DNA of 64,000 nt from the NCBI GenBank assembly GCA_028554795.2, contig CM068828.1, positions 14,622,814 through 14,686,813 of the forward strand, given 5' to 3'. Source of the DNA: Sinohyriopsis cumingii. Taxonomy: Eukaryota > Mollusca > Bivalvia > Unionida > Unionidae. Below, piece after piece: positions 1-64,000 of this stretch (the first letter of the stretch is position 1; every line of letters begins with the position of its first letter). Under the pieces are notes generated by a model that saw only the letters and a list, made by a program, of their open reading frames with translations, had not been told where the DNA came from and made no database searches. The translations under genes were made by a program, and so were the position numbers.

Positions 1-1328
1 GTGAATTATTCGTTCCTCTTCTCGGCGGACCTTTTGTCTTAATCATTCTTTTTTACGCAATAGCCGCTGTTCTTGTGATCTTTCCAGAAAACCTGGAAGA
101 AGTTCTGGAAGATGGATCAGAAGATTTCGCATGGATGAATAAATGTCCCCTTACACTGGATTTAGATTCAGTTCAAGGTTTTTCCCACGTACAGATAAAA
201 GGTACGTGTGGCTTTGATAGGGTACGGGCATTAATGGTAGGTAGATTTTATTGCATTCTAAATCCCAACTTCTGGTCTTACATCTGTTCTAGGTCTCTCG
301 CTAGATGCAGGAGATGTATGTCCTTCGTCAACATGAATCTTCCAAGATTCGTTTATTATATTGTAAATCTAGTTCTGATACCTATATTCTTTCTAGCATT
401 ATCAATAGAGCTCTTACTTTTCCTTCTGTATTACGGAATTCCCCTGCCATGGTTTATTTTCACAGCCTTTACCGGTTTTGGAAAGGCTTGGATTCGCATT
501 TATAAAGACCGATTGGGTATGATGATGACAAGCGTTTCGTCTTACTGTACAACTATCGTAGGGTATCTGCTTCTTGTCCCAGTTCTTTGTTATTTTTTCT
601 ATTGCACGATAATGATATTCTCCACTGGCTTCAACTTTGTGGCAGAAATACTTGTATTCCTCTTCATCGCAGTTATTGTCTATCCAACCACTGCTTTCGG
701 GTACCTATTCTTTGGGACCGCCCTGTTTTACTACGTATTGAAGCAACTTCGTGGTATTGGTGTAACCTATTTCGAACTTCTCTCGGATATCGTGGAGGTA
801 CTGATGGTTTTGAAAGCCGAGCCAGAACAATTTCAAGTTGTTGACGGTACACTAATTGTGCCCATCGAGAGAAGCAGCACTATACAAGCGATTCAAATCA
901 ACGGATATGTGACAAAAATATCACAACCGCATCTGCGTCAAATCAATAGTTCTATAACACAATCCAGTGATTGTTTGATTCATTACAAAAATAAAGTTCC
1001 TGGAATATCACGAGATCTTTTCCTCTATGTTGTGCAAACGCATCGACCTGTTTTTCGCACTGTATTCAAAGCTTTTCTACGCATTGGCCTCATTGCGCTG
1101 CTTTTGTTTGGGACACTTAGAATTTCGTCATACGCACCCAGTAATTCATCCCAGGTGACAGAGGTCATGCATGTCATTTTCATTGTTATGATTGGATCTC
1201 TACCTCGTGCTCTTGAAGTCACCTTCTCTGGTTCCAATAAGGTGATTTTGAAAGAAATTTTTCTGCGACAGCTGGAATCGACAATCAAAAAATACAAGAG
1301 ACATTCCTTGATCGAGACAGAGATGTAA
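1..1328 (+). CDS. Orphan multi-pass membrane protein, copy 1 (3' part only)
   Basis: The frame is open from the left edge of the window to the stop at 1326-1328 (about 442 residues), so the 5' half lies outside the window. The product matches the C-terminal half of the intact copy at 45738-48215 along its whole length: a membrane span near the left edge (VLIILFYAIAAVLVIF), a cytosolic-looking Cys/Arg-rich segment, a long hydrophobic stretch with several spans (positions 345-780), a polar loop (780-1050) and two last spans. No enzyme motif is visible and I do not recognise the family. It differs from copy 2 by roughly one base in ten in its first 600 bases, but is almost identical in two later tracts (about 605-908 and 1015-1250), including silent sites. 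That patchwork suggests gene conversion. It appears functional as far as it can be seen. Confidence 0.8.
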   Translation, partial: ELFVPLLGGPFVLIILFYAIAAVLVIFPENLEEVLEDGSEDFAWMNKCPLTLDLDSVQGFSHVQIKGTCGFDRVRALMVGRFYCILNPNFWSYICSRSLARCRRCMSFVNMNLPRFVYYIVNLVLIPIFFLALSIELLLFLLYYGIPLPWFIFTAFTGFGKAWIRIYKDRLGMMMTSVSSYCTTIVGYLLLVPVLCYFFYCTIMIFSTGFNFVAEILVFLFIAVIVYPTTAFGYLFFGTALFYYVLKQLRGIGVTYFELLSDIVEVLMVLKAEPEQFQVVDGTLIVPIERSSTIQAIQINGYVTKISQPHLRQINSSITQSSDCLIHYKNKVPGISRDLFLYVVQTHRPVFRTVFKAFLRIGLIALLLFGTLRISSYAPSNSSQVTEVMHVIFIVMIGSLPRALEVTFSGSNKVILKEIFLRQLESTIKKYKRHSLIETEM

Positions 1329-1804
1329 CGTAAGACTGTATTAGAGTCCGTTGTTTCTTGACACCAGAGTTTAGTTTCTGTTAGATGGACGAACTGCTCT
1401 TCATTATAGTGTATTTGCATTTAATTCACTTGTTTCAATTCCCATTGATTTTTCAAAGGCCATGACTTTGAACAATACAAACTGAAAAGTGGTATTATTA
1501 TAATTTTTCCTTTTATTTCTTTATGATTCTACCTATTTCATATACGTGACAGGAACATCAACAAGGAACGTTATTAAAAGTGTCTGCAAAGATCACACTT
1601 TAAATGGGACCAGTATTTTTTTTTTTGGGGGGGGGGTTTATTGGAGGAATCTTGTATTATCGTATCTCTAACATCCCTTAAAATCTTTGATCATTATGTA
1701 AACGCACTATTTTCTGGCATGAGAAATTGTTTAATATTGAATAGCATAATCGTTTTCACAAAATTACATTCATACTTTATCTATCCGCTTTTCTCTACTT
1801 CTTT

Positions 1805-1848
<44 letters not shown>

Positions 1849-3073
1849 GTATGCACGCTGTATCAGTGATATACCACGAGATGTATTGTATATATTCGGA
1901 CAGAATTTTTTAGTAAAAGTAATAAGATTGAACTTTCTTTAAATTGTATTAAAAGTAATTTTTTTCATTAAATTACATTGAAAGTAATTTTCTATTAAAA
2001 TAGATTGAGATTAAATATATTTATTTCGGTATCACAATTATACACTATTTAATAAAGATTGCGCCTTTATGAGCAAAACTCTCTATACATTTCCCTTGTA
2101 TTATAAGTCAGCAAAAAACTACACTCGGTAAGTTGTGTAGATAGACGAACTAGACAAATTCCAAAGATTCCTTCTAGAAGGATAAATGAGCTGATCTGGC
2201 AAAATTGTCTACCTAATGACGTACATAGACCCAGACAATAGTCTGTAAGCAACTATGATGCCTCACTTTGAGATTCTGGCGAAACACAGGAACTAGACGT
2301 ATGTTCCATATTTGGCCATGTCCTAAGAAACTGGTATAAAGAAACATCGATCTGCAGACGCATCAATTCATTCCTCGGAATCTCAGAGAGGCTTGTGATG
2401 TTACAGGTACGATTATCGTCTGTGTACTAATTTTTCATACACAGTAAGGATTTTTAGTGTTAAGATGTTAATCTAACATCGGTACGTTGCAATATTGGAT
2501 TATTTTAATATTTCTTTACTATTCTTTAACATAATGTATCGGGAAGTTTAATTGTTTGAAGAACGTATGTTTTCTTGTAAATATATTTTTGATTATATTA
2601 AAAACCAAAGTTCGCTACCAACTTCATACTCAGTAACAGTTAATTTAGAGATAAAATACTCTATAAATAATAGAGTTTAATATATTGACATTTTAGATTA
2701 AATTCAGTAAAATATATTTCAATTACGGTATTAGTCTGAAATATTGAATTTTAGATTCTTTAAATATCGTGAATTTATTCAGTATTTAATTATCTGTATT
2801 ATATTCTAAAAGACAGAAATTATACAAATGTATGATGTTGGTAAGTGAACTAACATCGTAGTCTTATACGTATCTCTTATATCCGTAATATAAGATTATG
2901 TAGATTGATATTGGAATGTAACTCTATATGTTGAGTATTTCAATAAAATGAATTCATTCGTCGGAATCTCAAAGAGGCTTGTGTCGTTACAGATCCCGTA
3001 GGCTAGCATTCCAATATTCCCCAGATATAGCCGTATTTACACCGTTATGAGTAGCACTCTCTTTCGAGAGAGC

Positions 3074-3115
<42 letters not shown>

Positions 3116-3119
3116 CTGA

Positions 3120-3644
3120 TGAAGAATCTCTTTCGTAAAGTATAGCCTCGTTTCCTTTTTATCGAAAAATGTATACAACGAGTGGTATATCATTGATACA
3201 GCGTACATAATATACAAATATTTTATTTATATCACATACAAATACATAAATTTGCCCTTTGAACTGAGTTAAGATATGTTACAGTCAACGGTGTGTTGAC
3301 TGAGTGAATGAACTGCTCACATCCCTGCCTAGTGTGGCCGCTACAAAATGTAGTTCTATGCTTTTTGTGGCTATTCACAATCACCTTTGCATATTGGTAA
3401 GTTGATTGTTTCCTTTCTGAGTTTCTATTTTTCTTCACATTGATTAAACCAATATAAAACACACGTATGATTTAAACATGAAAGATGGTTCTAATTCACA
3501 TGAACGCTCAGTCATTGACGTACCGGCGCATGGAAGTTTATGTGGAATAGAAACTAAGCGAAATGACGAACCAACAAGACTTAATTACAATATTTTGATA
3601 TATGTACAGTTGATCTAAGTCTTAATATCAGTACTACCGACCAT

Positions 3645-3690
<46 letters not shown>

Positions 3691-4420
3691 TTGGTCGGTT
3701 TGACTTGTACCATCATTCATAAGCCCAGTGATATCGTGGGATGTCACAAGCGAGGTTCATCTACGCTTGTCTTGTCATAAGCTTTCGCCCGTATCTTGCT
3801 ACGGTGGTCCACAGAGACAGAGAGAGGGGGCCGGGCTTTGGACATTTTCATTTTAAATTAATAATAATCGATTTTTAGAACCTTATAATAGGTTTAAGAA
3901 ACCACAACAACAACAAAACATTAAATACATCACAATATGTGTACCATGTAACCGAGACATTTACCCTATAATGTTGACTGTGTTTGCAACTTTGTATCAT
4001 TCATTATATAAACACTGCAGATAAATCCCGAGGAAAGTGCACACGTCACGACGAACCATATTCTTGTAGGATACTTGGTGTAAGTTCATTTTCAAGGTTT
4101 TCATCCAGAACAAATTATTTTTCTCTCTCACTCCATATTTCTGAGCAGTTTGTCCGTTCTGCATGAGAGTGGGAACAGAAAGCAGAAAGGATTGCAATGA
4201 AATTATGTACCATATTAAATTCATTTAGAAAACGGGGATTATTAACACTTTGCATCGTTATTTTCATACGTCACTAATGATTGACGTGTAGAAATTCATC
4301 ATTGATCTGTAATCAACAGCTCACGGTTGCAAGAATGTTTATATATACGTATTTTTACGCCATGGGCGGATAACAGTTTTGATATATACATATGATACAC
4401 CACAAACTGTATAAGTCTAT
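3120..4420. repeat. Dispersed 1.3-kb repeat (block C), copy 1
   Basis: This segment is collinear with 53460-54780, with landmarks such as AAAATGTAGTTCTATGC, a (CT)n run, TAATAATAATCGATTTTTAGA and CAGAAAGCAGAAAGG in the same order. A third, short copy of its first part lies at 4615-4780. The other flanking sequences of copies 1 and 2 of the host gene align without it, so it has moved or been copied independently. No open frame or clear terminal repeat was found, so it is called only a dispersed repeat, possibly a non-autonomous element. Confidence 0.6.
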
Positions 4421-4614
4421 CCAAAATTTCATAAAAATGTAAGTTTGTTTGGATACTCTCAGTAAGGCTAATGTAACGTATTTATTTGGTTGAATTTCCG
4501 ACTTTTCTTTTGTAAATAATGCAAACTTTTACTGCAGACAAATGTTTTGCTGCTCCGTTTGTAACCCTCCTCATTCCTACATTTCCTCCTTCCTTCAAAT
4601 CTTGTAGTTGCAAA

Positions 4615-4780
4615 ACAAATACATACATTTGCCCCTTTGAACTAAGTTAAGATATGATACAGTCAACTCTGTGTTGACCGAGTGAATGGACTTCTTACAT
4701 CCCTGCCTAGTGTGTCAGCTACAAAATGTAGTTCTATGCCTTTTGTGGCAATCCACAATCACCTTTGCATGTTTGTCTGC
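4615..4780. repeat. Dispersed repeat block C, partial copy
   Basis: About 160 bases match 3240-3400 and 53580-53740, with the landmark AAAATGTAGTTCTATGCC and CACAATCACCTTTGCAT. The copy stops at the ATGT microsatellite on its right. Confidence 0.6.
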
Positions 4781-4795
4781 ATGCAAGCACGTACA

Positions 4796-4891
4796 TAAGT
4801 ATGTATGTATATGCCTATGTATGCATGTATGTATGTATGTATTCATTACGTATGTATGATATGTATATATGTATTCATGTATGTATGTATT
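4796..4891. repeat. (ATGT)n-type microsatellite
   Basis: Degenerate tandem ATGT/GTAT repeats run through this stretch. The open frames on both strands here are a by-product of the repeat. Confidence 0.9.
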
Positions 4892-5579
4892 TTGTATGTA
4901 TTTGTGAAATACGATTGGGAAAAATAATAGTTTTCGTGAAGTGGAGAAAATCACAAGATACATTTTCGTTCTCCCCACTTCCTTTAAAAAGTGTTAAATT
5001 ATCTGTTTAAATCAAACAATGAAATTATCTTGAACATCTTGTTTCGCTGGTTTTTATTTATAAAAAGAGTTCACGCAAAAAACTGTCCTATCACCAGATA
5101 TCTAGCTATCCATATATATCTGTTTGCTCAACAATGTCCGGTATCACTCTGGAAGATAGATGCATGGCATCTTTCTCTCTATGTATCTACATGTCTCTCT
5201 TGGTCTCTCTTTCTCTTTTGGGCTTCCTGATCAAAGACCCATTCATTTCTATTTAGATTATGCACCGAAAACCCGCCTCTTTCTATCTATGCATGAATCA
5301 TTGTCAATACATAGAATGGTACAGTGAATCGTTCACAGTAGTTCTTCTCTCACTGTCTTTCAAATCATAGATAAGACCAAATTGGAAGTAAATACAGTCA
5401 GATGTAAGTCAGACATATGTTTTGTTATAAATCAGGACATCCATATAGATACATCTTTCCCTTTCTTTATTGTGGTATACGTTCACATTTTTACATGCAA
5501 AATATTTCCCTATCTCCAGCTATTTGTTTCAGTCCAAATGTACTTATGATTTTTGCATAACATGGTTTGGAATGTGATT

Positions 5580-5965
5580 TCCATCACAAATATATACAAT
5601 ATATTTGTTCATATATGTATGTAAATATTTATGCATGCATTCATATATGCTATTCCATTCTTTCTTCATTTTTTCCTACTAATTCCAGTTTATCATTGGT
5701 TTGTATTAATACTGATGAAAATTCAAATTAAGTTACTTTTTTCGCATATTATTTTTTCCAAAGACAATTATTTGTTTTTATTTATGCTCTTATCTTTAGA
5801 TAAATAAAGACTTTCCATCTATAATATCGTTTAAATTTTCATTTGTTCGAAACACTTTTCCACAATTGTACAAAATCATCTCCAAAATGGGTGGAGGCAA
5901 GCTGTATTTTATAACATTTGTGTATTGCCTGCGAAATTGCAAACCATGGTTGTTTAGGTCTTTGC
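5580..5965. repeat. Flank block shared with gene copy 2 (block D)
   Basis: This segment aligns with 48820-49168 in the flank of copy 2, with landmarks GATTTGTATTAATACT-like, AATAAAGAC, TCGTTTAAATTT and GCAAACCATGG in the same order. It ends about 190 bases before the LINE. In copy 2 the next segment (49170-49240) matches 27785-27860 here, so about 21.8 kb separates in unit 1 what adjoins in unit 2. Confidence 0.6.
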
Positions 5966-6149
5966 ATTTCATTATTACTTACTTTGGTAAAGGATTCGTA
6001 ATTAAAGAAATTATTCGATTAAAATTACGCGTGAAAAGGAATATTTTTAGACACAATTAAAAACTTTTTACTGAAAATGAGAAATATTTAGATCCTATAT
6101 TGTGTCATGGATTGTTTTATGCTGAACCAATCAAAATGACAGGTGCAAA

Positions 6150-6976
6150 GTAAGAGCCAAATTTAAGTCTAAGTTTTGACTGGATATTACTTCACCGTCT
6201 CCAGCATGAATCTGGCATTCATGATACAGCCTTACTGTGGTTCAAGTCCTACTTGGTCAACAGGACACAAATTGTATCTGCAAATGGAATACACTCCAGT
6301 CCAGTTGATCTATGTTATGGTGTTCCACAAGGGTTTGTTCTTGGACCTGTTCTCTTCATTCTGTACACTCAGTCGCTCTCAAGTGTCATAGATCATCACC
6401 CAGTGTCTCACAAACTGTACGCTGATGACACCCAAATATACAAATCTAGCCACCCAACTGAAGTTGGTACTACCATCCAAGTTGTAGAGAGGTGCTTTTC
6501 TGATGTGAAATCATGGATGACATGTAACAAACTGCAGATGAATGATGATAAAACTGAGGCCATTATGATCACAACAAAAAGACTTTCTCATTCACATCCT
6601 TTACCTCAAACAATAAATGTCAGCAACACCAACATTAAATTCACACAATCAGTACGAACCCTAGGTGTTACTCTGGACAGTACTCTCACATTGCACCAAC
6701 ATGTCATGAACATATGCAAGGCTGCATATCTTGAGCTGAGACGCATCAGCTCAGTTCCCAAATATCTTTCAGTTGATATCACTAAAACAATTGTGTGTTC
6801 ATTAGTACTTTCAAGACTGGACTATTTTAACTCATTTCTTTCTGGTTCATCTCAATATATGCTCCGGAAACTTCAAAAAGTTCAAAACTCAGCTGCTCGG
6901 ATCATACGATCAGAGCACACCTCCCCGCTGCTCTGTACCCTACACTGACTATCCATTCGATCCAGAATCAAACACA
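6150..6976 (+). mobile_element. L2-clade LINE, left half (reverse transcriptase fragment)
   Basis: The translated frame holds the C-terminal two thirds of a non-LTR reverse transcriptase: a weak SLSFDW start (about 6168), the segment LLWFKSYLVNRTQ, the motif GVPQGFVLGPVLFILYTQ (about 6318), the catalytic box YADDT (about 6420), TLGVTLDSTL (about 6660) and the thumb region ending KLQKVQNSAARII. The family is most like L2 or CR1. The 5' part, including any endonuclease, is missing, and a stop codon sits at 6946-6948 where the family has Trp (LHWLPI). The frame resumes beyond the Polinton at 24568, which shows that the Polinton landed in this LINE. It is a dead 5'-truncated copy. Confidence 0.88.
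6971..6976. repeat. Polinton target site duplication, left (AACACA)
   Basis: The six bases AACACA directly before the left inverted repeat recur directly after the right one (24568-24573). Six-base duplications are the rule for Polintons and retroviral-type integrases. Confidence 0.92.
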
Positions 6977-7304
6977 AGTAGTGAAAGGGGTTAGTTTAGC
7001 CTCAATGGGAATTAGCATTACAGACCCCCCTGGGCAAGTTTAGCCTCAATGGAAATTTAACATTAACCACCCTGGGCAAGTTTAGCCTCAATGGAAATTT
7101 AACATGGGCAAAAAACCCTGGGCAAGTTTAGCCTCAGTGGAATTTAACATTGGAAGAAAAAGACGTTTGGGCCTGTTGAGCCTCAAGGGGAAATGGAATA
7201 GGGTTGGGACCCTATTTTGTTTTTAAAGTAAAAAAAGGGTAGGCAATGGAAAGTCATTCTCTTTTCGAGACCTATGAGTGGCCCTGAAAAGGGCCTTTGG
7301 GTTT
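6977..7304 (+). repeat. Polinton terminal inverted repeat, left
   Basis: It matches the reverse complement of 24240-24567 with about nine differences. The outer part holds four copies of GTTTAGCCTCAATGG (at 6994, 7038, 7080 and 7126) spaced 42-46 bases. The inner edge holds a histone-type hairpin (7280-7295) that serves the minus-strand gene next to it. Confidence 0.95.
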
Positions 7305-7701
7305 CTTCTTCTTCTAATTTCTTCTGTTTCTCCACCAACTTCTTATTTTCTGTCCTACACTCTTTCTCTTGTTTTCTTTCTTTTCTTCCTTTTTTCTCTT
7401 CTTTCTTCTTCTCCTCCTCTTCTTTCTTCCTCTTCTCATTTTCTTCTTCTTTTTCAATTTTTTCATTCCATGCTCTTATCCTTATCCTTTCCTCTTCATC
7501 CTCCTTCTTCTCCTTTATTTCTTTCATCACATCACTTATCATGTCCTTTACTTTTCGTAAATTGTTAATCTCCATCTTCACTCGATGGGGACTATAAGAA
7601 TAGTGATCTTCAATTAGCCTCACTAGCATTTGTTCCATCATGCCCAAATTGTCCAGGACGTCTTGCAATGTTTGCATTTTATCGAGGTGGTTTGAAGCCA
7701 T
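7183..7701 (-). CDS. Polinton accessory gene A: charged coiled-coil protein
   Basis: The ATG at 7699-7701 is preceded by a TATA-like box (TATAAG on the minus strand, 7743-7748) and two copies of a shared upstream module. The N-terminal 70 residues (MASNHLDKMQTLQDVLDNL onward) look helical. The rest is almost pure Glu/Lys/Arg, a long charged coiled coil. No known domain is seen. The frame stays open through the histone-type hairpin at 7280-7295 into the inverted repeat, so the true C-terminus is uncertain. It is the last of three short minus-strand genes (C, B, A) with the same promoter module and the same kind of 3' hairpin. A role in packaging or chromatin is possible but is not shown. Confidence 0.55.
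   Translation of the reverse strand: MASNHLDKMQTLQDVLDNLGMMEQMLVRLIEDHYSYSPHRVKMEINNLRKVKDMISDVMKEIKEKKEDEEERIRIRAWNEKIEKEEENEKRKKEEEEKKKEEKKGRKERKQEKECRTENKKLVEKQKKLEEEETQRPFSGPLIGLEKRMTFHCLPFFYFKNKIGSQPYSISP
7280..7295 (-). promoter_or_regulatory. Histone-type 3' stem-loop, gene A (in left TIR)
   Basis: In the minus sense the sequence reads CCAAA GGCCCTTTTCAGGGCC ACTCA: a 6-bp stem, UUUC loop, A-rich 5' flank and ACYCA 3' flank, as in metazoan replication-dependent histone mRNAs. A purine-rich stretch (GAAAAGAGAATGAC) follows about 12 bases later, where U7 snRNA would pair. Confidence 0.75.
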
Positions 7702-7742
7702 CTTCTCTGTAGAATGGTTTGAACGACGAATACTGTGGATTC

Positions 7743-7846
7743 TTATACAAAAAGCGCGGACGTGATGGAAAACATCCCCTATGACATAAAATTGATATTA
7801 CCTAAATCATAAGCAAACAACGCGCGGACGTGAAGGAAAACATCCA
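7743..7846 (-). promoter_or_regulatory. Promoter of gene A: TATA and doubled upstream module
   Basis: Reading the minus strand, two modules of the form GGATGTTTTCC-WTCACGTCCGCGC lie at about 7820-7846 and 7751-7778, followed within a few bases by TATAAG (7743-7748) and the ATG about 42 bases on. The same module and spacing occur before genes B and C. Confidence 0.6.
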
Positions 7847-7849
7847 CTA

Positions 7850-8204
7850 CTTTCTCATTTCATATAATCTACTATCCACATAAGTGAAGTAACATTTAAC
7901 AAACCCCAAATCTACTATTTACACACTCAAATCATTAAAACAAAATCCATAATTTACTATCCACACAATCGTACGTGAGCGGTTACAAAACCCAAACTAT
8001 ACTCTCCACATACGCTAAGAAACAATAAACAAACCCATAATCTACTATTCACACAAACGTACGTGAGCGCTTACAAACACAAACACACAAACACACAAAC
8101 ACATACCCTCACACTAGGAAAAAAAGAGTCAGTGTTTATATTCACACTACTCTACATACACACATTGGCAAATCGATTGTTATTTCTTTTCTAGAGTATT
8201 GGGT
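7850..8204. other. Spacer between genes B and A
   Basis: It is A/C-rich on the plus strand with repeated short motifs (TCTACTATYCACACAA, GTACGTGAGCG). The segment 8041-8225 is a near copy of 8850-9036, showing that genes B and C share a duplicated 3' cassette. No gene is seen in it. Confidence 0.6.
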
Positions 8205-8220
8205 AGCCCTGAAAAGGGCT
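8205..8220 (-). promoter_or_regulatory. Histone-type 3' stem-loop, gene B
   Basis: In the minus sense: AAACAAAC AGCCCTTTTCAGGGCT ACCCA, then GAAAAGAAATAAC about 14 bases later. The stem is 6 bp with a UUUC loop. The ACCCA after the stem is the canonical histone flank. Confidence 0.78.
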
Positions 8221-8310
8221 GTTTGTTTTTTTTAACTCCAGATGCACCTATTTAATGCTGGCACCTTCCTGGTCTGGCGCCACACACACATCTTCTTCCC
8301 CAGTCTCCTT

Positions 8311-8511
8311 TTACCTTTTTTCTTGGGAGTGCAGAGGCGGCATAAGTGGCTTCAGAATCCCAATTTTCTGTCTCTGGGATTCTGAAATTTCTTCTCTCCT
8401 TTTCCTCCTCTTCTTTTTTCTTCTTTCCTCCTCCTCTCTCATCCTTCCCTCTTCGACAATCGCCTCCGCGGCCAGTTCATTTAACAGGCACCTGGCATAT
8501 TCCAGGTGCAT
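8311..8511 (-). CDS. Polinton accessory gene B: short charged helical protein
   Basis: The first ATG is at 8509-8511, giving 66 residues (MHLEYARCLLNELAAEAIV onward). The frame is open further upstream but without an ATG. An N-terminal helix is followed by a Glu/Arg/Lys-rich segment with EEEERRKKKRRKRREE and a short Pro-containing tail. No known domain is seen. It sits between genes C and A, reads the same way, and has its own TATA box (CTATAAAT, minus strand, 8600-8607), upstream module (8611-8638) and histone-type hairpin about 90 bases past the stop. General build resembles gene A, but direct homology cannot be judged by eye. Confidence 0.5.
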   Translation of the reverse strand: MHLEYARCLLNELAAEAIVEEGRMREEEERRKKKRRKRREEISESQRQKIGILKPLMPPLHSQEKR

Positions 8512-8599
8512 CTGGAGTTCTAGCAGTTTCACAATTCTGGTGTTTATTCTGGTGGTGTTGATCAATCAAAAAGGGTGGCTAGACTGCCGAACGAGTTTC

Positions 8600-8638
8600 A
8601 ATTTATAGTAAAAGCGCGGATGTGATGGAAAACATCCC
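8600..8638 (-). promoter_or_regulatory. Promoter of gene B
   Basis: On the minus strand GGGATGTTTTCCATCACATCCGCGC (8612-8638, two halves) runs into TTTTACTATAAAT. A decayed second module lies near 8680-8700. The layout matches that of gene A. Confidence 0.55.
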
Positions 8639-9012
8639 CCTAAAAACATAAAATTGATCTTACCTAGATCATGACCAAACAACGCGCGGACCTAAAAGAA
8701 ACACTCACTCACTTTTTTATACTACCCATTACTATTCTAAACAAATTTTCATTAATCACTTCAATATACTATCCACATACGCAAAGCAATCAAACCCCAA
8801 ATCTACTCTCCCCACACGTCAAACAGCAAAAAGAACAAACATGATCTTAATCTACTATCCACACAAACGTACGTGAGCACTTACAAACACACAATCCTAT
8901 ACACAAACACATACCCTCACACTAGGAAAAAAAGAGTTAGTGTTTATATTCACACTACTCTACCTACACACATTGGCAAATCGATTGTTATTTCTTTTCT
9001 AGAGTTTGGGGT

Positions 9013-9028
9013 AGCCCTGAAAAGGGCT
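9013..9028 (-). promoter_or_regulatory. Histone-type 3' stem-loop, gene C
   Basis: In the minus sense: AAAAAAAC AGCCCTTTTCAGGGCT ACCCC, then GAAAAGAAATAAC downstream. It is the same hairpin as that of gene B and lies in the duplicated cassette. Confidence 0.75.
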
Positions 9029-9185
9029 GTTTTTTTGTTTGCTATGGCAATCTTTTAGTTTCTAAGAATGCGACGTCCTCTGAGGATAGACTTTCTGACG
9101 ATAGGTCTGCTTCTTCGGAAAGAGAAGAAGAACTCTTTGGTGTCATACGACAATCGACAAAGCCTCTGTCAGGTTCAGGTTCCTG

Positions 9186-9416
9186 CTACTGCTGCTGCTG
9201 TTGTTGTTGCTGTTGCTGCTGTCTCTGAAGTCTGTACTTCTCTGTCCATTCTTCTTTCTCCCTGTTCACGTCTTCTCTGAAGAGCTTTTCTATCTGGTCT
9301 TCAGTGACTTTTAACATTCTCACATTCTCTATCTCTTCTGGCTTCGGTATCAGACTGTGTCTGACCCTATGCAAATTCACGTAGGCTTCGTTTAGCTTAG
9401 CTAGTTTGGAGCACAT
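9186..9416 (-). CDS. Polinton accessory gene C: short helical protein with poly-Gln tail
   Basis: I choose the ATG at 9414-9416 because the promoter module (9480-9507) and a TATA-like box lie just upstream of it. The frame does stay open to an earlier ATG at 9545, but that would put the promoter inside the gene. The product is about 76 residues (MCSKLAKLNEAYVNLHRVR onward), helical and charged, ending in about twelve Gln encoded by a CAG/CAA run. A histone-type hairpin lies about 160 bases past the stop. It is the first of the three tandem short genes next to the left end. No known family is recognised. Confidence 0.5.
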   Translation of the reverse strand: MCSKLAKLNEAYVNLHRVRHSLIPKPEEIENVRMLKVTEDQIEKLFREDVNREKEEWTEKYRLQRQQQQQQQQQQQ

Positions 9417-9479
9417 CTTCGTAGGAGGATGAGTCGACAATGGATGGTTAGACTGGAAACTCCCCCGGTTCTTAAAGTC

Positions 9480-9507
9480 AAAGCGCGGACGTGAAGGAAA
9501 ACATCCC
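9480..9507 (-). promoter_or_regulatory. Promoter module of gene C
   Basis: On the minus strand GGGATGTTTTCC-TTCACGTCCGCGC is followed by TTTGACTTTAAGAACC, where TTTAAG takes the place of the TATA box. This matches the modules of genes A and B. Confidence 0.55.
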
Positions 9508-9549
9508 TCTACGGTTTTCGAGCCGCAACGTTCAATGAGTGTCATGAGA

Positions 9550-9731
9550 AGGATAGTAAGAAGTCAAAGAGCATCAATCCAACATTCTTCTAGCTAAACA
9601 AACCACAAAGGCATTTTTTTCAAAACACAACATTTTTTATTCAAAAAATCACTTAACACTAAACAGCAACTCTAACATTTTTAACAATAATCCAACATGA
9701 TAACATCAAACATTTTTTTTCAATTCACACT
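9550..9731 (-). terminator. 3' end of the main minus-strand gene cluster, poly(A) signal
   Basis: A minus-strand AATAAA lies at 9636-9641, about 90 bases past the protease stop, in AT-rich DNA. There is no histone-type hairpin here, in contrast to the short end genes. Confidence 0.5.
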
Positions 9732-10292
9732 CTACTTTAAACAGGGCTGACAACGTTGTGAATGAAATTGTGATTTCCACTGTTGGAAGTCATTAGGCCA
9801 TTGATGGACACTACGTTTCCTAGCTTGAGACAAAAGATAAGCATAATGGTCACAAAACCATCGATCTGCTTTCACATCGTTTCTTGAAGAAGAACGAGGA
9901 TCAAAATGAGTCACTAAATGTTCTAAGGAATAGCCCAGGTTGCGATGATGCAGAAAATACACACAATATTGTCCACACACCAAGGAATCTGTGCCTTGTA
10001 ATTTCACATTATTGAATCGGGTGGTCTGAGCATTTCTTCTCATAAAGTCAATGATATCGTCTTCAAAAGGGGGCAATCCGTACGAATCAAAATATTCCAC
10101 ACATCCTTCTTGAGGAAAGTAGACGGTTACCCAGTGGGTTCCTGGGAGATGACTGTCGTCCGTGTTGATCACGTAAGCTTGATGGTCTTTAGGTTTGCGA
10201 TGAGGGAGTTCATCTTTAGCACAGACGACAGGATTCCAAGAAGCCGTATACGAACTGTGGTTCAAAAGGTAATAAAGTTCCCAGGTATCCAT
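9732..10292 (-). CDS. Adenovirus-type cysteine protease (Polinton PRO)
   Basis: In the family this protease matures capsid proteins inside the virion. From the ATG at 10290-10292 the product is about 186 residues (MDTWELYYLLN onward), close to adenoviral protease length. The catalytic order His, Asp/Glu, Cys is visible: GTHWVTVYF, EYFDSYG and the Cys in GQYCVYFLHHR. The frame looks whole. A slightly longer frame begins at a non-ATG codon at 10316. It lies 20 bases downstream of the small Cys/His gene and is the last gene of the main cluster. Confidence 0.9.
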   Translation of the reverse strand: MDTWELYYLLNHSSYTASWNPVVCAKDELPHRKPKDHQAYVINTDDSHLPGTHWVTVYFPQEGCVEYFDSYGLPPFEDDIIDFMRRNAQTTRFNNVKLQGTDSLVCGQYCVYFLHHRNLGYSLEHLVTHFDPRSSSRNDVKADRWFCDHYAYLLSQARKRSVHQWPNDFQQWKSQFHSQRCQPCLK

Positions 10293-10312
10293 TGATTTGT
10301 GTGGTTTTTTCT

Positions 10313-10816
10313 TCACAGGTAATGATAAGTCATCAATTCGATCCTGACCTTTTGCTTGAAAATGTCTGACAAGTAAAAGGCGTTTGGCTCCGACTTCTTA
10401 TTCTGGTCCAAGAGAGATTCGATGCGACGGCGCTCCAGAGACGTTAATGAAGGAGAAGAATGTTTATCAAAGCCTTTATACCACTCGTTCAACACGAATT
10501 CTATCTCGATGACACCCCAAGCTTTGTCCAGATATTCGTCCAATTTTTCTTCTTGGCTCAACATCAGGCATTTGTCGTGTTGAATTTGACTGGGATGATC
10601 GTTGTGACATCCATAGCACTCTTCCTTGATCAATTCTTTCATTACATCTGTCAGGAATGTAGCAAAACAGGAAACTAAATGGGCTTCTTGTTCTGGCCAT
10701 CTTGACTTCATCATTATCACTTCTTTGTCTTTGTCTTGGGATTCTTCTTCCACAGTTTCCTCACATTCCATCTCCAAAGTTTCTCCACTAGGTAAAGAGG
10801 GATAACAGTCTTCCAT
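10313..10816 (-). CDS. Small acidic Cys/His-motif protein of Polinton
   Basis: The 167-residue product has an acidic, Ser/Glu-rich first 35 residues, then a segment YGCHNDHPSQIQHDKCL around residue 70 with Cys and His placed like a metal site, then a helical tail. Similar HPSQ-containing small proteins are, as far as I recall, common in Polintons and related elements, but I know of no function. The frame looks whole, begins at an ATG, and sits between the capsid and protease genes in the minus-strand cluster. Confidence 0.65.
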   Translation of the reverse strand: MEDCYPSLPSGETLEMECEETVEEESQDKDKEVIMMKSRWPEQEAHLVSCFATFLTDVMKELIKEECYGCHNDHPSQIQHDKCLMLSQEEKLDEYLDKAWGVIEIEFVLNEWYKGFDKHSSPSLTSLERRRIESLLDQNKKSEPNAFYLSDIFKQKVRIELMTYHYL

Positions 10817-10821
10817 GGCTT

Positions 10822-12129
10822 CTAATAATCTAGAATAACTTCTCTCAAACTGTTGATTTCTATGGTATTATCAAATTCTGCATACAGGATGACGTTCACT
10901 GTGTTCTCTGCGGGTAAAGGTTCTTCAAACTGAATTTCCACACGAATCTGGCCGGATTTTATAGGGTGGAAATGTCCCTCGTCGCTGCCTTGGTCTGGAG
11001 TGAAATCGAAAGCCCACAAAGCATAATCCTCGTATGTAATACCGTGACTGGTGCTGATTCCTAACTGTCCGGTGGCTTCGTACAGGGACAAGTACGATCT
11101 CAAATAATTCCTGTCACCAAACTTAGGTTCGAAAGGTCGGGTACACAAGGTCTTGCCATCGCGACTGACTTCGATTTTGGACACATTGTAATGTTGAAAG
11201 TTGAAAGGATTTTCATGGTAGGTTCCGTTGAAGGCTGAATTCTTGACGATACCAACAATCAAACGCTTGAGTAACTGTCCTTGGAACAGATGGTCTTCGA
11301 TCATGGATCGCTGTCCAGTGGGAATCGTGAACGTTTTCACTTCCACTCGTCGGATCGGATACTTGGCGGTCGTTCTGCTCAATGTCTGACTGATGTCGTT
11401 TCCCACTTTAGGTAACACTTCCACACGACGCACGTAGAATCTGGCTTTTTGAATGATAGTTTTGTAAGTGGCATCACGAGCAGCCATCAAATGGAAAGCG
11501 GCACTGCTGCGATTCAGTCTCAGACGGATATCCACCCCGTTCAGCAAATATTTCTCTTGCAACCACATGTCCAAATACAAAGGATCCATCAGTTCTAAAG
11601 TGCGACTTAGTGCAATTTTCGATCGTCGTTCTACAAATCCCGTTAAATTTGAATCATTCCCAGCAATTGCAATGGTGTCAAACTTAGTCGCTTTGTCAGG
11701 TTTCCATACCACGCAAGCATCCAGATGAGTGTTCTTGGCTTCTTTTCCGTACGTCAAGAGATTTTCCAGGTACGCTCGGTAAGGGTAAGTATCCATGCTG
11801 CTGCTGACGAGTTTGTTATTCAAGTACAAGTCCACGTCGCTAAACAAGAAATGCATGAAATTATTGACGGGAGCTACTGCTTCATCAGCGTCTAGGTTAG
11901 CCTTGGATGGTTCGATCACTTTCACTTTCAAGCACAGGTAACTGCTATTCAGATCGACGTAATCTTCGGGTTGTCCTTTGATTTCAAACTCGATGGGAGC
12001 GGAATCGGTCAATGAGGAGACGGGATGAAATTCCACCCACTGGGATTCTTGCATCGTCATCATGGTGGGTGGCATGGCAAACAGATCCAGTTCCGTCTTG
12101 GAACAAGCGCAAGATTCTCGGTGCATCAT
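10822..12129 (-). CDS. Major capsid protein (hexon-like, double jelly roll)
   Basis: From the ATG at 12127-12129 the product is about 435 residues. Family marks are plain: YVDLNSSYLCLKVKV, FSDVDLYLNNKLVSS, YPYRAYLENLLTYG, QEKYLLNGVDIRLRL, AKYPIRRVEVKTFTIP, FNGTYHENPFNFQHYN. Invertebrate databases often list relatives under an F54H12.2-like label. In the family it forms the trimeric facets of an icosahedral capsid. The frame looks whole. It lies between the small basic protein gene and the Cys/His gene. Confidence 0.9.
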   Translation of the reverse strand: MMHRESCACSKTELDLFAMPPTMMTMQESQWVEFHPVSSLTDSAPIEFEIKGQPEDYVDLNSSYLCLKVKVIEPSKANLDADEAVAPVNNFMHFLFSDVDLYLNNKLVSSSMDTYPYRAYLENLLTYGKEAKNTHLDACVVWKPDKATKFDTIAIAGNDSNLTGFVERRSKIALSRTLELMDPLYLDMWLQEKYLLNGVDIRLRLNRSSAAFHLMAARDATYKTIIQKARFYVRRVEVLPKVGNDISQTLSRTTAKYPIRRVEVKTFTIPTGQRSMIEDHLFQGQLLKRLIVGIVKNSAFNGTYHENPFNFQHYNVSKIEVSRDGKTLCTRPFEPKFGDRNYLRSYLSLYEATGQLGISTSHGITYEDYALWAFDFTPDQGSDEGHFHPIKSGQIRVEIQFEEPLPAENTVNVILYAEFDNTIEINSLREVILDY

Positions 12130-12151
12130 TTTTTTTCTGCGTCTCAATACT

Positions 12152-12577
12152 TTAATAATCGAAAACGTCTAAGTCTCGAACGGTTCTTCTTTTCTTTGTC
12201 TTTCTGGCTTTAGAAGTGTGAAGTCTGGTGAAAGGGTGTTTTCTTCGTCGTCTCTTTCTGCCTTGTCCTTGCTGAATGCCTGACCCGGTAGCGTGCAGGG
12301 CATTTATAGGTGTGTCTCGGCGGCCCAAAAGGTCTTTGCCCGTTTGCAGCAAGACATTTTTGCCTGCCCTCATGAAGGCTTCTTTAGGATTTTGTTTGTC
12401 GATGATGACATTTTGGAGAAATTCTTTGCCTTGCGTCAGTGCCGCATCTTTCAAGGCGTGCAAGCCGCGTGTCACCATCGGTTTCAACACAGGGGCCACC
12501 GAACGAAAGGCCGATTTTAACATATCTCCTAAACCGTGTCCTCGCTGTCCAGCAACCCCTCGGTACACTGGATACAT
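12152..12577 (-). CDS. Small basic virion-type protein (pX/mu-like candidate)
   Basis: The 141-residue product starts MYPVYRGVAGQRGHGLGD, has an amphipathic middle, and ends in a very basic tail (RKRRRRKH, KARKTKKRR). Place, size and a Gly-rich N-terminus followed by basic clusters suit a DNA-binding core or membrane-active minor virion protein, as proposed for adintoviruses, but the assignment is by position and composition only. The frame looks whole; its ATG (12575-12577) lies four bases past the end of the penton gene region. Confidence 0.55.
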   Translation of the reverse strand: MYPVYRGVAGQRGHGLGDMLKSAFRSVAPVLKPMVTRGLHALKDAALTQGKEFLQNVIIDKQNPKEAFMRAGKNVLLQTGKDLLGRRDTPINALHATGSGIQQGQGRKRRRRKHPFTRLHTSKARKTKKRRTVRDLDVFDY

Positions 12578-12580
12578 GAC

Positions 12581-13514
12581 TTACGAGTCGTGAGAGAACC
12601 GTTTTCGAAAATGGAGTTTCACCGTGACTTTTCCTTTGGTGAATGGAATATTTTGTCCCAGATCTCCTTTTATAGCAATGTTGACCGTGTCCAAATACGT
12701 CTTGCTGACAAGCAAATAGTGAGGATGTACAAATTCGCGGTGGACGTGATAAGTGTTTCCACCTTCCTAGTCAGCGTTCGTGGCATAATCTTCTTTGAAA
12801 GGAATGACACGCAGTAACGGCACAGAGGTGTGTCCCACCACGTTGTACTCCACCACATCGGAATACACGAAAATCAAATTCAGTCCTTGGTTCAGTTCTA
12901 CCGGGGCACGAAATAACTTGCTAAAAGACTCGTTGTCGTAAATGATTGGTAATTCCTTTTTCTTGATCATGGCCATTCTCATGTCCATGTCTCCGCCCAA
13001 CATGTCAAACAATTCAGGACAAAATAAAATGGACACGATTTTACTCCCGTCAAATTTCATCAAGAAGCGACGAGCTGCTTTGTGGTATTCCAGGGTGACA
13101 CTTTTTTTGACACTTTCCAAAAGCTTTAAGAAACACGACATTAAACCTGGAGGCTATGATGCTGACCAAATGTTGACCACTAAAATAATAGCCTGGAGGA
13201 ATGAACAAGTGATAGGCGGTGTACTTTTGACTTTTTGAGCTAGGGGTTTTCTTGTCATATTTGCCATAGGTATCCAAGTACTGTTGCAATGGTTCGTCAT
13301 GAACTTCCACATCAAAAACATTTTGATTGGGAAGGACATTGAGGACTTGGGTTGGGTGAATGATTTCTACTAAAGCCACTTCCCAATGGGCTTCGTGATC
13401 TAATGGGATGGCCTGAGGTAATTTGGCCGTGTAACAGCACAATGTGTTGTTGGGAAACACCTCCATGGAACTGTCACTGGGTAAGGTTAAGTAAAATTGG
13501 TTTTGGTGACTCAT
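12581..13514 (-). pseudogene. Penton-like minor capsid protein gene, broken
   Basis: The N-terminus (MSHQNQFYLTLPSDSSMEV) and later parts (VGHTSVPLLRVIPF and a final FTKGKVTVKLHF type segment) are those of the Polinton minor capsid protein, a single-jelly-roll relative of viral penton bases that fills the capsid vertices. The gene does not read in one frame, so this copy is broken, with one or two breaks. It begins in a 4-base overlap with the stop of the membrane protein gene. Confidence 0.82.
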
Positions 13515-13927
13515 AATTCCAGAGTTATGTGGCTGTCCGAGGGGTTACTGGACGTCAGAGGCGTGTCTCCGCCTAAAATTGGGTCGTTGTTGTTGTTATT
13601 GGACTGGTGACTGGCACTGGCACTGGACACAAGGTTCCCGTGGTTCCCGTTCGAAGAGAATTTCAGGGAGGGATTGGGAAGCAGGTAACCGATGCAACTG
13701 CTCAATAAAATGGTCCACAATTGTTTGTCTCCTTGTTGCAAACTCAAATTGGCAATGGCTGCCCCGATGACACAATACACCACGAAGATTTGGCAGAAAA
13801 AGACGATTTGCGTTTTAGGCACACGTTCTCCGCACCACACCCACAAGGGTTGTTTTTGCAAATCTTGTAGAGAAGAACTGGGTGAAGGATTGGTAGCCGT
13901 AGTAGCTGCGTCTGTGTGAAAGGGCAT
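13511..13927 (-). CDS. Small two-span membrane protein of Polinton
   Basis: From the ATG at 13925-13927 the product is about 138 residues. A Pro/Ser-rich start is followed by VWCGERVPKTQIVFFCQIF running into a first membrane span, a short loop, a second span ending in SSCIGYLLPNPSL, and a low-complexity Ser/Asn tail. I recall closely similar segments next to integrase genes in other Polintons, but know of no function. The frame looks whole and overlaps the penton start by four bases. Confidence 0.7.
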   Translation of the reverse strand: MPFHTDAATTATNPSPSSSLQDLQKQPLWVWCGERVPKTQIVFFCQIFVVYCVIGAAIANLSLQQGDKQLWTILLSSCIGYLLPNPSLKFSSNGNHGNLVSSASASHQSNNNNNDPILGGDTPLTSSNPSDSHITLEL

Positions 13928-13932
13928 GATGG

Positions 13933-15042
13933 TCACTTCTTTTTATAGTCGATGACTTGCGAAGCGTCCATCCAGGAATCAAAACTGGGTGGACATCCTT
14001 TCCAACGTACTTTGACTTCTTTGACACGTCGTCTGCCTACTTTACGGGTTCTGAGTTCGAGAATGCTTTCGATGTCGTACACGTCGTCTTCTTTTTTGGT
14101 GACACGTTGTAACTCGGGCAAATAAAACGTTCCTTTGAGCACTTCTCCGTTCATGTCTTCCAATTTATAGACGGCAGGATGACGGCCATGCACTCGTCCA
14201 GTGACGCGAAACAATTCGGTCGTCCAGTTAGGTAAGTAACCTTTGTCGAAAGTGAATTTGGTTTTGCCAATGCGCACCCAATCTTCTACGGCCAACATTC
14301 TACATTTCTTGGGGACAGCCCTCGTCGGGGACGTACCAAACAGGCGCTCAAACACCAACACTTCGTTGTCGGTAGTCACGTCTTGCGGGGCACGTCCGAT
14401 GCTTCGATGGTAAGATTGGTTGTACGCTTGCACCAGGTGCGGTAAGATGTCGATGTACTTCAGAGTGTGGTGATGCGTAAAATATTTCCACATGCGTTCT
14501 TTCAAAGTGCGTTGGAAACGTTCCACGATGCTGGCTTTGGTTTCTGGATTCTCGGTGGTAAAAAAATGATTGTCACGTTTCTTTAATTCTTTTTGGAAAG
14601 CTTGGTTCAGAAATTCGGTACCTTTGTCCGTTTGCCATCGAAGAGGGTGACGACCACTTTGTTTCAACACCCGTTGCAGGGCTCGCAATAACTCGCTGCT
14701 CGATTTGGAAGTCAAGGGCACGACCCAGGCAAATTTGGAAAAGACGTCGATGACACAAAACAAATATTTGTAGCCGCGATTGTAGCTGGCCAAATGAGAG
14801 ACATCGGCTAAATCGGCTTGCCATTGATGATCGATGCCTTCCACTCGGGTGCGATTTCTGGGAAACTTGCGTCGAATGGGTTTGTGTAAAGTGTAGGTAG
14901 CTTGTCCTTGTAACCATCGTTGCACTTGAGGTAAACGGAGACTTTTCAGTCGAGTTTTGGCAGCACGATACAATTTTTGAACTCCTGCGTAACCTGCAGG
15001 ATGGGAGGGATCGTAGTAAATGCTGGCTAAGACTTTTTCCAT
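13933..15042 (-). CDS. Retroviral-type integrase with C-terminal chromodomain
   Basis: The 369-residue product inserts element DNA into the host genome in the family's life cycle. The rve core shows the acidic residues in WQADLAD (about D77), QTDKGTEF (about D139) and SIVERFQRTL (about E174). The last 55 residues (YDIESILELRTRK, VKVRWKGCPPSFDSWM) form a chromodomain, which in other integrases steers insertion to marked chromatin. The frame looks whole and starts at an ATG. The 6-bp target duplication fits this enzyme class. Confidence 0.92.
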   Translation of the reverse strand: MEKVLASIYYDPSHPAGYAGVQKLYRAAKTRLKSLRLPQVQRWLQGQATYTLHKPIRRKFPRNRTRVEGIDHQWQADLADVSHLASYNRGYKYLFCVIDVFSKFAWVVPLTSKSSSELLRALQRVLKQSGRHPLRWQTDKGTEFLNQAFQKELKKRDNHFFTTENPETKASIVERFQRTLKERMWKYFTHHHTLKYIDILPHLVQAYNQSYHRSIGRAPQDVTTDNEVLVFERLFGTSPTRAVPKKCRMLAVEDWVRIGKTKFTFDKGYLPNWTTELFRVTGRVHGRHPAVYKLEDMNGEVLKGTFYLPELQRVTKKEDDVYDIESILELRTRKVGRRRVKEVKVRWKGCPPSFDSWMDASQVIDYKKK

Positions 15043-15061
15043 TTTTGTGTTTGTTTGTGTG

Positions 15062-15760
15062 TTAATAAGTTACCCACTCCTCGGTGATGCTACTTTGGGT
15101 GGGTCGAAAGGGTGGTTTAGAAACGGATTTACGTGTCCGATGGGCTACGGGAGTAGAAGTCGAAGGTAGTGGTGGTGGAGGTGGCAATGGAATGGCTTTG
15201 GTCTTCTTTTCTTTTTTCACTTCTGGTTTCCCTTCTTTCTTTTTCACTTCTGTCGAAGGAGGAGTGGACATCATCTTTTTAACCCAAGCTTTCATTTCTT
15301 CTCGTTGGGGTGTGGGGGACGGGGTCAACAAGGATGATGAAATCTTACTCGAAATGGGAGCTGCTGACGGTGTTTGAAACACTTCTCGCATCTCTTCTTC
15401 CTCAGGTCTTCGTGGGGTAGCATCTCTGGTGACCTCTGGGGATGGTAGTAGTGGTGGTGGTAGTGACGATGGTGCTGGACTTTTCATCAAGGTCTTAAAA
15501 TCTTTCAGAGTGGGTCGAGCTGTTTCGTCTAAAGCTTTCTGGTGAAAGAGTTGCAGTCGTTGCAAGAGTTGACCGTACTTTTGCGATTTTTCTGTTTCGG
15601 ACAAATCTTGGCATTCCATCAAGGACTGCAATTCGTGTTGTAACTGGGACATCTTGCTCAAATTGGGATTGGGAGGTAAATGCGGGGTGCGTTGTTCTTG
15701 CCAACGATGGTATTCCATCCATCGTTTGTAAGGCACTAAAGCCAGTTTTCGTCCTCCCAT
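15062..15760 (-). CDS. Pro-rich Polinton protein of unknown function
   Basis: The first in-frame ATG (15758-15760) gives about 232 residues (MGGRKLALVPYKRWMEYHRW onward); the frame is open a little further upstream without an ATG. A helical N-terminal part with LSKMSQLQHELQSLM is followed by a long Pro/Ser/Thr-rich and Lys-rich tail with two proline runs. I have the impression that proteins with this LVPYKRW-type start recur in Polintons, but I cannot name one. It lies just upstream of the integrase. Confidence 0.6.
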   Translation of the reverse strand: MGGRKLALVPYKRWMEYHRWQEQRTPHLPPNPNLSKMSQLQHELQSLMECQDLSETEKSQKYGQLLQRLQLFHQKALDETARPTLKDFKTLMKSPAPSSLPPPLLPSPEVTRDATPRRPEEEEMREVFQTPSAAPISSKISSSLLTPSPTPQREEMKAWVKKMMSTPPSTEVKKKEGKPEVKKEKKTKAIPLPPPPPLPSTSTPVAHRTRKSVSKPPFRPTQSSITEEWVTY

Positions 15761-15809
15761 GGGGTTGTCAGGGGTCGATTCTGAGATCTTGGGACTTCCG
15801 AGGGTCTTT

Positions 15810-16215
15810 TTATCTTGCTCCCACCAGTCCTCCCAACATGGTTCCCAAGACACCTTTCAGTAAGGGACCTAACAAGAGGGGTAAAATGCCTCCACGTTGG
15901 ACCAACATCTTCTTCTTTTGACGAATGGGAATTTTCTTTTGAACCATTTGGCGAAGAACGTGACGATGTTTGCCTAAGCATTGTTTCTGGTGTTTGGACA
16001 AAGGGATCGTGCCTTTCAAGACGTTCAAACAACATTCGCACACGGTATCGATGACCTCTTTGGAGGCTGATTGAATGAGGTTTATTTCGTAGAGATGGAG
16101 AAGCTTTGGACATGACAGATAACATGTCCCCATGTTTGACTAAACGAGGAGGCAGTCCTTTTCTTTTCTTTCCTTGGGGTTGTTTAGAAGAGGGATGTTT
16201 TCTGGAGGGTGGCAT
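15810..16215 (-). pseudogene. Small basic Polinton protein (KGTIPL family), broken
   Basis: It begins at an ATG with a Lys/Pro-rich stretch (MPPSRKHPSSKQPQGKKRKG). Later parts carry the family signature CCLNVLKGTIPLSKHQK and a basic run leading to a Gly-Gly and a hydrophobic Leu/Gly tail (GPLLKGVLGTMLGG). Proteins of this kind are common in Polintons and their structure suggests a small virion or membrane-active protein, but the role is unknown to me. The gene is broken (about one break). Confidence 0.65.
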
Positions 16216-16354
16216 CTTTGAGTCTTCAGGAGCACCAAAAACACTGATACCCTACTTGGTCACACACCTTTTTTATACTGGAACGCGTCGCCACTGATTG
16301 TCTTTACGTCGTATCAACTTGAGGACAGGCATGACACGTCGTGAAGGGGTACGC

Positions 16355-17222
16355 CTACGGACTAAATCGAGCCAGTTCTTGCTTGGACAAATCCAGTAAA
16401 CTTTGTAACATGCCCGATCTTTCTTGGACTTTGATTTTGGGAGAAGGTACTTTGTGAGCAGCAGGCACTGCCACTAAATTGGAGGGTCCTGCCACTGGGG
16501 AAGTTCCTCTTGGGGTCATCAACGGAGAAGTTCTTGGTGTGATCAACGTCTCCAAGTACTCTTCAGTTCTTGGTGTCATCAACGGAGAAGTGGATGAACG
16601 TGAGGCTGCCGGAGACGCGGTCACCGCCGTGGCAGGTCGTGGTTTGCGAGTGTAAGATTGCGTCCTGGCCGAAGTGCCTCTCTTGCGACTAGTTTTCTTC
16701 TGTGGGCTTTTCTTTTTCTGGGGACTTTTTCTGTTTCTTTTTCAGGAGGCTTCTTTTCTTTTTCCGGGGTGGTGTCTGGTAAGAGGAGGGTCCCGCCACT
16801 GGAGAAGTTCTCCTTGGGGACCTGGTCTTTTTCTTCTTCTTCTTGGACCTTCGTTTGACTTTTTTCTTGGGGAGAAGTTTGGGGGCATTAGGATCCCATC
16901 TTAAGAGAGAGCGAATGATGACCCCTCCTAGAGTACCGCTCCCTCCAGGTTTCAAAATGATTTGTTTTTTGGTTTGGGTGTCGATGCGAGGATCGGCCAG
17001 TTGGGTCAAAGCGACTTTGTTTCGATCAAAAAAGCGTTTGGTTTGATGAGGAATCTGAATGATTCCTTGAAGTAATTGACGTCCCGTCACCGTGAACCAT
17101 CGTAAGACTTCTTTGAGACTAGCGTCTAAGACACGAGCTCGTATTTGTGGATTTTTTTCTCGACTGATGCCATACAAGGCACGAATCAATTTGACGGGAA
17201 GATGCGACTGAAGGGACGTCAT
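16355..17222 (-). pseudogene. Basic, Ser/Pro-rich Polinton protein region, probably broken
   Basis: The likely ATG is at 17220-17222 (MTSLQSHLPVKLIRALYGIS onward). The first 110 residues are helical and end in a hydrophobic patch with KPGGSGTLGGVIIRSLL, whose layout echoes the basic run, Gly-Gly and Leu-rich tail of the 15810-16215 protein. Then come long Lys/Arg runs and Ser/Thr/Pro repeats (SPLMTPR, TSPVAGPS). The stretch is not one continuous frame, so I list it as one region with about one break. It could be two genes. Confidence 0.5.
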
Positions 17223-17289
17223 GTTGACGTTGTGTGAGACAGACGAAAAGGGTCTGAGGTTTTTATAGATTTTTTTTTGTGGAGTGAAA

Positions 17290-17766
17290 TTAAGTCGAGG
17301 ACGGAGACGTATACAGGACAGGCCCTCCGTCTTGGCACCAGTTGTGAAACAAGTGGGTAAGAAATCGCAAATCATCGGGGCTCGTAGGTTTCAAATCGAC
17401 GAGTAAATAGGCGAGTGGAGTTTGAGTGGCATCGTCGTACGCCTGAGTCAGCCAAGGCGTTCCTAACTGTTTGGCTAAGACTTGCACTTGCGATTTATCT
17501 CGAGGGCTTTTAAACAAGACCACGTAATGCGCTTTGAGACTGATGGAGCGATGGGCTTTACTTTGTTGAAACAAATTTTGGGTGATGTAAACGACACTGG
17601 CATTACGGTGATACCCTTTGCGCGTGAACCACAGTTTAATTTCTTCTTCGTCACAACGTACAGCATCGTACCCATCGCAAGGCTCACAATCGCATTCCAC
17701 TTCCGAAGCCCCACACTTGAATTGTGCCTGTCTAAACTTGTTTTGTGTTTCTCTGAAAGTATTCAT
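17290..17766 (-). pseudogene. Packaging ATPase (FtsK/A32-like), only part recognisable
   Basis: The segment from about residue 50 on (GYHRNASVVYITQNLFQQSK, SISLKAHYVVLFKSPRDKSQ, DLKPTSPDDLRFLTHLF) is the C-terminal part of the Polinton genome-packaging ATPase, with the conserved TQN sensor and FKSPRD. The first 50 residues are unusually rich in Cys and acidic residues and are not familiar. I can recognise only part of the family's usual domain, so this copy is counted as broken. The ATG at 17764-17766 is a guess. Confidence 0.75.
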
Positions 17767-17824
17767 CTTGTTCACTCGGTATTGGTAGTCCCAATGAACT
17801 ATCGATCTTGACTATAGCCCCTTT

Positions 17825-18283
17825 TTATACTAGTTGCAATGCAGTCTCAAGCTTGTACATCGTTTCTTTTTTATGTTTTTTATGTCTTGTTTTGGAAGGT
17901 ACCGTCTCTAAGGTACCGTCATCATTGTACCGTAATGTCATGGTTGGAAAGGCCATAGAAAGGTAAGGGCAGTGCGGAGACCATCGAGTATGTTCCAGAA
18001 TAGCTGAATCTTTATAGATACATAGATCCATTCGTAACTTCAGCCCACAAGCGAAACACTGTACTTCATATCCCAATCCTGACTCAGGTCCCAAGTAGAC
18101 AAATCCTGTTCTAGCTAAAATATGCGAAGAAGGTAATCCTTTCCTATCCGTAGGCCATGCTTGAAACGTGTCCAATCGACGGGCACAATCACAATAGTCA
18201 GGTAAGAAGAGTGGAAAATGGTAGGGTTTGAACTTGGAGTTCTCATCGGGTTTCTCACTCGATTCTTGCTGTGGCGAAGTCAT
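17825..18283 (-). CDS. BIR-domain (inhibitor-of-apoptosis-like) protein
   Basis: The 152-residue product starts at an ATG and contains one baculoviral IAP repeat at about residues 32-110: RLDTFQAWP at the start, then the zinc ligands in CFACG (C-x2-C), the His in EHTRWSPHCPYL and the last Cys seven residues on. The Gly that usually leads into the first Cys is replaced by a GLGYEV segment. No RING finger follows; the tail is short and basic. In baculoviruses and hosts such domains bind caspases or mitotic partners. Its place between polymerase and ATPase genes shows that it is element cargo, not a host exon. Confidence 0.85.
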   Translation of the reverse strand: MTSPQQESSEKPDENSKFKPYHFPLFLPDYCDCARRLDTFQAWPTDRKGLPSSHILARTGFVYLGPESGLGYEVQCFACGLKLRMDLCIYKDSAILEHTRWSPHCPYLSMAFPTMTLRYNDDGTLETVPSKTRHKKHKKETMYKLETALQLV

Positions 18284-18306
18284 CCTTCTGGTGGGTGGCT
18301 ATCCGC

Positions 18307-21300
18307 TTACAACCAAAGTTTTATACCAACATATCCATACGGCAAAGTGAAATGATTGGGCAGTCGCACTCGCTTCTGGTACACGATTTGATAGACATTT
18401 TCCAAGGGTCGACTGACGATGTGGTGAGTGGGTAAACGTACAATCTTGTTGGGTTGATAGGTGGTCACTTTAAAGTGTTCATCCTCTCCCGATTGCAAGG
18501 CTTCTTTCAATACCCCAAAGTTGACCACACGACTGGTACGATAATTCAGAGTCAATCCTTTCACTTTGCACGTCGTGTGCACTTCTCCTTGTGGGTCCCG
18601 GTATTCGTAGCCGTAATTTTTTGGACCGCCACTGACGAAACTTAGAATCTTGTCGTCGGGATGCTCGTCTGTCCAGGCTCCTAAACGGTCTCCTTCGATG
18701 TCAAGGTGCTGTTGAATCGGATGATGGATGTAAATGCAACTGTCCGTGTCAAAGTACAGGACGCGTTCCCCTAACAGTTCTAAAGCTTCGTACAATTTTA
18801 AGCGAGCATGAGCTGTCACGTAAGCCGCAATGATGACATTTCCAAAAGGGTCGTCTTGTACAAAGTCCAGATCTTCTTCGTAATTGACCAAGATCAAATT
18901 CTCTCGAACGACGTAAACGTGTTTCATGTATTTGGTTTTGTCGTGAATCATCTGGAAGTAGCGGGAAGGTTCTGTCAAATATTCCGTCTTGGGTAAACAC
19001 GGTCGTTGTGCCATTTTACCCCACAAGCAATTTAACATCACTTTGGCAAACGATCGCCTGCATTCGTTTTTCTCGATGTGGTCTAAAGAGATGCCTTCTT
19101 GTTCATAGTATTTCTCTTTGAATGTCTTTTGGTCTTCGGGAGTGTGACACCAGGAAGGATAGCCACTGGCTTCTTGTTCCAGTTTCAAAAAGGCATCCAC
19201 GTAGTCAGCGAAAATACCTTTCTGAGTGGGGTCACCCTTGTGGTATTGTTGTGTCTTGGGAAAGTGACAAATTTCGTACACTTCTAACAGCTGGTATCCC
19301 ATGTCCAGAGCTTTGAACAATTCTACGCTAACCCAGGTTCCCGTCAAGGCCCGTTCTTCCTGGGTGTGCTGACAAGGCTGATCTTGGTTGCACGTTTCGG
19401 CACAAGTACGACACAATGGAAACATCAGTTTGCCTTGACAATGGTGAGGTAAGACGGGATGGTACAAGTCCGTGGGAGGCAAAACTTTGCACTTGATCAA
19501 GCCTTCGTATTGTCGAATGTTTTTCAGGTCGATGTGTTCCGTTAACAATTGCGGGTGCCCTACAGGAAAGCGATAATATTTGCACACATAGGGATACAGC
19601 GAACACACGTCCAAGTATTTGACTTCTTCTCCTTTCTCTTCGTCGGCTTGGTACAGCAAACAGGTGGCATTGGTCCTTCCTCCGTACAAACTATCCCTCG
19701 GGTTCAGCGGGTCCATGAACTGGTAACTTTCCACGAAGCGTTTAAACTCGGGATCGGTTTTCATACGGTGATCGTACTCGTGTTCCCACATTTCCACCCT
19801 TTGGTATCCTTCCTCTTCTAACTTTAGGCGTCGCTGATAAGTGGCCTGGTACAAGTCTTCCATGGTTCGTTGTAAAAACTGATTTTTAGTGTAACGGTCA
19901 GGGTAAGAGACGGGACATCCGTGAAATAAGCAACCGTTAAACTCGTACACGATCTTGGGGTTTCCTAAGTCGCAGCCATCGACCGATTGCGTTCCGATGG
20001 TTATTTCGCCCCCTCCGTTACGGGCATGCTGAATCCACTTGTCTTCCTTGTCGCACAAGTAATGTAACCAGCGTAGGGCTTTGACCGAGTATTGACGTTT
20101 GACATAGTGGGTCGTTTGAGGACTGATGACAGCTACGGTGTTTTCAGGCATGAATCGTTGTCGATACACTAAGGAACACGCTCTGGCAATGGTGCAAGCT
20201 TCTTTCAAAGGATCGACCCCTCCGTGTTCCATGAACAGTTCTCGAAATTTTCCACAGCAACGTCGTAAAATGTCCACGTCGGAACGACAATAATTTAGCA
20301 TTTCTAACTGAAAGTCGAAAGGGTCAGAGGCGTGAGTCTGGTACCAAGCGTAGAAAGCTTCTCGTTGTTCGGTACGCATGTTGTCGGGGTCGTAACAGTG
20401 AGCCTCAGGTAAATGGGGTAGAACGGCGTGTTGATTGGCTTCCGTATTGAAAAAGTGTGGAAAGTACCCTTTAGCCATTTCTGTCATTCCAAACGTTTTA
20501 GGCATTCGGCTCAAAGGCATGGCCAAATAGCTCATCGAATCTTTAAACTGCACTTGTCCCACTTGCATGAAAATGATTTTGGCTCCGTTCAAAGTCACTT
20601 TAGGACGTTCGGTGCCATGCTCCGTATAGTATCTGAGAAGAAACTGTCCATCGTATCCGGAGAAATTGTGAGCCATCACCGTGGCATGACGATGACAATC
20701 TCCGTAACGTTCGATGTCCTCTTGGCTCCACGTCTTGTCGATGGGGTCTAAGACCCATCGAGCGAAATCGGCTAGCGTGTTCGGTCCTCGAAAGATTTTT
20801 TCACGTCCTCCAGGAATCTTGCTGCAGTGAGGGCAATGACTGAATATAGGTTCTTGAATGCACTTCTCGCACGCTCGATGAGCCACGCAGAAATTAGGAA
20901 TGTGAATGCCAGTCTCTTGCATGCATTCGAAATCGAAAAAGATGAAATTGCCTTTCTTCTTGTGACCGTCCTCTTTCTCTGGTGGGGGTTGGTATTTTTG
21001 CACGTAGCATTGGTGTTCCAAGTCCACGATGTGATGACAAATGTGACATTTTTTTTTCCTGAACATACGTGTGCCTTGACATTATTGGTACGTAGGCCTT
21101 GTCCACACGTAGGGCACAATCTCAGAAGTTGACAAGCACATTTCTGCTGTGAACCTTGCATCTTCAGATGTTGTTGGTAACAGGTAGGGCTGACAAACGT
21201 ACGCAGACAAGCAGGACAATGTACTCTTTCTTGTCCTTCGCTCAGACAGGGTGGAGAGGCCAAACATCCTGAGCATTTCCATCCGCTATGTTTGTGTTGC

Positions 21301-22096
21301 TCTCGATTGTTATAGCCATAGTCACATTTCTCACAGTAATAACTGTATCGCAGGAATGCAGTGATACTGGTAATGGTATCGAAATGGTCATCGTGATAAT
21401 AGACATGAATGTATTTTCCGTCCTTAAAGTCTTTCCCTCGAAACAACAGAGGTCAGCGCACTTCTTGAGGGTGCACTTTCAAGGTGTAGCGTGTAGCTAG
21501 TACATCTTGCAATTTTTGCATCTCAGGAATGCCACAGGGTGTGTCTTTGGGCAAGTCGGCTTGTTGTAACAGGAGTTCTGCTTCGTTTCGTTGTTTGGCT
21601 CGGTCCGATTGTCGAATAGTTTTCCAGGCTCTTTTCCATTCTGTCGTGTCGTTCTTGTTGGCATAGGTTCGTCCCACCACGATGGCTCGGGCTAAACACA
21701 TCTGGTCTTGAGAATTGTGAATTTGGACGAGACTCTTTTTGGTGCTGCGAAGGTCGTTCACCAGTAACACCTTATTGCGTTGTCCGGTCCCTTGAGGAGG
21801 AGAGACGTGGGTCATGTCCAGTATGGCTTTTCCATCGGTGATGTCAAACTTGTCATTGGATTGTTGCACGTGTTGAATCTTGTCCATGACTTTGGAAGCA
21901 GTTAGTTCTGCGGGTCTGCTAACTCGATCCAAACAGGGGATTTCAAACCGTTGTGCCGTATGGAAAGTCTCAAGCGATCGTCTTCTTGGGGTTGACATTG
22001 TCGCTTGAGTGCGGCGAGCAAAGAATCCCACACCCCAGTGATGAACCCTTCTGCTTTCTCTAACGGTACTTCGGACTTGAAATCTTTAAACTTCAC
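18307..22096 (-). pseudogene. Protein-primed DNA polymerase B gene, broken
   Basis: In the family this enzyme copies the linear element from a protein primer. Reading the minus strand one meets an N-terminal family segment, a Cys-rich zinc-finger region, the 3'-5' exonuclease motifs (FFDFEC, AHNFSGYDGQF, YCRSDVDILRR) and the polymerase motifs A (DVCSLYPY), B (KVMLNCLWGK) and C (FDTDSCIYI). The catalytic part is one long open frame, but the gene as a whole is broken, with about three breaks. It is the longest gene of the element and typical in order for a Polinton. Confidence 0.92.
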
Positions 22097-22150
22097 TGTG
22101 TATTTGTAAGCCGTGGTTCTAAATTTTCTAGAGGAGCGCTTTTCCGTCTC

Positions 22151-22351
22151 TCAAATGGAATAGTACTTTTCAGGGTTGACTAAGGGAGGCGAACTTTGTT
22201 TAGAGGGTTCGGATTCTGGTTCACTCATGTCCTCTTCAAAATCACTGGCAAGAATTTGTGCCAAGACTTCAGCCCTGGTACGAGGCGATAGATCACGTTT
22301 CTGCCTCTTACTTTCTTCTTCTTTCTTCTCGAATGAATAGGATCGTTTCAT
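22151..22351 (-). CDS. Short acidic protein with a nuclear-signal-like start
   Basis: The 66-residue product starts at an ATG (22349-22351), opens with Lys/Arg/Glu-rich sequence including SKRQKRD (a possible nuclear signal) and continues acidic and Ser/Pro-rich. No family is recognised. It lies upstream of the polymerase and is divergent from the zinc-knuckle gene, with its own TATA box at 22399-22406. It may be a regulatory protein; this is inference from place and charge only. Confidence 0.45.
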   Translation of the reverse strand: MKRSYSFEKKEEESKRQKRDLSPRTRAEVLAQILASDFEEDMSEPESEPSKQSSPPLVNPEKYYSI

Positions 22352-22484
22352 CTTGAGTGAAAAACGTCAAATGACTCAAGTTTAAACACCATGGACTAAT
22401 TTATAGTCATGGCAGACCAGCGTATATAAAAGGGTGTGTGTCTTGTCCTTTCACTATTCATTTCACTCTCAAACCGAGCACAAC
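22352..22484. promoter_or_regulatory. Divergent promoter between 22151-22351 and the zinc-knuckle gene
   Basis: The plus strand has TATATAAAA at 22423-22431, about 55 bases before an ATG at 22485. The minus strand has CTATAAAT at 22399-22406, about 50 bases before the ATG at 22351. The inverted pair TTGAGTGAAAAACG and TGACTCAAG lies near 22353-22380. Confidence 0.6.
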
Positions 22485-22929
22485 GATGGAAGAGACTAGC
22501 CAAATCGAACGTTTCATCTGAGCTTTGCGAGGGGTCATTAGAAAATTCTCTTCAGACCAGCCGACGGACTACTCTCCTTCCTTTCAAGATAAAAGTCAAG
22601 ATACTTGCTATATCTGTCGAAAGAAAGGGCATTGGTCTTCAGAGTGTCCAGACCGTCAAAAAAGAAAAACAGGGGCTAGAAAAGACAAAAGTCAAGATAC
22701 CTGTTATTATTGTCAAGAAAAAGGACATTGGTCTCCAGATTGCCCAAAAAAGAAACAAGAGGAGTCAGAAGAAAAGAGGGATTCTTCAGAAGAGAGGGAT
22801 TCGTCAGAGGAAGAAAGCAGCCAGATGAAGAAAAAGAAACAGGAGAAGAAAAGAAGAAGGGAAGAAAGTGAGGAGGAAGAGGAGGAAAAGACTGTGACGG
22901 TGAAGAAATTGAAAAAACAGAGAGAGTAA
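22485..22929 (+). pseudogene. Zinc-knuckle (two CCHC) protein of Polinton
   Basis: The frame ending at 22929 carries two retroviral-type zinc knuckles, CYICRKKGHWSSECP and CYYCQEKGHWSPDCP, each C-x2-C-x4-H-x4-C and each preceded by DKSQDT, so one arose by duplication of the other. A long Glu/Ser/Lys tail with KKKKQEKKRRR follows. Such knuckles bind single-stranded nucleic acid. The start is not clear: the TATA-linked ATG at 22485 does not lead straight into the knuckle frame, so the gene is probably broken. No histone-type hairpin follows. Confidence 0.6.
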
Positions 22930-23161
22930 ACAATGAGATAGGAGAAGTCTATGAACTTTTTAAAGCGTTCTTTTGTGAATTGTGAATTGTATTGTAACTA
23001 TTAAGAAAAGAATACATTAATTATATAAGGTAAGGGTCTTTGAGTTTTGATTTTAAAATAAGAAGCTACACTCACGCACTCATATACACGTACTATTGGG
23101 GTAAAATGGGTTTTTTTGAATTATTGGCAATTGAAAGTGTATCTCTTCGAGAGACGTGGGT
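22930..23161. other. Spacer between convergent Polinton genes
   Basis: The stretch is AT-rich with no gene. The right part (about 23090-23161) includes AAGAGAT-type purine-rich DNA on the minus strand, which fits a downstream element for the hairpin at 23162. Confidence 0.5.
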
Positions 23162-23177
23162 GGCCCTGAAAAGGGCC
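23162..23177 (-). promoter_or_regulatory. Histone-type 3' stem-loop, gene D
   Basis: In the minus sense: CCAAAAA GGCCCTTTTCAGGGCC ACCCA, then CGAAGAGATAC about 12 bases later. It lies about 20 bases past the stop of gene D, the usual distance for histone mRNAs. It is the closest match of the five to the histone consensus. Confidence 0.8.
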
Positions 23178-23197
23178 TTTTTGGTGAAGGGGTGAGT

Positions 23198-23770
23198 TTA
23201 AGCAATCAACTTTAACTGCCTTAAGCCTTTGCCAATGCCAAGGCCTACTTCTGGACTGCGTAATGTTGATGATGATGATTTGGCTGAAATCACTAAGGGT
23301 GGTACGACAGGCTTAGTCACAGGGTTGACGTGTTTAGCTCGGGAAGGTCGTATTCTCTTCGGTCGTGATAAAGAAGTCTGATACATTTGTTTCAGACTTC
23401 TTAACTCCGCTAAAATGTCTAACAGTATCGTGACCGTTTGATTTTCACCCTCTTGTTTCTTTGCTGCTACTTCTTCTTCTTGTTGTTTTTTTTTTCTTAC
23501 CTCTTCTTCTTGCTGCTGTTGCTGTAGGAGAAAAGCTTGTTCCGCTTCCTTTTGTCGTTGTATAAATTTCTCCAATTCTTCTTTCTGTCTCTGTCTAAAA
23601 TTTTCCACTTGCGGTAATGAAGAAGGTGACGAAGGTTCCGGAACAAACTCTTGCGAGGTAAGAAAATCCTCAAAATCCCAATTTACCTCTTCTGAAAGTA
23701 AGTCCGGGTTCCCTTGGGGGGTCTCCACTGCTGGTGCACCCCAATGGATCGTTTTCTGAGTTTCCGTCAT
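23198..23770 (-). CDS. Polinton accessory gene D: Gln/Glu coiled-coil protein with basic tail
   Basis: The 190-residue product starts at an ATG (23768-23770). Residues 1-55 are acidic and aromatic (NWDFEDFL), 56-105 form a Gln/Glu/Lys-rich coiled coil, 106-135 a Leu-rich helix (TVTILLDILAELRSLKQMY) and the rest is basic with Ser runs (RPKRIRPSRAK). No known domain is seen; it is not a histone. It shares a divergent promoter with gene E and ends in a histone-type hairpin. The general build (coiled coil plus basic tail) would suit a DNA-associated protein, by inference only. Confidence 0.6.
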   Translation of the reverse strand: MTETQKTIHWGAPAVETPQGNPDLLSEEVNWDFEDFLTSQEFVPEPSSPSSLPQVENFRQRQKEELEKFIQRQKEAEQAFLLQQQQQEEEVRKKKQQEEEVAAKKQEGENQTVTILLDILAELRSLKQMYQTSLSRPKRIRPSRAKHVNPVTKPVVPPLVISAKSSSSTLRSPEVGLGIGKGLRQLKLIA

Positions 23771-23989
23771 GTTGAATCACTGTCGCGTAGATTGACTGCA
23801 CACAGGCGCTAGCAAATCTATATAGACCACGTGACGTCACAGACTGCTCTCTTCGGATTGGATGCGGGCTGACTGAATTTTGTAACGCGTGTTCGGATTG
23901 GTGAATGAACTCAATACGTTTCAATCCTTCCTCTACCTATAAATAAACGCAATTCACTGCATTGATTCACCTGTTCTCGTCGCCTCAAG
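23771..23989. promoter_or_regulatory. Divergent promoter of genes D and E, histone-pair-like
   Basis: Two inverted CCAAT boxes (CGGATTGG at 23854-23861 and 23894-23901) lie in the middle. Towards gene D are an E-box (CACGTG, 23828-23833) overlapping a CRE (TGACGTCA, 23832-23839) and a TATA box (CTATATAG, 23817-23824). Towards gene E is TATAAATAA (23938-23946). Both TATA boxes lie about 45-55 bases from their ATG. Histone H2A/H2B pairs in animals share this layout. Confidence 0.6.
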
Positions 23990-24223
23990 ATGTGGACCAC
24001 AGTTGAATCATCCACCCTTGTGTCTTCAATTATGTTTAGGACGGACATGCTAATGTATGTCCGATCCAAGTGGACCGTTATCCACAGGACAGACACCAGT
24101 CTGTGGATACGTAGGATCTACGTAGAAAGGCAAGGATGCATCAAAAGAGTGCTGATTTACGGTCCTACAGTGAGGCGCAGCCTAAGGACAAGAAGAAGAC
24201 CAATGCGGTGCCCCTTATGTTAA
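23990..24223 (+). CDS. Polinton accessory gene E: short basic protein
   Basis: The ATG at 23990 follows TATAAATAA by about 45 bases and the frame ends in TAA at 24221-24223, giving 77 residues. The product starts MWTTVESSTLVSSIMFRTD and ends in a basic Arg-rich tail with a closing Cys pair (SLRTRRRPMRCPLC). No known domain is seen. It is the only short end gene on the plus strand and uses the hairpin inside the right inverted repeat, 24 bases past its stop. Being so short, it is supported mainly by its promoter and hairpin. Confidence 0.5.
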   Translation: MWTTVESSTLVSSIMFRTDMLMYVRSKWTVIHRTDTSLWIRRIYVERQGCIKRVLIYGPTVRRSLRTRRRPMRCPLC

Positions 24224-24239
24224 TGGATACATTAACATA

Positions 24240-24567
24240 AACCCAAAGGCCCTTTTCAGGGCCACTCATAGGTCTCGAAAAGAGAATGACTTTCCATTGT
24301 CTACCCTTTTTTTCTTTAAAAAAAAAAAATAGGGTCCCAACCCTATTCCATTTCCCCTTGAGGCTCAACAGGCCCAAACGTATTTTTCTTCCAATGTTAA
24401 ATTCCATTGAGGCTAAACTTGCCCAGGGTTTTTTGCCCATGTTAAATTTCCATTGAGGCTAAACTTGCCCAGGGTAGTAAATGTTAAATTTCCATTGAGG
24501 CTAAACTTGCCCAGGGAGGTCTGTAATGCTAATTCCCATTGAGGCTAAACTAACCCCTTTCACTACT
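24240..24567 (-). repeat. Polinton terminal inverted repeat, right
   Basis: It is the reverse complement of 6977-7304 with about nine differences, four subterminal GTTTAGCCTCAATGG copies in inverse order, and a histone-type hairpin at its inner edge serving the plus-strand gene E. Confidence 0.95.
24248..24263 (+). promoter_or_regulatory. Histone-type 3' stem-loop, gene E (in right TIR)
   Basis: In the plus sense: CCCAAA GGCCCTTTTCAGGGCC ACTCA, then GAAAAGAGAATGAC. It lies 24 bases past the gene E stop. Because it is inside the inverted repeat, both ends of the element carry the same outward-facing mRNA 3' end. Confidence 0.78.
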
Positions 24568-24573
24568 AACACA
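24568..24573. repeat. Polinton target site duplication, right (AACACA)
   Basis: It is identical to 6971-6976. Confidence 0.92.
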
Positions 24574-25026
24574 AAATTTGTTCTCTCTGCTACGTTTCAC
24601 TGTCGGACTCTAGTCCAACATACCTATCCGACCTCACCCACGTGTACACACCAGCAAGATACTTACGCTCCTCTTCTGACAATCGTATACTCATCATTCC
24701 CACTATGAAAACAAAGTCATATGGACAGTGTTCTTTTGCATAACAGGGCTCAGCAATGTGGAATGAATTGCCCACTGAACTTAGACACAAAGACACCGTG
24801 ATGACATTCAAGAGGGCTCTCAAAACTCACTTATTTCGACTGCAAGAACAAACTTAAAGACCTAACAATGTTTCCTGCCTTAAATATTCTCAGCTTTTAA
24901 TGTTTTCTAATTTCATGCTGTTTGTTTTTGTAATCATATTATTATATGTTTTTTTTTTCTCTTATAGGTGTTGTCTAATGTTGTAAACCACTTAGAGCTT
25001 CTAAATATTAGGCGTTATACAAAGTC

Positions 25027-25062
<36 letters not shown>
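24568..25062 (+). mobile_element. L2-clade LINE, right half with (ATT)n tail
   Basis: The reading frame broken at 6976 resumes here and runs to a stop at 24855-24857, with the C-terminal landmarks SPTYLSDLTHVYTPARYLR, GSAMWNELPTELR and FKRALKTHLFRLQEQ. Then comes a 3' UTR ending in TTAGGCGTTATACAAAGTCC and (ATT)n (25030-25062), the L2-type tail. The first six bases are the Polinton target duplication. Confidence 0.88.
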
Positions 25063-28000
25063 TCGCTTTTCCTGTACAGATAGATCGAGCAATGTTCAGT
25101 TTTTATTGATAATTTCATTTATCTATACAATAATGATCAGTTAAATACATACAATCACTTGCGTCTCCGAGTGTGTCTCTATCTTGCTAATTCAGCCGCA
25201 ATGCCAAATTTATACAGATTAACACTTCCAGTGGGTATGTTTTGCTTTGTTGAAGGTTAACCACGATTGAAAAATGTCAATCACTTGAAAGTTATTAATT
25301 TACGGCACGAGGCAGAAGTGAAACCAGCAATATACAGTGGATACTGATTACAAGCTCAAATCTGCAAAGGAAAGCCCAATCAGTGTCTGAAAATAAAAAT
25401 GATACGAAAACTTTGATTAATTGCAAGGCTTCATGCGCATTGCCTGAGATTAATAGAATCTATGTTGGGGTTTGCACCGAGATAAATAAATCCAGTCAAG
25501 GGGTTAAATTATTTGTCTCCCTACGAGACTCTATCGAGCGGATACACAAATAATGTAACCACCATTTCTGTGTCTCTCTGTAGAAACACTAATATTGATT
25601 ATTTTTCTCACACAACTTTTCCCATTCAAATTAAATTAACCCTGCACCTTTGCAATAAAGTTAGCACATTCAATGCATATATTATTCATCATGTCCTAAT
25701 ATTGTCACACATTTTTATATAGCTCAATGTCACGGAATTGTTTATATGTATTGTTTATGTCTATTTGCAATAGGATGTATTCGGGTTTGGTCTCTGTGTA
25801 CAGCGTTACTTGAGGTAGTTTATCTATATCATACGTTATTTCCTATCTGTATTATTGGATAAGATGTTTTGTTTGATTGTTCTAATACTTGTTGTGCATT
25901 TTTATAGTTCCGAACCGTGTAATGCAACGTTAGATTTTATGATAGTCTGGTTTCAAGTTCACCTGCATATAACTGAACAGAGGGATTGTATTCACATTCA
26001 TGTTGCATATAATTACGGCATGAGAGAATGTTACTTCAAGATACAGGTTCATATTTGAACCTGATTATTATGATAACCTTATATGGAAGTCCCGATGATA
26101 CGATTTTTATAAATGATCAACTCCACTTACGCGCATGCGTCATGTACGTCATTGTATGTTATACATGACCGTGTCACTGATTTTACACGGATTTAGATAT
26201 TATCTTTACAACTGGAAAGGGGTGAGGGGCTGAAAGGGGAAAAGGAGTGAAGGGCTGGAAGTGGAAAAGGGGTGAAGGGCTGAAAGGGGAAAAGGGATGA
26301 AGGACTGAAAGGGGAAAAGGGGTGAGGGGCTGAAAGGGGAAAATGAGTGAAGGGCTGAAAGGGGAAAGAGTGAAGGGCTCAAGCATTGACGGAGTTATAG
26401 AGCGATGGTGACAGAACTATGCTGTATCTTTGTATCTGCACCGTACTGTATGTGTTGTTTTAGCCGTGGTGATAATTTTGGCTGGTATATACCCGGTATG
26501 CTGATGTTGGACTGAGAAAGATAGTAGTAACATCTTGTGGTGAGGGATCAAAGCTTCGGGACCAACGGGTCTGAAGGGAACATGAGGTTCTACGGATCCT
26601 TAGGCAGACCGTGAGGAGCGACCATTCGTGGTGGCTCCTTGACCATCCGGCAGAGTGGTGTTGCTGAAGGTACCTTGTGCTATGAATTCGATGCCGCAAG
26701 ATATAAGTCCCAATTTATAAGAAATCAGTTATCACTATTTGAGTGAAACCATATTGTTTTGAAATTCACGTATCATTGTTTTGAGTGTCTGATTATTGTT
26801 TCCTTTTGTGCTTAATTTTTGTTTAATTTCATTTCATTTATTTGTTGACTGTTTGTTTTGAATTGCATCTTACAATTCGTTCCAGTTAGGAACCGTATCA
26901 TTTTTGTTATATTATTTCAGTTATCGTTAAGTTATTTAACTCGGTGTGCATCATTGTGTTAAAAATGCAGTCTTGGAATTTATGCGCTAAAGTTTGGATG
27001 TAGGAGTTATCTATCTTTAACATTTATAAATAAACGTCGTATTTTCGTTTGTCATTCTTAGTGTCTTCATTGTAATAATCTGACCCCATGACCCAACTCT
27101 TTTCATCTTGTTACTCATCCGTCCTTATGAAAATCTAAATAATTATTTCAGTTGAATTTATCTATCTCTGCCGCTCTTAGAAAAGAAAACAAAAAGAAAA
27201 AAAGCAAGTTATAATTGTTACGTGTTGTAATTATTGCACCATGAGAGTATCTAGCTATGTGATACTGTGTGTAGATATCGCGCACTAATGCGAATATTTT
27301 CATGAGGGCAGTGGGATGACCTGTCTATCCGAAGTACACAAGTTCGATGCATAAGAAAATAGAAGAAACATTGAAACATTTGATAGTATTACCGTATTGT
27401 CAGATCTAATCGATGTGACAATAACAATTGGTAATTAACAGTTTTTAATGGAAAACTTTAACTTTCATCAGTTCTAATCAGGAAACGTTCAGTGATAGCC
27501 ACTGTAGTTGATTTATTAGTGTTGGACTATTCATAGAGAATTAGAGAAAACATGTGTTACTAACTTATTATCATATATAACTCACCTTTTCATCTTAACA
27601 GGTGAAACTGCTTGTGACAAACTGGTTTTGTAATTGATTGTGGTTATAAATTTACCACCATGTATTAAAGACTCTTTAAGCACATCTGATAAAGTGTCGA
27701 GGTTTGTACTTCACGATTTTCTTGACAATTTATTTTATATCTTGGAAATATTGCAGCTGTTGCTCCTACTAGTGCAATGATACGCTACAGGTAAATCTTG
27801 TGGAATAGCGCGTGGAGTGATGAATGAAACACACTGATTGGTAAGTACTGGCTTTTAAATTGCAACAGCATTATGTTAGATTCAACTAAAGCGGATCTGG
27901 TGTGTGTGACAAAGTTTGAAGAAAGCAGATTGGACATAATATGTGTTTCCAGCCATTGCAAAAGTTGATGTAGTTGCTTCGAAAGTTTGGATTTTAGATG

Positions 28001-30100
28001 CGTACATCCAGTGTCAGGGACCGTGTTTTCTGTTAGTTTCTAACCTAAATATTTTTTTCACGCAGGAGTTTTCGCAATATGTTTAGAAGTCCGCTTGGGC
28101 TTGTTTAAACAACATATTTTTCTTTTAAGGAACATTCTTTCCCAATTGGTGCCTATAAAAATTCATTGCTTATTTGGCCCAGGTACATCCACATTGGTTA
28201 CAACCGCAACGATGAGAATGGTAAGGTAACAAAAATTGCTATGACATTTGTTTTTGCAACATCTGTTTTTGTTCTTGTTTGATTTTTAGAAACTAAACTT
28301 CGTCAGGCAAAATAAATTTATATTAATTAGGGAAACTGTTTAAGGTTAAGTTAGGTGTGTAAATGTCTTATATTGAAGCTTCATAATCTTTATAATATCA
28401 CCATTTACTCGATTTGAAGATATAAATGTATCAGTGTAATGTAAACAAAGAAGTGCATTTTCATATACGCGTATATTAACTGTTTTCAAGATTTATGTCA
28501 ATGAATTAGTTTGATTGTTCCTGTCTATGTATCAATCAATCTGTCTATCCATGAATTAGTTTGTATATTCCTGCCTATCAATCTATCTTTATCATTGTCA
28601 GTATACTTTCCTAGGTGTTCTAAAACACAATATATGATCTTTGAGGATCAATATGTTTGTGAGTGTATTTCCGTCGGTTTTATAAAAGGATATATGTGGA
28701 TCAATACTTTTGGAATGGCGTCTATGTTATTATTTTCCATCCACTTTACTTTATATGTGAATATATAACACGAGTTTGTAAGAAGAAAGTGACAATCTGG
28801 TTGAAGTAAGACATTTACCGTTATACGTTCTGGACACTAGTAAGAGGGCATGAACTGTTGACCTTGCGGTTCACCAATAAAAACGCAACTTTTATATTTC
28901 TGAAAGTGACACACTCCAGTCAGAATATATCGTTACTAACGATATCCATCCCTAACATGCATTTGCAACGTTTTATCTGATAGTCTAATGTAAGTGAACT
29001 TTGAATCCAGTGATCACCAAAACTTGAACTTGTATTTGTGTTTGTCAGATCTCCACTATGGGCTTATAAAAAACCTCAAACATTTTCTTTTTCATATAAG
29101 ATTTGATTTCGCATCTTTACTTACCAAGAATATTTTCCCTTGGATATATAGGTGTTTCCTTTCAAACGAAAGAATGACTCACAGAAGATGGTACCCAACA
29201 CTTCTGCATTTTCAAATCGAAGCAGATCTTTACATATTGTGATAAATTTAGAGCATGCGCATTTGGTTATAGCGCCCCGTTTTAAGGAATTCTTAGATTT
29301 GTGTGATTACTTGTGTGATTATTGTAATTCTGCACAATGGGAATATCCCTAGCCCGAAATAATTAGCCAATTACAAAGAGCAAACGTCACGGAGTGAAGT
29401 GGTAGTGAGTTTTCATGATGCCATGGTTCACTATTAGTGAATTCCAGCCAAAACCGAATGGATGTCCCTGTCGTAAGATAGTTCATATTAAAATCTAGTG
29501 GTGTACATTGGTGATGTGACTGCAGTGGCAGTATTTACGGTAGGAAACCGGTAAATTACACAAAGGAATAAATAATAAGGGACTCGGCAGATACCGTTTG
29601 TGTCGCCATGGGGGCAAATATGGTGCAGTTGTATTGGCGAAATGTGCCTGGAAAGCATACAGACTGGCCTAAGGTGGCGGAGTTAAAATAGTTCCCAGTG
29701 TTAGGGAATACTCGTATATTTTCTAAGGCGTGAACGGTTGGCAGTACGGAAACCTGATGAAGATAAACCATGCAGATGTGCGGTTGATAGATGCTTGTCA
29801 GGTTGTTTTTTCTGTGGTCTTGCATTAATTAGAGTAAAATTTAGATATATAATGGACACGTCGGGCTTTCTAATTTACAACTGAAGTTGTATGGAAGTCT
29901 TTGGAAAGTTGGGGTAAACTTATGACTTCTAGCGAGAATCGCGCCAGGGTTTGACAACCGCTCGGTCAAGTAAGAACCCTTGGCTTGTAACAATATTTTA
30001 TCTGCTTGCGTATACGTTATCTTATTGTTTCCTCCATGTTTCATGTTGTCTTTAACTTGCATATTTAATGGTAATAAGTTAAATCATTTTTTTACATGTT
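25063..30100. other. Non-coding host DNA
   Basis: No gene is seen. It contains a 27-bp minisatellite (26215-26378) and a segment (27785-27860) that matches 49170-49240 next to gene copy 2. Remaining short frames are without ATG context or family resemblance. Confidence 0.55.
26215..26378. repeat. Purine-rich minisatellite, about 27-bp unit
   Basis: About six copies of a unit like GGGGTGAAGGGCTGAAAGG plus GGAAAA run head to tail. The plus strand is almost pure purine with very little pyrimidine, so it could form triplex or G-rich structure. Confidence 0.85.
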
Positions 30101-30113
30101 CTTCTTTCATCTA

Positions 30114-30114
30114 T

Positions 30115-30178
<64 letters not shown>
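30114..30178. repeat. (CT)n/(CA)n compound microsatellite
   Basis: A (CT)n run (30114-30141) is followed by (CA)n (30144-30178). Confidence 0.95.
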
Positions 30179-30179
<1 letters not shown>

Positions 30180-32212
30180 AAGTGTGCGGGTGTGTCAGAC
30201 GCGTAACAAAAACCGTCCCTTCCAACATATTAAGTTATTTTGTGCTTTGCTTATGTCGAGATAAAGCTATCTCAAATTTCCCTTTAATTGTTGCATCTCC
30301 CCTTATTTTATACACGGAACGTATAGAGAAATATCGATGGATTCAGTAAATCAGTACAATGGTTACAGAAGGCTTTCAAGGTTACTCTTACCTAATTTTA
30401 TCTTATTATAATGCCCAGGTGATTGGTCGATACAACCCTTATAATCCGACATTATAGTTCCTAACATTTAAAATTTAATTTATCTGATATGTTGCTGTAC
30501 ACGAATAATCTGGTGGGGGGGGGGGTCTTTTTGTGGTGATAAGTGTTTTCGTCCCTAGAACAAAGGCATTTACTAAAACAAATAGTGATATGAATATGCG
30601 CCACTTCAGTCACCTCTCAAATGTCGGCTAAATAATGTTCTCTTCTGTGCATTGGTTAGTTATTACCCATTTAATAACTTCAGTTCATCATAAGTAGAAA
30701 AACGAATTTAATAAGATCGATAGACAACAAAACAAATCCCTCTATTCCAGACCAACTGGAAAGGTTGTTTCAAGGCGCATTGATTCACATTGTGACACTA
30801 AGTTTCAATATTAAGTAGGCCCAAATGAGATCTATATTCGGAGCGATTGACTGAGAGAGCGACACACTAGTAATTCAAAAGTCGCTAGGCGATGTTATGT
30901 GCGTATAAATACTAGTAAGGTGTATTTAACTACGCTTGTTTATTTAATTTGGATTCTAGCAGAAATTAAATTACCTTATTTCATGTAGTATTCTATTTGT
31001 TATTAACCTTAGGTAGGAAAGCGCAATGAAAATATAATAAAAAGGTTACTACATTTGCATAGTAAAACATGCACTCCTTTCTCTGAGCTGTGCTGAACTC
31101 TTCACGGTGTGCAGGATAGCTATATAACTAAATCTCACTCATTTTTTCCCCATATTTTAACGAGTGGCGCCAGCAATTAAATTATATGTGGGGGTGGGGG
31201 TCGTTTATTAATGTAGTTTTAGTGTCGAGGGTGTGTTAGTGTTATAAGTTTTTAGTACAGCAAGCGAAATGAATAATATTCAATATTAACAACGAGTCAG
31301 CAGCGCAGCACGACGACTTTATAACACTGCTGTAAATGCAGTACAAGACAAATAACTTCCAAGCGAGGCGAACGGTTTCGAGTCACATTTCTCCGAGAAA
31401 ATATAATTTCCGTGTTTGGAAAGCAGTTAGCTAACCAAGTGTTTATTGTTCTTGCAGCAAGTATAGCTTCTATCGGCAGACACAAAGAAACATTGCATAG
31501 CATGAAGGGAAACCCTATATTTTCAATTGTATAAGAATACAAAATATGAAAAAAATTAAGCCCATAATCTTCTGTCACAATCAGGTATATAATAAAAAAC
31601 AAAACAATAAAACTGTGAAGGCAGTAAAGAGAGTGATAGCATGCGAGAATTATTATTGTACCTTAGCAAGTATCTCGTATTTCACATTGATGATTGAACA
31701 TATCTAAATGTTGTATTTGATGATAGTTTCAGTGAGATATCATTGCAACGGCTGATTACCATTTTGTGTTTTTTATTGAGAAATACATAATCTTATCTGT
31801 ATTTGTATCATCAATTATTTTTCTCTACTATGCCTCTGATTTCAAATGTTTGTCATTTTAAATAACTTCACTATTCTTCCTTACACTCTTTCCAAAATGT
31901 GTTCGATCCAAGATACACCGATATAGATGATCACTGTTCTTAAAGTTTCTGTTTTCAGATCAAAAAACGTTTTCTGCATTTATTATTGTTCAAATTAAGA
32001 AAAACGATCTAGGTAATATACTTTCTTTCTATTTTATCAGGAAATATATGGCGATAAACAACATTCAGTCGCATTCAGTCACATTCATTCACACCATTCT
32101 TACGATAGGGACAGCTAATGCGATGAAATATAGTTTCCGCAGAACGCTATATTCCGGCCTTTTTTTTACCTGATTTTCATGCCTTGACTTTGGATGCTAC
32201 AAGTTAGTTCCC

Positions 32213-32274
<62 letters not shown>
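32213..32274. repeat. (AT)n microsatellite
   Basis: A perfect AT run, at the same place in block A as the (AT)n run at 53376-53436 in block B. Confidence 0.95.
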
Positions 32275-32278
<4 letters not shown>

Positions 32279-32357
32279 TGGGGTAATAAGCATTTTCTTT
32301 ATTATCTGTATTTTGTCCCAAGTGTCAGCTGTTGTGCGCATACATAACTTGTCCTTA

Positions 32358-32556
32358 GTGTGTATATATGGTTTCATTACCTTGTCCTTGTCATGACAGG
32401 AGTGTGCATATACGGTTTCAGTAACTTGTCTTTTTCATGACAGGAAAGTGTATATATGGTTTCATTAACTTGTTTTTGTCATGACAGGAAAGTGTATATA
32501 TGGTTTCATAAACTTGTCCTTGTCATGACAGGAAAGTGTATATATGGTTTCATGTC
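32358..32556. repeat. 44-bp minisatellite, about four copies
   Basis: Units with GTCATGACAGG and AGTGTATATATGGTTTCAT repeat head to tail. Block B has one copy of the unit near 54850. Confidence 0.85.
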
Positions 32557-34458
32557 TCATTGATTTCAAGATTAAGGTCGACACGCCAAGCTCCATTGGG
32601 GAAGGGCTACAGGGGTTTAACTAGGTGACAATGTGGTTTTAAAAAGTTATTTGTCTACTACGTATGCAATATCCCTACAATAAAGCCCGTATCAAATGCA
32701 TTCATCATAACAAATGTATAATTCTATTAAAATAAGTAGAAATCATAAGGAGGCTATTGACCTCACAAAACCTATTTCCCGAAGCGCGCGCAATTGAAGG
32801 AAAAGACAGCCAACACTCCCTAAAAATTAAGTATGGGAAATTGTATCATTTTCCTAAGGATAGTTTTGGAGTATCCGCTTCTTATAATTAATTTGACGCT
32901 CTTGTTGAAAAGGACAACAACAGTAGGTTAAATCATGTTCCACGTGTCTCGTACGTTTCCTCTGGCAACGCAAAATAACCTCAAGTCTTTGAATACTGAC
33001 TTCAGAAAAAGACGGTCCTAAAATCCAATATATATACATTTTAACCAAATGTTTTATCTAAACATCTTCTAATAATGAAAAGATAATGAAATATTTTATT
33101 TTTATATTCGTTTGTATTTTGTTTTTATGTTTCATTTTGTTCAGTTTTGAAAGTGGTTTGGTATACAGTAAGTACAATAGCGAAACTAATCTTAAAATAA
33201 TAGAAGAAGAAGTGTTATGACGAAGGTAGTAACGATTGCAGTTCTAACTGCGGGCTGCAGTCGAACAGAACTTATATGATAATTTGTAAAGCAATTAACA
33301 TACTGTCCATGTGTATGCTTTGAAACGTTTTTCGTCAGTCAGAAGTTTGTCGTTAAACCAGAATAGAGTTGAACATTTGTGAACACTTGAAGAAGCCAGA
33401 TGCAACCATTCTGAATCGTACTGATAACAATCTTTTCATTCAACGGGATCAGCGTCTCCGACAATTCTGGACTGTCTTTCGAATCTTCACTGAAGAGAAC
33501 GGTGGCCTTTCACATGGAATTGTGTCATAGAATAAAATACCATTTGCGTAAAAGTTGAAGCATACAAGTTTATGTTTGGCTACAAAGAATATTTCTATAA
33601 AAATAAATATTTCTAGATTAATATTCGTGATTCTTAAATACTAGTTTTAAAGCTGCGGTTTAATCTTCTAAGATGTGGCAAAGAGTTGGTATTTGGCTAT
33701 TTCTTGAAACTTTACATATATACATACCCATGTCCAGCTCAATTGGTGTGGATGTATGCTTGTGTGAAAAGGCATAATTGTATACATTAATGCATACTTC
33801 ATCTTATACAATCACACGAATAATGTCTTTTCCATTATATTATTGCCTTCTCCAACCTGAGCTCAACCAGTTTGAATTCCAGCCCTTTGTACTTAACCTT
33901 CATGTATGTTTACTTTCCCATGTTATCACCACAAATATATGAATCGCGTTTAAGAACCAGTTTACATTAAATACTATGAATTCTCAACGCAGTGTGTATA
34001 CCATTTAAACGCTGGTGTGTATACCATTTAAACGCTGGTGTGTATACCATTTAAACGCTGTTGTTGAAATATGTATCAGTAATGATTTCAGAATAAATTC
34101 AGTTTTTGAAAAGCACCAATAATCAAGAAAACTATGAATCATGAAATGATTATAATAGATGTCGTCGATAAAAATACATGAATCGGCAAGAGATTTACAA
34201 ACAACGTTGATAAAGGGAGTTATCAAACGTTCATAGTGATTACATTCAATGGCAATCATGTCCAGGCCTACTTGCATACATTTGAAATGCAATCAGCTGT
34301 TACATAACAAGACTAGGTGAATAATGTTGTTGTTTTTTGTGACTGAATGATACATGTACTAGTTTTCGAAATGCTAAACCATTAACCACTATCAAGGAAG
34401 TACCAAAAGAAATCGAATTGAAAATTCACACACGCCTACGGCGCGTCATTTACGCTTT

Positions 34459-35225
34459 GATAAGTTGGCTTAGGCTTTATTTCCCAGTATACTGGTTACA
34501 TAAACCCTTCATAGATTCTTCGTGACTTTGACAAGTCGGCTTAGGCTTTATTTCCCACTATACTGGTTACATATACCCTCCATAGATTCTTCGTGACTTT
34601 GATAAGTTGGCTTAGGCTATATTTCCCACTATACTGGTTACATATGCCCTTCATAGATTCTTCGTGACTTTGATAAATGCATTAGGTTCTACCTTTATTT
34701 CTCAGTATACTGGTTACTTACACACTTCATTAATGCGTCGTGATAAGTTGGCTTAGGCTCTACCTTTTTTTCCCCAGTATACTGGTTACATATAACCTTC
34801 ATAGATTCTTCGTGACTTTGATAAGTTGGCTTAGGCTTTATTTCCCACTATACTGGTTACATATGCCCTTCATAGATTTCTTCGTGACTTTGACAAGTCG
34901 GCTTAGACTTTATTTCCCACTATACTGGTTAAATATACCCTTCACAGATTCTTCGTGACTTTGATAAGTTGGCTTAGGCTTTATTTCCCACTATACTGGT
35001 TACATATACCCTTCATAGATTCTTCGTGACTTTGATACATGGATTAGGTTCTACCTTTATTTCCCAGTATACTGGTTACTTACACACTTCATTAATGCGT
35101 CGTGACTTTGATAAGTCGGCTTAGGCTCTACCTTTTTTTTCCCCAGTATTCTGGTTACTTACACACTTCCTTAATGCGTCGTGACTTTAATGAGTTTAGT
35201 TAGGCTCTACCTGTATTTTCCAGTG
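34459..35225. repeat. 71-bp minisatellite, about ten to eleven copies
   Basis: Units begin GATAAGTTGGCTTAGGCT and include TATACTGGTTACATATACCC and CATAGATTCTTCGTGACTTT. Starts at 34459, 34530 and 34601 give the 71-bp period. The matching site in block B (about 57190-57260) has one copy, so the array grew after the duplication. Confidence 0.88.
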
Positions 35226-36051
35226 TACGTTGTTCTGGTTCTTTTTTTTTGCTCACGGTTTTATCAGCAGGAAGGAAAACTGCATTCCTTTGTTGTTATG
35301 TCTTTGCAGCTGGGTTGCCGTTACGTTTATATATCCGTTTTTTACCTGGCCACTGCCTGTTTAAATCTCCACCGACAGTATGTAACTTGCAGAGTTCTGT
35401 TTACTTCACCATATTGTAATGAACGAAAGGTATGTATAAGTTTACGTTTAATGCTATGGGTTACATTGTATAGCCTCTTATAAAACTTGCAAAGTTTACA
35501 ATAAATATATGGAACTCTAAAAGCAATATGAACGTACCTAGAGAGCGAATGATGATGCACGCATATGTTATAATTTTAGAAAGAGTTCATCTGTTGAATG
35601 TCATCAGTGGTTATATGTAGTCCATTTGAGAGTAATTATTGACATACGTTATTGGTTGTGATTTGATTCTACTTTACATGCCATCAATACTCAGTAGCAT
35701 TAGATCATGAATGATTATAACAAGCATAATCTGGACCTCTTGACTGCTTATGGAGTTTTGGAAATCGGAACGACATCGAGCGAAAATGATCAATTTAATA
35801 ATTTCGTGTGCCTTCAAAAATCCGGGAACAAAAATGCAATACACGAAAAACATGAACATTCACAATAACGATCCATCAAAGTTTGCCTTGTTTATTGTGA
35901 AAAATATACGGATGAAAAGACGAAGAAAATCGAAGTACATTCAATCTATGCTAGTTTCGTTTCAGTATCCATCATTCAATTTTTATATAATCAAACTTAG
36001 AAAGATCCTCTACCAGTGTATCAAGCAATAACCATTGTCAGTGATGTTGCC

Positions 36052-36053
<2 letters not shown>

Positions 36054-36122
<69 letters not shown>
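36054..36122. repeat. (AT)n microsatellite
   Basis: A perfect AT run. Confidence 0.95.
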
Positions 36123-36127
<5 letters not shown>

Positions 36128-36659
36128 GGGTGTACACACTGGTAAAAATACATTTGTAATAATTTGTCTTCTATCTTTGTCTTCGTTCTGTAGTCCCATA
36201 TCATATAAAACAAGAAACTGGTGCCTATCCCTTCATCGTTTTCACAATGAATATATCAAAATCAGAAACGCAAGTGCGTCGCGTCGCAGTGAATATATAA
36301 GCTTTCCCTTACATCATCAGATCACTGATGTTCTGAACATTTGGTTTTGATACACTGTAACAATTATTGCTACTTCACAAAAGATTGGGTGGTTTTTTTT
36401 GTTTTTTATAGAAAACAAAGAGCCACATTGTTATTCTGCGACAATGAAGGCAAGGTTTTGATACTCATAGTTAATGTTAAACATAAACATCAGCACCACG
36501 TTTTACATGAAAACGAAAATAGGCGTACATAAAGTAAATATATACATCATTTAGTCAATGTTACAAAACAAAGAGACATATTTCTACATACCATTATTGA
36601 CTATTACGCATACTGTCTGCAAATGCAGAATTCTAGGTGTATCTGTTTCGACGGTCAGC

Positions 36660-36912
36660 GGGGCCCCGAGTGGCCGAGTGGTCTAAAGCGCTCTCCGTTA
36701 CGGATCACTGCCATCTCACCTCTGTCTGCGGCGGTTCGAGTCTAGGATTCAGCCAATGTGGGTATGTGAGAAAGCTTGCCAGTAGCTTCTCGTGGGTCGG
36801 TGGTTCTTTCCGGGGTTTTCCCTGGTTCTTCCTCCACCATTAATACTGGCCGCCATGTATAGCCTATCGTGTGCTGAAAAATGGCGTTAAGCCCCAAAAC
36901 AACAAAACAACA
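36660..36912 (+). mobile_element. tRNA-derived SINE, full length with target duplication
   Basis: The 253-bp body starts with a tRNA-like head with A box (TGGCCGAGTGGTCTA) and B box (GGTTCGAGTC), followed by a tRNA-unrelated part (GTGGGTATGTGAGAAAGCTT, GGTGGTTCTTTCCGGGG, TACTGGCCGCCATGTATAG) and a tail TGAAAAATGGCGTTAAGCCC then AAACAACA. It is flanked by a perfect 12-bp repeat, TCGACGGTCAGC, at 36648-36659 and 36913-36924. It is clearly a recent insertion. Confidence 0.9.
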
Positions 36913-36939
36913 TCGACGGTCAGCTTCAGAAGGGCGTGA

Positions 36940-37020
36940 TAGCCATTCTATTTAACAGGTTCCATGCATGTAAAGCTTATCATGTGCTAAAAAAATGGTG
37001 TTAAACCCGTAAAACACAAA
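36940..37020 (+). mobile_element. SINE 3' tail fragment
   Basis: The tail motif ATGTAAAGCTTATCATGTGCT and ATGGTGTTAAACCC recur here. The flanking DNA up to 37150 matches the flank of the SINE at 39550-39800, so this is part of a small local duplication. Confidence 0.6.
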
Positions 37021-37329
37021 TATGCACATATTTTAATGCATTCATTTTTTATATAATATCACAGGAATAAAGATTAATATTTCAGTAAAATTACTCATAC
37101 AAAGGTATCACTGGATAAAATGCCCGTATTGGGTTATTAACCACCAGCTTTGGTCTTCTTTTTTTTTTTTCTTCATTCAGTTGAGTTTAAAGGACAGTGG
37201 TAAACCTCGATGCTTAATCATCCCACATCAGCTACACATGACTAAAATGTTTCTGCTTCAAATAAGCCACATAGTTACCCTGCCTCTATAGCTTATGTGT
37301 TTTCTCTGCGAATCAATCAATGGATTTAC

Positions 37330-37480
37330 TAATGTGGGAATGTGAGAAAGCTTGCCAGTAGCTTGTCGTGTGTCGGTGGTTCTTTCCGGGATTTTCCCGG
37401 GTTCTTCCTCCACCATTAATACTGGCCGCCATGTATAGTCTATCGTGTGCTGAAAAATGGTGTTAAATCCAACAACAACT
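37330..37480 (+). mobile_element. SINE 3' part, 5'-truncated
   Basis: From AATGTGGGAATGTGAGAAAG to GGTGTTAAATCCAACAACAA the sequence matches the 3' 150 bases of the SINE at 36660-36912. The tRNA head is missing. Confidence 0.8.
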
Positions 37481-38949
37481 GAAACGAAACTGTCAAGTCT
37501 TTGGGAAAGCTAATACACTTGTTTACACTTTTATAGGTATCAAAATATCGCAGATGTGTCTCAGTCGACTTATACATTTCCCGCTTTCACATCAAATTAT
37601 CGTAGTTTTATCATAATCGACTTTTTTATTTACCTCTTTTCTTACGGCGGTTAGAATATAACGTACTGACTATAGCCTGTGGAAAATAAATCTGCACTAA
37701 AACACATACACACACGCGCGCGCGAGCTGCAGCCGTTCAAACCCATTTTAAAGATAAGTTGATTATAAGCAAACAGAATGAATTTGAGAAAATTAATGCA
37801 AACTTTATCATCGGCAAGGAATAGTGGCCGAGTCTAATATCAGAGGAGTCTAATTTCCTACATTAACAATAATTTATATTACCTGTTGTTCAGAATAAAA
37901 TACAATAACATATTCTATCGAAAATCAAATCACACCATCCTGCGCTTGCAGTAATGTTGCATGCTATTGAGATAATAAAAAAAACACATTCATTTCAGTC
38001 GGCATAAATCGGGTTCAGTACATTCATATCATGATTTAAGCACATGTAGACGTCATAAAACAAATAAATGACTGCATATACATAGGTATGTGCTTCAAGA
38101 AATCTAGACAACATCATCAGTGAAACGTCACTAGAAATTGAAGGACGTTTTTCTCGTGCACCTGCAAAGTAAAGGTTAAGTATTGCTAACTGGGATTTAA
38201 AGTGTTCCTTGGCCACTGTTTTCTATTATTCAGTCAAGCGATAAACTGCATTTTACGGAGTCCGCTATTTTGTAGTATCCTTTGCTTCTGCCTGTCCGTC
38301 TGTCTGTGCATCACCAAATCTCTTCCTACACTATAGAATTTGAATTAATAAAATTGATAGGCATCTGGTCCATATAGTAACCGTGCCCAAGAGAAATAGT
38401 ATTATTCCTGACATCCGCCGCTGTAATTACCAATGATTAAATGTGCAAACAGCAATAACATGTATAGTTAGCTCACCTCTGTATGACTTCTCAATGCAGT
38501 TATATGAAATGTAAAATGAAGTGAATTTTTCTGGGTTAGCTAAGGCATATTTCAAATACATTTGTAAGACAATAATTTGCAATTACCTGAGATCATTTTC
38601 TCTAATTTGTTCTACGTGCAACTAATAATCAGTTACTCTTGTACTTACTCTTCAGCTCGCCCTCTCTAGCTCACTTTATCCCATTCTTCGACCCGTCTTC
38701 TAAGTTGATGCCTTGGCAATAAGACTCGAACTGTGTCTATTTCATACAATATACTGGATTTGTGTTTCTTTACATGGGAGAATAGTATATCATTTCACAC
38801 CCTGTACAACTCCGTTTCGCCCTCTCTAACTCACATTTTCCTGCTCATCCTATTCAGCCAGTCTTCTTTAGCTTACCCAACGATTACTCTATCTCACCTC
38901 TACCATTTCTCTAGCTCATCTTATGATCTTTTGTCCCTACCATCTTACA

Positions 38950-39245
38950 AACTCACACTACGATTTTTCAAGGTGATCAAGTGATCTTTTAAACTGTCCC
39001 TACCATCTTACAAACTCACACTACGATCTGTCAAGGTCATCACACTACGATCTGTCAAGGTCATCATATGATCTTTTAAACTGTCCCTACCATCTTACAA
39101 ACTCACACTACGATCTGTCAAGGTCATCACACTACGATCTGTCAAGGTCATCCTGTGATCTTTTAAACTGTCCCTACCATCTTACAAACTCACACTACGA
39201 TCTGTCAAGGTCATCACACTACGATCTGTCAAGGTCATCATATGA
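38950..39245. repeat. About 86-bp minisatellite with inner 24-bp repeat
   Basis: Higher-order units contain GTCCCTACCATCTTACAAAC and one or two copies of CACACTACGATCTGTCAAGG. About three and a half units are present. Confidence 0.85.
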
Positions 39246-39554
39246 TCTTCTCAGCTCTCCATCTCCCACTCGCCCTCAATCTCTATCATTTGATCTCGAT
39301 TATTTCCCCTCATCCACTGTCAACCAGTTGGCGCTCTGTACTTTTGTTTTCAGTTAATTATTTGGAGCACATCATTAGGTTTCAGGTTATGACGCTATTG
39401 TGAAGATTTGTATGTTTCACATATTTTGTCTGTGAGACAATCTGTGCACTTCTATTAAGAGAGAGAGAGAGAGAGAAATTAACCTTGACTATAATTTACT
39501 TATCTCTGTTGATTCATGACTGTGTATATACATTAATACCTAACTTAATATGGA

Positions 39555-39800
39555 CCCTGGGTGGCCGAGTTGTAAAAGTTGCTCGCTTTTACAGATCACT
39601 GACATCTCACCTCTTTCCGCTGGGTTTGAGTCTCAGCTCAGCCAATGTGGGTATATGAGAAAGCTTATCAGTAGATTCCCGTGGGTTGGTGGTTCTTACC
39701 GGGGTTTTCGTAGGGTTTTCCTCAATGAATTATACTGGCCGCCATGTATAGCTTATCATGTGATGAAAAATGATGTTAGACCCACAAAACACAAACACGC
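39555..39800 (+). mobile_element. tRNA-derived SINE, diverged copy
   Basis: It has a decayed tRNA head (GGGTGGCCGAGTTGTAAAAG, GGTTTGAGTC) followed by the same body as 36660-36912 and the tail GATGTTAGACCCACAAAAC. It is older than the 36660 copy. Confidence 0.8.
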
Positions 39801-42235
39801 ACATATTTTAATACATCTATTTTGTATGTAATGCCACAGGAATATAGTGTCCCAACATGCTGGAAAGCTGCTATTGATCTCTGTAGATGCATCAACCAGG
39901 TTCTTTCAAAATATACTCATAGCTATCGCGGATAAAACGCCCTATTGGATTACTAACCACCAGCATTGGTCTTATTTTCATTCAGTGATGTTTAATTAAA
40001 CGTAATGCTTAGACAAATAAGCTACCTTTTCAGTACTAAACCGTATTGCTTATTGTCCCCACATCAATTTAGTATGAGTAGAATATTGTTGATTCATTCA
40101 AAAATTATCTAGCTGACTTCGTTGTTCTGACACTAAATTTTTTGTTAAGTTTATTTCTTTCCAAACCAATCAATGGAATAAATAAAGCGGAACCGTCACG
40201 GTTCTAGATTCTTATGCACATTAGTTTCGCCTGCTGATAGAACCAGTCTAATTTTTTATTTCATTAGCATTTCTTACACGTTGAAACCCCAAACAACCCT
40301 CCCTGGACCTTTGAAGTTGTTGACAAATAAGATGTCATAAAGGATAAAGAGGTATAAATATTGAGGCAAATCCATCACTATTCTTAACTCAATCATAAAT
40401 GGTCGATAATGGACAAAACCTCTCTGTTTCATACTGTGCAAGCAATTTTTTACTCATTCAACGAAACGAGCATGTGTAATGTACGATATTCTAGATTATG
40501 TGCATGGGTTATCTTAGAAAGAAATGATTGAAAATGTTTCAGTTTACTCACGCGGAAACAAATTGTCCTTATAATGTTTCCTCTTGCTGATGTAATAGTC
40601 TAATCATAATTTTCGTTTCACATTTCCTACACATTCAACGGAAAACAGCTCTCCCTGGACCAGTGAGGTTGTTTAGAAACAAACTCTGATAAAGAGGACA
40701 GAGGCGAGGCATAAAGGATATATGAATTCCAAACGTTAGAAAAAAGAATGTAAATGATTTGATATATTCCTAGTAGATGTATCTCATTAGCATTGAACAT
40801 TACCTGTAGCTAAAAACGGGTGATATAAAATTGATCGCCATTCTGGGGTAGGTGTATCTCTTTATAAGAAAGACATTGACCACCATATGTATTCTGAACC
40901 CTTACAGTCTCGCCAATGGTAGCCTCTCAGATAGGCACACTGGAAGCTTTAGGTCTCACTGGACAGTTTTTATTCAGAGATATTTAATCGAATTGAGACC
41001 GATTGCAGAAAAATGATAACAATCAAGCGTTTAAAGAAAAAATGAAAACTAACCAATGATATTTCTAGCAAACATGCTGCCATATTTAAATATGGTATTC
41101 ACGTCAATTCCTTTTACAGCTGATTGCTTTTACATTAAACCAATACTACCATGATCAATCTTTTTTGTAAATGTTTTGTCAGTAAGAAACTATATTTAAT
41201 ATTTTCCTGTGACAAGGTAGTTCAAACAATCATTATGGGCGTTATGCCGGTTTAAAGTTAACTGGTATTATTACATGTTGACATTATCTAATCAGCCATA
41301 TCCATCTCGATTTTGAGATATTTGCCTCCGTAGCAGACATGCACAATACATAAACGATATCCGCTGTTCATTTGTAGCCCACATTTCACATCTCATCTCG
41401 ATTGATAGTCTAACTGAGACACGAAGTCACTAAAAAGCCAACCCTATGCTCAAGCCTAATTGAAGGTAAAGGTAAATCAAATTGTATATGTAGCTTATGC
41501 ATTAATTTGTAATCACATGACTAGCGTTTTTAGGTTCATACCCTCTACCTTAGAAACGAGGGGGTGTCATGTGCGAACCTCTCCACTGAAACACGAATTT
41601 ACATACAGAATTTACATACAAGTGTGACGAGTGAGAAAGAGTTCTGTTCCAAACTTTTGTGCACACGGAGTATGAAGAAAACATATCGACGTTGAGGCCA
41701 ACGATAAAGGTCACGGTGAAGGAAAGGGGACGTATTGGTTTCTGCATCATATCATTCGATCGGCGTAGAAGACATATATCAAACTTAGTGAATGGCTTGC
41801 TTTTCGAGGAAGGAAGAAAATCGTTTTCTGGTTCCAATGTCAAAGGTTAAAGTCATCGTGACTGCAATAAGAAAACAGTTCCGAACAGATTTCAAGCTGG
41901 CCTATTCTAGCTAATTACGAAATATGACACAACAATGCTTTGGTTGGTTGGCATGCCATGTAATTCACTGTGGTGTGGTGTGTCATTGGCAAGGTACAGC
42001 CTGGCAGAGCCCATCCCTCTTCAGACCGGATGACGACAGCCACAGTCCACTGATATAGTGTGGCACGCCCTGGCCATTAGCACATGGTAGTTGAGCCCAT
42101 CTTGGAGCCCTTCTGCCCTGGTCGTTGTCTTCATCTTTGAGCAATTCCGCCCTGGCCGATGACTGCATCGAAGAAGACTTCCACCGAGTGATGCTGTGCT
42201 ATCATTACACTATTTTACCAATATATGTGAGACTC
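39801..42235. other. Non-coding host DNA
   Basis: No gene is seen. The segment 39801-39975 matches 37010-37150. The stretch 41960-42235 is richer in G+C, with repeated CTTGGAGCCCTTCTGCCCTGG-like and AATTCCGCCCTGGCC wording, and may be part of an unrecognised element next to the LINE tail. Confidence 0.45.
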
Positions 42236-42239
42236 GTGG

Positions 42240-42690
42240 GGTCGGGAGCGTCTTATTCAATTCCGTATGAACCTGTACCACTGACCACTCACATCAGATC
42301 TACAAAGAAGGATTCAAGCCTTCGAAATGAGGTGCTACCGCAAGATCTTGGGCATCTCATACATTGACTATATAACCAACGAAGAAGTCCACAACATGAT
42401 CCAACAAGCCATCGGATCCTATGAAGACCCCTTGACCACAGTAAAAAGGCGTAAACTGAAGTGGTACGGTCATGTGTTAAGATCATATGGACTGTCGAAA
42501 ACAATCTTGCAATGAACGGTGCGAGGGTGCAGAAGAAGAGGCAGACGGAACAAGAGGTGGGAAGACAACATTGAGGAGTGGACAGGCATGGGATCTGGAG
42601 ACTCCTAAAGGGTAGTAGAGAACAGGGAAAGATGGAGAGAATTGGTTGTAAAGTCAACTGTGGTGCCCCAACGACCTCTTGGGTTAAGGG

Positions 42691-42730
<40 letters not shown>
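42240..42730 (+). mobile_element. RTE-like LINE 3' end with (GAT)n tail
   Basis: Translation shows the familiar C-terminal end of a non-LTR retrotransposon: FEMRCYRKILGISYIDYITN (about 42325), RRKLKWYGHVLRSYGLSKTI (about 42445), RRGRRNKRWEDNIEEWTG (about 42535) and VVPQRPLG near the end, followed by (GAT)n at 42693-42729. Stops at 42513-42515 and 42606-42608 interrupt it. The clade (RTE or a relative) is judged from wording and the GAT tail. Confidence 0.75.
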
Positions 42731-44948
42731 CTGGTGATGATGCAGTTTGTGTAAGTAAGCATGTTTCTTGATTCCTCTGTTGGTTTCTCAGTCTCAGGAC
42801 TATCGCTTCCTAAAGGTTTTACATTTTTAAAACTCTTCTACCATACTCCCATGTCATATTCACATTAAGATAAATTACCGCCTGTACTTTTTGAATGGCC
42901 TTACTGTACCGACATATAAGATGATGTTTTTATGGGTAAGCTTGTATCTTCATTCCAATCTTTTTTTCTCGGTTTCAGGACTAAAGACTTTAATTACATT
43001 GTTATTGCAATATTCTGTGCTGTATTCTATATATTCATTTTAATTATTCATCATACTGGAATATAAATTCTCAAACTGTACAAAGCCACCACCCGGGCTC
43101 GATCAGAGGGAAATTAAACTCAAATACTCACAAAGTTGAAGTACCGTGACATTTTCGGAAATATTCGACCAAACTTTATAGATGCATGCATAACAGTGGA
43201 CTTTGTTGGGGTAAATAACTGGACTAAATTCGTCCAAAGAGTGAAGCGGTTGGCATAGGGTTGTTCTTACAACTGGACTAAATTCGTCCAAAGCGGTTGG
43301 CATAGGGTTGTTCTTACAACCATAATAATATCAAGCCACAGATCATAAACTCGTGACTGGGGAAATGAAACCTCCCTGAAGACATTGTTTTACAAGACTT
43401 TCTGTCACGTAAATCTTTTATTAAATAATTATATCTGAAATATAGAAAATTACTAAATAATTTGTTCTCATGTTGTGCATTGCTATGTTTTCACATACGT
43501 AATAGATATCCTTAAATTTGTACGTATGAAAATATGACACTGTCCATCATTCTTTGTAATGCTTCCTTGTCTTCCGTATAGAAGGTATACCAGCTGTAAG
43601 ATAATCGAATACCGTGTAAGGTAGAACAAATATATGGAAGCTGAATTATGTTTCAGGCAAGGAAATAATGTTTCTTCTGATGATATTTCATCAATGCCAG
43701 TTCATGGTTCCGCGAAGTCATTTCTGTGCATTAACAATAATGTTAAAGACACGGTTTAATATAGTTTGCTGATTGGATACTACACCATGTCGTAAAAGTA
43801 ATTTCTTTGAAGATCATTCCAAACATAGCACCCTCTTTAAAGGCTGCTATTTTTATGATCAGAAAATGTATGCCTGCTGAAAGCATGGCGAAGTTACGAA
43901 AGAGGTGGTGGTGCTGACGAACGAGTTAAATGTTTCAATCTTAAATTCAGGAGCAAGTTTGTTATATAATTAAAAACACATTTTTCTTTTTCTGTACCAC
44001 TTTTTCAGGTAACACGTTGTTATACCACGCAATGAAATATATCCAATATTAATGTATGAAAAAATAAAATATCATATTTGTTCCAGAGAGAGAGGGAGAG
44101 AGAATGATTTCATATATCCTGATCAATTGGGTATATTTTTAAAATATTTTTAATTCTGCTCAAAGTTTTATCATCCAAGAAGGACAGTACCATTCTTTTA
44201 TTTTCTGGTCGCCGTTAAAACGATCTTGTCAGGCCCATAAGTTCTTGTATTACTTGGAAGCTTCATATTTCTGTAGATAGGATGTTACTTGCAGACTGCT
44301 GTGTAATTTACAATGTTATAAATTAGAAAAGGTGTGTTTAACTATGCCTTGGATATGCATAATCAAACAAGCATGCATGTGACTGCGAAACTACAGGGTT
44401 TTATACAGCTTCGAAGCATAACGAAGCCGTTACGAGCAAAGCACGAATGATGCAGTTTATCACATTCTGCTATCCACGTAATTCGGCGTATAAGGAACGG
44501 TATATGCTAGGTCATATTTTTTGAACATCCTACAGAATCCTCCGTTTGAATATAACACTACTTTTATTGTTCGTTAATTTTTGTTATAATGTCACTAAAC
44601 CACTTATGTTTTAAAAGATTCGGAAAGTTGCCTGAGCTACCGTATGTTCACTTGATGTTAGTACAAAGATTTAGTCTCCTTGAACCAGGCCTTTTGCATA
44701 TTTCCATGAGTCAGGGCAAACTATATCATTGCTCTGAGAAGAGACTTACTGATAATATGGTAAGGTTATTTATTTGCTGACTGGTATGAGTTTTTTTATA
44801 ACAATTGTGATCACATAAATACATAACTTTATACTTAATGTTATGTATGGAGCCGGTCACATAAATATTTACAGGTAATAAAAGTATTTAACACTCCCAG
44901 TACCTAAGTACATGTACCAATATATTATCATTATTATTATTATTATTA

Positions 44949-44981
<33 letters not shown>

Positions 44982-45400
44982 TCATCGATAATTGACACAT
45001 TGGACATTGTTTTAAAACATTTTACCGTTAAGTGTATTTTTTGTTGAGCTGAAGAAACAAAGTCGCGAAAGAGGAAATATTGACAATAATATGAAACAAC
45101 CAATTCTACAAGACATTTACATGACCCTCTCAATGCGTAGGACACTGTGAGTACCGAGAGACTCTGCTTCAACGAGACAATCAATATTGTATCAACGTAA
45201 GATTAAGAACCTTATAAGTATGTGGATGTTCCATCAAGTCTTGAACTTTTAAGAAACATTATGAATCAATATTGCACAAACTGACCTGTCCATTATATCA
45301 AATTTGCAACGATCATTGTTTTCTGTGAATGAGTAGTTACTTTGATTCTGTCTAGAAATGCGTGTTATCTCATCAGTCTATGGCATTCTAGAAGTTCCAC
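42731..45400. other. Non-coding host DNA upstream of gene copy 2
   Basis: No gene is seen. A tandem direct repeat of about 58 bases (ACTGGACTAAATTCGTCCAA) lies at 43215-43320. A (GA)n-like run lies near 44087 and an (ATT)n run at 44928-44980. From about 45400 the sequence starts to match the DNA upstream of copy 3 (59430 onward), so the upstream exon or promoter of the gene family may begin there. Confidence 0.5.
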
Positions 45401-45737
45401 CCATTTGATAAACTAAAGAAGACCAGTTGGGGGCAGGAACAGCAAACCAACCGTGTTCTGTGAGACTTGATTCAAAGAAACTTTCTATTATAGACATTCC
45501 ATAACCAGTCGTCATAGATCATGGTCAACATTCATGTCTGATATCTTCGTAAAAGCAGTTTCTAAGTAACTATTGTCGGGAGCGGGGTATTATTTCTCCA
45601 TTACGTATGTTCTTTCCCTTAAAATATATGTTTATCTAACATATAAGAGTTTTATTACATATTTAGATTTTTGCATTAAAATTTGTTTTGTTTTAGGTAA
45701 TGTCTTTATATTTGTTTGTCTCGTCTGCAGGTATAAT

Positions 45738-48215
45738 ATGCGTCTGTGCGTGGTCATAAGCTTGATGTTGTGCCACTCATATGGCGTGCTTGCTAGCAAA
45801 GTTTGGAACAAGAGCGAAACTACATTGAGAGATCATGATATTTTCCCCACGGAGGAAGATAAAACCTGTAATGTAACTATTCTGAACAAAACTGGAAAAT
45901 ATCTGCAAGTCATGTTTTCGGAGTTTACCCCAAACGTGGCCCATTTCACGCTTAGGTTCCCAAACAATTCCAACGTGTCATGGAATGATGCAGCTGTGCA
46001 GCCTCTTAGGTGGATTTGGTCTCTCAGTCAAGACGACGGGAACATCCCTTTCATCCAGTGGCATGTTGACTACAGCATTCTTTCATTCGGTTTATTAGAC
46101 GAGAAGGCTCTTCCAGAAAGCTGGATTGGATTTGATGTTCAACCTCCAAATTGCCCTATTAAAATTGGAAGCCAGAAATCTGATCTGGAAATTGCTTATG
46201 CATTCAGCAACATGACGGGTGTCTTCCTTTCAAAGTTGGACCGCAAATACGACAACAGTCATTGGTGTTTTGCAGCTGAAATTCCAGGGGTTAAGGATAC
46301 ATTTTTGTATAGACTTGGAATTCATTTCGGGTATCCTGTGGAAATTATGAGCTATAATTGCTGCTACTCTTTCTATCATTATAATGAAGAAAGACTGTAT
46401 GTTAATTGTTCACAAAGACAGAGTGAGACGATGCATGACACCACATCTGGACCATACTTCATGGGATTGATTCTTTTCTGCTATTTTCCCATTCTGCTGC
46501 TCAGCTTCTCGTCGAGCCTTTCAGATACAGGTAAAGTCAAGAGAGAACGTAATGGATATATATCTATGGACCGTATGGAAGACATGGACACCATTAATAT
46601 TGATGAGGATCAGGACATTGATTTTGTGTATCTGGAAAGAACCAGTCCGATAACTTCAACCTCCATTTTGTGTGGGTTATGTGGACTAGGCAACCGATTC
46701 CCCAGGCTTGCGTCACGCTTAAGAAGAACTCTCTTCGTACTTTTTTGTCCAGTCCTGATATACATAAAGCTTATTTTCTATAGCAGTTTGCAAAAGGAAA
46801 CCACCCTCGAGCTAATCAACCATGGCGTTCCAGTGAACTTTCTCAGTATGCTAGGTGGGTTTCAAAGAAGTCGTGAAATATTCGTTCCTCTTCTAGGTGG
46901 ACCTTTTGTTTTAATCATTCTTTTTTACGTAATAGCCGTTGTTCTCGTGATCTTTCCAGAAAATCTGGAAGAAGTTTTGGAAGATGGATTGAGAGTTTTC
47001 GCATGGATAGATAAATGTCCCCTTACACTGGATTTAGATTCAATTCAGGGTTTCTCCCGGGTACAAATAAAAGATGCATGTGGCTTTGCTAGGGTACGAG
47101 CATTAATGGTAGGCAGATTTTATTGCATTCTAAATCCCAAATTCTGGTCTCAGATCTGTTCTAGGTCTATCGCCAGATGCAGGCGATATATGTCCTTCCT
47201 CAGAATTAATCTTCCAAGATGCATTTATTATATCGCAAATCTTGTTCTGATACCAATATTTTTTATAATTATCTCAGTAGAGCTCTTACTTTTCCTTCTA
47301 TATTACGGAAATCCCCTACCATGGTTTATATTCACTGCCTTTACCGCTTTAGGAAACGCTTGGATTCGCATCTATCGAGAAAGGTTGGTTAAGATGATGA
47401 CATGCGTTTCGTCGTACTGCACTTTTATGTTTGGGTGTCTGCTTCTCGTCCCTGTTCTCGGTTACTTTTCCTATAGCACGATAATGATATTCTCCACTGG
47501 CTTCAACTTTGTGGCAGAAATACTTGTATTCCTCTTCATCGCAGTTATTGTCTATCCAACCACTGCTTTCGGATACCTATTCTTTGGGACCGCCCTGTTT
47601 TACTACGTATTGAAGCAACTTCGTGGTATTGGTGAAACCTATTTTGAACTTCTCTCGGATATCGTGGAGGTACTGATGGTTTTGAAAGCCGAGCCAGAAC
47701 AGTTTCAAGTGGTTGACGGTACACTAATTGTGCCCATCGAGAGAAGCAGCACTATACAAGCGATTCAAATCAACGGATATGTTACGAAATTATCACAAAC
47801 GCATCTGCGTCAAATCAGTAGTTCTCCAACACAATCCAGTGATTACCTGATTCGTTTTAAAAATAAAGTTCCTGGCATACCACGAGATCTTTTCCTCTAT
47901 GTTGTGCAAACGCATCGACCTGTTTTTCTCACTGTATTCAAAGCTTTTCTACGCATTGGCCTCATTGCGCTGCTTTTGTTTGGGACACTTAGAATTTCGT
48001 CATACGCACCCAGTAATTCATCCCAGGTGATAGAGGTCATGCATGTGATTTTCATTGTTATGATTGGATCTCTACCTCGTGCTCTTGAAGTCACCTTCTC
48101 TGGTTCCAATAAGGTGATCTTGAAGGAGAGTTTTCTACGACAATTGGAATCGACAATCATGAAATACACGAGACAAATATCGACCAGGACAGAAATGTTG
48201 CCCATGGCTGTATGA
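45738..48215 (+). CDS. Orphan multi-pass membrane protein, copy 2 (intact)
   Basis: I choose the ATG at 45738 because it opens a signal peptide (MRLCVVISLMLCHSYGVLA) and lies eight bases past a pyrimidine-rich acceptor-like site (TCGTCTGCAG, ends 45730); the frame is open back to 45573 but that part looks like intron. The product is 825 residues. Residues 20-239 form an ectodomain with several N-glycosylation sites (about N24, N45, N50, N76, N79, N158, N223). A span follows at 240-261, then an acidic loop, spans at about 332-350 and 384-406, a Cys/Arg-rich segment, a cluster of spans in the middle, and two near the C-terminus, about nine in all. I do not recognise the family and see no enzyme or channel motif. 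A receptor or transporter role is possible. Confidence 0.85.
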   Translation: MRLCVVISLMLCHSYGVLASKVWNKSETTLRDHDIFPTEEDKTCNVTILNKTGKYLQVMFSEFTPNVAHFTLRFPNNSNVSWNDAAVQPLRWIWSLSQDDGNIPFIQWHVDYSILSFGLLDEKALPESWIGFDVQPPNCPIKIGSQKSDLEIAYAFSNMTGVFLSKLDRKYDNSHWCFAAEIPGVKDTFLYRLGIHFGYPVEIMSYNCCYSFYHYNEERLYVNCSQRQSETMHDTTSGPYFMGLILFCYFPILLLSFSSSLSDTGKVKRERNGYISMDRMEDMDTINIDEDQDIDFVYLERTSPITSTSILCGLCGLGNRFPRLASRLRRTLFVLFCPVLIYIKLIFYSSLQKETTLELINHGVPVNFLSMLGGFQRSREIFVPLLGGPFVLIILFYVIAVVLVIFPENLEEVLEDGLRVFAWIDKCPLTLDLDSIQGFSRVQIKDACGFARVRALMVGRFYCILNPKFWSQICSRSIARCRRYMSFLRINLPRCIYYIANLVLIPIFFIIISVELLLFLLYYGNPLPWFIFTAFTALGNAWIRIYRERLVKMMTCVSSYCTFMFGCLLLVPVLGYFSYSTIMIFSTGFNFVAEILVFLFIAVIVYPTTAFGYLFFGTALFYYVLKQLRGIGETYFELLSDIVEVLMVLKAEPEQFQVVDGTLIVPIERSSTIQAIQINGYVTKLSQTHLRQISSSPTQSSDYLIRFKNKVPGIPRDLFLYVVQTHRPVFLTVFKAFLRIGLIALLLFGTLRISSYAPSNSSQVIEVMHVIFIVMIGSLPRALEVTFSGSNKVILKESFLRQLESTIMKYTRQISTRTEMLPMAV

Positions 48216-48265
48216 TGGTCCATTGATACCTGTAATAACTCTGCATTATATTATATTATATTATA

Positions 48266-48367
<102 letters not shown>

Positions 48368-48690
48368 ATATATATATATAGATAGATAGATAGATAGATA
48401 TATATGTGTATATATATATCTGTGTGTGTGTGTACTTCAACTATTTTAAATCAGATAAAAGTCATTTTACTTACACTGTATGTGGCTGTATGTCTGCTTG
48501 TGTAGCATGTACATCTGATATAACACGCGATGTATTTCTTACCTTTTTTCATAAGCGATGTAAGCATGTCGGAGGACTTTAAGTACAAAGTTTTGTATAG
48601 TAATTATCTGAGTTAATTTCCGAATTTGTTGTTGTAAATAATACATTCTATTGATTCAGACACATGTTTTGCAGTTCCCTTTGTAGCCCT

Positions 48691-48806
<116 letters not shown>

Positions 48807-48819
48807 CATTATATATGCA

Positions 48820-49168
48820 TGCATGTATGTATGCTGCTTCATTCTTTCTTTACTTCTTTCTGTCTCATTCCAGTTTGTGTTTGATTTGTATTAATACTAA
48901 TGAACACTCAAATTTAGTTACGTTTTTCGCATGTTACTTTTCCGAAGATAGTTATTTGATTTTATTTCAACTCTTAGAGAAATAAAGACCTTGCCGTCTA
49001 TAATGTCGTTTAAATTTGATTTGTTCGAATCACTGTTTGCACACGTGTACAAGGTCATCTGCAAACTACAGAGACAGTGTGTGTCGCTATACATAAGTGT
49101 AAATATACTATATAATATTGTAACATTTGTGGATTGCTTGCAAAATTGCAAACCATGGTAGTTGTTGA
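48820..49168. repeat. Flank block D, copy 2
   Basis: It matches 5580-5965 in the flank of gene copy 1, ending in GCAAACCATGG. Confidence 0.6.
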
Positions 49169-49874
49169 GGGAGATATTGTTGAATAGCGCGGGGAGTGAT
49201 GAATGAACCACAGTGATGGGTAAGTGCGTTCTTTTTAAATTGCAATTGTTACGAGTCTGTGCTCTTAAAAGAAGTAACAGAAAAGATTGATGACAACAAG
49301 CTTTGTAAAATTTAAGAGAGAGTTTATTTCCCAGGAATAAAAAGTGAAAAAAATGAGAAAAAAGAACCTACGGTATTACGAATTAGATCCAAAAATAATC
49401 CAAAAACTAAAACAAAAGTCCTTTGAATGAAACGATCTAAGTGAATCACAGTTTAAATCCCGATGAAAATCCAAAATGGAAGGTGATGACGTCTGTAATA
49501 GTCAGCGTTGTACTGATGTGTCAACAGTCTCTTGCTGAATCACAGAAAATATTATTCCAGTTTTTGAATTCCGTATAAATTCCAGTAAATATCTTTGTCC
49601 AAGAATTATCAGAGCACTTTTGTATTTCCAGGGAAAATAATCACTTGCGTTAACGTCACCGTAAAACTGTCATATTTCCCCTTTATCGCCTAGTCGGTAC
49701 ACTTTACATATAGGATGTGCAGTTTCATATTTTTGACATGACAACGATTCTGGTTGGTCCAAATAAACCCATGACATTTTTGCGCAGTATTCTCTTTACT
49801 GATTGGCTAAGATCGTGGGAAAATTTCAATACCCCGCCTACTAGAACGTTTTGTTTTTACTGTTACTACTATTA

Positions 49875-49940
49875 CAACTTAAATTTTGGCGGCCATTTTC
49901 CGAAAATGTCGTTAAACCCAAAACAAGAACAACAACAAAT
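49875..49940 (+). mobile_element. SINE 3' tail fragment
   Basis: TTTTGGCGGCCATTTTCCG then AAATGTCGTTAAACCCAAAA and an ACAACAA tail matches the end of the SINE family at 36660-36912. Confidence 0.6.
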
Positions 49941-52109
49941 AAAACTAAAGGAATTGGTGAACTGAGAGCGTAGATGTAGAAAGGGGTGATGTACTTTATA
50001 CCTGTAACATGGAATCCACCCTATACACAAGACTGGTCTAAATGTTAACTTACGGGAATATATAAATTCATCTCTGTTCACTGAAGAATGTGGACATAAA
50101 ACCAATCTCCAAAATGAAAGAACGTTATCCAACCACAGCACGGCGTAAAATAGCCCTGTTCGTGTGATGCAACTCGGAAGTTATGGAGTTCTACTATAGT
50201 TTTCTGTTCTAAATCGAATAATGCCAATATCCGGTCACAAATACATTACTGTAAATCTTCTACCTGAGGCATAATTATAAAAACAATAATACACTACAAG
50301 AAACAAAGTAACTGAATTTTTTTTTGGCCGTATTCCGAACTAAATAAACAAGCGCAGATTCATCAGTACACAACAACAACATTATTAATGCGCACATAAC
50401 TCCGCCCAGATAAATTTGAACTTAGTCGCGCGCTAGACATCACTTTAGATAGAAAATGGCGTTTTAGGCAACTTAACATTTAAATTTAGATTCATATTGC
50501 GAATGAATACGCATTTCAACAACTTTTCCTTTTAGTATGGAATGAATAGATTCTGGTATTTTTGTCGATTTTGCTAAATTTCGTGATAATGACTGGATTT
50601 ATCTGTATCAGTTTTACGTGAAAGTTCGTCTGATTTCAGCAGCAAGGGAGCAGCGTGTTGACATCTGCAAGTGTGTTTCTGTTCTGTCATTGAATGTTTG
50701 AAATCATAATGTAGGAAAGATACAAAGTCTTTCCATTGCAATTATCAAAAAGACGCTATGGACAATAATGCTTATTTCATTTTGAGTGCAGTAAAAAGGA
50801 TGTAATTGCACTTGGAATATGATCTTAATTACAGTACAATTTCAAAATGTGTAATCAAGCTTGAGGCTTGAGAACCCATGACAAGGCTCATATAATACAG
50901 ATTTGCATAACTAAGAAAGTGCATTTTGAGGAAATTCAGGAAGTAAAAATGTAAGTATATTTTTTCCCATTCTTATTACCAGCTAAAGAAGACAGTTTAT
51001 GCCTTGTCACTTGCATGTCATTTTGCAGGGACTCAGCAATTATATGACCTGTCAGGCGTATATCGCCTGCATAAATTCTAAACATTGTATCAATAAAGTT
51101 AACGCGGAATGTGGCAAAACAACTGGTATGTGGCAATCTACGAAACATCTGCTTTAATTCATTCAGAAACAAATTAAATCAACCAAAACGTAAAGTGTAG
51201 ACTACCTGAGTGTACATGATTTGTTTACAAAGTAATTCCTAATACACTATTTGACACACGTATCTTGAACGTGAGTGCAATATCGTAAAATACTGCACGA
51301 TTATGACAATATAAAGTTAACGGAAAATAAATGCTAGTTACAGAAAAGCGCAAAAGAATTATAGTGACTAATTTTGACGCGCAACAAATGAAATGTGCAA
51401 CAGGTGAGATAGAATGAATGAGATTATTTCTTCTTCTTTCACTTCTATTTCCATTAAAATAAAATAAAAATATATCATAAGCAGAATCTCAAATCGATAA
51501 AGATTTAATATTCAATTTATGAAGCTCGTTGAATAATCTCCAACTTTTGCGAGCCATGGAGAAATCATTTAAAAAATTCAGTATTAAATCACTACCGATT
51601 TTGTGATCTTCTATTTGATCGCTGCATCTCACCTTATTTTATGCACGGAACGCATAGAGAAAATATAAATCTTTTCAATACATCAGTACCATGGTTCTAA
51701 AAGACTTTTAAGACTGATTATTGCTAAATTTATCATAATACAGTGCCTTGATTCTGGGTCGATATGGTCCTTATAGTTTAGTCTTTGAATCACTAGACAG
51801 CTACTTTTCTTTGATATATTACTGCACATGAATAATCTATTTCATTTTGCGCTGATCATTGGGTTCTTCACTAGAAAAAGGGCATCTATTGAAACACATA
51901 GTGATTTGAATAGGCGACACTCAGTCACAACATTTTGCGAAATGCAATATATTATATGACTGGGCCACCTTTTTGTGCATACTTCTTTGCTACATATCTT
52001 GCGAACTGTCGGATAAATAATTGTCTCTCTGTCTCTTAAATGCATTGGTTTATTTCCACCCTCATCATCTGGTTACTTCTTTATCGGAAGAGCTCTCTTA
52101 TGTTACGTT

Positions 52110-52544
52110 TTGAAGCTTCTAAAATGCAATCGGGGCGTTAATTACATGTTAATATCCGATCCGATTGGAATCAGCACTAATCCTGATCTTCAGAACAATA
52201 TTCCTAAGCTCTACAACTCAGCAATAAAGACAGAGGCGACCCCGAATAATAACTTCCGAGTGAATTATATCACTATAAAATTAACAGACTACCAAAGAAA
52301 CCTTATGTATACCCAAGCAAGAACGTCAGAGTTAATTATCACTATAAAATTGACAGACGACCAAAGAAACCTTATGTATACCCAAGCAAGAACGTCAGAG
52401 TTAATTATCACTATAAAATTGACAGACGACCAAAGAAACATTATGTATACCCAAGCAAGAACATCAGAGTTAGAACATACATTCACTACGAAAAGTACAT
52501 TCCAGGACACCTCGTGGTCTTCATCGTCCGGAAGTGCAAGCTGA
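52110..52544 (+). CDS. Open frame with three 69-bp in-frame repeats, doubtful gene
   Basis: A 144-residue frame opens with an ATG and contains three near-identical 23-residue units (IKLTDDQRNLMYTQARTSEL) followed by a Ser-rich end. The unit length is a multiple of three, so the frame survives the repeats. There is no signal peptide, known domain or visible promoter, and block A has no counterpart frame. It may simply be a minisatellite whose period is divisible by three. Confidence 0.2.
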   Translation: MKLLKCNRGVNYMLISDPIGISTNPDLQNNIPKLYNSAIKTEATPNNNFRVNYITIKLTDYQRNLMYTQARTSELIITIKLTDDQRNLMYTQARTSELIITIKLTDDQRNIMYTQARTSELEHTFTTKSTFQDTSWSSSSGSAS

Positions 52545-52844
52545 TTCGTGTAACCGGTTTCAGGCCATCTTCTGTGTTGGACTGATACTTATGCTTGTGG
52601 TCGGTCCAGTGAGTGACTTAATGGACTGTTACGGAACGCTTTAGGACTGACAAGGCCGTTCACATTGAAATTCGTCTATGGCTGTTCGAGAGTTGTATAA
52701 GAGTGCAATCAAATGAAAATAGAGTCAAGTTATCCTTTCTGGACAAATATACGTTTCTGTTCATTTGGAAATCACTCCATATTATGCGGCGAAATTCCGA
52801 AACACGTCATCAAAATCTTTTGTTAAAAACATATCTGATTCAAG

Positions 52845-53005
52845 GCTATCGGCATATTACACTCTTTCTATTTCACTGTTTGGCTACCAGCATGATACAC
52901 TCTTTCTATTTCACTGTTTGGCTATCAGCATGTTACACTCTTTCTATTTCACTGTTTGGCTATCAGCATGATACACTCTTTCTATTTCACTGTTTGATCG
53001 ATGCA
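52845..53005. repeat. 39-bp minisatellite, about four copies
   Basis: Units read ACACTCTTTCTATTTCACTG then TTTGGCTAYCAGCATGAT, head to tail. Confidence 0.88.
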
Positions 53006-53375
53006 AATATACACTGATATAGATGATTACTGTTTTAAAGGTTCTGTTTTCAGATCAAGAAACCTTTTCTGCATTTATTAGTGTTCGAAGTAAGAAAACC
53101 GATCTATGTGATATACTTTTTGCAGATTTTATAAATTATTATTTTTATGATGATAAGTTTGCATAAACTGTATAGTCATAAAAAATTTGTATCAGAACTT
53201 GACTTATGTGCGTAGAACAGCTTGATAAGGAAATATATGTCAATAAACAACATTCAGTTCCATTGTTCTTACGATTAAGTCACCAATTGTGTAGAAAAAT
53301 AGATTCTGCATATCTCTATTTTCTTACGTTTACGTCGGCTACAAGTTATTTCCCTTTTGTGTGTGCTAAAACTGT

Positions 53376-53436
<61 letters not shown>
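53376..53436. repeat. (AT)n microsatellite
   Basis: An AT run at the junction of block B part 1 and block C. Confidence 0.95.
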
Positions 53437-53439
<3 letters not shown>

Positions 53440-53459
53440 TTGTGCTGTATCAATGATAC

Positions 53460-54003
53460 AAATTTTCATTAAAAGTAAAGGAGGCTTTGCCGAGTTCCCT
53501 TTGCAAGAAAAATTTATATAACGAGTTGTATATCACTGATAATGATATAGCGTACATGCTATACATATATTTTATTTATATCACATACAAATAAACATAT
53601 ATTTGGCCTTTAACTGGAGTTGAGATTGACTACAGGTAAATGTGTATTGACCGAGTAAATGAACTCACATTGCTGCCGAGTATCCGCCACAAAATGTAGT
53701 TCTATGCCTTTTGTGGCGATTCACAATCACCTTTGCTAAGTTGATTGTTTTCTGTTTTTAGTTTCTTTTTTATTTACATTGATTAAATCACAATAAGATG
53801 CAAGATAGTTTTAAGGAAGAAATTCGAGCAATACAAACACTGAACGTTCAGGCATTCAAGTTCCGGTGCATGGAAACAAGCGTGGCGTAGAAACTAAGCG
53901 AAATGACGAACCACAAGAGGTAATTAAAATATTTAAAACATTTATATTTTATCTAAGTCATTATTCTGCTTTAATTAACATAATTACAGACATTAGAATT
54001 GAT

Positions 54004-54062
<59 letters not shown>

Positions 54063-54780
54063 GGATTGACTTAACGTTTACTATCATAATTTGTTCCAGA
54101 TACATCGTCGCATGATAGAAGCGGAAGTCCTCTACGCTCGTCTATTCATGGATTTTCGCCCGTATTTTGCTACGATATACCAGAGAGAGGGAGGGAGAGA
54201 GGGAGGGAGGGAAGGAGAATTGGCTTTTGGACACTTTTATATTTGAGTAATAATAATCGATTTTTAGAGCATAATAATAGATTTAAGAAACAACAACAAT
54301 AATTACAGTAACAACAATAGAGCATTAAATGCATTACAGTATGTGTACATTATAACTAAGAAATTTACCGTTTAATATCGACAGGCTATTTTAACTTTTT
54401 ATCACTGTAGACAAATCTCAAATTCTTTGTTCTCTCTCACTCCAGATTTCTGAGTATTTTCTCCGTTATGCATGAATGCATGAGAAATGGAGGGGGGAAC
54501 AGAAAGCAGAAAGATTTGCGATGAAATTATGTACCATATTAAATTCATTTAGAAACACGAGATTATTAATACTTTCATCACTATTTTCATAAGTCACTAA
54601 TGATTAATGAGTGGAAATTCATCATTGATCTCGAATCATCAACACACATTTCAAGTATGTTTCTATATGCGTATTACTGCGCCATACGCGGATCAAAATT
54701 TCATATACCAATATTATTGGTATATCAAATTGCTTTGTACCAACACCCTAAACGCCATGTTATTTTTAATGTATGTGGTA
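53460..54780. repeat. Dispersed 1.3-kb repeat (block C), copy 2
   Basis: Collinear with 3120-4420, including the inner (CT)n run (54010-54059). It is inserted in block B beside the (AT)n run, at a point where block A has no such sequence. Confidence 0.6.
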
Positions 54781-56056
54781 TATATAGTGACAGTCCCCCT
54801 TCCCCAAGTGCTAGTTGGCCAGTGCTGATCGCATAAATTACTTGACTTGACCCTGTCGTGCCAGGAAAGTGTATATATACGATTTCAAGTATGGTTTCCA
54901 GGTTAAGGTAGGAACGTAAATGTCGATGGGAAAATGACACATGGGCTTAACCAAGTTGCAATGTTGTCTTAAAAACGTTACTTATCTACTAATTGTGTAA
55001 TATTCCTACAATAAGACTCATAACAAATACATTTATGTTCCTATAATTCTATCGAAATAAATATAAATCATGGGGTGGTTATTGACTTCACAAACCCTTT
55101 TCCTCTAGAGGGTGCGAAGCATGGAAAAGGCAGTCAACACTCCCTAAGCATAAAGTATGGGTAATTTTATAAATTTCCTTAGGATAGTTCTGGCGTATCG
55201 ACTTTTTAACATTAATTTGACGCCCATGTTGACCAAGACAACACCGGCGAGTTAAATCGTGTTCCCCGATTCTTGTATGTTTCTTCGGACAAGGCGTAAT
55301 AACATGAAGTCTCTGAATGTTCACCTCTGAAAAAATGGTCCTAAAATCCGTTATCTACACTTTTCATCCAACTTGTATATCTTTGTATCGTCTGATAATG
55401 AAATGAAAAAGAAAATATTGTATTTTTGTATTCATTTTTAGCGTATATTATATTTTAAGTTTGTTCAGTTTTCAAAGTGCTTCGAGATACAACACTTACA
55501 CTTCCTAAACTATTTCCACAATGATAGAACAAATTGTTATTAGGAACATAGTAACAAATGCAGTTCGAGTTGCGAGTGCAGTCAAAGACAGCTTTTTTGA
55601 TAACGTGTGTGTCAGTAAACAAAATGTCCACAGTGCATGCTTTCAAACATTTTTCGTCAATCCGACGTTTGTCTTGAAAATGGTATATAGTTAAATATCA
55701 GAAAAAGCCAGATGCTGCCATTCTAAATAAATTGATACAAACGAACCATGTATGCAACGGGATCAGTGGATACGATAATTCTGAACTGTCTTTCGAATCT
55801 TCACTGAAAAGAACGGCTGCCTTTTTAACAAGGAACTGTGCTATGAAATAAAATAACATCTGCATATAAGTAGAAACGTACAAGCTTGATTGTCTGTAAA
55901 GAAGAATTTCTAAAAGAATAGATATTATTACACTCATAGTCGTGCATGTTAAATACAAGTTTCAAAGCTGCGGTGAAGCGCTTAGTCTTATAAAATATGA
56001 CACAGCGCTCGTATTTGGTTCTTCCCTGAAGCTTTACAGCAATACATACACAAGCT

Positions 56057-56093
<37 letters not shown>

Positions 56094-56819
56094 ATATGTG
56101 TGTGTATAGGGTGTACATCATGATTATACAAACACACGAATAATTTCTAGCTGACAAGCATGTTTTACCAATAAGGCCGTCTGTATGAGTCAATTTAGAG
56201 AAAGTGTGTGTATGTGTATGCGCGTGCATTTACTGCAGAAATAGAAGCGTTGCAGGCATTTTATTATACGTTTGGTTTTATCTACCACGACGGACAAAAT
56301 ACCCGTTCTTTCGGTACTACTCCTTGCAGGAGTGTCCATATATGAATGTAAAGACTGGCCTTATAACTAGGCCCCATGAAGTTTGTATTTCCTTATTCGA
56401 CATGGGCTCAGCTTGTTTGAATTTCCGCCTAATGTACATAGCCTTCATATATCTTTTTACTTTCCCGCATTGTAACTAGCGAACTGTATGTACAGACTAT
56501 GATTGGCATCACCACAAACGTATAAGTCAAATCAAAGAACGTGTATTTTAAATGTTCGAAGTTTATGTTAAATATATGAAACTCTCAAAGCAATGCGTGT
56601 ACCATTGGAGATCACTTGTCGCAATATGTATCAGTAGTAATTTCAGAATTAATTCAAGTTTTGAAAAGCATCAATAGTCAATAAATATGCATTGGATCAT
56701 GATTATAATAGGTATCATCTATAAAAAAAAAAAAACACGCGGCGAGAGATTTATAACCAATGTGGATAAAGGGAGTTAACAAAAGTTCATAGCGATTACA
56801 TTCAATGGCAGTTATGTTA

Positions 56820-57065
56820 AGGTGTACTTGCCTATGTTTGAATTGCAATCAGCTGCTGCATAACATAACTAGGTGAATATTGTTATTTGCCTATGTTTGA
56901 ACTGCAATCAGCTGCAACATAACATATCTAGGTGAATATTGTTATTTGTCTATGTTTGAATTGCAATCAGCTGCTGCATAACATATCTAGGTGAATATTG
57001 TTATTTGCCTATGTTTGAATTGCAATCAGCTGCAACATAACATATCTAGGTGAATATTGTTATTT
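56820..57065. repeat. About 61-bp minisatellite, four copies
   Basis: Units contain CCTATGTTTGAATTGCAATC, AGCTGCAACATAACATATCT and AGGTGAATATTGTTATTTG. Block A has one copy near 34270-34330. Confidence 0.88.
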
Positions 57066-57260
57066 GTCCCATGTGACTTAATCTTACATGTACTTGTTTT
57101 CAAAATGCTAGACCATTAACCACTACAAGGAACTGTCAAAAGAAATTCAATTGAAAATTCACACGCGCCTATACTGTGTGATTTAAGCTTGATAAATCGA
57201 CTTAGGCTCTACCTTTATTTCCCAGTTTACTGGTTACTTACACACTTCACAAATTCTTGA

Positions 57261-59700
57261 CTTTCAATTCATGGAATCTTAGCAGCAATCCAAACCAGAG
57301 TATTACAGCCAATCCTAACCATATTATTACAGCCCGTGTATGTGCTTTGAGTTACAAAATAGACACTGTAAGAACGCACTTTCTAAACTATTCTGAACGA
57401 GTTATCGGGTACAGAATTTAGATACATGTACTCGTCCAAATACCAAATGGTCTTATCAAAAGCTCAAGGAGACAAACTTGCTTGTTAAAACAGCAAATAA
57501 ATCATCGACATCACCGCTGGATCTTCTTTTGCCAGAACAACAAATAAATCCTCGGCATCGCCACTGGCTTTTCCAACGCTTGAAATCGTAGCCATTGGCA
57601 GTAAGACCTATCTTTTATTTATTTAATGCACGACAAGTGTTACCAAATGATATCCTTAAAGGCTCATGTACAATTCATTAAATTTTAAAGGTATCTATTT
57701 GATATAGTAACGTTTGCGAGTAAGCTCCCACCCCTGGGATTCCATGAGAGATATTCAAAGGTCGAATTAACACAAATTTCAATGACAATCATATTTCAAG
57801 AATTTAGCTGATGATATTTTATTATCCAGTCATAGCAGGTGAACACATCCCAAGTTAGACGGGTTTTGGTTTCTGACCATTGAGCCACTCCGGATAGGGA
57901 TGGTTTGGGATGAATATAGAATGGAACCATTCAGATTTGTGATAGCGAGACATCCAAACTGCATGGTTTATTTCTTCTAAGTGAGTAAGGAAAAAGTATC
58001 CTCATGTTAAGTCCATAAATGTTAGAGATAGGATTTAGGCATCGACAGTCCTTACACCAACATGGAGGTGCATATTCAACAAATCACAAGCACAAAATCA
58101 CCACATATGGACAAAACAAGTGAATCTGGCAAAGGTCACTACTTATCAATAAAACAACCTCACAGAGAAAGGGCGAGGAGACCAGCTCTCCAGACCTGTG
58201 CTAAGAGACAGGGGAGTAGAAACCCATGTTCAACATTCGAAGGTACAGACAAAAGGAAACCAGCCCACTTGTCAGGAGTATGGTCGGAAGAGAGTGTTGT
58301 TCTAACCAGAGCATCTGGAGATAAAGAAACATAATATAACATGATAGAACAGAGTAAAAACCATCCCTGAAACAATTCTTAAACAAAAATTATATACATA
58401 ACTCTATAGGACATGAAAGTACAATATTTTTATTAAATATTCACTTTCGGAAAAACAGGGTGTCACTTTAAGGTCCTAACCAGCACCACATGCTGGGATG
58501 GGACTAAGAGGAGCCAACATATCGAAATGTTGATAAGTTGACGCATAAAAGTTAGTTATTTCGTTGTAAATAAAGCCTTCGTAACATTCAATATTGCTCG
58601 ATCGATCGTCTCGATTCTAAGAAGTTTCGATTTATTCACAGCGTTTAATTTTTGAAGGCATGACACTGTGTTAGTTTTAAGTTACTCCCAAAAGCATTAT
58701 GTGTATAGAGGTACAAGCTCCGAATTAGGTTATACGCATGTGCGCACACACACAAATATATGCATATATACGTGTGTGTGTGTGTGTGATTTATATCTAG
58801 ATTATGTGAGGCCAAAGTAAAACAAAGCTGAGAGATAAAGCACAAATAATTGCTGTATCTCAATTTGCAGATTGTTCCAAGACCAGAATCACAACAAGAC
58901 CAAGATGTGGTGTCCACTACTCTAATAAAAATGAAATGGCCCACGGATAAATCTGCAAGCAAGAATGATACTATTTGTTCTTTTTTGCACCTCATTTTAA
59001 ACAACACACAAAAACAATTTCATTAATTTCATAACCTGTCCAATACAAACAGAATTTGAAAATACATAGTATAGTATACTTAAAGATAAATAGGATTGAT
59101 TGATTATCAACGTGGTCTACTGGGAATTATATCTGCTTCCTAAATCTCGGTACAATGGACAACCAAAAGTGAAATGATGTTATTATCCCACTCCCAATCA
59201 AGTAAGTGCCAGAATAAATTTTGAAAGTGTAATGCTGCCTTGGTATGGCAGAAAATGGAAATCTCACTTATCTGTGTATGCAATATGTCCAGATGAACTG
59301 TTAGTCTCCAATTCTAATTCTGCACCGAAACTATCAGCAAATGTTTGTCTTCAAGCGATAGGATATGTATTATCATCCTGAACATTTTGACTGAGCCAAA
59401 CCTATTAAGACGCCAATGATTTTGCTCATTTGATAAACTAAAATAGAGTAATGGATAGTGTGAACATCAAGTCAACTTGCTGCTTCATGCGCCATTGAAG
59501 GAAACTCTGTTAACAACCTAACACAGCCAGTCAATTCTCCTTTGTCTATGTCCGAGTGCTTTATCTATCTATACTCGACGTGAAAGAAATTCTTTCTAAG
59601 TTTTAGGTTCCAAATTTAAAATATATCTTTATTTAGCTGGTAGAATCTGTTATATTGATACTTTCTGTATTAACATTATTTATGTTAGTGTATGTCTTTA
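57261..59700. other. Non-coding DNA upstream of gene copy 3
   Basis: No believable gene is seen. From about 59430 the sequence resembles the DNA before gene copy 2 (CATTTGATAAACTAAA), ending in a pyrimidine tract and acceptor-like TTAATAG at about 59731, which matches the acceptor before copy 2. Confidence 0.5.
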
Positions 59701-60085
59701 TATTTGTCTCTCTCTCTCTTACTGTTAATAGGTCAGATCTGAATCTGTACATGCACATACGCGTGCAGTTGTGCCAATAATACTGTTTATTTGATGGTCA
59801 CCAGAAGAACAAGAGGGAGAAAGTATTAAAGGTTCATGAATGTCTCGCAAACAGAAGAAAACGAACCATGTAATTAACGAACTGAATAAAACTGGAATAT
59901 GTTGTAAGTTATGTTCTCAGAGGCTGAGCGAGAGGTGGTTTTTCACACTAGGATTTCCAAACAATTCCATAATCTGGTGGAATGATGAACGTATATGTCC
60001 TTTTCGTTGTATCCTGACTTTCACTTATAAAAAGAAGAGTGTCCCTTTCATACTGTTTTTTCTAGACTACAACTTCCTCTCATTT

Positions 60086-60185
60086 GGACCGCTCAGTTGG
60101 CCTAGTGATTAGAGCGTCCGCCTCGGATGTGGGAGGTGGCGGGTTCGACCCCCCGCAGAGTCACACCAAAGACTTATAATAACAA
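60086..60185 (+). mobile_element. tRNA-derived SINE in pseudogene copy 3
   Basis: A tRNA-like head with A box (TTGGCCTAGTGATTAGAGCG) and B box (GGGTTCGACCC) leads to the tail GTCACACCAAAGACTTATAA, a common mollusc-type SINE form. The acceptor stem does not pair, so it is not a tRNA gene. About 50 bases on each side (60034-60085 and 60183-60234) are diverged direct repeats ending in CTACAACTTCCTCTCATTTG. Confidence 0.75.
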
Positions 60186-61301
60186 GAGATTCCCTTGCAT
60201 ACAGTTGTATCTAGTCTACAACTTCCTCTCATTTGCATTCTTAGATGTGAAGACTGTTGCGACGAACTGGGTTGGATTTGATATTCAACCACCAAAGATT
60301 CTATCAAAATTGAAGCAGAAAATTTGTTTGCTTATGTGTTAATAACATTACACTAACCTTCATGGAGTTCATTTCGGGTACCCTGTGGAGACTGTGCTGT
60401 ATAATTGCTGCTTTTCTTCCCAACACTTTACCCTGGGAAAAGCTGGATGTCGATTATTTTTTAATAAAAGAAAAACAGATTGAGACCTTGCGTGACACTA
60501 CATCCGAGTAATATTTCATAGGATATTTTCTGATCAGCCTCGCGTCAAGCATTTCAGATGCAGAAACACCAGATGCGTTTCGAGGCTCAATAACTACATT
60601 TCTGTCGACCATAACGGATATGATGACACCGTTTATACTGATGATAATCCGAGCATTGATTTATTATATCTGGCGATAAATTGTACAATAACTTTGACCT
60701 CCATTACATGTAAGTTATATAGGCTAGCCAACCCATGCTAACTACTTGCGTATTGTTTAAAAGGCACCCTCTTAATATCTCTTTGTTCAAACCGAACAAC
60801 TGAGTATAAAGGAAAAGTACACTCGGACTCATCAACCGTAAATTTTCCAAGTATACAGGGGGGATATCATGGATATCAAGAGCTATTCCTTCTTTTTCTC
60901 CGCGGACCTTTGTCTTAATTGTTCTATTTTATGCAATAACCGTTGTTCTTGTCATCTTAACAGAAAATGTGGAAGAAAAGTTCCGGAAGACATATCTATT
61001 GATTCTGTGCAGGGTTAATAGGAGTGGGTATGCTAGGGTATTATCAATAATGTCAGGCAGATTTTTACTGCATTCTAAATCTCAGTTTCTCTTTTCACAT
61101 GTCATGTGTCTCTTGGCAGATACAATGGAGCTATATTCAGTCAGACTCAGTTTTATGTGATGTATGCTTTACATTGTCTGTCTTTTTCTGATACCTTTTT
61201 TCCTGCTTCTGTTCATTATAGGGCCCTTATAGTGCCCTTTTTTTCTACGAAAATACCCTAATGTTGTTTATTGTCACGAGGTCTTTTGCTTGGGTCGTAT
61301 A

Positions 61302-61745
61302 TAGAGAATATTCTGTCCGATATTAAGAAGCGATATTCGTATATAAATAGAGAATATTCTGTCCGATATTAGGAAGCGATATTCGTATATAAATAGAGAA
61401 TATTCTGTCCGATGTTAAGAAGCGATATTCGTATATAAATAGAGAATATTCAGTCCGATATTAAGAAGCGATATTCGTATATAAATAGAGAATATTCTGT
61501 CCGATGTTAAGAAGCGATATTCGTATATAAATAGAGAATATTCTGTCCGATATTAAGAAGCGATATTCGTATATAAATAGAGAATATTCTGTCCGATATT
61601 AAGAAGTGATATTCGTATATAAATAGAGAATATTCTGTCCGATATTAAGAAGCGATATTCGTATATAAATAGAGAGTATTCTGTCCGATATTAAGAAGCA
61701 ATATTCGTATATAAATAGAGAGTATTCTGTCCGATATTAACAAGC
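61302..61745. repeat. 46-bp minisatellite, about nine to ten copies, inside pseudogene
   Basis: Units read AATAGAGAATATTCTGTCCG then ATATTAAGAAGCGATATTCG and TATATA. The first and last units continue into sequence matching the gene (around the AWIRIYRERL and VSSYC segment of copy 2), so the satellite arose by tandem growth of former coding sequence. Confidence 0.9.
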
Positions 61746-62375
61746 GTTTCGTCTTACTGCACAGTTATTGTCAGGTATCTGCTTCTCGTCTTTGTTACTT
61801 TTCCCGTAGCTCGACAATCATATTTTCCACTATATTTTGAACAGCTCTCGGGTATCGCTGAGATACAAAAGATGTTTGAAAGTAGAGTTAGACAAGCTCT
61901 TGTTTGGTTAATGGTACACTCATTGCGCCCCTCCAGATCAGTACCGCTGTCTAAGAGATTCAAATCAATGGATGTGTGATAAAATCATCTCCAGAGCAAC
62001 GACTTAAAATCAATAGATCTCTGATTGCAGCCTTTTATCGCTTAGTTCGTTTTAAGAGCACAAATCCAGGTACACCGAGATATCTGTCAGCTCTGTTTTG
62101 GAAATTCACAGACCGGTTTCATACTCAAGAGATTATAATCATTGTTCTTGGTTTGATGCTTTTGTTTGAAACACTGATAACTACGTTATCTTAACCCAGT
62201 ACTTCATCCCCCGTCACCGAGGTCATCCACGTGATTTTCATTGCGCTGATTGGTATATTTACCGCGTGCACCTGAAGTAACCTTCTTTGGCTCCCCTAAG
62301 GTGATCATGAAATATATTACATAAAGCTTCTGGAATCGACCCTCCTGAAACACAAGCGATATTCATTGTTCGACC

Positions 62376-63785
62376 CAGAAATACGTCATCAACTGCATAA
62401 GGTCACTTGTTAAGTGAGGCCAAAGTTTGGTTTTGGTAATAAACAAAAACTTCATCTAAGTGCACAGTATTTAGATTAATATCACTTATTTCTCCTCCGA
62501 TTTGATTTCTCAAAAACCAAGTCACGGAATAATGTAAATCTAAACATGTGCATTAATATTTTGTTATGCATTAGCGCGATAGCGAGAATCAACTATTTTG
62601 CCAATTCTAATAGGCATTGTGAGTTTGCATTTATGACTTTAAGAATAGTATTTGTTCATCGGTATATTTTATGACTCCACCAATTTCATTTTGAAATGGA
62701 AAGAAATGAAAGATAACACTTAACTGGGACAACAGTTTTAAAGGACATTGATATCTAGGTATTTTCATTATCCCTTACATAATTTGATCTAATAGACGTT
62801 GCATATTGCATTCTCCTTAGGATGCAATCTTGATCAATTCGGTAGCAAAATCGACTGGGCCTTTATAAAATGATACATAACTGGTGACCTATTTAAACAA
62901 GCGGTACAAAAGGATATGTACACGAAACAACTATTAATTTAATTTCAGAGAATCTAACACAATAGATAACAAATGGAGATACAGAAGAAGTAAAAAATTG
63001 AGATCAGATGTGAAACTTTTGCTTTATTCAACTTTTCTGACATCATGAAATGCTAGATTCAGTGAAAATGCTGCAAGTGAGAAAAGAGTGTTAGATTAGG
63101 TGTCTTGACATTTAAGGAAAATGAGGAATTGATACACAGAGAGATATAAAGACCAATGTAAGATAAATAAATATATACAATGAGACAGACATATTGATAC
63201 ACAGATAGATATTGATAAAGACATAAGCAAATAACTCGGATACGCTACGAATGTAAATGACAGTTGACATAACTGGTGGTCTGTCCGTCTGTATATATAT
63301 TCATCTATGTATGTATATCACCTTGAGAAATAATTACAACACTTAAACATCTATAATCATTGTCAATGTTAATTTGAAAGTAATGGATATAATGCTCTTC
63401 TTGTTTTAAATGGTTACTGTTACGGAATTGTATAAATCCTTTTATTTATTAAAAACAGGTAGTCGGGTTTCGTTTTTTTTGTGTACAAGGATAGCCAAGA
63501 GTGATTAGCGTATATTGTACAAAGATTTCGAAATAGTGAGTTCGGTTCATCCTATGCCGCACGTGCGAAGTGCCTTCGATGGGAAGAATACTTCCAGCGC
63601 ACAGACGATGTACCGGGGCATCGTCTGTGTATAAATACCTCACCGTAGCTCAAAATCTGTACATTACGGAACGTTTTGTCGGTGAGCGGTCTACATTAAG
63701 GACTTGCACATCTTCAGCTGTAGAGATATGTGAGTTATTTATTAATTTCTTGTGTATAAGTTATAACTATTGTACTACCACGTTT
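62376..63785. other. 3' flank of pseudogene copy 3
   Basis: No gene is seen. Weak matches to the flank of copy 1 (for example TTAACTGGGACAACAGT against TTTAAATGGGACCAGT) suggest shared descent. 63545-63640 has an inverted repeat, AGACGATG and CATCGTCT, around ACCGGGG. Confidence 0.45.
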
Positions 63786-63789
63786 ATTT

Positions 63790-64000
63790 TTGTATAGCAT
63801 CAAGTTATTTATCTGATTCTGTTCAATATCAAGCTATTTATTTGATTCTGTATAGCATCAAATTATTCATCTGATTATGTATATCAAGTTATTTATCTGA
63901 TTCTGTATAGCATCAAATTATTCATTTGATTATGTATATCATCAAATTATTCATCTGATTATGTTCAATATCAAGCTATTTATCTGATTCTGTATAGCAT
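63790..64000. repeat. About 31-36-bp satellite at right edge
   Basis: Units of the form ATCAAGTTATTTATCTGATT then CTGTATAGC repeat with variation and run out of the window. Confidence 0.85.

Follow-up and report, generated by a model that had tools for sequence, protein, structure and literature searches.

The gene ends described here have their closest known counterpart in metazoan replication-dependent histone genes, whose 3' ends combine a hairpin (Rfam Histone3, RF00032) with a downstream element. The mRNAs of mimivirus and of virophages likewise have a hairpin that marks the 3' end, as is proposed here for the Polinton. Their hairpins, however, are long palindromes, after which viral enzymes add the poly(A) tail, and they are not known to have the SLBP-type loop, flanks or U7 element. 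Metazoan histone mRNAs are described (PMC12775136) as the sole class to lack the poly(A) tail that every other transcript has.

The locus lies in a 64-kb window (the whole stretch of DNA analysed, 64,000 nt) of an animal genome, probably that of a bivalve, and holds an element that resembles Polintons (Mavericks) and adintoviruses in its 6-bp target duplication, terminal inverted repeats (TIRs), type-B polymerase, RVE integrase with chromodomain, putative capsid, putative protease and BIR protein. Its gene ends share with metazoan histone genes the stem, the loop, the A-rich 5' flank, the ACCCA-type 3' flank, a purine element that starts 14 nt past the stem, and a stop codon that is usually close. 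Unlike those genes, it encodes short basic or charged mobile-element proteins at these ends, as judged by tests for H2A, H2B, H3 and H4 motifs. The literature searched yielded no description of histone-type 3' ends as gene ends of Polintons or adintoviruses, although six histone stem-loops in polinton-like viruses and virophages are listed, and not discussed, in one paper. The original prediction had known of no such description in Polintons.

The Polinton element and its five hairpins

The element and its parts are as follows.

6977..24567, unstranded: Polinton (Maverick) element, AG...CT ends, TIR arms plus flanks
6971-6976 and 24568-24573: target duplication AACACA, 6 bp, flanking the Polinton
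6977..7304, plus strand: left TIR, histone-type hairpin at its inner end
24239..24567, minus strand: right TIR
7740..7778, minus strand: repeated box upstream of left-end genes, further copies at 7808-7846, 8600-8638 and 9469-9507
9732..10292, minus strand: protease gene, weakly similar to adenovirus endoprotease, AATAAA downstream
9636..9641, minus strand: AATAAA behind the protease gene

Both the TIRs with AG...CT ends and the 6-bp target duplication expected of a Polinton were found, together with the RVE integrase (PF00665, 2.4e-13), the type-B polymerase (DNA_pol_B_2, PF03175, 9.6e-41) and a BIR domain (PF00653). The putative capsid has 746 relatives, and the named ones among the 120 listed are uncharacterized or hypothetical; 24 sequences from these 120 made up capsid alignment A1. 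The protease matched Peptidase_C5 at E 0.0093, under the Pfam cut-off. The predicted AATAAA behind the capsid/protease cluster is present at 9636-9641, and the signal lies behind the protease gene in all three copies where the gene was found. The repeated upstream box was also considered as an E2F-like site, a reading that was dropped because the box misfits the E2F consensus.

Five 16-nt hairpins, each with a 6-bp stem and a UUUC loop, had been predicted, and all are present.

7280..7295, minus strand: stem-loop 1 (TIR copy); RF00032 match 7255-7300, 36.5 bits, E 5.4e-7
8205..8220, minus strand: stem-loop 2, first pair A-U; RF00032 31.5 bits, E 4.1e-5, below gathering score
9013..9028, minus strand: stem-loop 3, first pair A-U; RF00032 29.4 bits, E 2.4e-4, below gathering score
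23162..23177, minus strand: stem-loop 4; RF00032 34.1 bits, E 4.3e-6
24248..24263, plus strand: stem-loop 5 (TIR copy); RF00032 36.5 bits, E 5.4e-7

The RF00032 scan of the window recovered all five on the strand of their gene (E 5.4e-7 to 2.4e-4), three of them above the gathering score of 34 bits and two below; the next-best match reached 19.9 bits (E 0.87), with no others listed up to E 10. Positions, strands and matches therefore hold, but the hairpins amount to three independent contexts and not five, since those at 7280 and 24248 are the two TIR copies and those at 8205 and 9013 lie in a 92% direct repeat. The three contexts are highly similar to one another in the hairpin and the downstream element and less so in the spacer, and beyond these their identity is near background. 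The predicted ACCCA or ACYCA 3' flank was seen at four sites, while 9013 has ACCCC.

Against a 26-nt metazoan consensus, the five hairpins match at 25, 25, 24, 22 and 20 positions. The best score per random 64-kb sequence was 17-19 in 291 of 300 sequences and 20 in the other nine, so that by this measure only the 9013 hairpin scores low enough to have arisen by chance. For the set as a whole, chance or an assembly artefact has next to no probability in view of the RF00032 E-values, the random-sequence control and the spread of 75 such loci over many contigs (see below).

A purine-rich stretch lies past each hairpin, as predicted.

7260..7265, minus strand: AAAAGA core, downstream element 1, 14 nt after the stem
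8185..8190, minus strand: AAAAGA core, downstream element 2, within CTCTAGAAAAGA
8993..8998, minus strand: AAAAGA core, downstream element 3
23142..23147, minus strand: downstream element 4, variant AAGAGA, of the 23162 hairpin
24278..24283, plus strand: AAAAGA core, downstream element 5, 14 nt after the stem

Pairing with human U7 was unexceptional at the five window sites, with 20-25% of control windows as stable for four of them and 3.5% for one; pairing of 117 family segments was more stable than that of controls. A search for the host U7 (RF00066) gave no match among 65 scored of 801,960 candidates, and its controls were silent too.

Short genes that end at the hairpins

Each hairpin is associated with one short gene.

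7183..7701, minus strand: MASNHLDK-family gene, product charged and coiled-coil-like; runs through the hairpin owing to a shifted reading frame
8311..8511, minus strand: 66-aa ORF with many charged residues; stop 90 nt before the 8205 hairpin, TATAAAT near 8606
9186..9416, minus strand: 76-aa ORF (MCSKLAK...); stop 157 nt before the 9013 hairpin
23198..23770, minus strand: 190-aa gene, product predicted as a single long helix (53-134) with ends of low confidence; stop 20 nt ahead of the 23162 hairpin
23990..24223, plus strand: gene for a basic 77-aa product; stop 24 nt ahead of the 24248 hairpin, TATAAAT near 23938

The claim that the hairpins lie downstream of five short genes was borne out by the stops of the last four. 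The first gene has no in-frame stop ahead of its hairpin in the window copy and reads through. In three related copies (L015, L030 and L065) the product finishes with ...WWRNRRN, 15-18 nt ahead of the stem; because this C-terminus sits in another frame in the window, the window copy is taken to be frame-shifted. A protein search with residues 1-62 of its product found no match. For the 190-aa gene, alignment A2 comprised all 19 relatives found, and a solved-structure search with it returned one match (E 0.016). One relative that lacks the usual stop (P0132) continues into a further peptide, which, as we read it, would fit the hairpin and downstream element.

Host histone genes and recurrence in the host genome

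The hairpin of host H3, H4 and H2B genes, GGCCCU-UUUU/UUUC-AGGGCC, is almost the same as that of the Polinton, and the AAAAGA of their downstream element, CUAGAAAAGA, starts 14 nt after the stem, as in Polintons. The distance from stop to stem in these genes is 27-34 nt, apart from one H3 (L093) that reads 84 instead of 28. These ends were read in five of eight H4 loci, from 114 matches, with H3 in four of the five. The matching hairpin, element and 14-nt spacing support the histone-type (SLBP/U7) arrangement of the original prediction, which also recurs widely. A Histone3 search of the 2.9-Gb host genome scored 75 matches of 589,472 candidates; all were fetched and used, and every one lies behind one of four short Polinton gene families, on many contigs. 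The view that none of the products is a histone was likewise upheld, with an H2A, H2B, H3 or H4 motif at none of the 75 loci, and the short products matched no Pfam family above its cut-off.

Neighbouring genes provided a test set not picked by hairpin score. A hairpin lies 21-30 nt past the last codon in all 26 B190 and all 23 R77 neighbouring genes, three of 29 R77 loci being left out because the C-terminus of the neighbour could not be located. These hairpins have 22-26 of the 26 consensus letters, against a control maximum of 17 in 1350 segments.

The hairpins might serve translation or mRNA stability alone through SLBP binding, while the pre-mRNAs are cleaved and polyadenylated at a later site or a longer 3' UTR encloses the hairpin. 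An ATTAAA between stop and hairpin at 8205 and T-rich stretches after the TIR hairpins would suit such a role. We consider it unlikely, because the U7-type element, needed by cleavage alone, is kept at the host spacing in 144 of 154 Polinton sites, with AAAAGA starting 14 nt past the stem, and the stop lies 15-27 nt ahead of the stem in 56 of the 74 loci with an open frame, as in histone genes.

Among 101 distinct sites, which share ancestors, so that counts across copies are not independent, the loop is UUUC, which fits the UYUN of histone-type ends, in 97, the 5' flank AAA in 81 and the 3' flank ACCCA in 77. The first stem pair is G-C in 74, A-U in 20 and G-U in two. Outside this pair, 11 of 16 stem departures break pairing, and stem covariation is therefore read as one inherited change. 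That the hairpins act at the DNA level, forming cruciforms or binding proteins when the element replicates or transposes, with a secondary likeness to histone ends, is very unlikely: two of the five window hairpins do lie within terminal repeats, but the other three are internal, behind genes, and the strand follows the gene in every case. Moreover, they share their loop letters, flanks and downstream element with host histone mRNAs, none of which a mere palindrome would require.

The sites could also be relics of a histone 3' end that was captured once and then spread by duplication without function. One origin would fit the block that the sites share beyond the downstream element, and also CTCTAGAAAAGA, which is common to the 8205 and 9013 sites and host H2B (at the 8185 element, 12 nt identical to host H2B with the same spacing). 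However, the hairpin sits close behind unrelated genes, and its divergence is low: for loci with a recognisable hairpin, with one of 43 R77 frames and one of 28 B190 frames left out, the R77 genes gave pS 0.445 and pN 0.089 against a stem-loop difference of 0.012 per site. The B190 genes (pS 0.077, hairpin 0.014) offer little contrast, as relics would. On balance, a functionless relic is highly improbable.

Outside the host, seven more distant Polinton fragments from contaminated MAGs (capsid 24-43% identical) gave no RF00032 match (six at E up to 5, one at E up to 1), and matching end genes were not found in them. IMG/VR held no relatives of the capsid sequence, capsid alignment A1, 190-aa alignment A2 or integrase, and no match to a strict hairpin pattern. 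A looser pattern hit three contigs, which were taken as chance, as RF00032 matched none of them within E 1.

A proposed model for message finishing at the element ends

From these sequence comparisons, the histone-type 3' processing sites that close the short genes at both Polinton ends are very probably functional. The element would then most likely rely on the host's SLBP/U7 processing for short poly(A)-minus mRNAs. Host SLBP would bind the hairpin, host U7 snRNP would pair with the downstream element, and the pre-mRNA would be cut about 5 nt after the stem, leaving a short mRNA that lacks poly(A). Because SLBP is largely confined to S phase, the end genes may form a group expressed during the cell's DNA replication. 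The cleavage at the hairpin, the absent poly(A) and the S-phase timing are all features that we infer. The capsid and protease genes would rely on ordinary poly(A) signals and could be expressed at other times. A TIR hairpin would close whichever gene faces outward, and would thereby halt transcription before the edge of the element.

The arrangement suggests that the element borrows the cell's replication-linked message finishing. A wider reading has about an even chance of being correct: the non-histone end genes would constitute a regulon finished by host histone machinery, independent of poly(A) and locked to S phase, with hairpins that in many copies are nearer the metazoan consensus than those of the host histones. 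Such genes would differ in timing from the polyadenylated capsid genes and form a class apart, one that could be common among the Polintons and adintoviruses of bivalves.

If true, a mobile virus-like element would be a second natural client of SLBP and U7, and a possible coupling of element expression to host DNA replication would be explained. The natural hairpin variants offer material for testing what the SLBP/U7 machinery accepts. Since poly(A)-selected libraries would miss such transcripts, expression of the element may have been underestimated.

Hairpins of the window Polinton

The Polinton (Maverick) encodes a type-B polymerase, an RVE integrase with a chromodomain, a putative capsid, a candidate protease and a BIR (inhibitor of apoptosis) protein (17825-18283, minus strand; PF00653, E 4.2e-14). 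The candidate protease gene gave a weak match to adenovirus protease. The capsid has 746 relatives, the nearest (81% identity) on ENA and JGI contigs, with Mercenaria (about 53%) and oysters (about 45%) among those named; the host is therefore probably a bivalve. The insertion site adjoins sequence that, as its ORF was interpreted, codes for a LINE-like reverse transcriptase. A zinc-knuckle ORF (22486-22929, plus strand) with two repeated knuckles and an early stop in the window copy lies convergent to the 190-aa gene; its strand carries no AATAAA or ATTAAA as far as that gene.

Five hairpins had been predicted, each closing a short gene on its sense strand, and were found where claimed, at 7280, 8205, 9013 and 23162 (minus strand) and 24248 (plus strand). 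The RF00032 (Rfam Histone3 stem-loop) model matched all five on the sense strand, two of them under the gathering score of 34.

The Polinton and its RF00032 matches
6977-24567, Polinton; ends AG...CT, terminal inverted repeat of about 330 nt, target duplication AACACA
7255-7300, minus strand, RF00032 match, 36.5 bits
8180-8225, minus strand, RF00032 match, 31.5 bits (under gathering score)
8988-9033, minus strand, RF00032 match, 29.4 bits (under gathering score)
23138-23182, minus strand, RF00032 match, 34.1 bits
24243-24288, plus strand, RF00032 match, 36.5 bits

In an all-family Rfam search the E values of the five ranged from 5.4e-7 to 2.4e-4, and the best other RF00032 match in the 64 kb had E 0.87. 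Against the 26-letter metazoan consensus the hairpins agreed in 25, 25, 24, 22 and 20 letters; the maxima of 300 random 64-kb sequences were 17 (42 sequences), 18 (178), 19 (71) and 20 (9). The five sites represent three contexts and not five independent events: hairpins 7280 and 24248 stand in the two copies of one terminal inverted repeat, while a 154-nt direct repeat (92% identity) holds 8205 and 9013. Compared between contexts, the hairpin and the purine-rich U7-type downstream element are highly alike; identity drops to about half in the spacer that separates them and to near background outside. Two contexts have G-C as the first stem pair and the third has A-U, and at 23162 the downstream element is the variant AAGAGA.

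The five short genes matched no Pfam family above cut-off, the 7701 (minus strand) gene being represented by its relative from host locus L015. That gene is frame-shifted in the window and reads through its own hairpin; in three other loci (L015, L030 and L065) its protein ends ...WWRNRRN, with the stop 15-18 nt ahead of the stem. For the 190-aa product, 19 relatives were found; structure prediction gives it a single long helix over residues 53-134, and confidence is low at both ends (mean pLDDT 66.6, pTM 0.24). One relative, P0132, is without the usual stop, and its predicted protein extends into ...SGPPTSLEKR, in our reading the expected coding of a hairpin plus downstream element. Upstream of the left-end hairpin genes lies a repeated box, GATGTTTTCC... 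(7740-7778, 7808-7846, 8600-8638 and 9469-9507, minus strand), which resembles a shared promoter and may serve that gene group.

Gene ends across the host genome

Searching the host assembly (2.90 Gb, 1138 contigs) with RF00032 gave at least 75 scored matches, all over cut-off, of 589,472 candidates. Among the matches listed, 69 (L011-L079) scored 42.6-45.6 bits and outscored the host histone genes read (35.9-38.2 bits); six, at 34.5-36.5 bits, did not. The 75 include neither those histone genes nor the window's own 36.5-bit sites. All were fetched with 1.5 kb on each side, and each could be assigned, on the sense strand, to one of four short Polinton gene families: R77 (77-aa basic, right end; 29), B190 (190-aa; 23) and the left-end D_MDVE (12) and C_MASN (11). 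In line with the expected non-histone products, motifs of H2A, H2B, H3 and H4 occurred in 0 of 75 loci. In 56 of the 74 loci with an open frame (one had none), the longest frame stopped 15-27 nt ahead of the stem; the rest stopped farther away, closer or ran through. Across the 75 loci, counted by open frame, a hairpin followed R77 in 43/43 and B190 in 27/28.

The 75 loci were chosen by hairpin score, and a neighbouring-gene test was set up without that selection; its sites lie in the same elements and are therefore independent of score, not of descent. The B190 neighbour, found via its protein in 26 of 29 R77 loci, had a hairpin in 26/26, 22-30 nt past the last codon and with 22-26 of 26 letters. 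R77 neighbours, found in 23/23 B190 loci, had one in 23/23, 21-27 nt past the last codon. Among 1350 segments of 200 nt drawn at random from the same loci, the maximum was 17 letters. A second sense hairpin, mostly of the A-U type, lay 806-1447 nt upstream in 21 of 23 left-end loci.

An ordinary AATAAA, also predicted at the end of the main capsid/protease cluster, lies about 90-115 nt past the stop of the protease gene in all three elements where the protease was found (window, L087 and L088; it was not found in L086). In all four elements the gene next to the protease (L119) is followed by a sense hairpin, about 190-210 nt beyond the last residue that aligns, a distance exceeding that of other hairpin genes. 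The terminal-repeat hairpin closes differing outward-facing genes, R77 at the right end and C_MASN (L015, L030, L065) or D_MDVE (L014, L072) at the left, and the left-end gene seems exchangeable.

Apparent eukaryote-derived Polinton fragments also turn up in genomes of marine bacteria, symbionts among them (L001-L007; Escarpia, Bathymodiolus and others); they look like contamination that may be useful for sampling Polintons. Directly past its capsid region, the fragment in a Bathymodiolus symbiont assembly has a sequence that may be a twister ribozyme of type P1 (L002:11734-11798; 28.9 bits, E 0.045, under gathering score).

Sequence constraint and likeness to host histone genes

In the window and the 75 loci together, 154 sites matched 20 or more of the 26 letters, and 101 of them were distinct. 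Among the latter the loop was UUUC in 97, and the first stem pair was G-C in 74, A-U in 20, G-U in 2 and unpaired in 5. The other five pairs showed 16 departures, 5 keeping pairing and 11 breaking it, so that the covariation comes down to a single inherited change, that of the first pair.

The rates are confined to loci in which a hairpin core could be recognised. Difference per site in 42 R77 genes was 0.445 (synonymous), 0.089 (nonsynonymous), 0.012 (hairpin), 0.156 (downstream element) and 0.496 (+60 to +95; ungapped, indel-inflated); in 27 B190 genes it was 0.077, 0.032, 0.014, 0.142 and 0.549. The hairpin-to-synonymous contrast is strong in R77 and weak in B190. R77 dN/dS was 0.12 (43 frames; 851/903 pairs) and pooled pN/pS 0.20. 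In loci L011-L085, the much greater synonymous difference in R77 than in B190 genes, the latter selected by start codon, suggests subfamilies, a selection effect or exchange between elements.

H4 matched the host genome 114 times, often within tandem repeats of about 8.3 kb. At five host loci read, H4 and H2B (5/5 each) and H3 (4/5) close with the hairpin GGCCCU-UUUU or UUUC-AGGGCC, flanked by AAAC, 27-34 nt past the stop (84 in one H3 reading), and carry CUAGAAAAGA, with AAAAGA beginning 14 nt past the stem; for H4, an earlier AAAAGA was scripted at 3, and the one within CUAGAAAAGA was placed at 14 by reading the sequence. Polinton AAAAGA begins 14 nt past the stem in 144 of 154 sites and 15 nt in 2. 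CT.GAAAAGA stands at 14 nt in 105 of these sites; its 110 occurrences in the 75 loci include 103 at a hairpin. The form CTCTAGAAAAGA, as in host H2B, occurs at 17, including window 8205 and 9013. No other evidence speaks as strongly for a reading of hairpin and element by the host's own machinery as this match inside a single genome.

Proposed processing of the end-gene transcripts

A genome search for host U7 gave no match among the 65 candidates scored of 801,960, its controls being silent too. With the human U7 5' end, the five sites of the window did not stand out from controls in their pairing. The 117 distinct segments paired more stably than controls, with p-values overstated by the relatedness of copies, and AAAAGAG, the complement of CUCUUUU, occurred in 82/117 segments and 13/2250 controls.

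Our search of mostly open-access literature, with few subscription papers or bioRxiv preprints, found no description of histone-type 3' ends closing genes of Polintons or adintoviruses. For bivalve histone mRNAs, PMC6210712 describes a palindrome near the stop and purine elements in some. In the portions available, PMC11071296 treats adomavirus 'Histoid' genes with no mention of a stem-loop, PMC11244446 contains neither stem-loop nor SLBP, and PMC5799277 has them only within its reference list. In the available part of PMC12220804, genomes of virophages and polinton-like viruses were scanned and six histone 3' UTR stem-loops are listed, undiscussed there, with 0 in cryptophyte elements.

The histone-type ends on these Polinton genes are real and, judged from sequence, most likely functional. 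On the best reading, host SLBP and U7 snRNP would cleave the end-gene transcripts to give poly(A)-minus mRNAs, which by known SLBP biology may be linked to S phase.
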